From a virus: a stretch of DNA of 46,057 nt. Under the pieces are notes generated by a model that did not search any database, was not told the origin of the DNA, and saw only the letters and a program-made list of their open reading frames with translations. Numbering within the stretch: position 1 is the stretch's first letter; each line of letters starts with the position of its first letter. Shown here in pieces: positions 1 to 46,057 of the stretch. The stretch covers positions 1 through 46,057 of IMG/VR virus record IMGVR_UViG_3300005529_000056. One strand, written 5' to 3'. The position numbers and the translations under genes are program-made.

Positions 1-1
1 G

Positions 2-937
2 GTGTTTAGAACAATGCCCACAGATTTTCTTGGATCGTTGTTGAATGAAAGTCTTAGGTCACCTGGGTCAGGGTATTCGTCTGACATTTTCAGACCCGAT
101 GTTGGCATTGATACTCGAGGTCCACAGATCGACGCAATTATTCATTATCTTCAAACTGGGCAAGAACCTACTGCAATACCAACACCTTCAGGAGGTCCAA
201 TTGGATCTCTCTTACAGGGAATAGGTCTACGTTCGAAATTCCAAGACGTAAGTCCAGAACTACGAGACCGTATGAGTCTTGCAAAGACTATACGAGATCA
301 GCAGAGTCGACAAGAGGCTCTAGAGACTTTGCGAGCCATTCAGGATTTCTCGACTAGATTTGGAGGCAAAGCTGGCCAAGATGTAGCCACGGCTTTGGGT
401 GCACCAGAATTGGGGAAGGCCATTCCGACCGACGTCCGCGGGACGGGCGAATTGGCAATGACCGCTCAGGACTTGAAACTTCGACAGATGTTGATGTCAA
501 ATGACATTCAGCAACAAAAATTGGCGAATCAGGAATTGGCACTCCAAATACGTGACGCGCAAAATAGAGGAGCGGTTGAACGTGCTCAACAATTACTTGA
601 TTTACGTAATGAGGCAGAAAGTCGTCGAGAGTCTCAGTTTGAATCTGCCCCTGTGAGGAGTGCGATTCAAGGACGATTGGCTAGTCTTAATCAACGACTC
701 TTGCGGTATCAGGATGCAAGAGGGCGGATTGATGAGACCATGCCTGGAGCTGAAAAACAGGCTAAGTATTTTGATGATTTAATTTCGAAGACCGAGGCCG
801 AGATAGATCGTCTCACTATGGGTATAGGAACGTCGTCAAAAGAAGAAGATTTGAGAAAGTTATTAACGTCCATACCAACCTCCTCGGCTCCGGCTGAGAC
901 CTCTAAGTCGGGACTTCCTCGCGGGATATTTAAGTGA
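2..937 (+). CDS. Internal virion / tail-associated protein, 3' portion of a gene split by the window edge
   Basis: I do not recognise the family. The sequence is polar, Gln/Arg-rich and helical, with a long probable coiled coil (about residues 85-270 here) and few aromatics, which fits an internal (ejected) virion protein or tail adaptor. The frame is open at the left edge. A GTG (base 2) and an ATG (base 14) are available, but neither has a convincing ribosome site. The frame joins exactly to the ATG-started frame at 45996 on the right edge if the molecule is circular, which would add about 21 N-terminal residues. It ends in a GTGA overlap with the giant gene that follows, so the two are probably translationally coupled and work together in the virion. 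Confidence 0.7.
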   Translation: MFRTMPTDFLGSLLNESLRSPGSGYSSDIFRPDVGIDTRGPQIDAIIHYLQTGQEPTAIPTPSGGPIGSLLQGIGLRSKFQDVSPELRDRMSLAKTIRDQQSRQEALETLRAIQDFSTRFGGKAGQDVATALGAPELGKAIPTDVRGTGELAMTAQDLKLRQMLMSNDIQQQKLANQELALQIRDAQNRGAVERAQQLLDLRNEAESRRESQFESAPVRSAIQGRLASLNQRLLRYQDARGRIDETMPGAEKQAKYFDDLISKTEAEIDRLTMGIGTSSKEEDLRKLLTSIPTSSAPAETSKSGLPRGIFK

Positions 938-3900
938 TTTCTTTTGACGAAGCTGTAGACCGTCTTCAATCCTCTCTAGGACTTAGTCGTAATGAAGCCC
1001 TTGACCGACTTCACTTGGCGTATGAAGAAAAAGACCCTGAGTTAGAAAACATTTCGGGTTTAGAAGAAGGTCTCAATAAAGTTCGTGGTAAGTCGATTCT
1101 CGCTCGTGGAGGTGCGGGGATTTTGACTGGGACCTTGGGTCCTCTAGAGGCCGGAGCCCGACTTCTTGAACGAGAATTTCCCACGATCGGAACGCCCCTT
1201 CGTCGTGGACTTACGATGGGTGAAGAGTTAGCCTTCACACCTGGAAGAGGGTTTGAAGAAGGGTTTTCTCCAGACCAACCAATGTTATCGGAGAGGGCAA
1301 GGTCTTTTGCTGAATCCGAGACTGAAACCACTCCCTACGTCGAAGGTCTAGGTGAGATACTTGGTTCGGCTTTACCTTTTGGTTTAACTGAAGAAGCCCT
1401 TACTGCTGTCCCACAGCTTGCAGTCTCGCCTATGTTAAGAAGGGCTGTGGCAGGTGGAATACTTGGAGGAGTTGATACTGGGACTTTACGTGGAGTCACG
1501 GGTGGTGCTTTAGGTGGAGCATTTTTACCTCCAGTAATTGAGACTGCTTTAGGTCTTGCGGGTCATTATGCTGCAAGACTTGGGGCTAAGATTGGAGAGA
1601 GCCTTCCGTCGATTCGCTTTCCAGAGGTTGACATTTCTGACGTTACTCCTCAATCAATCTTGGGTAGACCTTCATATGAAGTCCCAGAATTACCTGAAAA
1701 AGGTCTTGTTGATGAACCAACGACAAACTTGGATGCAGAGCCTCAAATTGGTACACGACCTGAGCCCGAATCAGAGCCTGAGACCACTTCACCAAGTGAC
1801 TTATTAGAAAGGGCTCAAAGAACTATTTTAGGTCCAACACCTACATCGGCGAGCGAAACTCTCGAAGCGGCAATGAATGTTTTGAGAGGAAAGTCGACTC
1901 CGATTATTAAACCTGAGGAAGGGCAATTTGTAGGTACTCAACATGTAAGAACGGGTCAGCCCTTCTCCGGTACTAAGACTGTTTTATTACAAGAAAATCG
2001 GGGGCGGGTTTATGTCAACGCTGACTCTCCTCACGCGGAACTAGGTACTCCTGGGGCAGTTGATGTACAGAATCCCATGGTTCTTAATGTACATGACACT
2101 CCATACCGAGATGCTTTAGAGCAGGTCTTTCCCAACTCGCCAAATTTACTCAATTTATATGACCAATCAGAAACACCCAATGAAATAGCTCGAGAAGTGT
2201 TGGGGAGATTTGCGAAGAGAAAGGGTTATGATTCGGTCATCTTGAGGTCAAAAGACCCACGAAATGATATAATCCTCGATTTCAAGGGCTTTGAGTCTCA
2301 ACCAACAAAGGGATTGTCTAAAGGACTGTCACTTGAGGTACAAAAGTCACAACCTCCAAAATCAATCTTTGCCCGAAAAATATCACCAGAGGTGATGTCA
2401 AAACAGCAAGAACTTCCTTTCGGAGTTCGAACTCTCGAAGAAGTCGCGAGAGACTTTGGGTTTGATAATGTTAAGGACCTGACTACGGCAATAAAAGCTC
2501 ACGAGATGTCACCTTTTGAAATGTTGCGGGCTGGGGGTAAGAAATTACTTCTCCCAATGATTCAGACGTTTTCTTGGGAAAGTCCGGAAGGTGGTATGAT
2601 CGAGGGACAGTCGAGCGCATCTTTCAGACAGGAATTTCCAGACCTTCATGCGGTTCTACAAACCTTTACTGATCGCTTCCCGAGACTGATGGATCTTATT
2701 GGTGAAGTAAAAGTTCGACTGTTTGTAGGAGATGATGTAAACTCTATTGCCCGCACTTATGTTCATCAGGGAAGGGCAATTCTTGAGTTCAATCCTGCTT
2801 TCTTTCCTACTTCTCCAAAAGGGGAAGTTATTGCAAGAAAGTTAGGTTTCGACCCAAAGACCGAAGGTCGCGAGTATATGGCCACGACTCTCGAACATGA
2901 ACTTACACACGTGGCTCAGTTTTGGGCTCATGCAAGAGGTTTGAGGCGTACTTTTCATGTGCCTGATATGACTAGTGAAGAACCTCTTGAGGTTGCTAAG
3001 TCGGAATTCCAAGCAGAAGTGAGGGCTTTGAGTCTACAAGATTTCTTCATGTCTCATCGGGAATTACAACGGGTGGTGAGCAAACTGCCTGATGAGGTTA
3101 AAGATCGGGTATTTTTGGAGTCTATAGTTCAAAGTCGCAGAGTCATGAGACCTTATGTAGTACGTAAGGTCAACCAGTTGAAGGGTATTTCGTCGACAGA
3201 GTATTTTGCTCGAAAAGCTCCTGAGTTGACACCGGAAGATATGGATCTTTTCGACAATGAATCACGGTCTCTACCTTTAGGTACATGGACTGCACCTGAT
3301 AAAGTTCTCGATCCAGCAGTGAAAGACCTTCTCGACCAGATGTCGAGATATGGAATTAAATTCGGTAATCAATTTCGGCCCCCGTATGATGTTTCAGACC
3401 ACCCCGCACATCTTCAGTTTATTTCAAGAGTCAATGAATTGGCAAATGAGAGGGTTCGGGTCACGGAGTTATTCAACAAACGTCTTGGAAAGATATTGAG
3501 GGATTATGGGGCGAAGGACAATAATTACGACAATTTGTGGGAGGCAGTTGAAGGGTTGCGCCGGATGCCAGACGGGACTCTCACACAGACAATTACGGGG
3601 CTTGACGAGAAAACGGCAAAGGCGGCAGTTCAACTTCGCGAACAAATCTACGATAGGGCTTATGAGTATATTACAGGAATCGACAGAAAAGCTCCAGCAA
3701 TTTTGAGAGACCTCGGATTGGAAGATAGTCCGAAACAGTGGATGAGGATTAAACTCATCCAACTAGGGCAAAGAGGGGTGGTCAAGAATCCGTTGGCGAA
3801 TGAGTTTACTGCAGCCAAGCGACTTGAAGGAATGTTGAATTTCGACGAAAGCCATGACTTCAGGAATGAGTTTATTGACGGATATATTACCCATCAGCCT

Positions 3901-5694
3901 ATAGCAAATGAGCGTGCGGAGTTACTTGATCAAATAGCTCAGGTTGATCGGATAGCAAAGGAGACTGGATATGCCGATCCAGCGGGTCAGGCCCTTCGCC
4001 AAGAACGGATTAAGAGATTGACCGAAATTGAGGTTCAACTCGCGCAACAGAAAATAAAGAGTCTTCCCGCCCGCGATGTGGTTCCAAAGAAGCAGTTCTT
4101 TGGACCAATGAATATAAAAGACCACCCTGGAGCGGCCGAGATTTTGGTCGACAAAGATATTCCGACAATCGCGGGACGTTATATAGATGGAATTGTGTCT
4201 AAGAGGTTTTTTGATCAAGTCCTGAGTGAATTCGATAAAGTCAAGAATCAACTACCGCCTTCGGTAAGAGATTATAATGTCAATTTCATCAACAACCTTC
4301 GTGGAGTAAGGGGGTTTAGAGAAGATAGTGGGCTTGTTGCGTTCATTAATGCAGTCAATGAAAAGGCGGGACGGGCAACGAGAGTGTCAGTCAAAGAGGT
4401 GAGGAGATTTGTTGGTTCGTTAATGCAGTTGACAAATTTTCTCAAACTTGGCTTGACGCCGATTCGATTTCCTCTTGTCTTGATGACTCATACGGGAATG
4501 ACGACGTGGCCCGTGTCTGGGACGAAAGCTTTGGTGAAAGGCTTGTCATATTTCTTGGCCAAGCCTAAATTGGCCGTTTTAGAGGCAATGGCTCAGGGGG
4601 TTATAGAGAGAGATTCGGAGTTTATTGGGGCCTTGGATGAGATAAAACCGACGGCGTCAGGGAAATTCCTGCGTCTCTGGCAAGCAGGGTCGAAGTATGC
4701 AGATTATTTTCGCAAGACCGTGAGCTATCACACTTTTCGACTTCAGGCACTTGAACCTGGATTTAAGCCGAATAGTGTTGTGAAGACTTTCGTGAAGGAT
4801 GTTCCTGGTCGGAATTTGATTCAAATGTCGAGAGATTATGCCCGTGCCGCCACGGACGTGACTCAATTCCGGCTTCGAGCCGAAGGTAAAGCACAGGCAT
4901 TTGTCGGGGGGACTCTCCGTAGGAGTATGGGGCAGTTCAAGCAGTGGCCGGTTAATCTAGCTGCACTTTACAAGAATATACTGCGTAGTAAAGACCCTGC
5001 AATGATTGGGAGAATGGTTGGAGCAATGTGGTTTTTTGGAGGCGCGACGGCCCTGTCAGGAGGGGAGTTGATGTATAATGTCCTCCGGAGTGAACTTCTT
5101 AAATTCGGTTATATACTTCCAAAGGAGACTGGTTGGCAGATCGTTGCTAATCAACTTGGGGTAGGTGGATCACTTGAGGATGTCGACATTATGTCCCTAC
5201 GAGACCCGATAGGGCTTCCTCGGTCGAGAGATGAAGTCCTTCCTTGGATCGCGGGGCCAATGGTTGGGTCGATATATGACTTGTGGAAAGATTGGGATAA
5301 TTCAAGGGGGGATTCGGGTAAAGAAGCAAAGGCCGTCTTAAGTGCCATAAGCCCTCAACTAAGGGCGTCGATCGACGCATTAGAGGAGTTTAGACAGGGC
5401 GGAGTAAGGAGTCCGGCAGGGCAACTGCTTGCACTTCGACAACCGTCTAATATTATCATTAGAGGTCTCGATTTGAGTCCTTCAATCAAATCCCAAAGGT
5501 TTCAGTTTAAAGAGGACATCATCACGGCGTTGAATGCAGGTCATCCAGAGACAGCCCAAAAATTATTTACCCAAGCACGGGATAAAGGGGTTGTGTTTGG
5601 ACCAAAAGACTTGAGAGAAATCCGGTCTAGAATTAAACAACTACGCCGTCAGGCTGCGAGAGTTGAGGCTGATCCAGAGTCATTAATTCGCTAG
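934..5694 (+). CDS. Giant internal virion protein (1586 aa) with ART-like region and HELTH metalloprotease motif
   Basis: GTG start overlapping the upstream stop. Visible parts in order: glycine-rich hydrophobic segments (about residues 50-75 and 140-210); an acidic Pro/Glu/Thr linker (250-300); a region at about 329-453 (RVYVNADSPH, VQNPMVLNV, KGYDSVILR, DIILDF) that resembles the ADP-ribosyltransferase domains of phage polyvalent proteins; a zinc-metalloprotease motif HELTH at 655-659; long helical regions; and a C-terminal hydrophobic stretch (about 1365-1390). The length, membrane-active segments and position among tail genes suggest a DNA-ejection protein carried in the head, comparable in role to T7 gp16 or other multidomain ejection proteins. 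The ART and protease assignments come from motifs only. The enzymes could act on host proteins at infection or on the virion itself. Confidence 0.75.
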   Translation: MISFDEAVDRLQSSLGLSRNEALDRLHLAYEEKDPELENISGLEEGLNKVRGKSILARGGAGILTGTLGPLEAGARLLEREFPTIGTPLRRGLTMGEELAFTPGRGFEEGFSPDQPMLSERARSFAESETETTPYVEGLGEILGSALPFGLTEEALTAVPQLAVSPMLRRAVAGGILGGVDTGTLRGVTGGALGGAFLPPVIETALGLAGHYAARLGAKIGESLPSIRFPEVDISDVTPQSILGRPSYEVPELPEKGLVDEPTTNLDAEPQIGTRPEPESEPETTSPSDLLERAQRTILGPTPTSASETLEAAMNVLRGKSTPIIKPEEGQFVGTQHVRTGQPFSGTKTVLLQENRGRVYVNADSPHAELGTPGAVDVQNPMVLNVHDTPYRDALEQVFPNSPNLLNLYDQSETPNEIAREVLGRFAKRKGYDSVILRSKDPRNDIILDFKGFESQPTKGLSKGLSLEVQKSQPPKSIFARKISPEVMSKQQELPFGVRTLEEVARDFGFDNVKDLTTAIKAHEMSPFEMLRAGGKKLLLPMIQTFSWESPEGGMIEGQSSASFRQEFPDLHAVLQTFTDRFPRLMDLIGEVKVRLFVGDDVNSIARTYVHQGRAILEFNPAFFPTSPKGEVIARKLGFDPKTEGREYMATTLEHELTHVAQFWAHARGLRRTFHVPDMTSEEPLEVAKSEFQAEVRALSLQDFFMSHRELQRVVSKLPDEVKDRVFLESIVQSRRVMRPYVVRKVNQLKGISSTEYFARKAPELTPEDMDLFDNESRSLPLGTWTAPDKVLDPAVKDLLDQMSRYGIKFGNQFRPPYDVSDHPAHLQFISRVNELANERVRVTELFNKRLGKILRDYGAKDNNYDNLWEAVEGLRRMPDGTLTQTITGLDEKTAKAAVQLREQIYDRAYEYITGIDRKAPAILRDLGLEDSPKQWMRIKLIQLGQRGVVKNPLANEFTAAKRLEGMLNFDESHDFRNEFIDGYITHQPIANERAELLDQIAQVDRIAKETGYADPAGQALRQERIKRLTEIEVQLAQQKIKSLPARDVVPKKQFFGPMNIKDHPGAAEILVDKDIPTIAGRYIDGIVSKRFFDQVLSEFDKVKNQLPPSVRDYNVNFINNLRGVRGFREDSGLVAFINAVNEKAGRATRVSVKEVRRFVGSLMQLTNFLKLGLTPIRFPLVLMTHTGMTTWPVSGTKALVKGLSYFLAKPKLAVLEAMAQGVIERDSEFIGALDEIKPTASGKFLRLWQAGSKYADYFRKTVSYHTFRLQALEPGFKPNSVVKTFVKDVPGRNLIQMSRDYARAATDVTQFRLRAEGKAQAFVGGTLRRSMGQFKQWPVNLAALYKNILRSKDPAMIGRMVGAMWFFGGATALSGGELMYNVLRSELLKFGYILPKETGWQIVANQLGVGGSLEDVDIMSLRDPIGLPRSRDEVLPWIAGPMVGSIYDLWKDWDNSRGDSGKEAKAVLSAISPQLRASIDALEEFRQGGVRSPAGQLLALRQPSNIIIRGLDLSPSIKSQRFQFKEDIITALNAGHPETAQKLFTQARDKGVVFGPKDLREIRSRIKQLRRQAARVEADPESLIR

Positions 5695-5696
5695 AT

Positions 5697-5711
5697 TATG
5701 CAATTTGCATA
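5697..5711. repeat. Dispersed 15-bp palindrome, site 1
   Basis: TATGCAATTTGCATA, a perfect odd-centred palindrome. It lies directly after the stop of the 1586-aa gene and before the ribosome site of the next gene. It is one of seven copies in the window (17299, 21544, 30409, 32591, 37578, 43577 are the others), consistent with a protein-binding site. Confidence 0.75.
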
Positions 5712-5730
5712 TCGAGGGAGATTTAGTCAA

Positions 5731-5961
5731 ATGCCTAAATTTTTAGAAAAGAAACTCAAAGAACGGTATGGAGCCGACTCTAGTATACCGTACAAGATTA
5801 TGAATAAAATGGGGGCCATGCGGGGGAATAAAGAGACCGCAAAGGGACGGGAAATGGAACGTAAACATAGACGTGATATGAAGAAAAAACGACGAAAGAA
5901 GGGAAAAAAGTCGATGTCCCATGTGGACAAAGAACGTATGCTCCGTCAAATGCAGGATTAA
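5731..5961 (+). CDS. Small, strongly basic protein (76 aa)
   Basis: Lys/Arg-rich throughout, with a run of basic residues at about positions 45-60 (MKKKRRKKGKK). I do not recognise a family; small basic proteins of this kind in late operons can bind packaged DNA. I choose ATG 5731 because it is preceded by GAGGGAG at 5714-5720. The in-frame ATG 5698 has no ribosome site and lies inside the dispersed palindrome. It follows the giant virion gene and precedes the tail genes, so co-expression with late proteins is expected. Confidence 0.65.
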   Translation: MPKFLEKKLKERYGADSSIPYKIMNKMGAMRGNKETAKGREMERKHRRDMKKKRRKKGKKSMSHVDKERMLRQMQD

Positions 5962-5976
5962 TAAGGGGGTCAGAAA

Positions 5977-6783
5977 GTGCCTTCGACAGATATAGCGACG
6001 GTAGACGCTTCTAATCCCGATCTCCTTGTTGAGAAGACGAATTTCGTCATTGGGAATGATGTTCAATTCCAACGGACAGTTGTGGGTCTCATAGCTCCCG
6101 ACGCCCCGATCGCGGCCTGGTTGACTATCAAGACCTCTCCTGCTCAACAAGACATATCCGGAGCCCAAGTGCCTATTGGACTCTCACCTACGTCATTTGG
6201 ACAAATAGTGGGGTCTCTTTGTGTGTTCAACTTAAAGGCCGGCCAGACTGCACGTCTGAAAGCAGGACCACTTTATTATTACGACATCAAGGTTCAGGTG
6301 ACCCCAAGTGGAGACATTTATACCGTCGAACAAGGCTATATACAATTCCAACCAATGATCACAGACGCCCCTCTTAACTTGGTGACCCCTGCTCAAAATC
6401 TTCCACCTTCTGAACCCTTTTTACAAGTCGGGCATGGTTCACCACAGGGCGGAGTTATGCCGATGATGATCGGTGCCCGTTTTTGGGACATCGACGCTTC
6501 GCCTGGAGATCCATGTGCTTGGGTTAATGTAGATGGGACTGTCAATGGATGGCATGTTACGGAGGTCGTGGCCGACGATCCTGCACCTGGGGGTGGGCCT
6601 CCGGTTGTTGTCGTGACCAATTTACTAATGGTCGTCTTCGGGCCGAGCCCGCCTCCAAACGGACTTGTCGTCCCACAAGGCACGCGATATTGGGTTACCC
6701 CTCCTGTACCAGGGTTACCTGCAGAGTATGTAGCGATTGATTCGAATGGAACTTGGCGCGCGACGTCAGTCGTGGCGGATTAG
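5977..6783 (+). CDS. Tail/baseplate-type protein with two C-terminal repeats
   Basis: GTG start after a GGGGG-rich ribosome site. The N-terminal half (about residues 20-130, with QFQRTVVGLIAPDAPIAAWLTIK) looks like a beta-sandwich of the kind found at the N-terminus of upper-baseplate and fibre-anchor proteins. The C-terminal half has two similar units, one around residues 164-199 (GARFWDIDA...NGWHVTEVVADD) and one around 235-268 (GTRYWVTPP...NGTWRATSVVAD), joined by a Pro/Gly-rich linker. Its place directly before the tailspike-like gene suggests that it anchors receptor-binding parts. This is inferred from layout and composition. Confidence 0.6.
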   Translation: MPSTDIATVDASNPDLLVEKTNFVIGNDVQFQRTVVGLIAPDAPIAAWLTIKTSPAQQDISGAQVPIGLSPTSFGQIVGSLCVFNLKAGQTARLKAGPLYYYDIKVQVTPSGDIYTVEQGYIQFQPMITDAPLNLVTPAQNLPPSEPFLQVGHGSPQGGVMPMMIGARFWDIDASPGDPCAWVNVDGTVNGWHVTEVVADDPAPGGGPPVVVVTNLLMVVFGPSPPPNGLVVPQGTRYWVTPPVPGLPAEYVAIDSNGTWRATSVVAD

Positions 6784-6793
6784 GAGAGTTGCG

Positions 6794-8923
6794 ATGAAAC
6801 GGTTTTTTCTATTCTTCATTGTATTGATGTTGTTTGCAACCTCGGTGGGTGCCCAGTGTACGGGTACTTCAATGCGCTTTGATTCGCTTCGATCGACTTG
6901 TCCAGATGGGAAAATTTCAGGATTCAACCTTGATTTAACTGGACGCACCATTAATAGCCTTAATGGTGTTGTTATTTTTGCAGACACACAACCGGGAGCA
7001 GATTTTGCCGTCAAACTGAACAATGCAGTAGCGGCATGTCCGGCTTCTGGCACCTGCATCATCGACGGAAGCAATCTGGATAACTCGATTAATGGGTCGG
7101 TATCAGTGAACTGGCTTTCGCGGTCGGGAACGATTTGGAAAATGCCCGCAAAAGCGCTGACGATGCAGTCAGGCGTGCCGTTTAATACCTTTTCCGATTT
7201 GGGCTCGCCAAAGACAGGGATTTCATTGATCATTCCAGCAGGTGGATCGATTAATTGTTCCAATATATCCACCAACGGATGCGTGAATGAGTTTGGTGGG
7301 GGCGGCTTTTTGGGTCCGTATGCAATTACCAACCAGCCAGCGGTCGGAGGTTCGAGCTTTACGGCCAACGCTAGTGACATAACAGCCGCTGGCCTGTCGC
7401 CAGGCACTTTGCTTGTAATGCGAGATTTACAGGCCGGTCCTACCGATTTCGGGCCGGATAGTCGGCGTACGCAATATGAATATGTCACTTCCGTGGTAGG
7501 TACTACGGTCAATGTATCACCGGCATTTATTTATCCTCTAAACGTGACGGCGGCTGGTACTTGGATGGTTCTGCCGCACAGTCTTGATCATGTGTATATC
7601 GGCGGAGGAGGAAAGATTACCACTTCAGGTGGTTGGTCCGTTCTATACATGAATAACGTGTTCTATCCAACCGTCGAGAACATCACACTTCAGGGATCAA
7701 GCACGACGTTAAAAGCCTTCTTGAACGCACTTACCTGGCATGGTGTTTTTCAACATAATACGTACATGACTCCTCCGTCAGGGGACTATATTGCAAACAT
7801 TGTCGAGACTGAGGAAGTTGAGTCTTACGACGTGGACAATACTATATCTTGCCCTGCTGGTCCAATACTCCATGCAACTGTGGGATTTGAATATGGTTCT
7901 AACCGTAATGTAATTGCACACTGGAAGCATCGTTGTAATATATCGGGCTCAGGAGGAAACGCCTTCGCAATAATTGATTCTACTAATAACCATATCGCGG
8001 ACAACGTAGTCGGTTCGACATCGACTGCGTTCGTATTGCGTGGTGTTACAAACTCTGAATTTGTGGATAATAGAAGTGAGCAAGCCTCTGCGACTGGGCT
8101 CAGTATTAGTGCGCACCTCCCGCAAGGCTTAAACTGGCAAGCCAGTCATCTATTTGGATCAAATGGAGGCACATGCGTTGCGCGATCTGTCGATAATGGT
8201 GACATGTTTTGTGAGGAGTCGGTTGGTGGATGTACCAGCGGAAATGTCGAACCGGCATGGGTGACTTGTAATGGCACAGCGGGGGCTTTCGCTTATAATC
8301 AGACTGGTTGTGTCACCAACGACAACGCAGGTGGTGGTACTTGTGTTTGGACTTATTGGGGTAAATATCCTGTTGATGGTGGGAATCAAATCAGTAACTT
8401 TATTGCGCGCAATACCGTTACCGCTATACTGCTTCAGCTTGGTCTAGGTGCGGCGGGTTACAACGCACAAAACGACAGAATTTCAATCGATATGGATTCG
8501 ACTGATACCAACTTTCTTTCCGGTGGTGGTGGTTTTGAGACACTTGCCCAAGCCCAAGCCAATGGCAATATCCTCTCTCATCGCGATAAGACCACTAATA
8601 CTTGGTTTCTGGATACCACGAATTCTTTTCTGAGTTCTATAAATCTTCGTGGATCATCCAGCGGTACTGGTATTCTCCAAGTCCCAGCTGCAACTGGAAC
8701 TCCATCATGGACTTTACCTACAATTACCTCGACTTTACATGGAGATGCTGGAAGTGGTACAATAGGTAGTATACCCTCTTGTACTAGTGCAGTACGTGGC
8801 TTTACTTATTCTGCAACTGATTGTAATGCTGCATGTACCAACGGAGGCACATGTACTACAGGTGGAGCCAATGTTTGCTTGATGGAGTGTACTGGTAGTG
8901 CCTGGAAAGAGACAGGACTTTAA
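6794..8923 (+). CDS. Tailspike-like beta-helix protein with an N-terminal Sec signal peptide and a Cys-rich C-terminus
   Basis: I choose ATG 6794 because AGGAGAG lies just upstream; a longer frame opens at 6737. The first 22 residues (MKRFFLFFIVLMLFATSVGA, then QC) are a typical signal peptide with a likely signal-peptidase I cut after GA. The body has short Asn/Gly/Val-rich turns (NNHIADNVVG, GVTNSEFVDN) typical of a right-handed parallel beta-helix as in tailspikes and pectate lyases. The last 60 residues are Cys-rich (ACTNGGTCTTGG). Phage tail proteins are normally assembled in the cytoplasm, so a signal peptide with many cysteines is odd. The gene may have been taken from a secreted host protein, or the product may be exported. 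Confidence 0.65.
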   Translation: MKRFFLFFIVLMLFATSVGAQCTGTSMRFDSLRSTCPDGKISGFNLDLTGRTINSLNGVVIFADTQPGADFAVKLNNAVAACPASGTCIIDGSNLDNSINGSVSVNWLSRSGTIWKMPAKALTMQSGVPFNTFSDLGSPKTGISLIIPAGGSINCSNISTNGCVNEFGGGGFLGPYAITNQPAVGGSSFTANASDITAAGLSPGTLLVMRDLQAGPTDFGPDSRRTQYEYVTSVVGTTVNVSPAFIYPLNVTAAGTWMVLPHSLDHVYIGGGGKITTSGGWSVLYMNNVFYPTVENITLQGSSTTLKAFLNALTWHGVFQHNTYMTPPSGDYIANIVETEEVESYDVDNTISCPAGPILHATVGFEYGSNRNVIAHWKHRCNISGSGGNAFAIIDSTNNHIADNVVGSTSTAFVLRGVTNSEFVDNRSEQASATGLSISAHLPQGLNWQASHLFGSNGGTCVARSVDNGDMFCEESVGGCTSGNVEPAWVTCNGTAGAFAYNQTGCVTNDNAGGGTCVWTYWGKYPVDGGNQISNFIARNTVTAILLQLGLGAAGYNAQNDRISIDMDSTDTNFLSGGGGFETLAQAQANGNILSHRDKTTNTWFLDTTNSFLSSINLRGSSSGTGILQVPAATGTPSWTLPTITSTLHGDAGSGTIGSIPSCTSAVRGFTYSATDCNAACTNGGTCTTGGANVCLMECTGSAWKETGL

Positions 8924-8925
8924 TC

Positions 8926-10284
8926 GTGAAATTTCTATTTAGAAGTGGTTGGGGAGAGTCTTTGGCCCTTGCCCGTCGGGTTGAGGCAGAGGGGAATTTA
9001 GTCCGATTTTCAATTATTGAGTCAACGGTTCAGACCGTGGGGCAGGGATTAATTCCAAAGACAAAGGACTTTCTTGGTTCTGTTTCTTGGGCAGATGTCA
9101 TTGTTTTTGACTCCAATACATTCGACATGCCTTCTGAGGCCGAGAAACTTCGTCTTGCAGGGAAGAATGTCGTCGGGGCGAGTGAACTGTCGGGAAGGTT
9201 GGAGAAAGATCGTCAGCTCGCCGCGAGTATAGCTAGACGTCATAGACTTGAGGTAAATGACTTCAAACGCTTCTCAGGTAAAGAAGCCTGGATCAAGGCC
9301 CGACAGTTCTTGGCAGACTGTGACGAAGATGAAGGTTGGGTTTGGAAACCTGATGGAGAAGGAGATGTAGCACCTACTTACGTAGCATCGACTATTCCTG
9401 AGATGTTGAGAATGTTAGAGTATTTTGAGACTCTCTATTTGAGGGAGAAACAACTACCGGAATTCATTTTGACCCCCAAAATTGAGGGTAAAGAAGTCTC
9501 GACCGAAGCCTGGTTTGATGGACAAAATTTCTTCCTCGCGAATAATACCATTGAAAAAAATCGTTTTTTCAATAAAGACCTAGGTGAAAAAACTGGGTGT
9601 GCGGGAAATGTCGTTTGGGTTTATCCAGAACTCACAGATTGCCCTTTATTTGGAGAGCTTCTCAAACCTCTAGCGCAGGAGTTGAAGGATAAATATCGAG
9701 GACCGATTGACGTCAATGCCATTATCGAAGATGAGTCTCAATTACCCATATTTCTCGAATTCACACCTCGATTTGGTTATGACGCGATTTTTGCACTGAG
9801 TCATTTAATAGAAAATGACTTAGCAGGGTTATTGGCAGACACCGCGATGGGTCGTACTTGGCGTGGACAGGTAAAGACCGATCGTTTTGCAGGTGCGCTT
9901 CGAATTCACATACCCCCGTATCCAGAAGGGACTAATGGACGCGCAGAGGGGGTACCAATCTTCGGTTTTGACCCTTCGCGAGTACAGAGGTCAATTTCAC
10001 CTTGTGAAGTGAGGCTTGACTCACGAGGTCAACCCGAGACCGCGGGGGAAGGGTATGTGTTTGTTCTAAGTGCCGAAGGTCGGAGTCCAGAGGAGGCAAT
10101 GAAGAAGTGTTTACCTACGAAAGATTTCAAAATTCCGCTAATGAGATACCGTACAGACCTTGATTTTGAAATTCAAAAAGAATATGGTGATCTCTTAGAG
10201 ACCAGTTGGATTAAAGGCCCATCTCGTGGTTCAATATTCCTACGGCAAGGGGAGTTGAAAGATGAACTTGGACCGAATACTTGA
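8926..10284 (+). CDS. ATP-grasp enzyme resembling phosphoribosylamine-glycine ligase (PurD/GARS)
   Basis: GTG start two bases after the tailspike stop. Layout matches the GARS type of ATP-grasp: an N-terminal domain with SGWGESLALARRV; a nucleotide-binding lysine segment WKPDGEGDVAPTYV at about 140-153; an EVSTEAWFDGQ segment; and a C-terminal metal-site segment FLEFTPRFGYDA, which matches the GARS signature E-F-N-x-R-F-G-D. About 450 aa is close to the length of bacterial PurD. Sited between tailspike and spanin-like genes rather than with nucleotide genes, it may ligate an amino acid or peptide to some other carboxylate instead of serving purine synthesis. That role is inference; the fold is well supported. 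Confidence 0.7.
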   Translation: MKFLFRSGWGESLALARRVEAEGNLVRFSIIESTVQTVGQGLIPKTKDFLGSVSWADVIVFDSNTFDMPSEAEKLRLAGKNVVGASELSGRLEKDRQLAASIARRHRLEVNDFKRFSGKEAWIKARQFLADCDEDEGWVWKPDGEGDVAPTYVASTIPEMLRMLEYFETLYLREKQLPEFILTPKIEGKEVSTEAWFDGQNFFLANNTIEKNRFFNKDLGEKTGCAGNVVWVYPELTDCPLFGELLKPLAQELKDKYRGPIDVNAIIEDESQLPIFLEFTPRFGYDAIFALSHLIENDLAGLLADTAMGRTWRGQVKTDRFAGALRIHIPPYPEGTNGRAEGVPIFGFDPSRVQRSISPCEVRLDSRGQPETAGEGYVFVLSAEGRSPEEAMKKCLPTKDFKIPLMRYRTDLDFEIQKEYGDLLETSWIKGPSRGSIFLRQGELKDELGPNT

Positions 10285-10678
10285 TGCAATTGTGAAGGTG
10301 GGAGTACCAAGTTTGATTTCTGTCTTGGTCGTGATAGCTGGCCTTGCTTATCTTAGACGACAACAGGATCAACTCGACCGGTCACAGACTCAATTGTCTA
10401 TCGCACAACAACAGACACAACAGACAATCGATCTTCTTAGGGAGTCTGTGAATGCTGAAAAGGATGAACTACATCGAATAGAGAGTGAGTTAGTCGAGTT
10501 TAGGTCTTTTACTCATACACAGCATCATAAGTTGATGCTTATGTCTCTAGAAACCTGTAAGGTTGCTGGCCGGACGCCGCTTATGCAACAGGAATGTAAG
10601 AGTTTTCTCTCTGACCTTGATAACAACATGATTAGTCTGAGTTCTAAATACTCTCTCTTAAGAGGTGAATTGAAGTGA
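10262..10678 (+). CDS. Membrane-anchored coiled-coil protein, candidate inner-membrane spanin
   Basis: It starts inside the 3' end of the ATP-grasp gene (ATG 10262, with GGGGAG upstream). One transmembrane helix at about residues 13-31 (VGVPSLISVLVVIAGLAYL) is followed by a Gln-rich coiled coil (about 32-85) and a polar tail with two cysteines. This is the topology of Rz-type inner-membrane spanins, which act in the last step of lysis of Gram-negative hosts. It is the last clear gene of the late block. No lipoprotein partner was found, so it could instead be a tail tape or other membrane protein. Confidence 0.5.
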   Translation: MNLDRILDAIVKVGVPSLISVLVVIAGLAYLRRQQDQLDRSQTQLSIAQQQTQQTIDLLRESVNAEKDELHRIESELVEFRSFTHTQHHKLMLMSLETCKVAGRTPLMQQECKSFLSDLDNNMISLSSKYSLLRGELK

Positions 10679-10857
10679 CTATTTTACTCCTCGCATATTG
10701 TCCAAAATGTCGTCGACAATATCAGAAGACTGAGATTGCTTCTGAGCCTGGGATTGGGCATGTGTGTTCGGTTTCGGAGAAGGGGGAAATGTCGGATGAC
10801 GTTGATCGGGACGAACAAGAGAATAAACTTCGAGACCTGTATCCGCGTCGTACTTGA
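10675..10857 (+). CDS. Possible 60-aa zinc-ribbon-like protein overlapping the opposing gene
   Basis: GTG start overlaps the upstream stop (GTGA) and is preceded by AGAGGTGA seven bases away, a good ribosome site. The N-terminus has YCPKCRRQYQKTE and a later HVC, suggesting part of a metal-binding knuckle. It lies entirely antisense to the low-complexity C-terminus of the gene on the other strand (10679..11992). Either the two genes truly overlap tail to tail, or this frame is accidental. Confidence 0.3.
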   Translation: MTILLLAYCPKCRRQYQKTEIASEPGIGHVCSVSEKGEMSDDVDRDEQENKLRDLYPRRT

Positions 10858-11992
10858 TACGTTCAATCCACTTAAGTGCAAGCATGTCACTCATTACTCT
10901 CTTGAGACTTTGAAAGTCGGGGAAATATCTCATTGCCTGTTCGAGAATGGTGAAGTTGTCCACAACTCCACTGTGTTTTTTGAAAATCGCTAGAATACGG
11001 TCGACGCCAGCCGTGTTTGAGTGAACTCCAATTTGGGCAAAAGCTTCGTCTCTTGTTTCTTCAGTCTTATTCAAATCTGCGAGGGCCTTTTCTAGGGTGG
11101 AACGTTCGAGTGTAAGACTCTCGTTTTTACAGACTTGAAGAACCATCCCGACCCGCAATAGATGATCCTGTTTCCTTCCGAGCCAGCCTTCTGCTTCGTC
11201 ACCATATTTGTTGATGTAGTCGTGGTACCAATCATCGTACCAAGCAGCGGCTTCGGGGGTGTAGTCAAAAGACCCTCGAAGTTGTCGATAACGAAGAAGC
11301 CCTTCAAGAAGTTTTTGTTTTAAGTCTCGAGCCCACTGAACCCTCACGGGGTCGATTTTTGTCTCGACAAGGGACTCAATTCGGCGTTTACGGTTTGGGG
11401 GAGGGTAGACGACGATGTGACGACTGGTGAAGCCGTGTGCGTGGGCTCGGGCAGGTATTGCTTCGGCTATTGACGACGGTGTTGTACAGCCAAGAAATGT
11501 GAGACAGGCATCTCTAATGGTTATCTTACCCCCGCCTCTTGTACGATAGTCACGTTTATCAGGGGCGTCGGACATGTCGGTGATTATATCAATTAGTTTG
11601 GAGTTATATTGCTGGGTTGAATAAAAGACCGATAATTCACCTGATAAGATCGTCAAAATACCTTTTTTATTATGTGTCCCGTGAGCACCAAGAGTAGCCT
11701 GGAGTTCTTCTGGACTACACGTGCCGTGAAGAACTTCTACTCCAGCTAATTGCAATAGACTAGAAGGAAGGTGAAGGGAAGTTGATTTACGGTCTATTGC
11801 ACTTCGAGCGACAAGCCAAGTCATTATCTGACCTGGGTAGATGGTGTAACGGAGAATACCGTCGCTAATTTTGGGGAGCCAAACTTGACGGTTCAAAACC
11901 GCGGCTACGGTTGTTATCGCACTCCAGTAGTGAAAGATTTCAGGACTCTCCTGTCTTTCATTGTAGGAGAGATAGTCCTCAATCCATCCCAC
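10679..11992 (-). CDS. DUF3987-like primase/helicase-related protein with a degenerate P-loop
   Basis: The N-terminus (residues 1-60, with HYWSAITTVAAVLNRQVWLP) resembles DUF3987 phage proteins related to the helicase part of primase-helicases. The expected Walker A region reads VARSAIDRKST (61-71), keeping Lys-Ser/Thr but lacking the glycines. TFLGCTTPSSIAEAIP follows the usual Walker B/sensor pattern. The C-terminal 40 residues are Gln/Ser/Pro low complexity. It is last in the early block, downstream of the DNA polymerase, so a role at the replication fork is likely. Whether it hydrolyses ATP is doubtful from the motif. Confidence 0.6.
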   Translation of the reverse strand: MGWIEDYLSYNERQESPEIFHYWSAITTVAAVLNRQVWLPKISDGILRYTIYPGQIMTWLVARSAIDRKSTSLHLPSSLLQLAGVEVLHGTCSPEELQATLGAHGTHNKKGILTILSGELSVFYSTQQYNSKLIDIITDMSDAPDKRDYRTRGGGKITIRDACLTFLGCTTPSSIAEAIPARAHAHGFTSRHIVVYPPPNRKRRIESLVETKIDPVRVQWARDLKQKLLEGLLRYRQLRGSFDYTPEAAAWYDDWYHDYINKYGDEAEGWLGRKQDHLLRVGMVLQVCKNESLTLERSTLEKALADLNKTEETRDEAFAQIGVHSNTAGVDRILAIFKKHSGVVDNFTILEQAMRYFPDFQSLKRVMSDMLALKWIERIKYDADTGLEVYSLVRPDQRHPTFPPSPKPNTHAQSQAQKQSQSSDIVDDILDNMRGVK

Positions 11993-12186
11993 GACTGACC
12001 TCTCTTTGTTAATGAGTTATTTGAGAGGGGAGTTCTAATGTTTGGTTGTCGATATATTGACTTGTTTGTGTTGGAGTTGCTGTAGGTGTTGGTGTAGGTA
12101 TTTTCATGGGGGTTGATGTTAGAGTATGAGATATTACAAGACCCTGTAAAAAGAGGTTGATGATTTGACTTATTAATGTCACTCAA
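11993..12186 (-). other. Intergenic stretch with two weak overlapping frames
   Basis: This 194-base gap lies between the polymerase and the DUF3987-like gene. Two minus-strand frames compete. A TTG-started, Asn/Ser/Thr-rich frame (12186 down to 11914) runs into the next gene. A 32-codon ATG frame (12107 down to 12009) encodes a Pro-Thr repeat (KIPTPTPTATPTQT). Neither has a clear ribosome site. I cannot tell whether either is expressed. Confidence 0.25.
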
Positions 12187-14637
12187 TTAACTCCACTTCA
12201 GACCGAGTCTTGCCCATTCAGCTGGTTTGTACTGTTCACCCCAAGACGGGCCATGTGTGATTTCGTGAGGGATGACGAGTTCACGCCCATGAACCATAAC
12301 CGGAAGGTAAGTCGCTCTTTTAATGAGGTCTGTGACCTCGGCGCGGTCAATACGGCGATGCGAGATCGTAATAGAGTCATGCGTTTGGGTCTTGATAGAA
12401 GCAGGCATTCCGGTCCGAGTAAAATGGTCGTGCAGAAATCGCATTGCATGACATGTAAGGTGAGTAACGGCGCTTTGTGCTTTCCACGAGAGGGCTTCTC
12501 GGAGCATGTCTTCGTTGTGGAGACCAAAGAATTCTTTTTTGGTTCCATAGATATTTGTTAACCAACGTCCTTTCTTGAGCTCGAAATCAGTTCTATCCCA
12601 CCACTCTCTTAAAGGGGGAGTTATGACACGAGACTCAATTTGTTTTGCTTGGGCTTCGGTTAAGAAGATGTTCTCGGCCCGAAGCACCATGCAAAGTTTG
12701 CGAGCACCCATTTTGTAGGAGAAGCCGTTTTTACACCGTTTTGCGAGATACCGTTCGGAGTGGACACATTCCTGCTCCCCGAGGGCGAGACATTTTTGAC
12801 AAAGTTTCGGAATCGAATTGATTAATTCGTCAGGAGGTAGACCAAGAGCAGTATTATATCCACGGAAAATAACACAAGCAGCAATACGGTGAACATCCTT
12901 GCCCGAAAGAAGCGCGGAGATGTAAAAGAGGTCGTTGGAGTCCCACGCGACGACGTGAGGTTCAGCCTGAGTAAAATCGAAGTTGGTAAGCTCGTCTGTT
13001 TCTGAGTTATTAGGTATGAACATAGACCGGAGATTTCTGGGTATGTTCTGCATTTGTGGGCCGGCCTTTTTCTTGGGTTTGAGCAAATGTCCTTCATCTG
13101 CTCCTTCGGAAGCAAGACGACCCGTTTTCGCTTTAGAGAGATCGTAGGATGCATGATAAAAACCTTGGGGGTCTGTTGTCAGTTGGGTGAAGGTTGATAA
13201 GAGGGTTCGTTGTTGGGTTATGGCAATACAGTTGGTAATAACCCCTTGAGATTCAGGCCACTTGTGGGCGTAGGAGAGGAGTTTTTCTTCAGTAATTTGG
13301 GGTTTTTTACTTATCGGAGTTATAGAGGGTTTGATGTTGTAGCGATCGAAGACCCGTAGCATGTCTATTGGGGATTTCGTATTAGGTACCCAACCAAGTT
13401 CCGCCCTAATTTCGTCTTCACTTTGATTAATAACACTCTCAAAACGAGAGATTAAAATGGCCTTTTTCTTCTTGTCAACTCGAAAACCCTCTTTTCGCAT
13501 GTTGAAGAGTACATCCCACTGACTCTGTTTTTCAGACATGTAGTAGTCATACATCCCCAATTCTTTCAGGTCTTCGATCTCGGCCCAAGCAACTTCAAGT
13601 GTGAGGGCCGCGTCTTTACATCCGTAGACCTGGAATTGTTCATCCGAGACCCGCTCTTCTGATTCGTGTTTACCAGACTCATCTTTGTAGTATTCTTCTT
13701 CTGTGTAGATGGAGACGAGGAAATCGAGAGCGTGAGGAAGGTCAGCAGCCAAGTAGCGATGAGCATACATGGTATCAAAGCCCTTGGCCATGTAGGGGCA
13801 GATAATACCATTACGGTATAGATGCCAAGTATCAAAGAGTCCATTTTGGGTGACATATCTCTTATACTCCAAAGAAAGGAGACGTTGAATACGTCTCCAA
13901 AGGATCGCTTCTTGTTCAAGAGACCAGTAAGAAGTACGGTCTTGACGTGCGAAGGGGATACAGAAACCCTCTTTGGGATCAGAGGAGAAAGAAATAACGG
14001 TGGGAATCCAGTTCATGTGAGGTCCGCCTCGACGGGTCTCAATATCAAAAGAGAGCCATTCTCCCTTTTCGAGATGGCGAATCCAATCACAAGCCTCTTG
14101 GAAGGAAGGAAGGATGTTGTAGTGACGAAGGGGACGATGAATTTCTGGAAATTCACTCTCGCGTTTTGCCCGTGCGATGTCAAATTCGACGACAGGAGAC
14201 ATTTCCCAGTTTCCCTGAATGACGTAAGAGGGGTGGAAAGTGGGAATCATCTTTTTTCGGATAAAAGATTGAAGTTTGGAGCCCCTTCGGTGGGTTATAT
14301 CGTTGTAGTGGAAATTACTGAGACTGATTAGGGCATGGTTTCCGAGAGGGACTATACAGTTGAGGTTAGGGAGATTGGAAAGTTCTCTGAAAAGACGAGG
14401 CTGTTCGGCTCGAAGTTCGGAGTCGGATGGGTCGTTGTGATGAGAGAAGGCGTGAATTGCGTTGGTGAGATAGACATCTTCTCTTCTAAGTCCATTCCTC
14501 GCCAGATACCGCATAAGCATCTGGCCTGTTGGGCCAACGAAAGGACGCCCTTGTGCGACCTCCTCCACTCCACCCTTCATTCCTACGAAAGCAAGTTTTG
14601 CGGTTTTAGGCCCTTCAGGGCCGACATAATAGGTCAT
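12187..14637 (-). CDS. Family A DNA polymerase fused to an N-terminal uracil-DNA-glycosylase-like domain
   Basis: The 816-aa replicative polymerase has three parts. Residues 1-160 match family-4-type uracil glycosylases: GRPFVGPTGQML (30-41), LGNHAL (98-103) and HPSY (135-138). However, the catalytic first motif is degenerate (GMKGGVEEV in place of GExPGxxED) and the iron-sulphur cysteines are absent. The 3'-5' exonuclease keeps FDIET (197-201), QNGLFDTWHL and YGCKDA. The polymerase part has GRLASEG, MQNIPRNLR, motif A DFTQAEPHVVAW (about 553), motif B RYLAKRCKNGFSYK (about 630) and motif C QTHDSI (about 750). Motif B has Asn where E. coli Pol I has Phe762. A CQKC...C insertion precedes motif B. 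The start overlaps the zinc-ribbon gene upstream by ATGA. Confidence 0.92.
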   Translation of the reverse strand: MTYYVGPEGPKTAKLAFVGMKGGVEEVAQGRPFVGPTGQMLMRYLARNGLRREDVYLTNAIHAFSHHNDPSDSELRAEQPRLFRELSNLPNLNCIVPLGNHALISLSNFHYNDITHRRGSKLQSFIRKKMIPTFHPSYVIQGNWEMSPVVEFDIARAKRESEFPEIHRPLRHYNILPSFQEACDWIRHLEKGEWLSFDIETRRGGPHMNWIPTVISFSSDPKEGFCIPFARQDRTSYWSLEQEAILWRRIQRLLSLEYKRYVTQNGLFDTWHLYRNGIICPYMAKGFDTMYAHRYLAADLPHALDFLVSIYTEEEYYKDESGKHESEERVSDEQFQVYGCKDAALTLEVAWAEIEDLKELGMYDYYMSEKQSQWDVLFNMRKEGFRVDKKKKAILISRFESVINQSEDEIRAELGWVPNTKSPIDMLRVFDRYNIKPSITPISKKPQITEEKLLSYAHKWPESQGVITNCIAITQQRTLLSTFTQLTTDPQGFYHASYDLSKAKTGRLASEGADEGHLLKPKKKAGPQMQNIPRNLRSMFIPNNSETDELTNFDFTQAEPHVVAWDSNDLFYISALLSGKDVHRIAACVIFRGYNTALGLPPDELINSIPKLCQKCLALGEQECVHSERYLAKRCKNGFSYKMGARKLCMVLRAENIFLTEAQAKQIESRVITPPLREWWDRTDFELKKGRWLTNIYGTKKEFFGLHNEDMLREALSWKAQSAVTHLTCHAMRFLHDHFTRTGMPASIKTQTHDSITISHRRIDRAEVTDLIKRATYLPVMVHGRELVIPHEITHGPSWGEQYKPAEWARLGLKWS

Positions 14638-14822
14638 CGTGGAGTATTCTCCAATCGCACTTCATTTTTACAATCATCACAGTTGGCGGTTCGGGGCAAG
14701 GGCCAACCACCTAAACCATCCCAGGGTAGATGCTGAACACGTCCACAATATGGACAGACGTATTTAATCGAGAAACGATGTTTTTGAATGTCGTATTCGG
14801 GTTGACCTTGTGCATGTTTCAT
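14634..14822 (-). CDS. 62-aa zinc-ribbon protein upstream of the polymerase
   Basis: Two CxxC pairs (VCPYCGRVQHLPW and NCDDCKNEV) about 24 residues apart form a classic zinc ribbon. Start ATG 14822 overlaps the stop of a 35-aa frame upstream (ATGA), and its own stop overlaps the polymerase start, so the three are probably translated together. The glycosylase-like domain of the next gene lacks its own cysteine cluster, so this ribbon could partner the polymerase. That is speculation based on position. Confidence 0.7.
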   Translation of the reverse strand: MKHAQGQPEYDIQKHRFSIKYVCPYCGRVQHLPWDGLGGWPLPRTANCDDCKNEVRLENTPR

Positions 14823-14926
14823 TGTCTAAACCATTTATTAATGAGACGACTATGATGTCTGCAGAGTGGAACAGGGACTGTACTCCACCCAAAGAGACGA
14901 CATTTGAAAAATGGCCAGTGACACAT
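14819..14926 (-). CDS. Possible 35-aa protein between methyltransferase and zinc ribbon
   Basis: ATG 14926 lies three bases after the methyltransferase stop, and the TGA overlaps the next start (ATGA). Such tight packing is the rule in this operon and supports a real gene. The product is rich in Trp, Cys, His and Arg (MCHWPFFKCRLFGW). I recognise no family. It fills the only gap between its neighbours. Confidence 0.4.
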   Translation of the reverse strand: MCHWPFFKCRLFGWSTVPVPLCRHHSRLINKWFRQ

Positions 14927-14929
14927 AAA

Positions 14930-16306
14930 TTAACCTATCTCTTCGACAATCACATTGGAGTTTGTAGAATTTGGAGAGTGCACTTTTGCCAAGCGGACGT
15001 TAATCCCATTCCATTGATCTTGGTCTTTCTCACAAACCCAAAATTTTCGTCCTAGAGATTTGGCTGCGGCCGCCACTACTCCCGACCCCGCATAGCAGTC
15101 CAAAACTAACTCCCCTGGAACCGTCGAGAGTTCGATTAGTTCTTTAATGAGTTCAATAGGCTTCTCCGCGATATTCGTCCGCGCCGAAGACGGCACGGAA
15201 TCGTAGATAAAAACATTCCCTCCAGAACGCTTTTGATTAAGACGTCTCGTCCGGTTTGAGATAAACAAGATGGGCTCCCATTGATTAGCATAACGGAAGT
15301 CCCAATCAACAACGGAACCAGTATTTTTGACCCAAACAAGTGGAATTGGATCGACGTCAAAACCGAGACTGTCGAATATTCCTTTTGTCTCGACCCACAT
15401 TTTGATACCGAAGAAGACGTAAATATGTGCATTGTCTTTTGCGACTCTTTGTAATTCCTTGGCTACGAGACGAAGGTGCGCCATCGCGGCAACAGGATCG
15501 TCGTCGAAGTGAAGGTTTTCATACCGACCTATTCCCCCAGGTTGGAGAACACCATATGGCGGGTCAATGATGATACAGTCAGCAAATTTATCGGGGAGTT
15601 TTTCGAGTTCGACAAGACAGTCACCATGAATGATCTGTCCACGATCTTCGACATGTCCGGCTTTCTTAAGACGGCGCATGTCCCATTCACGTTCGAGCTC
15701 CTCTAGACGGCGATCGATACGTCGAAAAGCGTCAGAGACGCTATCACACTCTTTGAGTTCAGGCATTATGTCAAGACACGCTGCAAGAGCGAGATCGCGA
15801 CTCACACGTGATTGATCGACACCAAGAAGTTCTGCGGTCTTGGTTTGGTTCCAAACTGGAACTTCTCGAATGGGGAGAATACGACCTTCGACTCCATCTT
15901 CGGTAATGGTGCCTGTGAAGTTGTGTGAAGTCGAGGGGAGTGCGGGCTCGGTTTGATTGGCGTATCTGGCGAGTTTGAGTTTGTGAATTTCCTCAGTCAG
16001 ACGGACACGTTCGTCCCACTCTAGATCTTTTCGTTGGATGTTTTCTTCGAGTTCAATTTCTCTGGCCTTGATTTCGTCGACTTCGTCGATGTAAAGAGCA
16101 TGTATACGAGGTCGATTAAGTTCTTGATGTGCGCGAAAACGGCGGCCGCCAGCAAGAAGGTTGTTGTCACGGTCCAGAAGAATGGGTTCAAGACAACCGT
16201 CATATCTAGTGATCGATTCTTTGAGGGCCTCGATGTCACCATAGTCTTTTCTAAACCGTTCGCCGACCTTTATTTCGCGGAGTAGGACGTCGTGAAAGTT
16301 CATCAT
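14930..16306 (-). CDS. ParB-domain / DNA methyltransferase fusion
   Basis: The N-terminal ParB-like domain has LLAGGRRFRAHQEL (50-63) and ENIQRKDLEWDE (89-100). It is followed by a helix-turn-helix (TKTAELLGVDQSRVSRDLAL, about 155-173), as in ParB/KorB proteins. The C-terminal half is a beta-class N6-adenine or N4-cytosine methyltransferase: DPPYG (about 248) comes first and the SAM-binding LDCYAGSGV (about 400) second. The domain order suggests a sequence-specific binder that methylates DNA, either to protect against host restriction or to mark phage DNA. It ends in VEEIG, the C-terminal peptide shared by several early proteins. Start ATG 16306 has GGAG seven bases upstream. Confidence 0.85.
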   Translation of the reverse strand: MMNFHDVLLREIKVGERFRKDYGDIEALKESITRYDGCLEPILLDRDNNLLAGGRRFRAHQELNRPRIHALYIDEVDEIKAREIELEENIQRKDLEWDERVRLTEEIHKLKLARYANQTEPALPSTSHNFTGTITEDGVEGRILPIREVPVWNQTKTAELLGVDQSRVSRDLALAACLDIMPELKECDSVSDAFRRIDRRLEELEREWDMRRLKKAGHVEDRGQIIHGDCLVELEKLPDKFADCIIIDPPYGVLQPGGIGRYENLHFDDDPVAAMAHLRLVAKELQRVAKDNAHIYVFFGIKMWVETKGIFDSLGFDVDPIPLVWVKNTGSVVDWDFRYANQWEPILFISNRTRRLNQKRSGGNVFIYDSVPSSARTNIAEKPIELIKELIELSTVPGELVLDCYAGSGVVAAAAKSLGRKFWVCEKDQDQWNGINVRLAKVHSPNSTNSNVIVEEIG

Positions 16307-16457
16307 TTAAGTACTCCAAATACATTGCCTTTTTGAGTTCGTGCCATTTTCCAAGGACTCCGTGGCGGCGTTTCCATTTCCGACCCCAGATCATGTAGTA
16401 TACTTCTCGAAAAGAAAGGCCGGTCTTAAATTCGTCATAAGACATTAATGTAGACAT
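16251..16457 (-). CDS. Small conserved-looking phage protein (68 aa)
   Basis: The sequence MSYDEFKTGLSFREVYYMIW followed by KRRHGVLGKWHELKKAMYLEYL has the look of a small tryptophan- and lysine-rich phage protein seen next to replication genes. I know no function. ATG 16457 directly abuts the stop of the 49-aa gene upstream. Its 3' end overlaps the methyltransferase start by 56 bases, an unusually long overlap for this genome. Confidence 0.6.
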   Translation of the reverse strand: MSTLMSYDEFKTGLSFREVYYMIWGRKWKRRHGVLGKWHELKKAMYLEYLNDELSRRPTPRNKGRRTV

Positions 16458-16607
16458 CTACCTCGTCTCAGGAGTACTTTTGACTGTTAGATCTATACCT
16501 GAAAATGGGTTTTCTACCCTGAGTGTGATGATATAATTTGTTCCTAGTTGGCGCTGAAGTCGGTCGACTATTATCTGCATTTCTGGAAGAATTTTTTCGT
16601 CAGACAT
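16458..16607 (-). CDS. 49-aa hypothetical protein
   Basis: ATG 16607 is preceded by AAGGTAG about nine bases upstream, and the stop is adjacent to the next ATG at 16457. The product begins MSDEKILPEMQIIVDRLQRQ and ends VKSTPETR; it is a short amphipathic helix followed by a strand-like segment. Function unknown. The ribosome site and exact abutment argue that it is real despite its size. Confidence 0.55.
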   Translation of the reverse strand: MSDEKILPEMQIIVDRLQRQLGTNYIITLRVENPFSGIDLTVKSTPETR

Positions 16608-16623
16608 AAATTATCTACCTTGT

Positions 16624-17025
16624 TCAATTTGGTGATGAAAAGATAAGACATGGTGATGCATCTGGACATTCCAGAAACCCACCAAAAATACCGACATTTG
16701 GCGGTATCGTTAGGGGATGATCGAGTTTGATGAGTGTATGTGGTGGTAAGAGTATTGAACAATTTTCTTGCCCCGCTTGGAGTAGTGCGTGTTGTATGGC
16801 CTCTGTGAGATTAGAGGTTGTAGACAAAATAGTGGAAATTACACACGTATCTCTGTCTGTCTCTAATTCGTTGAGGACTGTAAGTTCGTCGGGTAAAGAT
16901 CTTCGACCAGCAAGATCGTTGTGAGGTCGTTGATGAGTAATGATGGAGTAGAGTGTCATAATAACGAATATCGATATTGTGAGGATTTCTAGCCAAATAT
17001 CCCAACGATTTTTGTAAATCGACAT
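16624..17025 (-). CDS. Single-pass membrane protein (133 aa)
   Basis: One transmembrane helix at about residues 11-29 (WLEILTISIFVIMTLYSII) is followed by a polar domain with three cysteines and a segment (CSILLPPHTLIKLDHPLTIPP) that resembles the first rungs of a pectate-lyase-like beta-helix. The charge pattern puts the C-terminal domain outside the cytoplasm. No family was recognised. It could act on the host envelope or in exclusion of other phages. Confidence 0.5.
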   Translation of the reverse strand: MSIYKNRWDIWLEILTISIFVIMTLYSIITHQRPHNDLAGRRSLPDELTVLNELETDRDTCVISTILSTTSNLTEAIQHALLQAGQENCSILLPPHTLIKLDHPLTIPPNVGIFGGFLECPDASPCLIFSSPN

Positions 17026-17034
17026 AATCTTGGT

Positions 17035-17274
17035 TCAAGGTCGCAGGGTGGGTTGACTAACTTCAAGTCGGCCCGTCTTTCGACGGAGGTGTTTGAATTC
17101 TTCTTCGACGAGTTCGATTGAGTGGAAAATTTCATTACAAGCCACACACTTCCGTCTACGACGGATTATGTTAAGGCCCTTGAACTCGGCTGGAATCCCT
17201 GCTGGGTGATCGTGTTGGTAGGTATTGAGGTTGATAATTCGCATGGATTGACAGACGGGATTTGGACACTTCAT
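17035..17274 (-). CDS. NrdR-like zinc-ribbon protein without ATP-cone
   Basis: The N-terminus MKCPNPVC and the later RRRRKCVACNEIFHSIEL closely follow the zinc-ribbon domain of the ribonucleotide-reductase repressor NrdR (CPxC, then RRRRxCxxCxxxFxTxE). At 79 aa there is no room for NrdR's ATP-cone, so only the DNA-binding half is present. It may bind the phage genome or the host's NrdR boxes. It lies just downstream of the structured gene-free stretch (17281..17640). Confidence 0.6.
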   Translation of the reverse strand: MKCPNPVCQSMRIINLNTYQHDHPAGIPAEFKGLNIIRRRRKCVACNEIFHSIELVEEEFKHLRRKTGRLEVSQPTLRP

Positions 17275-17280
17275 CTCCCT

Positions 17281-17640
17281 AACCTCACCTCAGCTCATTA
17301 TGCAAATTGCATATTTTCTTGCTTTGTGTCTTTGAAAGAGGGCACGGGAGAGGTGTTCGATCTAGGGGAGAGGTGGACCCTCGCAGGTTTCTTAGTGACC
17401 TGTCGCATTACCTCATACCCGTGCCCGAAATGTTGGGCTCCCGCCCAGGGCGCACGACGGGAATTAAGCCTTGGATTTTACGTCTAGCCAAAAGCAACCT
17501 CACAGAGGAAATCCGTCCTTACGGCACCCTCTCTTGCAGTGGTTTCAGCACTGCGGCGCGTTAGCATCAACCGCCCGACGATAGGGCAAAGGCAGGTGAG
17601 CTAAGTGCGAAGTAATTCTCGCGCGTTATTATCACGCCTC
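17281..17640 (-). ncRNA. Candidate structured noncoding RNA (gene-free 360 nt)
   Basis: No minus-strand frame of useful length exists here, although genes on both sides run on the minus strand. The stretch is richer in G and C than its neighbours and holds several hairpins: CGTGC/GCACG closing a TGGGC/GCCCA stem at 17420-17456; CCTC/GAGG at 17498-17508; CCGT/ACGG at 17513-17524; GCAGTG/CACTGC at 17536-17554; GCGA/TCGC at 17607-17622; and GCGT/ACGC at 17623-17637. It does not match RNase P RNA, tmRNA or rRNA as far as I can judge by eye. The dispersed palindrome lies at its downstream end. The strand is assigned from the flanking operon. Confidence 0.35.
17299..17313. repeat. Dispersed 15-bp palindrome, site 2
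   Basis: TATGCAAATTGCATA, a perfect palindrome in the gene-free stretch upstream of the NrdR-like gene. Read on the minus strand, its flank ATAATGAG matches the flank of sites 4 and 5, so this copy is inverted relative to them. Confidence 0.75.
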
Positions 17641-17642
17641 CT

Positions 17643-18185
17643 TTACAGCGGTGCCAATGCAACGACCTCGTTGTAATCACGGTCGTTGAACTTTCTCACT
17701 CCATACCGAACCTTGCACCTCTTCCCAACCCACAAACTAAAATTCGGGGCCTCGCCAGGATCGTATTCGATGTTGGCGATGCGCTGATTGGTGTCGGGAT
17801 CGACGAAGATCATCGATCCTCCCTGATTGACCCGCTTGAACGGTCGACTGACTAGCTTACCATTCGGGGTCGCGGTCCAAGGGAGTTTCAGCGCATCGAT
17901 GAATTCGAGGAGAGCACGAATAGGCATGTCCTTGCCCTCTTTCGTTTTCCCTCCGATCATCAAGATATGACCGATGTTTCGTTCGAGATTTCCGATCCGA
18001 CGACCTTTGTAAGGCCCCTCGTCAATCTCGAACTCGACCACGAACATGGGATTATTTCCCGTGCCGTCGTCGTTTGTCTTTGAGTTCGTCAACTTAATCC
18101 CACTGACGTGGGACATGAAGAACTCGTCGCTGGAAAAAGCGGTTGTCAGTTCGGTTGCAGAGGCATCACTCTTTATTCTAGACAC
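17643..18185 (-). CDS. Putative ssDNA-binding protein (DUF669-like)
   Basis: 180 aa with FEIDEGPYKGRRIGNL (about 52-67), a pattern seen in DUF669-type phage proteins encoded with recombination genes, and a C-terminal strand-rich part ending KRCKVRYGVRKFNDRDYNEV. Start GTG 18185 has GGGGAG seven bases upstream. It is the first gene after the promoter/operator cassette at 18280..18362 and sits beside a Sak4-like ATPase. A single-strand-binding or recombination-accessory role fits, but the family assignment is only moderate. Confidence 0.55.
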   Translation of the reverse strand: MSRIKSDASATELTTAFSSDEFFMSHVSGIKLTNSKTNDDGTGNNPMFVVEFEIDEGPYKGRRIGNLERNIGHILMIGGKTKEGKDMPIRALLEFIDALKLPWTATPNGKLVSRPFKRVNQGGSMIFVDPDTNQRIANIEYDPGEAPNFSLWVGKRCKVRYGVRKFNDRDYNEVVALAPL

Positions 18186-18279
18186 TTATTTTCTCCCCGC
18201 TCACGCGGTCTCATTGACGGCTTACGTACCGTCGGCGCTCTTGCTTGCAGCCCACTTTTTGTTCTTGTCCTTCTCCTTT

Positions 18280-18362
18280 CTTATCTATGAGATTAGCAAA
18301 ATTTGCTTGCCCTAGGCAAATTAGAAATTCTAATACTTCTTCAAGCGAGACTCAAAAAATCC
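18280..18362 (-). repeat. 83-bp duplicated promoter/operator cassette, copy 1
   Basis: Identical by eye to 21444..21526. It contains three neighbouring palindromes (AGCAAAATTTGCT 18295-18307; TTGCC/GGCAA 18307-18319; ATTAGAAATTCTAAT 18320-18334) and a minus-strand promoter. It lies about 95 bases upstream of the start of the 17643..18185 gene. The far end would encode GFFESRLKKY plus stop, the exact C-terminus of the gene at 21494, showing that the copy was taken from that locus. Confidence 0.85.
18327..18355 (-). promoter_or_regulatory. Sigma-70-type promoter within cassette copy 1
   Basis: Read on the minus strand: TTGAGT (18355-18350), 17-base spacer, TAGAAT (18332-18327). The -10 box matches five of six consensus positions and lies inside the palindrome ATTAGAAATTCTAAT, so a bound repressor would block it. 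It should drive the putative ssDNA-binding gene. Confidence 0.6.
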
Positions 18363-18387
18363 TGGAATAGAAAAATTTGCTTCTAAT
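18363..18387 (-). repeat. 25-bp repeat shared with 30781..30805
   Basis: Begins TGGAATAGAAAAATTTGC and ends TTCTAAT; identical to a stretch upstream of the RHH gene. Read on the minus strand it carries inverted TTAGAA/TTCTA half-sites like those of the neighbouring operator, so it may bind the same regulator. Confidence 0.6.
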
Positions 18388-18402
18388 CATGAAGTGAATA
18401 AT

Positions 18403-19278
18403 TCATTCCACAACCAGGTCGAAATCTTGGTCGATGTAAAGAGGTAGACCCTCTTTTAGCCGAGTCCCAGCACTTTGGATATACGCTCCATCGGGAGAGG
18501 TACACCATTGGTATTTGCGTTCGTTGGTCGAGATGGACTCAACATTTGTATAAAGAATGGCCCCAAATTCCGCCCCGATCGTAAATGCCAGTTGTCCCGT
18601 AATGACGGGAAGGGCTGCGATCACACCAGTGATCTGTGGGTCGATGGCCCGTCCACCCTTTGGTTGGGCTGGCATTCTTACTGTTCCCATTGAAAGTTGT
18701 TGATGAAAGAGCCAGACGGTGAAACAGGGGAGAGATACCATCGATCGTACGCACTCAATCAACTTCTCCATTTGAGCCCCGAATTCGGCCCTACCGTCAA
18801 CTCCTACTCCACCAAGGACTTTATTTCTCGTCCCCAAAGTAAATTCGAGGACAATATCTTTGAACGTGGTAGCGCTGTCGACAACGAGGGCATAGGGGGC
18901 TTCGTCGAGATAGTTGGGAGACCATGTCGTGCCGTCAGGTTCGAGCATGTCGTAGAAGTGGTTGACGTGATTCATGAATTCGAGAAAGCGATCTGTACCT
19001 GTTGGTTTGGAAGCTTGATTCGAGAGTCTGTTACCGGAGGCACGGTCAAAACGAACAATTCTGACTTCTTCGGCCCAGCCTTCTTGTTCGGCGATACGGA
19101 TTAGAGGTTGACAACCGCGATCGAAGTCGTAGACATAGAGTTTGGTCCCTTGAACCCAAGGTCGATTACGGAGTTTATGAAGGGTTGCAAGAGAGCGAGT
19201 CTTGCCGGTCTTTGGGGGACCGACTATGGCAAAGGAGGTGTATTTGAGTTTGTCTAATTCGGTAGTAGAGAATTGCAT
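18403..19278 (-). CDS. Sak4-like RecA-fold ATPase
   Basis: Walker A GPPKTGKT (about residues 20-27), a DFDRGCQPL strand and Walker B ALVVDSATTF (about 130) match phage AAA/RecA-like proteins of the Sak4 type, single-strand annealing or recombination ATPases. I prefer ATG 19278, which has GGGTGA six bases upstream, over the adjacent GTG. The cluster of PD-(D/E)XK nuclease, small protein, this ATPase and a likely ssDNA-binding protein forms a compact recombination unit next to the replication genes. Confidence 0.75.
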   Translation of the reverse strand: MQFSTTELDKLKYTSFAIVGPPKTGKTRSLATLHKLRNRPWVQGTKLYVYDFDRGCQPLIRIAEQEGWAEEVRIVRFDRASGNRLSNQASKPTGTDRFLEFMNHVNHFYDMLEPDGTTWSPNYLDEAPYALVVDSATTFKDIVLEFTLGTRNKVLGGVGVDGRAEFGAQMEKLIECVRSMVSLPCFTVWLFHQQLSMGTVRMPAQPKGGRAIDPQITGVIAALPVITGQLAFTIGAEFGAILYTNVESISTNERKYQWCTSPDGAYIQSAGTRLKEGLPLYIDQDFDLVVE

Positions 19279-19284
19279 CACTTT

Positions 19285-19476
19285 TCACCCAAGCTCATCG
19301 ACCTCGACAATTGGTTGAGGAGATACAGTTGTAGGTTCAATTGTGACCTCGATTGCTTGAGGCATTGGGGTCCAAGTGCCCTTTGCTATATATATTGACT
19401 TGCAATAAGGGCTTGTATCGGTGGTGTAGACCACTGTGCCTGGAGTTAGTTTCTTCTGAGTCATGACGATCTTCAC
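19285..19476 (-). CDS. 63-aa protein ending in the shared C-terminal peptide (VDELG)
   Basis: GTG start overlaps the stop of the nuclease gene (GTGA). The first half looks strand-rich (GTVVYTTDTSPYCKSIYIAKG), the second half is Pro/Thr/Val-rich and flexible, and it ends EVDELG. No family recognised. It is placed between two recombination genes, so a small adaptor carrying the shared tail is a possible reading. Confidence 0.6.
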   Translation of the reverse strand: MKIVMTQKKLTPGTVVYTTDTSPYCKSIYIAKGTWTPMPQAIEVTIEPTTVSPQPIVEVDELG

Positions 19477-20489
19477 AGTTTTATACTCTCCTTTATCCGG
19501 TCCTCCTCTTGGACCGTTTGTTTCTGTACTTCATCGGGGATTTCATCGACGTTTGCGAGAGGATTCCATGTATTTGGTTGAAAGGCTCTCAGGGTAGTGG
19601 AGTTGATGCCGAAGTCACAAAGGGCATAGTAGGCACAAAGCCCGTAAGTGGTACACTCTTTCGTGTTCTGGTAGAATTGATTGAGGTCGACCTTGATGGG
19701 GTTGTAGTCTTCGTCACGTTCTATAACCCCCAAACGTACAAGTTGACGCCAATATTCTACGATGTTGATGGTTTGGAGTCTCCAATCTTCAGTCTGTTTT
19801 TGAGACTTGAAATAAAAATCTCTAAGAGCCTCTCTCGTTTTGGCTGCGACACTGACGACGTCAGGTATAACACCTGCAGCGATGACCCCTGGAAATTGAC
19901 GCGCACACCAAAGATAGCCAGTGGGTTGACGAGAGAGCTTGAGTTTCTTAAGTTCTCGACTTGCCCCACCACTTGTTGTCTTTGTCTCTCGAATCCAAAA
20001 GTCTCCATAACGAAGACGCTTGTGAATTCCGTCGATTCGAAAGGTGTACCAGAAGGGTTTGAAATGGAAAGGGTCAGTGGGTTGGGGTTTGATTTCAATG
20101 GCTCCGGCCAGTTCGATCTCGACAGGTTGGAGAAGTTCGTCTTCGGCGAAATGGGTGTCGAAGTAATGGTCGAGCATCAAAACCCCAGCATCCCGAGAGT
20201 GTTTGTTGTCGAGTTCTTCAGCTCTGGGACCTTTGAATAGTTTCTCGTGTAGGGAAAGAAATGCTCGAAAGGCTTTGAGTCGGCGTTTTTCTTCTGGACA
20301 CTTATTCCACCAGAGATAATAACTAGCAATCCCTGCATGAATACAGGAGCCAAAGTCAGCACCTGGCCCGACTCCCATCGAGAGATTGTAGACGCGGGAG
20401 TAGAAGGCTTTTCTTGGACAAGAAAGGACGAGATCGAGGAATGCATTGTCATACCATTCTTTGTCGCGAATGAAGTCAGACAATGACAT
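19473..20489 (-). CDS. PD-(D/E)XK nuclease with Cas4/AddB-like iron-sulphur cysteines
   Basis: The N-terminal LSCPRKAFYSRVYNL holds the first cysteine, GSCIHAGIASYY the conserved His, DGIHKRLRYGDFWIRETKTT the D and ExK catalytic residues, and SRQPTGYLWC the Q-x3-Y motif. Three cysteines at CTTYGLCAYYALC near the C-terminus complete the four-cysteine cluster typical of Cas4 and AddB nucleases. It is likely a 5'-3' exonuclease for recombination or host DNA degradation. ATG 20489 is chosen because GGGGAGG precedes it; an upstream in-frame GTG at 20507 would overlap that site. Confidence 0.8.
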   Translation of the reverse strand: MSLSDFIRDKEWYDNAFLDLVLSCPRKAFYSRVYNLSMGVGPGADFGSCIHAGIASYYLWWNKCPEEKRRLKAFRAFLSLHEKLFKGPRAEELDNKHSRDAGVLMLDHYFDTHFAEDELLQPVEIELAGAIEIKPQPTDPFHFKPFWYTFRIDGIHKRLRYGDFWIRETKTTSGGASRELKKLKLSRQPTGYLWCARQFPGVIAAGVIPDVVSVAAKTREALRDFYFKSQKQTEDWRLQTINIVEYWRQLVRLGVIERDEDYNPIKVDLNQFYQNTKECTTYGLCAYYALCDFGINSTTLRAFQPNTWNPLANVDEIPDEVQKQTVQEEDRIKESIKL

Positions 20490-20811
20490 CTTTGAAAGCC
20501 TCCCCACTCTTTTGGACGAGGTATAGTTGGTCGTAGGGAATGAGTAAGAATTCTTCTCCGTCGAGATAGAGTTTGTGGTCGACGGCTACGAATTTTTCAA
20601 AGACAACATCATCACCCACTTCTATGTCGAGAGGGGAAAAGAGACGAGTCTTGCGGTTTCTGTAACCTGGTCCAACAGCGAGAACTCGACCAATCTGGGG
20701 GAGTTCACGGGCACGGGCTGGGAGGATAAGTCCCGACTCCCGTGCCTCGACTTCAGGCCAGCGTTTGACCAATACTCTAGGACCGAGAGGTCTAAATTTA
20801 ATGATACTCAT
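20476..20811 (-). CDS. groES: GroES-type co-chaperonin (Cpn10)
   Basis: The 111-aa sequence follows the Cpn10 pattern: IKFRPLGPRVLVKRW at the start, a mobile-loop region EVEARESGLILPARAREL, then IGRVLAVGPG, DIEVGDDVVFEKF and LIPYDQLYLV at the end. ATG 20811 sits inside the 3' end of the upstream gene. Phage GroES proteins such as T4 gp31 replace host GroES so that host GroEL can fold the capsid protein. No GroEL is present here, so host GroEL is the expected partner. It is in the early block rather than beside the capsid gene. Confidence 0.85.
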   Translation of the reverse strand: MSIIKFRPLGPRVLVKRWPEVEARESGLILPARARELPQIGRVLAVGPGYRNRKTRLFSPLDIEVGDDVVFEKFVAVDHKLYLDGEEFLLIPYDQLYLVQKSGEAFKDVIV

Positions 20812-21028
20812 GGTAGTCGTCGAGTTCTTTTTGCTTTGCAATCCACTCGGTTATAACAAGTGTCCCCGTATCGCCACCTTCATAGACCTCACTGTCCTCG
20901 TGAATTTGCGATTTGGGAATCCACACCTTACGATCCTCAATCTGACAAAGAATGGCCTTTTCGGTCTCCCCGACGACAGAGACATCATCTATATATACGT
21001 AGTTGCTTTTTCTCATTTTGCTTTTCAT
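20798..21028 (-). CDS. Small phage protein (76 aa), strand-rich
   Basis: The segment KAILCQIEDRKVWIPKSQIH followed by GDTGTLVITEWIAKQKEL resembles a small hypothetical protein common in phage replication regions; I do not know its function. Two starts are possible (ATG 21028 or 21016). Its stop overlaps the GroES start. The upstream gene overlaps its 5' end by 44 bases. Confidence 0.55.
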   Translation of the reverse strand: MKSKMRKSNYVYIDDVSVVGETEKAILCQIEDRKVWIPKSQIHEDSEVYEGGDTGTLVITEWIAKQKELDDYHEYH

Positions 21029-21206
21029 ACCCCCAAATGAGCCCAGAGACCCAATCTACTACATGATTAGTACAAGCATACTCCGCGATCTCTCCTGGGA
21101 CATCAATGAACCATGCTGGAGTGGTAGAACAGAAAGCGTTGAGACAGCGTTTTACAGGAGTTGGCCACTTGGGCGGGTCGTAGGGACGAATAATCAAAAT
21201 GTCCAT
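20985..21206 (-). CDS. Hypothetical protein (73 aa)
   Basis: ATG 21206, with GGAG about eleven bases upstream. The product begins MDILIIRPYDPPKWPTPVKR and is rich in Trp, Cys and Pro. No family recognised. It follows the DEIG-tailed 68-aa gene and overlaps the next gene. Confidence 0.45.
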   Translation of the reverse strand: MDILIIRPYDPPKWPTPVKRCLNAFCSTTPAWFIDVPGEIAEYACTNHVVDWVSGLIWGYEKQNEKKQLRIYR

Positions 21207-21223
21207 CTTTGGATTTTCTCCAG

Positions 21224-21430
21224 TTAACCGATCTCGTCGATGTTAACCGGTCCCGATGATGTACTCGAAGACCTCTTTCGTGGGGCTGTAGTCGTGGTAC
21301 CACGGGCTCCGCGAAGTTTTTCAATCTCGGCAAGGAGTTCGTCGTCGGTGAGTTCGGAAACGGGACGTGAAATGAGTTTGGGTTCGACCGTGATGTCAGT
21401 GCCGGTCGAAGTGCTTGATAGTCGAGACAT
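21224..21430 (-). CDS. 68-aa largely disordered protein ending in NIDEIG
   Basis: First gene after cassette copy 2, with AAGGAG and AAGGAA upstream of ATG 21430. It has a short helix SELTDDELLAEIEKLRG (about 27-43) flanked by Ser/Thr-rich and basic segments (PRKRSSSTSSG), and ends VNIDEIG. A disordered linker with an acidic tip resembles an interaction hub or adaptor. Function unknown. Confidence 0.6.
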   Translation of the reverse strand: MSRLSSTSTGTDITVEPKLISRPVSELTDDELLAEIEKLRGARGTTTTAPRKRSSSTSSGPVNIDEIG

Positions 21431-21443
21431 TGTTCCTTGGCTC

Positions 21444-21526
21444 CTTATCTATGAGATTAGCAAAATTTGCTTGCCCTAGGCAAATTAGAAATTCTAATAC
21501 TTCTTCAAGCGAGACTCAAAAAATCC
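21444..21526 (-). repeat. 83-bp duplicated promoter/operator cassette, copy 2
   Basis: Same sequence as 18280..18362, 3,164 bases away. Palindromes lie at 21459-21471, 21471-21483 and 21484-21498. The far half overlaps the 3' end of the zinc-ribbon gene 21494..21706, coding its last ten residues, so this is probably the original locus. Confidence 0.85.
21491..21519 (-). promoter_or_regulatory. Sigma-70-type promoter within cassette copy 2
   Basis: Minus strand TTGAGT (21519-21514), 17-base spacer, TAGAAT (21496-21491), with the -10 box inside an operator-like palindrome. It lies inside the end of the upstream coding region and should start a transcript for the DEIG-tailed 68-aa gene and the genes after it. 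Confidence 0.6.
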
Positions 21527-21706
21527 AACATCTACCGATTCGATATGCAATTTGCATAAGATGAGGTCTTCTTGACTAAGAAGAAAGTCCTCAGGGCGGA
21601 GGCCGGCTCCGCTAGATGTCTCGATTGGTCTTAGACAGCAAGGACTTAAATAGTCGTTGGTTAGTGAGTCTAGAAGTCTATGACAGCGAGAACAGAACAT
21701 GATCAT
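21494..21706 (-). CDS. Zinc-ribbon protein (70 aa)
   Basis: Begins MIMFCSRCHRLLDSLTNDYL followed by SPCC, a CxxC...CC metal-binding pattern. The coding region holds dispersed palindrome site 3 and its 3' end lies in the duplicated cassette. Start overlaps the stop of the gene upstream (ATGA). No specific function recognised; it belongs to the unusually large set of small zinc proteins in this block. Confidence 0.6.
   Translation of the reverse strand: MIMFCSRCHRLLDSLTNDYLSPCCLRPIETSSGAGLRPEDFLLSQEDLILCKLHIESVDVGFFESRLKKY
21544..21558. repeat. Dispersed 15-bp palindrome, site 3
   Basis: TATGCAATTTGCATA, a perfect palindrome, here inside the coding region of the zinc-ribbon gene and only about 25 bases upstream of the cassette promoter's -35 box. 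That position could let a bound protein influence the promoter. Confidence 0.7.
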
Positions 21707-22053
21707 TTTACATTCCCTCCATAACCCAGGACATTAATAGACCGTAAATAATTATCGACCTCCTTGCCCACTTCGAGAAGATGCCTTTCGGCATCATTCA
21801 ATGAGTAATACAAGGATCTTTTATGAAGAGCCACAGCACATTTCTTCAGAAGGTCCATAGACCGTTCGAGACGATCAGACCAGTCTTTTTTCAGAAAATT
21901 CATTTTCACTTCGAGAATGTCTCTTTCATGTCGTAAGATGTTGTTCTGATATGTAAGAAGTCCGACCTCAAAGACCGCCTGCCACGCGGCGGCATCGGCA
22001 ATGCCGATTACAAGCTTGTCTAGCCAATACATGGTAATTTCGGGGTCTTTCAT
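21703..22053 (-). CDS. Helical hypothetical protein (116 aa)
   Basis: Mostly amphipathic helix with a central coiled-coil-like part (NNILRHERDILEVKMNFLKK). GGAGA lies upstream of ATG 22053. Its stop overlaps the zinc-ribbon start. No family recognised. Confidence 0.55.
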   Translation of the reverse strand: MKDPEITMYWLDKLVIGIADAAAWQAVFEVGLLTYQNNILRHERDILEVKMNFLKKDWSDRLERSMDLLKKCAVALHKRSLYYSLNDAERHLLEVGKEVDNYLRSINVLGYGGNVK

Positions 22054-22056
22054 TAC

Positions 22057-22737
22057 TTAGTCTCTCCTTAAAGTAGGTTTGGTCGTGAGTTGATTACCCA
22101 ACAAATCACGAATCGCGCTTTGGATAAAAGCTTTGAGTTCGTCGGTCTGTGGTTGGAGGAGTTCGGTGAAAGACGCAGCATTGTTGGGTGGGATATTAAC
22201 GGGGATATTTCCCGTGGGTTTTATTCGACAATAAATTGCGGTCTCCTGGATATAGAAATCGGAGTCAGTTAGAGGGTCGATAGGGTTGACTCGAATGAAA
22301 AGGGCTCCGGTGTTCGACGAAAGCCATTGTCCTGCTTGTTCAGTCTCAGTCGTGGCGGGGATGTAAGAGTAATAGCCATTTCCGATCTCAGCCAACACGC
22401 CGGCTCCGGCAACGAAAGGTCCACCGTCTTTTGAGACATTAACCTGAAGGTTTCCCAATTGACCACTAATCGGAGTGTCTATCATATACCCATCAACCCC
22501 GAAATGGCCAAAAGCGTTTCCAATTGTCCCAATTGCAGTCCCAGACTCGGAATCGGAGAAGGTAAAGTCTTGAGTTCCGCTCTCGCAACTAATACTCCCC
22601 GAACCCGAGCCACTGGAGTTTAGTTCGACGTCGAGATTGACATTTGCCTTTATTCGATTATGAGTAATGGGGAAAACCAGGACGGGTTGAGAACCAGGAA
22701 CTATCCATTCTCCCCAAAAGAGATTGTTTATTGGCAT
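22057..22737 (-). CDS. Virion-type beta-rich protein located in the early block
   Basis: The N-terminal 90 residues are strand-rich with Ser/Gly repeats. Residues 95-160 contain VNVSKDGGPFVAGAGVLAEI and YYSYIPATTETEQAG, a pattern familiar from small phage tail or fibre-associated domains. The end is a short helix (LLQPQTDELKAFIQSAIRDL). Such proteins normally lie in the late block; here it is on the opposite strand between MazG and a helical protein. It could be a structural protein made early, or a surface-binding protein. The role is inferred only. Confidence 0.5.
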   Translation of the reverse strand: MPINNLFWGEWIVPGSQPVLVFPITHNRIKANVNLDVELNSSGSGSGSISCESGTQDFTFSDSESGTAIGTIGNAFGHFGVDGYMIDTPISGQLGNLQVNVSKDGGPFVAGAGVLAEIGNGYYSYIPATTETEQAGQWLSSNTGALFIRVNPIDPLTDSDFYIQETAIYCRIKPTGNIPVNIPPNNAASFTELLQPQTDELKAFIQSAIRDLLGNQLTTKPTLRRD

Positions 22738-22746
22738 GACACCCCC

Positions 22747-23070
22747 CTACACCTTTCCCACCCCAGAAGGATCTTTTCTCCAGTCTCGCAATCGAACCTT
22801 CTCCCATACCTCATTGACCACGGTCGTGAGATCGTATCCTCGACAAGTGCAATAGTCCATGAGGAATATGACTATATCCCCAATTGCATCACGTTCCTTT
22901 TCGATGTGGTCTTCTTCTGTACGAATATTCTGTTTTCTCTTGAGAACGGCATGACAAAGTTCACCGACTTCCTCGATGACTCCGAGAAGTGGGTGATCGG
23001 TGTTGTGATGAGGAAAGTTAGCCTGTACCCATGAAGCATTTTCAGCCTGAATTTCTTGTATTGACTTCAT
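22747..23070 (-). CDS. mazG: MazG-like nucleotide pyrophosphohydrolase
   Basis: 107 aa with LGVIEEVGELCHAVLK and later EKERDAIGDIVIFLMDYC, giving the ExxE...ExxD magnesium-binding pattern of all-alpha NTP pyrophosphohydrolases. Phage MazG proteins hydrolyse (d)NTPs or lower ppGpp to adjust host metabolism. The size matches single-domain MazG. Its start overlaps the stop of the upstream gene. Confidence 0.8.
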   Translation of the reverse strand: MKSIQEIQAENASWVQANFPHHNTDHPLLGVIEEVGELCHAVLKRKQNIRTEEDHIEKERDAIGDIVIFLMDYCTCRGYDLTTVVNEVWEKVRLRDWRKDPSGVGKV

Positions 23071-23699
23071 TTTTCTGACTCTCCTTTGGTCTTAAAAAGT
23101 TGCTTACCGTAGTTGTCAACCTCTTCCGCTGTGAAAGACTGAATCTCGTTCAGTAGAGAAGAGAGGTCTTCTTCCTTTATGTCGCGAGGAACCCCTGCTG
23201 GAGTCGCGTAGTGAATGAAGAAATAAGGACGGGTAGGGGATTCAAATTTGATCGGGGCGAATTGTATCTTGCCGTCTTGGTCGACGACTGAAGCCCCGAA
23301 TCCGTTTTCGAAACGGTAGATACGATGTTTGCCATTACGTGATTGCCACCACGTCTCATTTTCCACTCCCTTTTTCACCCCTTTGTCCAGTTTGTCCAGG
23401 TCTCCATATTCAGCATCAAAATCACCTCGGAGCATTTCACTCGACGGTCCCTCGCCGGCGCGGTCGGGTAGGTTGACACCACGAGAGCGAACGAAGGCAC
23501 GGGCTTGCTCGCGGGAGTGATAGTTGTCGGAGTGGTCTATGAAACCATGACCAATATTAGGAATTTTCTTATCCACCTCAGAGAGGTTATTGATGAGGTC
23601 TGCGTGGGTTTGCCCTATCCGGCCCCGCACTATTCGACCATCTCTTAGGTCGATTGCAGGACCAAGAAGATGTTGTTGAAGAGCTTCACTCATTTTCAT
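23067..23699 (-). CDS. Hypothetical protein (210 aa)
   Basis: ATG 23699 is chosen because GAAGGGAG lies just upstream and it avoids the 55-base overlap that the longest frame would have. The sequence GHGFIDHSDNYHSREQARAFV (about residues 70-90) and a Lys/Asp-rich middle are distinctive, but I know no family. The C-terminal 60 residues are helical and acidic. Confidence 0.5.
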   Translation of the reverse strand: MKMSEALQQHLLGPAIDLRDGRIVRGRIGQTHADLINNLSEVDKKIPNIGHGFIDHSDNYHSREQARAFVRSRGVNLPDRAGEGPSSEMLRGDFDAEYGDLDKLDKGVKKGVENETWWQSRNGKHRIYRFENGFGASVVDQDGKIQFAPIKFESPTRPYFFIHYATPAGVPRDIKEEDLSSLLNEIQSFTAEEVDNYGKQLFKTKGESEK

Positions 23700-23725
23700 A
23701 AACTCAAATTCTCCCTTCTTATAAA

Positions 23726-24190
23726 TTACTTCTTCGTACTTCGTGCTTGACAGACTTGAGAAAAGATCAAGTCGACCCATTTTCCGTAGAAGTTCCAGTC
23801 AATCTTCATTTTCAGGGCAAGGGTCTTCTCGACAGCCTCTGCGAGCTGGTGGGCGACGTAGTATGGAGCGGCAAGGTGATCTCCAGGTTCGCCATTGTCA
23901 CCAAATTGACGATTTTTTTCAAACTCCATGTCGAATTCGTCGACATCTTGTTGACTAATACCCATATGAAGACATATCTCAGCCTCGATTTGTTCGTGAG
24001 TTAGAAGGAGAAAGAGAAGATCAGGACGTTCATGTACGAAGGGGAGATCAGGGTAATAAAGGTGAAGGGTTTTTTCTTCTTTCTCGTCTGTGGTGACGAC
24101 CCAATCAGCGACCGTATTGTACCTCATTTCTGAGGGTGGGAGAGAGTTTATGTCGATCGCGGAAAAGAGAAATGAGTTTGGTTTTGACAT
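23726..24190 (-). CDS. Hypothetical protein (154 aa)
   Basis: A globular-looking acidic protein with VADWVVTTDEKEEKTLHLYY near the N-terminus and a helical C-terminus (APYYVAHQLAEAVEKTLAL). No known motif. Located mid-operon; spacing to the next gene is normal for the block. Confidence 0.5.
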   Translation of the reverse strand: MSKPNSFLFSAIDINSLPPSEMRYNTVADWVVTTDEKEEKTLHLYYPDLPFVHERPDLLFLLLTHEQIEAEICLHMGISQQDVDEFDMEFEKNRQFGDNGEPGDHLAAPYYVAHQLAEAVEKTLALKMKIDWNFYGKWVDLIFSQVCQARSTKK

Positions 24191-24196
24191 CTGTTT

Positions 24197-24514
24197 TTAC
24201 CTCTTTCTGTCTCGTCTGTTGACGAGAGCGCCCAATTCATGAACCAACCCATCAAGTTCTCGAAGTGAGGTCTCGATGGTCGGGGGAAGGCCGCAAAAGC
24301 CGTCGGTTTCTAAGAGGGTCTTGAGACGTATTCGGACTCGGAGTAGATCGCGAGCGACGTCGGTTAGGTTGGAGCGTTTGTTAATGACTCGAAGAGATTT
24401 GAGTTTATATCCCCCAAAAATTGTGAGTTGGGAGACAACACGTGAAGCCTGAAGTCGGGATCGGGCCTCGTATTCGAATAATGTCCCGTCACTGAAGACT
24501 GCTCTATATCTCAT
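24197..24514 (-). CDS. Hypothetical protein (105 aa)
   Basis: ATG 24514 follows AGAAGGAG, so I prefer it to the longer frame from 24580. The N-terminal strands MRYRAVFSDGTLFEYEARS resemble small phage proteins that fold as a beta-hairpin sheet. The C-terminus is a basic helix (LVNRRDRKR). Function unknown. Confidence 0.5.
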   Translation of the reverse strand: MRYRAVFSDGTLFEYEARSRLQASRVVSQLTIFGGYKLKSLRVINKRSNLTDVARDLLRVRIRLKTLLETDGFCGLPPTIETSLRELDGLVHELGALVNRRDRKR

Positions 24515-24516
24515 GT

Positions 24517-24720
24517 TCAAGACTCCTTCTCTCTTTGAACTTTCTTTTCGCGACCAAATTTTCGGCGAGGGTTTTTGCATCTTCGAAGGAACGAAATTTC
24601 TGATACTCTCCCCACTTTTCTAACTTTGAGGACTGTATTAGGGTCCCCACTCCAGACCATCCAGAATTCAGAAGTCTCTTTTTGTTTGTTGATCTTTTGA
24701 CTCTTTTCTTGTTTCTTCAT
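24517..24720 (-). CDS. Small basic hypothetical protein (67 aa)
   Basis: ATG 24720 is preceded by GGAGGTG and overlaps the stop of the 41-aa gene upstream (ATGA). The middle holds EFWMVWSGDPNTVLKVRKVG and the ends are Lys/Arg/Glu-rich. No family recognised. Confidence 0.5.
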   Translation of the reverse strand: MKKQEKSQKINKQKETSEFWMVWSGDPNTVLKVRKVGRVSEISFLRRCKNPRRKFGREKKVQREKES

Positions 24721-24842
24721 GACCACCTCCAATTTCCTGTTTTTTTGACAGTGACTTGTCCTAGGGATTCAAGTCTCTCTATTGTCGAGAGAAGAAGCCA
24801 ACAACGGAAACGTTCGTTGATGATGACCTCGAAAAGTTTCAT
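24717..24842 (-). CDS. 41-aa protein downstream of the lysozyme
   Basis: Begins MKLFEVIINERFRCWLLLST. Both ends use ATGA overlaps: its ATG shares bases with the lysozyme stop, and its TGA with the next ATG. That double coupling makes a real gene likely. The short hydrophobic stretch (CWLLL) is too brief for a clear membrane helix. Function unknown; its position next to the lysozyme hints at a lysis-related role. Confidence 0.5.
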   Translation of the reverse strand: MKLFEVIINERFRCWLLLSTIERLESLGQVTVKKTGNWRWS

Positions 24843-25285
24843 TCTTTGAACCCAGGATATTCACCGGTGGATATCATGTGGGCTATGTCGTCGACCCTAG
24901 TAGGTTGTACTTCTTGAGCCCACTGCGAATTGCGTATTTCCCTAGCCGCCTTTTCCCAGTCTTTCTGTTGAATCGCCTTGATCGTCTCGACGAATTTGTC
25001 AAGACCTGCTGTCCCGAGATTGAATGCCAAGTCTCGTATGGCATCACATTGAGCTTCAGTTGCGTAGTATAACATCTCGACAAACCAATCACGCTTCCAA
25101 AGCTGGCGCTCGACCTCGGCAAGGTCACTCTCAAGGAGAGAATCTATAATAGGGGAAGGAAGACCGTGGATTGAGAGATTATGCCCTACGCCGATAGTTA
25201 TGAAGCCTTTGGTGTCGGTATAAGGAAATCGACGGATTCCTTCATGTGTTATGAGGAGATTTTTTAATGCTGAGTTTGTTTTCAT
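24839..25285 (-). CDS. T4-type lysozyme (GH24 endolysin)
   Basis: The catalytic triad spacing equals that of T4 lysozyme: Glu15 in THEGIRRF, Asp24 in YTDTKG and Thr30 in FITIGVGHNL (T4: Glu11, Asp20, Thr26). 148 aa, no signal peptide, so it would need a holin to reach the peptidoglycan. It is encoded in the early block on the strand opposite the holin and spanin candidates. It cleaves the MurNAc-GlcNAc bond at lysis. Confidence 0.9.
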   Translation of the reverse strand: MKTNSALKNLLITHEGIRRFPYTDTKGFITIGVGHNLSIHGLPSPIIDSLLESDLAEVERQLWKRDWFVEMLYYATEAQCDAIRDLAFNLGTAGLDKFVETIKAIQQKDWEKAAREIRNSQWAQEVQPTRVDDIAHMISTGEYPGFKE

Positions 25286-25316
25286 CTTTTTGACCTTCTT
25301 ATTTGGTGTGAAGCAA

Positions 25317-25772
25317 TTATCTGTCAGACACAGCCTTTCGTGCCGCGTCTATATCGGCGAACATTTGTGTTAATTGTGTGTTTAGTGCGCGCGCCTCGGC
25401 TTCCGACAACCAGATTGTCCGCACGGCATCCTTGCCGGTCGGGTACGTCGCGAGCTTTCCTCGCTGCACCACAATCAGGGTCGATACTGGTTCGCTGCTG
25501 TCGAAACTGACCGCGAGACCTGTTTCGGCATCGGCTGCCTGTTGCCACTTTATTACTTGCGTAATTGTCAATGTACCCATCTGTCTTAATCCCTCTGACT
25601 CCGGACATTTTGAATTCTCGCAGACTTGACTGAAGTAATGTGGGTATACGTGGTTACCCGCAAGACATTCTTCAGTCAGGTCCGGAGAGCCACAATCCAA
25701 ACACCACGCTCCTGGCCAACCACTGAATCTGTGATTTGTTTTTGGATATTCGGTTATCATGTCATAATACAT
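25317..25772 (-). CDS. Zinc-finger / unknown two-part protein (151 aa)
   Basis: The N-terminal half has cysteines in GAWCLDCGSPDLTEECLAG and VCENSKCPE, probably a zinc-binding unit. The C-terminal half (ITQVIKWQQAADAETGLAVS onward) lacks cysteines and its DNA is visibly richer in CG dinucleotides, as if joined from another source. ATG 25772 has GAGG nine bases upstream. No known family for either half. Confidence 0.5.
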   Translation of the reverse strand: MYYDMITEYPKTNHRFSGWPGAWCLDCGSPDLTEECLAGNHVYPHYFSQVCENSKCPESEGLRQMGTLTITQVIKWQQAADAETGLAVSFDSSEPVSTLIVVQRGKLATYPTGKDAVRTIWLSEAEARALNTQLTQMFADIDAARKAVSDR

Positions 25773-26112
25773 TATTCCGAACCTCATTAGTCCATTTACC
25801 TACGAGCCAACGAAGATCGTCCAAGTTTGGATTTAGCATGGTTATCAAACGTAGAGGAGAGCACGAAGGAAACCCAAGAATGACTAGAGTCTCTCGGGAC
25901 CAAACATTCAGAACCAAATCGGTTTTGGCAAGGGACCACTTCAACGTCATGTGATCACTTGCCAGATCGTCGCACAGAGCAGTAAATTCAGGAAGATAAT
26001 CAAAGTCGTCGGGCAGCAAAACTAAAACTTGCGCCACATTCTCAAACACTGAGACAGGTGGTTTGTGCTTACGGACCATTTCCATTATCCCGTGAAAAAT
26101 TTCGCCCCTCAT
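25762..26112 (-). CDS. Hypothetical protein (116 aa)
   Basis: I choose ATG 26112 (MRGEIFHG) because GGAG lies seven bases upstream; the longer frame would overlap the previous gene. Contains VFENVAQVLVLLPDDFDYLP and LDDLRWLVGKW. No motif recognised. Ends inside the start of the zinc protein that follows. Confidence 0.5.
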   Translation of the reverse strand: MRGEIFHGIMEMVRKHKPPVSVFENVAQVLVLLPDDFDYLPEFTALCDDLASDHMTLKWSLAKTDLVLNVWSRETLVILGFPSCSPLRLITMLNPNLDDLRWLVGKWTNEVRNNVL

Positions 26113-26125
26113 ACCTGTGCTCCAC

Positions 26126-26521
26126 TCAAGCAAGAAGATCGTCAATGACCTCATCCTCGTCGCTTTCTTCGTCCCAGAATATTCCGGTTTCGAGAAGGAA
26201 AGCTATTTGGTCAAAGGTTAGTTTATGTGTGTCATTTGCCGTGCCGAGGATGTCACACGAACCCTTTTTCAGTCCGAGGGCGGTTTTCAGCACCTCGGGA
26301 AGTTGGTAGAGTTCGTCGAGATATGATACGGCGTCTATAGAAGAGACAAACTCTTGAGCTTCGTCTGGAAGTAGTATATGGCATGCAACCCCCATACAAC
26401 AAAATGCTTCCTGTCGTTCTTTTCCTTCTCCATGAAGAAGGTGTAGATAACCAACTCCCTGTCGGTATGGTCCATGCCTAAGTCCCTCAATCCACTTTTG
26501 ACGCGCCTCTCTTCTAGTCAT
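26126..26521 (-). CDS. FCC-type phage protein, paralogue B (131 aa)
   Basis: The pattern MTRREARQKWIEGLRHGPYR, GYLH, AFCCMGVACHILL and LTFDQIAFLLETGIFW is shared with the gene at 28857..29288, so the two are paralogues. Similar proteins (W..ALRSG.Y.Q, YCCLGVLCDL) are frequent in phages but have no known function. The paired cysteines and His suggest metal binding. The C-terminus is acidic. Confidence 0.65.
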   Translation of the reverse strand: MTRREARQKWIEGLRHGPYRQGVGYLHLLHGEGKERQEAFCCMGVACHILLPDEAQEFVSSIDAVSYLDELYQLPEVLKTALGLKKGSCDILGTANDTHKLTFDQIAFLLETGIFWDEESDEDEVIDDLLA

Positions 26522-26554
26522 AATTTACTCCCTTTTTCCTCCTTCAGGTCGTTT

Positions 26555-26827
26555 TTAGACATTCCCATAATAAATTTGCACGGTCTTTTGTGCGGACCGT
26601 GCAAGGATCTGTTCAAGAGTTTTGACCATTGTCCATTTCCCGTGGGGAAAGTTACGGGATGAGTCTTTGAGGTGTTTGACAAGTTCGAGGAGCCAGGCCA
26701 GGGTCCGGACCTCGGACATTTCTTCAATGGAGAAGTCAAATTCGTTTGCGATTTTGTAGAGAGCTGATAGACTCTCCGGCCGCAACTCTATCGACAAATC
26801 TACGTGAGGGGCAGTGCCGTTTTTCAT
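26555..26827 (-). CDS. Hypothetical protein (90 aa)
   Basis: ATG 26827 is preceded by GAGGAG, which is itself the coding sequence for the Glu-Glu of the upstream protein's EEIG tail. Helical, with ELRPESLSALYKIANEFDFS. No family recognised. Confidence 0.5.
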   Translation of the reverse strand: MKNGTAPHVDLSIELRPESLSALYKIANEFDFSIEEMSEVRTLAWLLELVKHLKDSSRNFPHGKWTMVKTLEQILARSAQKTVQIYYGNV

Positions 26828-26828
26828 C

Positions 26829-27197
26829 TCAACCAATCTCCTCTATTTTATTCGCGTCTATTGACGACGATTTACTCTTTGTCTCAGAAAAAGTAGGTTT
26901 TGATCGTGGTTGATGTCCTTCGCCCATGACTACGAAGTGCTTGTCGCGGGCAAAATAATCACCCCGAAAACCGCAGGTACAGTAATAAATTTCCTTCAAT
27001 TGGTGTTCTGCCTCGACAGCGGCCCGCCATCTTTGATTGGACTCTCTAAGTCCGGATTCAAGGGGGGTGATTACGAATTGGTAATAATGATCGGGACACA
27101 TCCCCGAAGTCTCGTCAAACCCCATTTTGCCGCAGAACTGGGTGCAGGGACCAGAGGGCTTGGCGAGGGTTGTGGAGTGGAAGAATTTACTTTTCAT
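26829..27197 (-). CDS. Zinc-finger protein with EEIG tail, paralogue B
   Basis: Cysteine clusters CTQFCGKMGFDETSGMCPDH (about 18-37) and YYCTCGFRG (about 72-80) suggest two zinc sites. The shared segment VITPL and the layout match the gene at 29290..29646, so they are paralogues. The basic, Ser/Lys-rich linker ends DANKIEEIG. It lies two genes upstream of FCC paralogue B; the other copy lies directly upstream of FCC paralogue A. Confidence 0.65.
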   Translation of the reverse strand: MKSKFFHSTTLAKPSGPCTQFCGKMGFDETSGMCPDHYYQFVITPLESGLRESNQRWRAAVEAEHQLKEIYYCTCGFRGDYFARDKHFVVMGEGHQPRSKPTFSETKSKSSSIDANKIEEIG

Positions 27198-27459
27198 GTC
27201 TTTTACTCAAGTGATTAATCATAGAATTACGTCGTTTGACGCAATCAAGATATACGAGAAAGACCGCCTTGATTTGTTCTTGAGTCGGTTGGAGAATCCC
27301 CTCTCTTTGACAGTAGAGATGAAGTGACTCTTCCCCAAGGGCCTCGATCCAAAGACGGAGCATGTCCTTGGCTTCGTTCAAGAGCCTGTCTACGTAGGTC
27401 GGGGTAGGCTCGTGGGTTCGAAGAAATTCGCGATATTGTTCAGGGGTGAAAAGTGGCAT
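27187..27459 (-). CDS. Helical hypothetical protein (90 aa)
   Basis: CGAGGTGAG precedes ATG 27459. Predominantly helical (EQYREFLRTHEPTPTYVDRL). Its 3' end overlaps the start of the zinc-finger gene by about ten bases. No family recognised. Confidence 0.5.
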   Translation of the reverse strand: MPLFTPEQYREFLRTHEPTPTYVDRLLNEAKDMLRLWIEALGEESLHLYCQREGILQPTQEQIKAVFLVYLDCVKRRNSMINHLSKRHEK

Positions 27460-27473
27460 TTCTCACCTCGCGA

Positions 27474-28247
27474 TCATCCAATTTCGTCAAGATCATTGGC
27501 ATCTTTACGAATTCTCCCTCTTGGGTAATTAGCCCTCATTCGGGAACCTTTTGGGGGAGTTGCGTTGGAGAAGTTCACAGTGTTCGAGGCATATTGTGGG
27601 GGTGGTGGAGGCGGTGGAGGAGGTGTCTTCCAATTTCTCCAAGCCGGATCGCTTGTTGGTTTATAACTTGCTTGAGGAGTCTCGATTTCTCCAAAGAGAC
27701 GATCGAGTACTTCTGCTCTCTTGATCCCGTATTGGATCATGAGTTGGTTCGCCTTGGCAAAGGCAATCTGTTCTTCCTCTGGACTAGAACCGTTTTTCTG
27801 GTTACGTCTCCTCAGGTGGATGATTATTTTTATCTTCTTACAACGAGGGCAATTGTCGTCGAATTCACTTGAGAAGAAGTTTGTCGAACAATTGGGGCGA
27901 TGTTTCAAAGGTTCAGAAAGGGGAGTTGTCGAGGTCGAGGATTGAGAAGATTGAGGGGTGCGTTTGAGGAAGACCTTGAATGAACCATTATTTTCGTCCT
28001 CAATTTTGAACTCGATCCCTTGAGTCTTTAAGTCTCGTCGAAGGTCGTGGAAAGATGAAGCGAGTTCTTTGTGAAGAATGGACTGTTCATTAAACTCTCT
28101 CTCCGCAGCGATGACTAAACGTTGGGCTGTGCTGAGTTTATCGCGGGCAGATTTAACGTCCAGACGAGATAAAGATAACGAAAGATATTTTTCCCGAATG
28201 AGTCTGACGACTGTCTGATCGTCTAAAAAGTTTGTATAATGAGTCAT
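27474..28247 (-). CDS. Coiled-coil / zinc / polyproline protein ending in DEIG
   Basis: Residues 1-85 are a coiled coil (SARDKLSTAQRLVIAAEREF); 110-145 contain NCSTNFFSSEFDDNCPRCKK, a zinc-binding pattern; a run of about nine prolines follows near residue 215; the basic linker then ends DANDLDEIG. ATG 28247 overlaps neither neighbour; the frame also has a TTG six bases earlier. Directly downstream of the vWA gene, so the two may form a complex. Function unknown. Confidence 0.55.
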   Translation of the reverse strand: MTHYTNFLDDQTVVRLIREKYLSLSLSRLDVKSARDKLSTAQRLVIAAEREFNEQSILHKELASSFHDLRRDLKTQGIEFKIEDENNGSFKVFLKRTPQSSQSSTSTTPLSEPLKHRPNCSTNFFSSEFDDNCPRCKKIKIIIHLRRRNQKNGSSPEEEQIAFAKANQLMIQYGIKRAEVLDRLFGEIETPQASYKPTSDPAWRNWKTPPPPPPPPPQYASNTVNFSNATPPKGSRMRANYPRGRIRKDANDLDEIG

Positions 28248-28249
28248 CT

Positions 28250-28864
28250 TCAACCCAAGGTGATGACGTTCTTCGTCGGCGCGGGCAGGGAAAGTAATTG
28301 GTTGATCTTGCCACCGAGGAGAAGAGGATTGTTTTGGGCGATGTCATATTCAACATATCGCCCGCCCCCGATGTTCGCGAGTTCGCGCATTAGATCTTTG
28401 GCTCGAACTGCATTTGAGTCTCCGATGAACATTGTGTCAATGACACAATCTTCAGCAAGGGCCTTTGCCGGTCTTAAGATTCGCTCGAAACCCCCATCAG
28501 ACTCTCCGTCAGAAATTACGAGTACATGGATGGGTTCGAGCTCCTTCGCCCGAATGAGGGCTTTGTCGAGACGGGTGCCACCACGGGGTTCGGGAATGAG
28601 GTCAGCGTCGACTTCTTCCCAATTGGAGTCGAAGGCTAGAACATGGATCTGACCCACGAGTGGGGCAAGGGCATCGCGGAGACAGTCAATACACCGACGC
28701 CCATCCTTGGCGGGGCCGGCCATTGAATAAGAGACGTCGGCTAAGACGAGATCGGCCCCTTTCGGGGTGATCTTGGTCATCAAGGCTCGCTGTTCGCGAG
28801 AGAGGAGTTGACCATCGGAGGTCTTGATGATCGAGTTTCGAAGTGTGACTTCGTTTTTACTCAT
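28250..28864 (-). CDS. von Willebrand factor A domain protein
   Basis: A complete metal-ion-dependent adhesion site is visible: DVSYS (43-47), the Thr of GGTRLD (97) and the Asp of VISDG (119). Strands and helices alternate as in vWA folds (ADLVLADVSYSM, IHVLAFDSN, IHVLVISDGESD, CVIDTMFIGD). At 204 aa it is little more than the domain, with no membrane anchor. In bacteria, free vWA proteins usually work with partner ATPases or zinc proteins. Here its neighbours are a zinc/coiled-coil protein and an FCC protein. Ends ITLG. Confidence 0.8.
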   Translation of the reverse strand: MSKNEVTLRNSIIKTSDGQLLSREQRALMTKITPKGADLVLADVSYSMAGPAKDGRRCIDCLRDALAPLVGQIHVLAFDSNWEEVDADLIPEPRGGTRLDKALIRAKELEPIHVLVISDGESDGGFERILRPAKALAEDCVIDTMFIGDSNAVRAKDLMRELANIGGGRYVEYDIAQNNPLLLGGKINQLLSLPAPTKNVITLG

Positions 28865-29288
28865 TGTTTTCTTCCTCTTTTTCGTTTTTGTTCTTTTTTG
28901 CTTGTGCTTTCAGGTCTTCAAGAAGTGGGGCGATGTCGACGTCTTCCGGAGCGTCACTCCAGAATAGCCCCGTCTCGAGTAGATAAGCGATTTGTCCGAA
29001 GGTCAGTTTTTCTTTGTCGTTGAGACATATTAGAATACTGATTTTTTTCTGGTCTAGACCGAGTATCTCAGCGAGTTGTGGTGGCATCGATCCGCCCTCA
29101 CCGAGATATGTCATAACTTGGGTACCGACGTCATATTCGACCAAGTCGTAAATGAATAGGTCACACGCGACGCCCAGACAACAGAAAGTAGGTTCTCTGG
29201 ATTGATCATGTAAATACCCATGACCTTGCTCGTAGTTCCCTGAATGTAATGCGTCGATCCACAGTTGACGAGCTTGTTTTCTGGTCAT
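28857..29288 (-). CDS. FCC-type phage protein, paralogue A (143 aa)
   Basis: Starts at ATG 29288 (MTRKQARQLWIDALHSGNYE), four bases after the zinc-finger stop region. Shared with the 26126..26521 protein: GYLH, TFCCLGVACDL and LTFGQIAYLLETGLFW. The C-terminal tail is Lys/Glu-rich and overlaps the vWA start. Function unknown in both copies. Confidence 0.65.
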   Translation of the reverse strand: MTRKQARQLWIDALHSGNYEQGHGYLHDQSREPTFCCLGVACDLFIYDLVEYDVGTQVMTYLGEGGSMPPQLAEILGLDQKKISILICLNDKEKLTFGQIAYLLETGLFWSDAPEDVDIAPLLEDLKAQAKKNKNEKEEENNE

Positions 29289-29289
29289 T

Positions 29290-29646
29290 TTACCCAATCT
29301 CTTCGATTTCGTTGGCCTCGACTTTGACGAAGCGTTTATCTTGACCATTCCGACTTGTCTTCTTCGCCGTGGGGCCAGGGCAGTCGGGGAGATGTGAAAT
29401 CATGGCGAGGCCGGTCTTGAACCTCTCCCCACAGACACATATGTGGAAGAGATTAAGATTGTTGTGGGAGTAGTGGGAGAGAAGTTCAAGCTTGGCCGTA
29501 AGCTCCGCGTCGATACGGGAAATCTCCTTGAATGTGGCCTCGCGAAGTTTGATCAGAGGCGTGATGACCAGTTTGTTGAAACAGGATTCACACTTCTGAT
29601 CGTAGAGTTCGATGGAAATTCGACTGCACGCACTACAGGGTTTCAT
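29290..29646 (-). CDS. Zinc-finger protein with EEIG tail, paralogue A
   Basis: ATG 29646 is preceded by GAGGAG. CSACSRISIELYDQKCESC (about 4-22) forms one zinc site, and CVCGERFKTGLAMISHLPDC forms a second, C2HC-like site. Shares VITPL and overall layout with 26829..27197. The basic linker ends VEANEIEEIG. The Glu-Glu codons lie ahead of the next ATG and may also serve as its ribosome site. Confidence 0.65.
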   Translation of the reverse strand: MKPCSACSRISIELYDQKCESCFNKLVITPLIKLREATFKEISRIDAELTAKLELLSHYSHNNLNLFHICVCGERFKTGLAMISHLPDCPGPTAKKTSRNGQDKRFVKVEANEIEEIG

Positions 29647-29745
29647 TTCTTTGACTCCTCTCTTTTCGTTTCTCAATCGTTGGTTCCTGCCCATGGGAAA
29701 GAGCTTAGCATAGAAGGGGCGCTAATGGAAGATGGGCTCTTTGTA

Positions 29746-30132
29746 TTAGGGAATCTTATATCGGTCTATTTCTGGAAAAAGTGAGAGACCTCGATTGAAG
29801 TCCATTTTGATAGACCAAGAATGGAGTTCTTCGTTAGACGCGGTGAGGAGCCGGTGACGAATGATCTTTGGATCAAAGCCGAGGGCGAGACAGATCCAGG
29901 AGAAGGAAAATGGGGTGTCGGGGTAGTCACAGAGAATCCAGTCCCTAGCCGCGATGCCGAATCGGTGAGTGGGGGCGAGAGTAAGATCGAAGATTGCACT
30001 TTGGAGAACGGAGAGAAAAAGGCGGCCTAGGGTAGGATCGAGGTTTGCCTTGTTGTTATAAGGCGAACGGAGGGAACAGAAAGAAAGAATGTCGAATTGT
30101 GAGTCGTTTTCATCAGCACCTTTTTTGATCAT
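29746..30132 (-). CDS. Hypothetical protein (128 aa)
   Basis: GAGGAAG lies upstream of ATG 30132. The segment RDWILCDYPDTPFSFSWICLALGFDP resembles a phage protein of unknown function that I have seen near replication genes. The rest is helical. The stretch 29647-29745 after it holds nothing I can recognise. Confidence 0.5.
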   Translation of the reverse strand: MIKKGADENDSQFDILSFCSLRSPYNNKANLDPTLGRLFLSVLQSAIFDLTLAPTHRFGIAARDWILCDYPDTPFSFSWICLALGFDPKIIRHRLLTASNEELHSWSIKMDFNRGLSLFPEIDRYKIP

Positions 30133-30160
30133 TTTTTGTCTTCCTCTAGGTTTGACGTCT

Positions 30161-30451
30161 TTAATTTAGATCGTTGTTTAAGTCGTCGTCGAGAAGCGGA
30201 TCGCGGGGAAGGGTCAGGAGTTGTTGCCCGAGATAGTTATGATTTTGGTCAAGGAGCATTTGACCGGTGGGAAGATCAAGGGATTCTTCGTTGGTAGAGA
30301 ATTGACCAGAGGGAAGTGAGAGAATGTTGGTTATTTGGTTGTTATTCGAGTCAAAAATTGTGAGAGAGGAGTCGGTGGGACCGAAGGCGAAGTCTGGGAA
30401 TGAGAAGATATGCAAAATGCATAATGAGATAAAGAGTGGACGAAGTTTCAT
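30161..30451 (-). CDS. Small exported protein (96 aa)
   Basis: The first 24 residues form a signal peptide: two basic residues, then hydrophobic LFISLCILHIFSF, ending FAFG. The mature part is Leu/Asn/Asp-rich with no cysteine. Being expressed early and exported, it may act in the host envelope, for example in exclusion. The dispersed palindrome site 4 lies within its signal-peptide codons. Confidence 0.5.
   Translation of the reverse strand: MKLRPLFISLCILHIFSFPDFAFGPTDSSLTIFDSNNNQITNILSLPSGQFSTNEESLDLPTGQMLLDQNHNYLGQQLLTLPRDPLLDDDLNNDLN
30409..30423. repeat. Dispersed 15-bp palindrome, site 4
   Basis: TATGCAAAATGCATA, arms of six bases with one base changed from the consensus. It lies at the 5' end of the exported-protein gene. 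The downstream flank ATAATGAG matches sites 5 and 2. Confidence 0.65.
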
Positions 30452-30453
30452 GT

Positions 30454-30708
30454 CTAATCCTCCGACCCATCACCAAACATTCCACCCGACGTCACGACGC
30501 CAACTCGAACGAGACGTTCTTCAAGACCTGGGGCCTGATCGATGATCTGTCCGATCGATCGATAACTCGGACTCTGAAGTACTTGGGCTCGGATCCACTC
30601 GCTGACCGATAACTGTTCACGATCGGCGGCAAGGCGGATTCGGGCTCGTTCGGGACTGGTGAAATAGACGGGAAACTGTTTCTTTGGCTGAACCTTTTTT
30701 ATGGGCAT
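30454..30708 (-). CDS. Ribbon-helix-helix DNA-binding protein
   Basis: 84 aa. The strand KQFPVYFTSPERARIRLAA followed by QLSVSEWIRAQVLQ is typical of an Arc/MetJ-type ribbon-helix-helix fold. ATG 30708 follows the sequence AGGAGAAAAGAA. First gene of a transcription unit with its own promoter (30747..30775). A good candidate for the regulator that binds one of the palindrome families in this window; which one cannot be told from sequence. Confidence 0.7.
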   Translation of the reverse strand: MPIKKVQPKKQFPVYFTSPERARIRLAADREQLSVSEWIRAQVLQSPSYRSIGQIIDQAPGLEERLVRVGVVTSGGMFGDGSED

Positions 30709-30746
30709 TTCTTTTCTCCTTTTTGTCGGTGGATGGAGATGGGATG

Positions 30747-30775
30747 AGGGTAGCAGGATGAAAGGGAGAGGTCAA
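30747..30775 (-). promoter_or_regulatory. Putative promoter for the RHH gene
   Basis: Minus strand TTGACC (30775-30770), 17-base spacer, TACCCT (30752-30747). The -35 box is good and the -10 box weak, so an activator may be needed. The 25-bp repeat shared with 18363..18387 lies immediately upstream. Confidence 0.4.
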
Positions 30776-30780
30776 TTGCT

Positions 30781-31180
30781 TGGAATAGAAAAATTTGCTT
30801 CTAATAGAGATAATCCATTTACGACCTTCTAAGCATCCTCTTATCGACTTAGAAAAGACGCTCTAAGCCAAGTCGCTAAGCGACTGCATTTACATGTCAT
30901 AAAAATCTCTTTCCCCCTCTTGGCGGCGGGCCTAGGGCGTTGGTTTGGGGCCTCTGTCTTTATATATATGTTTATATATATTACTTTATATATATACTTA
31001 TATATATACATATATATAAACAATATAAGAGACAAGAAGGGAGCGTCATACGGAGAGAGACCTGAATCTGGGATGAGGGCCGAAGGGGGAGAGAAAGAAG
31101 TTGATGACATGTTTATGACATGCCTAGGCGATCGCTCTAAGGGAGTCTTGATCAACCTCATAAAAACCCCCTAAAGAGCC
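30781..31180. other. Candidate replication origin (AT tract with repeats)
   Basis: Gene-free stretch holding: the 25-bp repeat at 30781-30805; a perfect palindrome AGTCGCTAAGCGACT (30871-30885); CATGTCAT (30893-30900) and two direct copies of its inverse ATGACATG (31104-31111, 31115-31122, 11-base period); and an alternating A/T tract of about 65 bases (30959-31022). Short repeated sites beside an easily melted tract are typical of origins. No DnaA box was seen. Confidence 0.4.
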
Positions 31181-31234
31181 TTCTCAAAAGAGGAAAAATT
31201 GTTGACCTACGAAACTAATTCCGAAATTGGAGAC

Positions 31235-31277
31235 AAAAAAATAGGGGACTGAGGTTCTTTGACGAACCCCAGTCCCC
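31235..31277 (-). terminator. Rho-independent terminator
   Basis: Read on the minus strand: a 14-base stem with one mismatch (31277-31264 pairs with 31257-31244), loop of six, followed by TATTTTTTTG. It ends the single-gene transcript of 31320..31841, separating it from the rest of the early block. Confidence 0.85.
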
Positions 31278-31319
31278 ACCGGTCTTCTTTGGGTTTTTTG
31301 AGAAGCCGGCTTTTTGGGC

Positions 31320-31841
31320 CTAGCCGATGGTCTCCAAGGTCTTAGCCGCCTTGGAGATCGGGGCGCGTTTGCCCGTCGTGACCACTTGGTCACGCACCAT
31401 CTGGGCATTGACCGGTCCCTGTACTTCCAACTTGAAGCCCTTATCAAAGATGTTGGAAATACTGGGGATGACGTCGACAGGCACGACGCCGGAGACGACC
31501 TTGCCGTCGGCATTAGTCGTCTGAACGGCACCACCTGATTGCCTGAGGGCTTCGATGTCCTTGCTCCACTGGGCAACCGATGCGGCAAGCTGATCTGGAG
31601 TCATGTCGACGGCGGGCTTCTTGGTAAACGGGTCCTCGATCAGCCCCATTGGAAATGGGTAAACGAGGCTTCTTTGAATGTACCGCTTTCCGTCGTCCGC
31701 TCGTGTGCGGATGGGATACTTCCCTTCTTTCAGAGTCCGGCCTTTTTCCTTATCCTCGAACACTGTTATCTGAACGAGGATTCGGGCGCCTTCCTTAAGG
31801 ACTACTGCATTGTTACTAGCCACTTTCTTCTCTCCTGCCAT
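31320..31841 (-). CDS. First early gene, unknown 173-aa protein
   Basis: Soluble protein with N-terminal strands (ARILVQITVFEDKEKGRTLK), a middle helical part and a C-terminus ending KAAKTLETIG, a weaker match to the shared (D/E)E(I/L)G tail. It has its own promoter (31883..31912) and a strong terminator, so it is probably made first and in quantity. No family recognised. Confidence 0.65.
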   Translation of the reverse strand: MAGEKKVASNNAVVLKEGARILVQITVFEDKEKGRTLKEGKYPIRTRADDGKRYIQRSLVYPFPMGLIEDPFTKKPAVDMTPDQLAASVAQWSKDIEALRQSGGAVQTTNADGKVVSGVVPVDVIPSISNIFDKGFKLEVQGPVNAQMVRDQVVTTGKRAPISKAAKTLETIG

Positions 31842-31882
31842 TTTTCTAGACTCCGCTTAATTGCGAATTGTCTCTATCTAAG

Positions 31883-31912
31883 AGCCTATCTCACTTCTCT
31901 CGCCTAGGTCAA
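31883..31912 (-). promoter_or_regulatory. Putative early promoter for the 31320..31841 gene
   Basis: Minus strand TTGACC (31912-31907), 18-base spacer, TAGGCT (31888-31883). The -35 box is the same TTGACC as in the promoter of the RHH gene. Confidence 0.4.
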
Positions 31913-32384
31913 GGATTTTTGAGATGAATTTTTCTAATGCGGCTTCTCATCGTTTCGCGGGTCGATGTCGTTTCATTGTTCGCTTTCTCTTTTTTTCTTT
32001 GCCTTTTGCCTCTTGCCTTGGGTAGAGAAGTGGTGGGAACGGCTTCCCTAGATAGAAACTCTCCGCATGTTTCCGATGCTCCGATCTTGCGCCGAATTGC
32101 GCGATCATGGCGTGAAACACCATCTTAGATCGATTCGAGGCATCAGGAAAAATCGTTGGGATAAGGTATGGCGTGTTTTAATCCGCTCATCCGGCCCGCT
32201 CTTTCAGGCCTTGTGGCGCGCCATTTCTCCAGCGCGCTACCCAAATGCACAATCTTTCTATTGAGCAATATAGGCACTAGGGAGCCGGATTGCAATAGAG
32301 AATTGGTCCTGAAATTCTAATCTGAAATGTTGCGAGGATTAGTTACCCTAATCCCCGATTTCGCGGCCCCGATTTCGGAAAATG

Positions 32385-32432
32385 TTTCCAGATGGAAACT
32401 ATTTCCAGTTGGAAACTATTTCCAAATGGCAA
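32385..32432. promoter_or_regulatory. Three tandem operators, TTTCCAnnTGGAAA
   Basis: TTTCCAGATGGAAA (32385), TTTCCAGTTGGAAA (32402) and TTTCCAAATGGCAA (32419) start exactly 17 bases apart. The first two are near-perfect palindromes and the third has one changed arm base. Regular spacing suggests cooperative binding of a dimeric regulator. Confidence 0.7.
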
Positions 32433-32590
32433 TTATTTTTTCTAATGCAAAACCTCATTAGAAGGTCTAATGGGGGGAGGTGGGTCCCAACCCCCTGGCA
32501 TGACTCTTGCTGTGAACACTCACTGTCCCCTCCGCCCAAATTTTCTAGACTACTCATTCGGTCTCATATCTATGACTCAGATGAATTCGA

Positions 32591-32605
32591 TATGCAAATT
32601 GCATA
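32591..32605. repeat. Dispersed 15-bp palindrome, site 5
   Basis: TATGCAAATTGCATA, perfect, within the divergent control region about 120 bases upstream of the late promoter. Flanked by CGA before and ATAATGAG after. Confidence 0.75.
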
Positions 32606-32626
32606 ATGAGGTGGGGTTTGTTAGAA

Positions 32627-32654
32627 GGGGGGTGTGAGAGGGTAAGGGGTGGGG
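32627..32654 (+). promoter_or_regulatory. Putative G-quadruplex motif
   Basis: Four runs of three or more G separated by loops of 7, 3 and 1 bases on the + strand, matching the usual G3+N1-7 rule. It sits about 70 bases upstream of the late -10 box. Structure formation is unproven. Confidence 0.35.
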
Positions 32655-32725
32655 ATTGCTATCCTCGCCGAGATTTGCTTAAGGGAGCAACTCCGCGCCC
32701 CTTCTCCGCGCCCCGCGCTGCTTGC

Positions 32726-32731
32726 TATAAT
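32726..32731 (+). promoter_or_regulatory. Late promoter, extended -10 (TGCTATAAT)
   Basis: A perfect TATAAT preceded by TGC makes an extended -10 element 21 bases before the first late start codon. There is no -35 match. Instead two 11-base GC-rich direct repeats (CTCCGCGCCCC at 32691 and 32704) occupy that place, a possible activator site. Confidence 0.55.
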
Positions 32732-32751
32732 CATCTCATAGGGAGAAGTCT

Positions 32752-33252
32752 ATGTCCATGTTCGGATCGGGATCAGGCTCCAATTCTTGGAACCCACTCG
32801 TATGGAAACCCATTTACCTCCGAATTCTTCGTCTCTACTGGATGGGAGAGACTCAGGTCGACATCGCGGCTCGTGTGGGTTGTAGTGCGGGTCTCGTCTC
32901 TAATGTCATAAACAGCGATCGGGGGAAGGAGATTCTCTCGCAACTTGAGTCAAAGACCTTTGACTCAATGCTCGAAGTAATGAACGAGGCACAGGCGGTT
33001 GCGCCTGAAGTCATTAGAGAAAAAATCCAACTTGCCCTTCACTCCAATGACGAAAGGATTCGGACAAAAAACTGCACCGATCTCCTAAACATTGCTGGCC
33101 ATGTTCCTATACATAGGGTCTCGATTGAACGCCCTGACCCGCTCGAAGAAAAGTACAAAGACAAGACTGCCGATCAACTCCGTCAGGAGTTGCTCAAACT
33201 CAAAGATCAAGCAGTGCCCGAAAAGGGTCCTGATGGTTCACTCTTAAACTAA
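32752..33252 (+). CDS. Terminase small subunit
   Basis: A helix-turn-helix (ETQVDIAARVGCSAGLVSNV, about residues 33-52) and a following helical region, directly upstream of the large terminase, match phage small terminase subunits, which recognise DNA for packaging. GGGAGA lies before ATG 32752. It is the first late gene. Confidence 0.75.
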   Translation: MSMFGSGSGSNSWNPLVWKPIYLRILRLYWMGETQVDIAARVGCSAGLVSNVINSDRGKEILSQLESKTFDSMLEVMNEAQAVAPEVIREKIQLALHSNDERIRTKNCTDLLNIAGHVPIHRVSIERPDPLEEKYKDKTADQLRQELLKLKDQAVPEKGPDGSLLN

Positions 33253-33265
33253 AGGAGACAAGACA

Positions 33266-33649
33266 ATGCCTGGATGGATATTAACGATTCTAAACATTCT
33301 GGGAGTAGCCGAGACGGCCGCCCCCCTGATCGAGAGACTTCTTTCTGACCTTGGCACTTACATCGCTTCAGTCTTCCAAGAACTTTTTGGTCAATCTGCG
33401 GCCGTCAAGTTGGAAGACGCTATGCAGGAAGCTGAGTATATAGTCAAATCGGTCGCAGATAATCTACCTGGAGCCGTCGATTTCGTCAAGACTCTCTACG
33501 GAGACATCGACGGCCTCTTGAAGGCCGAGCCTTGGGTTGCTCAACTACTCCACGCGAGTAATCAGGTCATGAGCGCTCAACATGTCAATCGCGGCACCGC
33601 CAATAAGCTCGTCGAGGGAGCCCATGCTAAAGTCTCGATGACTAAGTAG
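33266..33649 (+). CDS. Helical protein between the terminase genes
   Basis: 127 aa. An amphipathic/hydrophobic N-terminus (WILTILNILGVAETAAPLIE) and a long helical body; no clear membrane span and no known motif. AAAGGAG precedes ATG 33266. Its position between the two terminase genes suggests a packaging or head-assembly accessory role, but it could also be a lysis regulator. Confidence 0.5.
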   Translation: MPGWILTILNILGVAETAAPLIERLLSDLGTYIASVFQELFGQSAAVKLEDAMQEAEYIVKSVADNLPGAVDFVKTLYGDIDGLLKAEPWVAQLLHASNQVMSAQHVNRGTANKLVEGAHAKVSMTK

Positions 33650-33652
33650 AAA

Positions 33653-35182
33653 ATGGGTACGACTTCAAACAGGGCTTTTGTCTCAAAAATCCCCGCCAAT
33701 TATGTCGAGGCGACTATTTCTCGTCTCCTTCCATCGGAAGTTGAGATACAGAGACTAGACCAAGCCCAACTCATTGCCCTTCACAAAAAGATCACCGAGT
33801 ATCGTCGCCTAATCAAGGCCGACCCCGTTCGCTTCTATAAACCAAATCCTGGTGGGCAGTGGGACTTCATGACCCTCGACGACCCCACTATTCGTGTCTT
33901 GATGTTCCTGGCAGGGAATAAATCAGGAAAGACTACGGCAGGTGCCATACGAATGGCTGAGGCCATGACTGGCACTATGCTGTGGGGTCATGATTGGAGA
34001 AAGCCAATTTCATTCCCCACTCCTAGATATGGTTGTGTCTTCGCCGAGGACTTTGACTCTCACACCGAAGTCACCCTTCCTGCTTATTTATCGTGGTGTC
34101 CGAAGAAATACATCAAGAACATAGTGAGAAACCCAGCCGGGCATGTAGTTCGTATTGAACACACCAATGGCTCAATTCTCTTCTTTCGCACCTACGATCA
34201 GGGATCGGACAAGAGTGAGGGGAAGGATTGGCATATTGTATGGTGTGACGAACCTCCCCCACGATCTATTTACACGGCGATCTTTCGAGGACTTGTCACA
34301 CTTGATGGTCTTCTCATGATCACTGCGACTCTATTAAAAGAGACGTGGTTGTTTGATGAGGCCGACAAACCTTTTGTCAGGATATTTCAGGGGACCATAT
34401 TCGATAACTCTTGGATCTCAACCGCGGCACGGGATGATCTCATCTCCACACTAAATGACGAAGAACGCGACGTTCGCGTTAGTGGAAAGCCCATCTCCTT
34501 GGTTGGGGTCATTTATAAAGAATTCCAAGATCAACCTCCATTCATTATCCCCGAACAGGAATTCAACTCAGAATGGCCCATTGTCATGGGTCTCGACCCA
34601 CACGAACGTAAACCCTGTTATCATCTCTGGACCACGATCACGCCCGATAATGAGTTGATAATTTTCGACTGGGCCCTCTTGAAGGGCGACCTCAACACCA
34701 TAAAGGCTGAACTTGAAGCTATAGAGTCCAGACATTGGGCTCCTTCTCGTCTCGTGGTCATGGACCCAAATCGAGGACGGGCTAAGCAGATTAATGAACA
34801 GTCTTGGGAACAGGTCTATGAAGAGTGGGGTTTTCAAGTCCTACTTGGAAATGACGATTTGAAAATCGGTCACACAATGGTTCATACATACCTCCAAGCC
34901 AAACCTAAGCCGCGACTCCGATTCACCGAAAATTGTCGCGGAAAGGGCGGGCCGGTTTATTCACTTCTTCGTTATGCTTGGGACAATTGGGCAAGGTCAC
35001 GGGGTTATAGTGAGAAATCGGTGAAGGAGAAACCCAAGGATCTTAACAAAGACTTCGCCGATATCATTCGTTATTTCTGTATGGCAGATCTCGACTACGA
35101 CTCTCTACGTTATGCACCAAAGGTAAGAACGATGGTCGATCTGACACAGACCTATAGAATGGGTATTCGGGCAGGACTATAA
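33653..35182 (+). CDS. terL: Terminase large subunit
   Basis: Walker A GNKSGKTT (88-95), Walker B IVWCDEPP (about 200), and the C-terminal RNase-H-like nuclease with acidic residues in VMGLDPHERKP (about 310), LVVMDPNRG (about 365) and DFADIIRYF (about 465). 509 aa is the usual size. It pumps DNA into the prohead and cuts it. Its stop overlaps the portal start (TAATG). Confidence 0.92.
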   Translation: MGTTSNRAFVSKIPANYVEATISRLLPSEVEIQRLDQAQLIALHKKITEYRRLIKADPVRFYKPNPGGQWDFMTLDDPTIRVLMFLAGNKSGKTTAGAIRMAEAMTGTMLWGHDWRKPISFPTPRYGCVFAEDFDSHTEVTLPAYLSWCPKKYIKNIVRNPAGHVVRIEHTNGSILFFRTYDQGSDKSEGKDWHIVWCDEPPPRSIYTAIFRGLVTLDGLLMITATLLKETWLFDEADKPFVRIFQGTIFDNSWISTAARDDLISTLNDEERDVRVSGKPISLVGVIYKEFQDQPPFIIPEQEFNSEWPIVMGLDPHERKPCYHLWTTITPDNELIIFDWALLKGDLNTIKAELEAIESRHWAPSRLVVMDPNRGRAKQINEQSWEQVYEEWGFQVLLGNDDLKIGHTMVHTYLQAKPKPRLRFTENCRGKGGPVYSLLRYAWDNWARSRGYSEKSVKEKPKDLNKDFADIIRYFCMADLDYDSLRYAPKVRTMVDLTQTYRMGIRAGL

Positions 35183-37575
35183 TGCCGGTCGAGGAAAACC
35201 AGACTCCAGAACCCCTTTTGAATGACGACGCTCTTCTTGCGAGTCTCATTTCTAGAGGCCGGCAACCGTGGAAGACCGTCGATCTGTCGCCAGAGAATGT
35301 CGAAGACTTAGTCGAGAGAATAGTTCGTGACTTCAATGACGGAGTAAGTGCTCTGTCGGGTTGGTATGACAATCAGGTAGAGTTGGTCAAAAATTGGGAA
35401 ATGATCGTCGAGCCGAAGAAATTTCCCTACGAAGATGCTGCCAATATTCAAGTCCCATTTACGTCAAGCCAAACCCAACAACACGCCGCCCGTATTGTAA
35501 AGGCGCTTATTGGTGGGGATAAAGTCACGACCTTTGAAGCCCTTGATGAGAGTCTTGATCAAGAGGCTCTTGACGAGGCAAATCAGTGGTTTCAGTGGGA
35601 GCTTGATGAGGTCGTTGATTTTCGTCATGCAATCGAACGTATTGTTCAACAGACCCTAATAGCAGGGATCTCTCTCCCTGTACCGTATTGGAAAAAAGAG
35701 AGACGTCAGTTGTTGGAATTCCATGACTTTACCTACGATCCCTCAAAGCCAATCCTTGACCAAATCCAGACTGTGATCGATCTCATCTTTGACGGTAAGG
35801 AGGTCGAGGTCACATCACAACCGAGTCCTGGGATTTATAATCTATCTGTCAAAGACCCAAATGAAGACAAACCCGATCGGGCAAAGATTGCCTTTGCTAT
35901 TCGTAATAATCGACTTTCAGTGAAGGTCGATAAGGTGGAGACGATCTTTGAGGGTGTCAAAATTGAGATACATAATACAGAAGATATGTGTTTCATCAAC
36001 ACCCATCCAGATCTCGAACGTCTCCCATTTGTGGGTTTCCGAATCTGGGAGGACGCTGAGTCATATCGAGAAGGTCTTCAGTCTGGCCGTTGGATGGACC
36101 TTGGGGATGAACGAAATGGCCGCATTCTCGCAACGGGACGTAATAAGACTCCACAGATTGTCCCCATTGAATATACCCAACTCCAAGATGTTGAAGAAGG
36201 TACAGACTCGACCGATTCTCAGGCAGTGACTTATGAACGTCGTTTTATCGAAATCTACCGTTGGGAAGGGTGGATTCATCCGGAAAATACCAATATTGAC
36301 AGTCAGGGTGAGGAGAGTGCGGCACGAGTCTTAGAACCGGCGGTTCAGGTAGCAGCCTGGATTGTCCCAATGGCTAAGGAACTCATTCGCATTTGTCGTC
36401 TCGAGGAACTCAATAAAGACGGAAAACGGAGTCCGGTCAAATTTGGCTTCATCGAGAGAATGAATCGTTTTCTGCCTATTGGTATAGTCGAGTGGCTTCG
36501 TCATGTCCAGGCCGAACTTAGTGGAATCCATAACCTCCGTATCGATGCTGCAACGTTGTTGGTCATGCCTTTTGGGTTCTACAAACCCCTTGCAGGTATG
36601 AGTCGGGATGTTTTAGACATAATTCCAGGTAAATTATACCCAACTCCCGATCCGGCGTCGGTAAACTTTCCTCGCCCGAATGGCAATCCCACGTGGAATT
36701 TCAACGACGAGGCCCTCGTTCGCAAATACGGAAATGAATTATCTGGTCTTGGTGATTCACAACTAGGATCATTCATCTCAAAAAGACAGAGCGCTTCTGA
36801 GTACATGGGAACAGCTAATGCTGTAGACCTTCGTTCTGAACAAATCATCAACGGCTATCTTCGCTCACTTCGTGAATTGCTCTATAAAATTGTAGGTTTG
36901 TACCAACAATTTGCTCCTCCCGAACGTATATTTCAGGTGGGTGGAGAAGATGGGCTTAGAGTTGTTAAGAGATTCAAGACCGACCGCCTTCAGGGGAAAC
37001 TTCTACTCCGTCTTACGGGTAATTTAGACCAGATAAATCCCCAACTTCAACGAGATGTGGCAGTTAATATGCTTTCGTTGTTAATGAATCAGATTATGAT
37101 TCAGGTGGGGATTGTCAAACCTCGAACTATTTATGAGGCCATCACCCATGTGGCGAAGGCCATGAATTATAAAGGGGTGAAACTTTTTAAACCTGATTAT
37201 CCAGAGACGAGTCCTAATCCGAATATTGAGAACAAAATGATGGTGGCTGGCCAGGATGTTCAACCACATTTAGATGAAAATTTCAACGAACATCTAATGG
37301 CCCACCAAAAATTTCTCATTGACGAAGAGACTCGATCAATGATTACTCCCTTGGTGGCTCAACGAGTGTTAAAACACATTCAAGAGACCCAACGTCTCCA
37401 GCAGATTGCTGTTTATCTAAGACAGCAAGAATCTTTACAGGCAGTAGCAATGGCGAAGAATATGGCGTCGATGGGTATCCGGCCTGGAATGGCGGGGGGA
37501 CAACAGGTTGGTGATCAAGCCAAACCTGGAACGGCAGAGGAAGGTGTTAGTGGTGCAGAGCCTGAAGCTGCTTAG
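35182..37575 (+). CDS. Portal protein
   Basis: 797 aa, directly after the terminase. The N-terminal region (NWEMIVEPKKFPYEDAANI, VPFTSSQTQQHAARIVKAL) and the later FINTHPDLERLPFVGFRIWE match large portal proteins of podovirus-like phages. The C-terminus is Gln/Met/Gly-rich and flexible. It forms the dodecameric head vertex through which DNA passes. The size is larger than siphovirus portals, consistent with a short-tailed phage. Confidence 0.8.
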   Translation: MPVEENQTPEPLLNDDALLASLISRGRQPWKTVDLSPENVEDLVERIVRDFNDGVSALSGWYDNQVELVKNWEMIVEPKKFPYEDAANIQVPFTSSQTQQHAARIVKALIGGDKVTTFEALDESLDQEALDEANQWFQWELDEVVDFRHAIERIVQQTLIAGISLPVPYWKKERRQLLEFHDFTYDPSKPILDQIQTVIDLIFDGKEVEVTSQPSPGIYNLSVKDPNEDKPDRAKIAFAIRNNRLSVKVDKVETIFEGVKIEIHNTEDMCFINTHPDLERLPFVGFRIWEDAESYREGLQSGRWMDLGDERNGRILATGRNKTPQIVPIEYTQLQDVEEGTDSTDSQAVTYERRFIEIYRWEGWIHPENTNIDSQGEESAARVLEPAVQVAAWIVPMAKELIRICRLEELNKDGKRSPVKFGFIERMNRFLPIGIVEWLRHVQAELSGIHNLRIDAATLLVMPFGFYKPLAGMSRDVLDIIPGKLYPTPDPASVNFPRPNGNPTWNFNDEALVRKYGNELSGLGDSQLGSFISKRQSASEYMGTANAVDLRSEQIINGYLRSLRELLYKIVGLYQQFAPPERIFQVGGEDGLRVVKRFKTDRLQGKLLLRLTGNLDQINPQLQRDVAVNMLSLLMNQIMIQVGIVKPRTIYEAITHVAKAMNYKGVKLFKPDYPETSPNPNIENKMMVAGQDVQPHLDENFNEHLMAHQKFLIDEETRSMITPLVAQRVLKHIQETQRLQQIAVYLRQQESLQAVAMAKNMASMGIRPGMAGGQQVGDQAKPGTAEEGVSGAEPEAA

Positions 37576-37577
37576 GA

Positions 37578-37592
37578 TATGAAAATTGCATA
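37578..37592. repeat. Dispersed 15-bp palindrome, site 6
   Basis: TATGAAAATTGCATA, one arm base changed. It fills the 29-base gap between portal stop and the next start. Confidence 0.65.
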
Positions 37593-37604
37593 TCGAGAAG
37601 ATCG

Positions 37605-37847
37605 ATGAACAAGGTAGAGAAGTCAGAACTCAAAGACGCAATCGAGCTTTTTGACAATAATCCAGTCTGGAGACACATTCTTGTATTTATGCAGAGGATG
37701 TATCAAGATTCGTGTGAAGAGGCGTTGAATGCAAAGACTCTAGAGGAGGTCGCACGGGCGCGGGGAAGGGCTGAAGCTGTGCGAATGATCGCTGAGTATA
37801 AAAATATTCCGGCACTAAGTGCTGCGTTAAGGGAGACAGACCAATGA
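37605..37847 (+). CDS. Small helical head-region protein (80 aa)
   Basis: Helical throughout (EVARARGRAEAVRMIAEYKN) and located between portal and scaffold. ATG 37605 has GAGAAG upstream, and the stop overlaps the scaffold start (ATGA). Short helical proteins of this kind are common here in phage head clusters; the function is unknown. Confidence 0.6.
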   Translation: MNKVEKSELKDAIELFDNNPVWRHILVFMQRMYQDSCEEALNAKTLEEVARARGRAEAVRMIAEYKNIPALSAALRETDQ

Positions 37848-38833
37848 CTTTCAGAGAACTCTTTAGTGATCAAAAGTGGCGGTGGTTGTTGAGTCATCCT
37901 ATTTCGGGGGGTGTTGAGAAGGAAGACGACTCCGATGATGATGACGATTCCGATGGACTGAACAAACTCATCAAGGAAGGAAGTGAACTTCCAGAGGATG
38001 ACGATTCAGATGAGTCTGATGACGATGACGACAAAGGTGACAAAGAGGGAGAGAAAGATAAAGACGATGACGATGACGATGACAGCGAGGACGGGGACGG
38101 AGATGACGATGAGAGTCTCAGTGCTCGACTGGAGGCTCTAGAGTCTAAACTCGCTGAGAAAGACGCTGAGATTCTCTTTTATCGTCAGGAGTTGTCGAAG
38201 CGCAATGAGCCTAAGACGTCGGCAAAAGACGAACCTCTTTACGACATAGAGGACCTTGCGAAACAGCTCACACATCAAGACCCAAAGGTCGCGGCGAAGG
38301 CAGTTGTTGATCTCGCCGAGAAAATTGCAGATAGGAAGTTCAAGGATGCTGAGTCTCGCACAAGTACGATGGTGCGAGATAGTGCTGCCGTTGCCGCGGC
38401 CAAAGACGCGGACCGCACCGCGGTTCTTGCGGACTTTAGTGAGGAACTGGAAGACCGTACGGTCTTTGTTCCTCTAATGGAGCGGATATTCAAGAACATC
38501 AATCAAGCAGCCGGACATTACGTCAAAGACTCTCTTTACACCGCCGCCGCGACTGCGCGGACTATCATAGAGAAACAGAAGGCAAAAAATGCTGCGGGTC
38601 GGTCGAAGAATGGAGTACGCGAGGTACGGGCGGCGAGAGAGTCTGATGCTGGTATCGAGGCCAATACTAACTCTTTCGCGAATGTGAGGTCTATTGCTGA
38701 CATCCCTGATAGATACTTGAAACCGAGTGAGAAGGCGGCGGCACGGGCTGCTGCGAAGAAAATGGGAGTGTCGGAGAAGGAGTGGGTTAAGAATTTCATT
38801 GCGGAGAAGACCGAGAATCCGAACTTTGGTTAA
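37844..38833 (+). CDS. Scaffolding protein
   Basis: 329 aa. After a short N-terminus comes a very acidic stretch rich in Asp, Glu and Ser (about residues 25-85), a coiled coil (SARLEALESKLAEKDAEILF, about 88-107) and an Ala/Lys-rich helical C-terminus ending NPNFG. Acidic, helical proteins between portal and capsid genes are typical scaffolds that guide head assembly and then leave. Confidence 0.7.
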   Translation: MTFRELFSDQKWRWLLSHPISGGVEKEDDSDDDDDSDGLNKLIKEGSELPEDDDSDESDDDDDKGDKEGEKDKDDDDDDDSEDGDGDDDESLSARLEALESKLAEKDAEILFYRQELSKRNEPKTSAKDEPLYDIEDLAKQLTHQDPKVAAKAVVDLAEKIADRKFKDAESRTSTMVRDSAAVAAAKDADRTAVLADFSEELEDRTVFVPLMERIFKNINQAAGHYVKDSLYTAAATARTIIEKQKAKNAAGRSKNGVREVRAARESDAGIEANTNSFANVRSIADIPDRYLKPSEKAAARAAAKKMGVSEKEWVKNFIAEKTENPNFG

Positions 38834-38839
38834 CCCCTC

Positions 38840-39241
38840 GTGGCGACGGTAGAGGAATTGCTTCGTCAGATACAGGACATGGGTCCTGGCGCGGAGGATC
38901 GAATTCGTGCTGGCTTTGCGAGACGGACAGCACTTGATCCAAGTCAAGAGATGCGATTTCAACAAGAAGCAAGAGCAAAAGGGTTGTTGGATGAAGTCAA
39001 TGACCCAACCTGGGACGCAAGAGCTGCATTCTTAGTTGGTCGCCTTCCCGACAGGGTCAAAGACCCAACAGCTCATGGAGAATCGCGCTTCAAAGGTCTT
39101 GGTGACGAACGCTTAATGCTTCACCTCCGTGGTCTCCAAGAGGATCCTACTGGTCCACTACTCGATACACGAACGCTAACACCCCCCGACCCGCAACTGG
39201 TCAATTTATGGAGGGTGATTTCGGGAATAATGAATAGGTGA
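38840..39241 (+). CDS. Hypothetical head-cluster protein (133 aa)
   Basis: GTG start six bases after the scaffold stop, without a clear ribosome site, so coupled translation is likely. Contains DAARAAFLVGRLPD-like text only loosely; actual segments are WDARAAFLVGRLPDRVKDPT and RFKGLGDERLMLHLRGLQED. No family recognised. Confidence 0.5.
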   Translation: MATVEELLRQIQDMGPGAEDRIRAGFARRTALDPSQEMRFQQEARAKGLLDEVNDPTWDARAAFLVGRLPDRVKDPTAHGESRFKGLGDERLMLHLRGLQEDPTGPLLDTRTLTPPDPQLVNLWRVISGIMNR

Positions 39242-39244
39242 ACA

Positions 39245-39844
39245 ATGAACACAACCCTCGATAATGATGGAAACCTCGATGTGAAAAGTGTCGAGGTAGG
39301 TGGCGTAAAGATGGTCGAAATCAGGGATAAGGCCGGCCGAGTTTGGTCAGTCCCCGCTGATGACGACAATGTGAGTGCTGATGAGTTTGCATTTCGCAAT
39401 ATATTGGGAATCCCTGAGCCAGAACCTGGTTTTTACTACCAATACGTAAGGGATGACCAGTTGAATGAGTATTTGTCCGGCGGCTTCAAACTTGTGGATC
39501 CGACTTCAGTGGGTCTCCCTCCCCCTGGGGTCACGCAGACCAGTGCGAACGCTGCTATCGGCGTAAGTCCTGTGTCTCACCACAAAGTGGGCAATTTGAA
39601 TTTAGTCATGTGCCCAGAAGTGCTGGCCAAGAGGGCTCTTAAGGCAAAGAAACTAAGAGCCGACGCGGCTAAAGTCGACATTACGATCCCACGGCACTTG
39701 GGAAGACCCGTGGAGAAATCGGAAGTCGAATATCGCTCCAAGAATAGTCAGGCGGTTATGGGGCAACCCATTGTGACACCGTCGCATTTCAAGGAGTATT
39801 CAACTGATGGAGAGGAAGAGTCCTCTCTTAAGAAGAAGGAGTAG
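39245..39844 (+). CDS. Hypothetical head-cluster protein (199 aa)
   Basis: N-terminal strands (VEVGGVKMVEIRDKAGRVWS), a short CPEVLAKRALKAKKLRADAA helix and a basic C-terminus. ATG 39245 follows the previous stop closely. The position upstream of the cement-like and capsid genes suggests a head component. Confidence 0.5.
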   Translation: MNTTLDNDGNLDVKSVEVGGVKMVEIRDKAGRVWSVPADDDNVSADEFAFRNILGIPEPEPGFYYQYVRDDQLNEYLSGGFKLVDPTSVGLPPPGVTQTSANAAIGVSPVSHHKVGNLNLVMCPEVLAKRALKAKKLRADAAKVDITIPRHLGRPVEKSEVEYRSKNSQAVMGQPIVTPSHFKEYSTDGEEESSLKKKE

Positions 39845-39850
39845 GGTAAA

Positions 39851-40411
39851 ATGCCTTACGCGAATGTGAATTCACCCAATGGATTTATTCCTATTGGTCT
39901 TGAAGGGATTAAGAGCCCAAAGAGGAAACGTCGGGTAGTGGATGCAAATCGTGCCGCAACCGCAAGTGCATCAACGGCTATCTTGTCGGTCGGAGATGCC
40001 TATACGGTTGATGCCAATGGTCACGCAAAACATGCGGGGCCGGCGGATCGGGTGCAAGGAATTGTCGAGGCAATCGAACTTGAAGCCGACCCGACGATCA
40101 TGAATGCAAATGGTCCTGTATCGGTGGACCAACTGACTGCGGCTATGAGCGGTGCAATTCTTGGCATCGAGGACGAAAATGTCGACTTCGTTGTCCAAGC
40201 TGACACCTTTGCAGAATCAAATCAGTTGGGGTTGTTTAATCTCCTCGATACTGTGGCCCCGTCAACCCTATTTCGCCAGAGCCGACAGTCTCTTAATGTC
40301 TCTGGTGGAGCGGGAACTCAGTTCAGGGCCATTGACATCAAGAACAGTCCAGCGGACAATGCCTATGGCGCTTTCGCCAAGGTCGTGGTCCGGCTGGCCC
40401 AAGTGGTGTAG
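39851..40411 (+). CDS. Capsid cement/decoration-like protein
   Basis: The N-terminus MPYANVNSPNGFIPIGLEGI and the following GDAYTVDANGHAKHAGPADRVQGIVEAI follow the pattern of small structural cement proteins commonly encoded next to the major capsid gene. 186 aa. It probably binds and stabilises the assembled capsid surface. Confidence 0.6.
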   Translation: MPYANVNSPNGFIPIGLEGIKSPKRKRRVVDANRAATASASTAILSVGDAYTVDANGHAKHAGPADRVQGIVEAIELEADPTIMNANGPVSVDQLTAAMSGAILGIEDENVDFVVQADTFAESNQLGLFNLLDTVAPSTLFRQSRQSLNVSGGAGTQFRAIDIKNSPADNAYGAFAKVVVRLAQVV

Positions 40412-40429
40412 GGGGGAGGTGAATAAATC

Positions 40430-41335
40430 ATGAATAGTCGTGCACAATTCCAGAGACTTCTCTTTCCAGGAATTAAATCTGTGATCATGAATTCCTTCAA
40501 TGAGAAGATGCAACAGTTTTCCAAAGTGGGAAAGGTGGGGACTTCGTCGAAGGCTTTTGAGGAAGACTTCACTGCTTCGGGAGTCGGACTATTTGTTCAA
40601 ACTCCAGAAGGTCTCCCTGCGTCGAGTGATCAATTCACTCCTGGTCTGTCGATTCGTTATACCGTCAACGACTTCAAGTTGAGGATTGGTTTTAGCGAAC
40701 AGGCCATTCGGGATATGTTGGTCAATCTCGCAAGTGATCGTGCAAAGGATCTGGGCTTTTCGGCACGTCAAACTGTCGAGGTCTTGTTCGCGGACATTTG
40801 GAACAACGGCTTCACCGTGAACGGTTATGACGGAGTCCCGCTCTTTTCTGCCGCACACCCCAATTATCGAGGGTCGGGTGTTCAGAGCAATCTTCTTGGT
40901 GGGTTGACGCCGACGCCGGCGACTTTGTCTGTCCTCTCTCTGAGACAGGCTCTGACGCAGTATCGAAGGTTCTTTGATGAAACGGGGGTAAGGCGGATTC
41001 AGGTTGACCCTGCCATGCTTGTCGTTCCTCCTGAGGAATGGTATAATGCTCAGGAGATAGTCAAGTCGTCCGACCGGCCCGACACCGCGAATCGCGCGGT
41101 CAACGTCGTCAAAGGGGCTCTTGAGATTGTCCCCTATGACTATCTCACCGACATAAACAATTGGTTCGTGGGTCCAACCCAGCAGTACAATCGAATCAAA
41201 ATGTTCTGGCGTCGGACGTTGTCAATCTCAACCTATACAGACGAAGATACTGAAACCAATTGGGTCCAAGCAGCTTTTGCCTATTCTCAGGGTTGGTCAG
41301 GCTGGCTTGGCTGGCTCGGTACGAATCCGGTCTAA
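40430..41335 (+). CDS. Major capsid protein
   Basis: 301 aa. YDGVPLFSAAHPNYRGSG (about 137-154) and LVVPPEEWYNAQEIVKSSDR (about 198-217) are characteristic of HK97-fold capsid proteins related to the Mu gpT family. GGAGG is upstream. Position after scaffold and cement genes supports this. GroES encoded by the phage may assist its folding. Confidence 0.85.
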   Translation: MNSRAQFQRLLFPGIKSVIMNSFNEKMQQFSKVGKVGTSSKAFEEDFTASGVGLFVQTPEGLPASSDQFTPGLSIRYTVNDFKLRIGFSEQAIRDMLVNLASDRAKDLGFSARQTVEVLFADIWNNGFTVNGYDGVPLFSAAHPNYRGSGVQSNLLGGLTPTPATLSVLSLRQALTQYRRFFDETGVRRIQVDPAMLVVPPEEWYNAQEIVKSSDRPDTANRAVNVVKGALEIVPYDYLTDINNWFVGPTQQYNRIKMFWRRTLSISTYTDEDTETNWVQAAFAYSQGWSGWLGWLGTNPV

Positions 41336-41350
41336 TGGAGGTGATGAAAA

Positions 41351-42289
41351 ATGCCTGATCTTGGACCAAACACACAACTTGCAGTTGTCTCACCAGGGAT
41401 TTTTAATTCAGTCCCTGATAAGATGGGACATTTTTGGTATGTCGACGGGACTAACGGAAATGATGGAAATGACGGCTTGACTCCATCAACAGCCCTTCGA
41501 ACTTGGTCACAGGCGATGGCGAAGATCGATGCCCGTGGTGGAGGTCATGGAGATACAGTCTTTGGGACTCCTGGGTCGTATGTTGAGACCATCACCGTCA
41601 ATTCCGATGGCGTGACCCTAATAGGGCAGTTCCCTGGGGGGTATGAAAGACCCGATATTGTCCCTCTAACTGGGCCCGCATTGGTGGTCAACGCTCAAGG
41701 ATTTAAGGCGATTCATATGCGTTTTGCCTCTAAAGACGATGATGTAGTCATCCAGAGAGGCAATGGGTATGGGTATGATGATTGTGTCTTAGATGGTGAC
41801 GGAAATGGTGTCGCGGATGGGCTATTTCATGCCCTACCATCAGACACTGACGACTCCTTTACGGCCTCTGAAGGTTATCTCCGTGAGTGCCTTCTGAGAG
41901 GCAGCGGGGGGTTCGGCATTATCCTCGATACCGGAGCCGCGCCTGCAGTCGGAGTTGGTGTTACAGATTTCCAAGTTAGAGACAGTATCTTTCAAGGAAA
42001 CGCAGGAATCGACATCGTGACGAAAGACCAAGGTGGTGGAGTCTATTCTATCAAGAATGGATATATCGGGCCACGCAACACATTCGCCGACAAGAACAAG
42101 GCTTGTTATATTGACTTCACCACGACAAATGGTGGAGCAGCTGCGGACCAAACGGGGACGATTGAGGGGAATTTTTTCTGTTGTGATGCGATCGTCGCCA
42201 ATACTCAGGTCAAAATTGTCGGCACCGGCTTCACCTTCCCAGGGAATTTCGACACTGTCGGTGTTGTTGACGGTAGTGGACTTGATTGA
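41351..42289 (+). CDS. Beta-helix protein in the capsid cluster
   Basis: WYVDGTNGNDGNDGLTPSTA (about 29-48) is the opening motif of DUF1565/pectate-lyase-like right-handed beta-helices. Following text has rung-like repeats (VTLIGQFPGGYERPDIV, VRDSIFQGNAGIDIVTKD). GGAGGTG lies before ATG 41351. A beta-helix immediately after the capsid gene, not with the tail genes, suggests a head-surface fibre or decoration that binds glycans, rather than a tailspike. Confidence 0.65.
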   Translation: MPDLGPNTQLAVVSPGIFNSVPDKMGHFWYVDGTNGNDGNDGLTPSTALRTWSQAMAKIDARGGGHGDTVFGTPGSYVETITVNSDGVTLIGQFPGGYERPDIVPLTGPALVVNAQGFKAIHMRFASKDDDVVIQRGNGYGYDDCVLDGDGNGVADGLFHALPSDTDDSFTASEGYLRECLLRGSGGFGIILDTGAAPAVGVGVTDFQVRDSIFQGNAGIDIVTKDQGGGVYSIKNGYIGPRNTFADKNKACYIDFTTTNGGAAADQTGTIEGNFFCCDAIVANTQVKIVGTGFTFPGNFDTVGVVDGSGLD

Positions 42290-42304
42290 TCAAGGAGTAG
42301 AAAA

Positions 42305-42595
42305 ATGGCAATGAAAATTGCTACTAGCATCACGGCTGGGGGCGCAAGCCCCTGGCTGGATGTTAGGTCGGTTGGGTCAAAGATTATGCCCATGAGAGTT
42401 ACGGTTTGCGATAATTTACAGACCGTGACAGTGGAGAAGGCTCCGGAGTCTGATGGGAGTTGTTCCAGTGCACTCGGTACTGTGAATGCCGGAGGTGGGT
42501 CGGTCGTTGTGGATGAACCTATTGATTATCTCCGTATTTCAACAGACCCACTTGAGGCGGGGTTGGTAAATGCTTTCTTGGAGACAAGCCGATGA
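42305..42595 (+). CDS. Small beta-rich head-region protein (96 aa)
   Basis: Strand-rich (MPMRVTVCDNLQTVTVEKAP, GGSVVVDEPIDYLRISTD). AAGGAG precedes ATG 42305, and the stop overlaps the next start. It could be a second decoration protein. No family recognised. Confidence 0.5.
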   Translation: MAMKIATSITAGGASPWLDVRSVGSKIMPMRVTVCDNLQTVTVEKAPESDGSCSSALGTVNAGGGSVVVDEPIDYLRISTDPLEAGLVNAFLETSR

Positions 42596-42792
42596 ATTCT
42601 GTCTTATTACAAAATAAGATGTCACATCTCATTGGCCTCGGGTTGGGGATTTTGGTCTTCTTCTCTACCGACCCTATCTTCATTTCACGTCTCACGGATG
42701 ATCAGAAGTGGTGGTTACACATCGCCATTGGGGTGGCAACTTATGTAGGAGTCTCTACTACACCTGCGGGGGTAGGGAAGAAAAATGCCTGA
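42592..42792 (+). CDS. Two-TM membrane protein, candidate holin
   Basis: 66 aa with two hydrophobic helices: about residues 12-30 (LIGLGLGILVFFSTDPIFI) and 40-57 (WWLHIAIGVATYVGVSTT), a short polar loop and a basic end (GKKNA). This is the shape of class II holins, which open the membrane for the lysozyme. The position inside the head cluster is unusual, far from the lysozyme gene. Confidence 0.55.
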   Translation: MNSVLLQNKMSHLIGLGLGILVFFSTDPIFISRLTDDQKWWLHIAIGVATYVGVSTTPAGVGKKNA

Positions 42793-43564
42793 TAAATTTG
42801 GGCGATATTCCCTCGCCGAGATGCGGGAGTATGTCCTACGAAACTTGACGACATTTCGGGCCCAGTCTGTGGACTCCACAACGGGTATTGAGAGTGGAAC
42901 TCCACAACTGGGTCTGAATGTACAGTTCAGTCAACAGACCCTTAATCTTCGTCTAAACGCCTCGGCGACTAAGACTGCCCTCTTGATCACCGCAGAGAAT
43001 GAACGAGTCTTTTCGCAAGAAGTGTTCTACGACGCCATTCCGGATCAATTTCAGTACGGCATTCCGGCGGATATGTGTGAAATTCGGGGTCTTTGGTGGA
43101 GAGATCCAACACTGTCGGGACAGGATTTTGACCCTGGGGACTATAATTTAATGTCCTATCAGGACGAGATTCAAAACCCCGATGATTTCGGGGGTCAGGT
43201 AGGCCGACCGAGTTGGCGAATTGTTGGCAACACCATTGTGTTAAACCAAAATCCAGGGAATTTTTCCAAGAACGTCAACGAACAGGGGATTTGGCTTCGG
43301 TATGTACGGACCAATACTTATTTAACCGAAGATTCTGATGTCCTTGACTTCCCCTACGCCCGATTTTCTCAAGAATGTGTAGTGTGGGATACAACTCTGA
43401 GTTGTATTCGCACTCAGGATGAAGTCGTCGACACGTCGGGAATCGAGAAAGAGTTGGCGTATTGGAATCAACAACTCGAAATCTTGGTTCGTAATGAATA
43501 TAAACCACCAACAATGATCATGAAAGGTCCTGGGTTGGTGAAGAATACTTTTGCTGGCCGTTAG
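42785..43564 (+). CDS. Head-to-tail adaptor protein
   Basis: 259 aa. The N-terminus SLAEMREYVLRNLTTFRA and the middle YDAIPDQFQYGIPADMCEIR with GDYNLMSYQDEIQNPDDFGG resemble adaptor proteins that join portal and tail in podovirus-like phages. It overlaps the holin candidate's end and precedes the nozzle-like gene, as expected. Confidence 0.6.
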   Translation: MPDKFGRYSLAEMREYVLRNLTTFRAQSVDSTTGIESGTPQLGLNVQFSQQTLNLRLNASATKTALLITAENERVFSQEVFYDAIPDQFQYGIPADMCEIRGLWWRDPTLSGQDFDPGDYNLMSYQDEIQNPDDFGGQVGRPSWRIVGNTIVLNQNPGNFSKNVNEQGIWLRYVRTNTYLTEDSDVLDFPYARFSQECVVWDTTLSCIRTQDEVVDTSGIEKELAYWNQQLEILVRNEYKPPTMIMKGPGLVKNTFAGR

Positions 43565-43576
43565 GGTATGAGAAGA

Positions 43577-43591
43577 TATGCAGATTGCATA
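43577..43591. repeat. Dispersed 15-bp palindrome, site 7
   Basis: TATGCAGATTGCATA with one arm base changed. It ends only six bases before the start codon of the next gene, so a bound protein or an RNA hairpin here could affect translation start. Confidence 0.65.
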
Positions 43592-43596
43592 ATGAA

Positions 43597-45522
43597 ATGG
43601 CCACAAAACTAGCAAGAGATACTAAGACCGACGTCCTGAAAGTAACTTGGGATGAGTTTCTTGGTCTTGACCTTCAGCCTGATGTCTTGTCTCGTCCTCC
43701 AAATACATGGCGAAGAATCGAGAATTGTGACCTATTTGTCCCAGGTTCGGTAAGAAAGATTGTTGGTCCTGAAATTTTTCAGACCGCGATGCCATCGGTC
43801 ATTGTGGAGATGCTTTCGTATCTTCGGGACTCGACATCATCACTTCTTCTCTTAGGTATCGGATCGAACGGTCATCTTTATAACCTCTCTACAAAGGCCG
43901 ATCTTGCAACTCTTGGTTCAATATCGAATCCATTTGTTGCCTTGATGACAGGAACTGCCGGAGGGTCAGACAAGGTCTTTTATCTAATCTGTACGACGAA
44001 TGGCGGGCCGCCAGTTAAGTGGGAGTCGGTAGGTGGGGTCTCTCCAATAGGCGTAAGTCCCGCTGATGAGTCTGCTGTTGTAACAGTCACGGCTTCGGCG
44101 ACTAATGCCCATGCGTATTTAATGCAGGTGGGGATTCAATATTTATGGACATACTTCAATCCCAATACTCTGCACGAAAGTTCACCAAGTCCTGTTGATA
44201 AAACGGCTATTGTCTCTCCAACAAGTAATCAACCTCCTCCGGACAAACCTTATATCACTCAGGTAAAGATAGACATTCCGACTCCGGCACCGGCAATCGG
44301 GTCTGGATACACTCGCATTCGTATCTATCGAACCCGCGATGGTGGAGCTACATTTTATCTCCTCCCTAAAGTCTATGATGCTGGTGGTGTCAATCTATCT
44401 GATGGAAACAATTCGGTCCTTATTCAGGGGGGTACCACAACGGTCTATGACGGCGTCGACGCAAGTGCTCTAGCCCCGACTCAGGACCAAGAATTGGTCA
44501 ATCCTCCTGGTGGAGCTCCAGAAATTGGATCTCACGATCCTCCACCAGACGCGATTTGGGGAGCGGTCTATCAAGGTCGTCTTTGGCTTCTCGATTCTAG
44601 TGGTCGACGTTTGTGGTTCTCTCAAATTGGGGATTTTCAGTCCTTTGGAGTCAACAACTTCTTTGATTTCTCAAATGACATTCTCGACACGGTGACTTCG
44701 ATTGAGTCGTTGAGCGATCGAATGATTGTCTTCGGTAAGAATACAGCAAGGCAAATTACGGGGACAGACTTTTCGAGCTTCGTCGAAGTGCCGATTGATA
44801 TGCGAAGGGGGTGTTTGGGGCGTCGGGCGTCGGTTCATGATGGGGATCAGGTGTATTTGTTGACGGCTCAGAGTCTTGCGAGACTTGCGTTCGCAAACGC
44901 GGGTCCGCCGTTTCTTGGAGATAAGATCAAACCACTTACTGACTCAATTAAAAAATCTGCTCTCTTGAACATTATTGACATGGAGATCGATTCCACACGG
45001 GGGATATTGATGTTCGGGGTTCAGATTAATGGACTCACTTACAACGATCAAATTATCTTGGTCGATCTAAGTCGAAGTCCTGAAAGTCCGTTTACGACAA
45101 TTAATGGTCTTTCGACCGAGGTCGTAACGTTGAGGGAATTGGAGTTTAGTGATGGGTCGAAAGATGTATTATTCTCTGGGGCTGATCGACAAATTTATCG
45201 TGTCTATTCAAAGAACTCTCCCCTAGTGGGATCCTTGGTGGCGACCTTAGAGACTCAAGAACTCCCTCTTGAAGACATTGATGTTTGGAAGGTTTTTCAA
45301 TCGGTCTCGATGATTGGACAAGACATGTCTGGATGGAAGGTAAGTTATTCAGTTGACGACGAGCCCTTTACTCCATTGATTCCTCTGAACTTTCGTACCC
45401 CGTGTGGGCAATCAGGACTCACGATGGTTGTGAGATTTGTCCACGATTCAAATCCGACAACCGTGCCCGCACTTTTGAGTCGGGGTATTTTACGTTATAC
45501 GTCTAAGTTTGCAGCGAGGTGA
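43597..45522 (+). CDS. Tail nozzle / DNA-stabilisation-like protein
   Basis: 641 aa. I choose ATG 43597 (MATKLARDTK) over the upstream TTG. Repeated strand-rich segments such as GRLWLLDSSGRRLWFSQIGD and RMIVFGKNTARQITGTD are typical of the beta-propeller nozzle or P22 gp10-like stabilisation proteins of short-tailed phages. Located directly after the adaptor, it likely forms the tail tube end. No classical ribosome site; palindrome site 7 sits where one would be expected. Confidence 0.65.
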   Translation: MATKLARDTKTDVLKVTWDEFLGLDLQPDVLSRPPNTWRRIENCDLFVPGSVRKIVGPEIFQTAMPSVIVEMLSYLRDSTSSLLLLGIGSNGHLYNLSTKADLATLGSISNPFVALMTGTAGGSDKVFYLICTTNGGPPVKWESVGGVSPIGVSPADESAVVTVTASATNAHAYLMQVGIQYLWTYFNPNTLHESSPSPVDKTAIVSPTSNQPPPDKPYITQVKIDIPTPAPAIGSGYTRIRIYRTRDGGATFYLLPKVYDAGGVNLSDGNNSVLIQGGTTTVYDGVDASALAPTQDQELVNPPGGAPEIGSHDPPPDAIWGAVYQGRLWLLDSSGRRLWFSQIGDFQSFGVNNFFDFSNDILDTVTSIESLSDRMIVFGKNTARQITGTDFSSFVEVPIDMRRGCLGRRASVHDGDQVYLLTAQSLARLAFANAGPPFLGDKIKPLTDSIKKSALLNIIDMEIDSTRGILMFGVQINGLTYNDQIILVDLSRSPESPFTTINGLSTEVVTLRELEFSDGSKDVLFSGADRQIYRVYSKNSPLVGSLVATLETQELPLEDIDVWKVFQSVSMIGQDMSGWKVSYSVDDEPFTPLIPLNFRTPCGQSGLTMVVRFVHDSNPTTVPALLSRGILRYTSKFAAR

Positions 45523-45525
45523 GTT

Positions 45526-45996
45526 GTGCCAGGGTCGAATTACATTCCACAAGCACAGGGAGTTCTAGACCGCTTATTGTCGACTCCTTTTCCAGGCGCG
45601 GCGACGGCGGGTTTTGATCAACTCTCTGATCAATACACAAGTGACGAATCACAGGGGATTGCAGATATCGCGAGAAGGGGGTTGATGAATACTGGTGCTG
45701 TGCCTGAACTCTACACCAATTTGGGCGCCGCGTATGCAAAAGGCGCAGCGGGGGCGGTTGCACAGGCACAGCAACAAATTAATCAACGTAAAATCCAACT
45801 TCTTAACTCTCTCTTGAATTTGGGCACGGACGCAAGTCGCGTAGCTCAAGGAGATTTAGCCCAGAGTTCATTTGGTCAGGATATTTGGAGCGGTCTCGCT
45901 ACGGGAGCTTTTGGATACCCAACGGATGGGAACCGCGGTGGGGGGCTGTTGTCGAAGGGAATATATAATCTATTGAGTCAATTGGGGATATTCTAA
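45526..45996 (+). CDS. Internal virion / tail protein (156 aa)
   Basis: GTG start. Gly/Ala/Gln-rich, helical (GAAYAKGAAGAVAQAQQQIN) with a flexible C-terminus. Such Ala/Gln-rich small proteins accompany larger ejection proteins in podovirus-like phages. Its stop overlaps the next start (TAATG). Confidence 0.6.
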   Translation: MPGSNYIPQAQGVLDRLLSTPFPGAATAGFDQLSDQYTSDESQGIADIARRGLMNTGAVPELYTNLGAAYAKGAAGAVAQAQQQINQRKIQLLNSLLNLGTDASRVAQGDLAQSSFGQDIWSGLATGAFGYPTDGNRGGGLLSKGIYNLLSQLGIF

Positions 45997-46057
45997 TGGC
46001 AGGTTTTCCAAATCCATTTAAGACAACGGGTCTAGATCAGTTAGAGGGAATCATCGG
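45996..46057 (+). CDS. 5' portion of the virion-protein gene that continues at base 1
   Basis: ATG 45996 begins MAGFPNPFKTTGLDQLEGII. Twenty whole codons plus two bases reach the edge; adding base 1 gives GGG and then GTG at base 2, in frame with 2..937. If the ends join, the full protein is about 332 aa. Confidence 0.75.
   Translation, partial: MAGFPNPFKTTGLDQLEGII

Follow-up and report, generated by a model that had tools for sequence, protein, structure and literature searches.

Bacterial SSB ends in Pro-Phe, the EEVD C-terminus of eukaryotic Hsp70 and Hsp90 is read by TPR carboxylate clamps, and the known C-degrons of ClpXP have nonpolar ends such as LAA, or are MuA-like. The C-terminus of SSB (SSB-Ct) is an acidic tip on a disordered linker that is bound by many partners, with the tip alone carrying the binding (PMC7145534). 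In phage T4, the C-terminal sliding-clamp-binding epitopes of gp43, gp55, and gp33 are interchangeable in vitro (PMC2988020).

In the window examined here, i.e., the whole of IMG/VR record IMGVR_UViG_3300005529_000056 (46,057 bases; uncultured contig), seven (perhaps eight) early proteins, mostly unrelated, carry one real shared C-terminal tag (Table 1). We consider it real and shared because a distant sister phage, IMGVR_UViG_3300031718_000015 (50,494 bases; locus L002, whole record L015-L017; also an uncultured contig), keeps the pattern on its own versions of the same proteins; there are thus 14 tails, eight in the window and six in the sister, and the tag was seen in these two genomes only. 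On our analysis, the tag is best read as working in the manner of the SSB tip or of the clamp-binding C-termini of T4, but by sequence it is neither. As in T4, a short hydrophobic and acidic end (in the sister only partly acidic) sits on several phage proteins behind a divergent linker; unlike in T4, there are seven or more window tails and their last residue is Gly. No sliding clamp was matched by Pfam among the window proteins scanned (several small proteins lay outside the scan), and the clamp could be that of the host. With SSB-Ct, many partners bind the tip of a single protein, whereas here the tip is found on many proteins; moreover, each of the 14 tails terminates in Ile/Leu-Gly instead of Pro-Phe, and the sister lacks the acid pair. 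The likeness to the SSB tip proposed in the first-pass annotation therefore holds for the layout but not for the terminal Pro-Phe or for the carriers, none of which has a Pfam SSB match; the gene at 17643-18185 adjoining Sak4, an SSB candidate by position only, ends NEVVALAPL without a tail. The IEEVD-like end of eukaryotic Hsp70/Hsp90 has a similar layout (hydrophobic, acid pair, hydrophobic, free carboxylate) but ends in Asp rather than Gly, such that this is a resemblance only, and no TPR protein was found among the window proteins scanned. We found no report of a comparable tag in the open-access literature.

The window derives from a tailed phage, with a late operon running rightward and a long early and replication operon running leftward; replication genes include those for a UDG-PolA fusion, a DUF3987 primase, a ParB-methyltransferase, a Sak4-like protein, and a PD-(D/E)XK nuclease. 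The polymerase gene (12187-14637, minus strand) encodes a family A DNA polymerase that has a 3'-5' exonuclease and bears, as an N-terminal fusion, a uracil-DNA-glycosylase-superfamily domain, and the neighbourhood of ParB-methyltransferase, PolA, and DUF3987 primase is also present in many distant phages. Every tailed gene belongs to the leftward early operon, with none among the rightward late genes. Their products are a DNA methyltransferase, two Zn-finger paralogues, a DUF2786-like protein, and small proteins without an assigned role.

Table 1. C-terminal tails encoded in the window, with the endings of the orthologous proteins in the sister phage
Protein	Tail	Tail position	Strand	Gene	Ending of sister orthologue
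ParB-N6/N4 DNA methyltransferase	NVIVEEIG	14933..14956	-	14930-16306	no tail
63-aa protein	IVEVDELG	19288..19311	-	19285-19476	
68-aa protein	PVNIDEIG	21227..21250	-	21224-21430	PIKLGDLG (L017:12292-12507)
Zn-finger-like protein	ANKIEEIG	26832..26855	-	26829-27197	AIKLGDLG
DUF2786-like protein	ANDLDEIG	27477..27500	-	27474-28253	RRTLSELG
VWA-domain protein (possible weak tail, doubtful)	KNVITLG	28253..28276	-	28250-28864	SMVVKL (no tail)
Zn-finger-like protein (26829 paralogue)	ANEIEEIG	29293..29316	-	29290-29694	PISLKDLG
First early gene product	AKTLETIG	31323..31346	-	31320-31841	PLNLSSLG

The six endings quoted in the first-pass annotation are all present exactly, on minus-strand open reading frames, so the six carriers stand. 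The set has nonetheless grown: the LETIG ending, there regarded as a weaker form on the first early gene, now counts as a full member because its sister orthologue ends NLSSLG, and the VWA-domain protein had been overlooked. Membership of the latter is doubtful, since it has no polar linker and its sister orthologue (43% identity) is without a tail. The gene at 29290 may start at the ATG at 29646, which matches the end coordinate given in that annotation and from near which the sister orthologue aligns.

The sister phage was found by a methyltransferase search of viral contigs. Most of the genome is common to both phages, and the shared proteins are mostly about 35-78% identical. Among the viral and genome contigs searched, it was the one informative relative with an early region; no cultured phage matching the tailed bodies of 29290, 21224, 31320, or 27474 was found, and the shared tag was seen in none of 14 distant gene-order or capsid relatives. 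Three further relatives (L021, L022, and L023), with 75-82% identical capsid protein, are 5-9 kb fragments holding structural genes only. Five of the seven tailed window proteins with an orthologue in the sister keep the pattern there, while the linkers before the tails diverge between the phages; a homologue of the 19285 product was not found in the sister. The sixth sister tail, SLNLKQLG, belongs to the orthologue of the early protein encoded at 29746, which in the window ends DRYKIP. As the methyltransferase, VWA, and 29746 orthologue pairs each differ in having the tail, it does not appear to be obligatory. The endings in the sister form a dialect of their own, i.e., LGDLG (twice), LSELG, LKDLG, LSSLG, and LKQLG. 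The acidic (D/E)E pair, which the first-pass annotation had included in the kept peptide, is replaced in the sister by GD, KD, SE, SS, or KQ, with Phi..PhiG (Phi, hydrophobic) as the conserved part; judging from these two sets of endings, the acid pair is a dialect of the window phage only and not the conserved core.

The pattern is also strongly enriched. Of the 57 curated window genes, 6 end in [DE]E[IL]G versus 0.03 expected from the frequency of the same string inside the same proteins (binomial ~1e-12), an enrichment at C-termini of ~200-fold. Chance is rejected by these statistics. The broader [ILV]..[IL]G terminates 8/57 genes in the window (expected 0.17) and 6/83 in the sister (expected 0.18), with 0 among 436 genes of ten more distant contigs. 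Because the motif should not be picked by eye, we also ran an unsupervised scan that asked, per genome, which three residue classes occur together most often within the final six residues. The top pattern was independently the same in the window and the sister (-5 ILVM, -2 ILVM, -1 G; p<1/300 and p=0.03, respectively, against internal 6-mers), and was the top in none of 14 other genomes, two of which (G002 and G006) overlap and hardly differ. A different C-terminal pattern in G006 (p=0.01) came from four unrelated late-strand open reading frames and was taken as chance. Across the 14 tails, positions -1, -2, and -5, which belonged to the selection rule, show zero class entropy; -3 and -7, which did not, are also biased (p<0.001). 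The real invariant is thus [ILV]-x-x-[IL]-Gly-COOH; in addition, position -3 favours D/E and position -7 is often hydrophobic. That a stretch of DNA was recently copied from gene to gene is, like chance, a reading to which we assign a practically nil probability; only the small number of genomes is in its favour, yet next to the enrichment stand codons that differ in all copies and retention by orthologues in the sister.

Could the nucleotides, rather than the peptide, be what is kept? The tail codons might constitute an embedded Shine-Dalgarno sequence, spacer, and stop/start overlap for translation coupling, with the peptide as a by-product. In 8 of the 14 tails, the next start codon indeed lies within ~4 bases of the stop or overlaps it, several having Glu-Glu or Gly-Asp codons that resemble a Shine-Dalgarno sequence (GAGGAG- or GGAGA-like); the Sak4-like gene, for example, has its ribosome site at the 19285 stop. 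If embedded sites were the explanation, each tail's stop would be followed within a few bases by a start, yet there is none at the stop in the remaining six, of which four are window tails (14930, 21224, 27474, and 31320) and two are sister tails (34384 and 35885). These are followed by no nearby gene, by a gene 15-26 bases further, or by an apparent terminator, the last directly after the tail of sister 34384; no start codon is near the stop of the methyltransferase gene, and the separate ribosome sites reported earlier after the 21224 and 27474 stops were confirmed. The six tails without a start keep Phi..PhiG, and the peptide is therefore selected in its own right. Moreover, codon variation between copies, also pointed out before, extends to all copies: entropy at the wobble bases is close to its maximum, Gly is encoded by each of its four codons, and Ile/Leu by many. 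An embedded ribosome site cannot explain everything because the wobble is free, all Gly codons occur, and 6/14 tails have no such start. A Shine-Dalgarno sequence also needs neither Ile/Leu at -2/-5 nor a terminal Gly, and the amino acids at its position differ between the two phages. As a whole explanation, the nucleotide reading is thus largely refuted already and very unlikely, whereas its milder form, in which nucleotide and peptide constraints both act in the eight overlapping tails, may apply. The initial suggestion that conservation acts on the peptide, as a common tag, is borne out by codons that are free to vary, by tails without need of a ribosome site, and by sister orthologues that retain the pattern behind unalignable linkers.

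The tail is separable from the bodies that bear it. With tails removed, 26829 and 29290 match at 25% over 80 aa (E=3e-4), and no other pair among the tailed window proteins matches at E up to 0.1, in agreement with the first reading that only these two are paralogues. Linkers are mostly polar and often basic, much as the flexible, often basic linker described for most tails. Ten methyltransferase homologues end earlier (by about 15 aa) or without the motif. In an AlphaFold2 model of the methyltransferase (11 sequences; mean pLDDT 74.7), residues 444-458 have pLDDT <50 and lie after the last helix of the CcrM-like methyltransferase fold, such that the tail is predicted to be a low-confidence extension beyond the folded domain; a model of 31320 from two sequences reached a pLDDT of 39. 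Since the bodies are unrelated (bar 26829/29290) and methyltransferase homologues end without the motif, the tail is a module whose gain or loss has been independent of the protein body.

A portable module of this kind could be a degradation tag, i.e., a C-terminal degron recognised by an AAA+ protease or adaptor of the host that keeps early proteins short-lived, with the dialects reflecting different hosts. The tag is a portable C-terminal element that sits on a linker and occurs only on early non-structural proteins, and ssrA/ClpXP C-degrons are likewise portable C-terminal tags. These end LAA-like and not in Phi..PhiG, however, and the tails, with their Ile/Leu-Gly ends, are neither LAA-like nor MuA-like; we know of no described bacterial degron with an invariant terminal Gly behind acid. 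A shorter methyltransferase life would also bring no clear benefit, and we regard this explanation as unlikely.

We favour, with a probability of roughly 0.6, a reading in which the tail acts as a portable C-terminal short linear motif through which seven or more early proteins, representing about six unrelated families, would dock onto a single common partner. The [hydrophobic]-x-x-[IL]-Gly-COOH tail, usually held on a flexible linker, would be presented to a partner that is probably a phage or host hub reading the free carboxylate, the terminal Gly, and the hydrophobic residues at -2, -5, and often -7. Across unrelated proteins, the intervening residues differ in step between the two lineages, being acidic in the window and G/S/K/D/Q in the sister. 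Such in-step differences would be expected if one binding site co-evolved with all its ligands; binding to a partner, its being a single one, and its co-evolution with the tails are what we infer, the docking role by analogy only. A further-reaching version, which we put forward tentatively, holds that this is an address code of the phage's own, in which a single hub would recognise Phi-x-x-Phi-Gly-COOH and thereby bring together a whole set of unrelated early proteins, a DNA methyltransferase among them, with code and hub co-evolving to give one dialect per lineage. A co-varying partner was sought by net charge of orthologues, with nothing clear emerging. Most early phage genes have no known role, and the tag would group at least seven mostly unrelated proteins into one functional set; the 8-residue tail peptide would provide a direct bait for the common partner, and lineage dialects would let tail swaps test specificity.

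Two other destinies for a tagged protein can be weighed against docking onto a hub. Were the tag a capsid-loading signal, it would bring early proteins into the procapsid and, with the DNA, into the next host. A portable tag on a methyltransferase and several role-less proteins would suit this, as would the capsid gene set conserved between both phages. T4 internal proteins, for their part, reach the capsid through an N-terminal targeting sequence. Here, every carrier is encoded in the early operon, proteins encoded beside the capsid gene are without a tail, and there is no signal of a matching site, making capsid loading distinctly unlikely. Alternatively, the invariant terminal Gly could be the substrate of a ligase that joins its carboxylate to something, for which the genome offers just one obvious candidate, a PurD-like ATP-grasp protein (8926-10284, plus strand, at the end of the late operon; 62% identical in the sister). 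The substrate of PurD is free glycine, however, no E1- or Pup-ligase-like gene was found among the proteins scanned, and a PurD-like protein also occurs in MW202796.1, which has no tag; we find C-terminal modification scarcely credible.

Several neighbouring genes merit separate mention. The PurD-like protein of MW202796.1 is unannotated there and 29% identical to that of the window. A GroES-like co-chaperonin (Cpn10; 20476-20841, minus strand) with the mobile-loop sequence ESGLILPA is 61% identical to that of the sister phage, and annotated chaperonin-10 genes are also found in MW202796.1 and vir526 (BK063670.1). The GroES-like and PurD-like genes were both considered as partners of the tag and set aside, as both functions also occur in the tag-less MW202796.1. 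Finally, the minus-strand genes at 26126-26521 and 28857-29348 look like paralogues by eye, sharing an MTR(R/K)xAR start and an FCCxGVAC motif, and sit immediately downstream of, or close to, 26829 and 29290, the two Zn-finger paralogues. This arrangement suggests that the gene block holding them has been duplicated.
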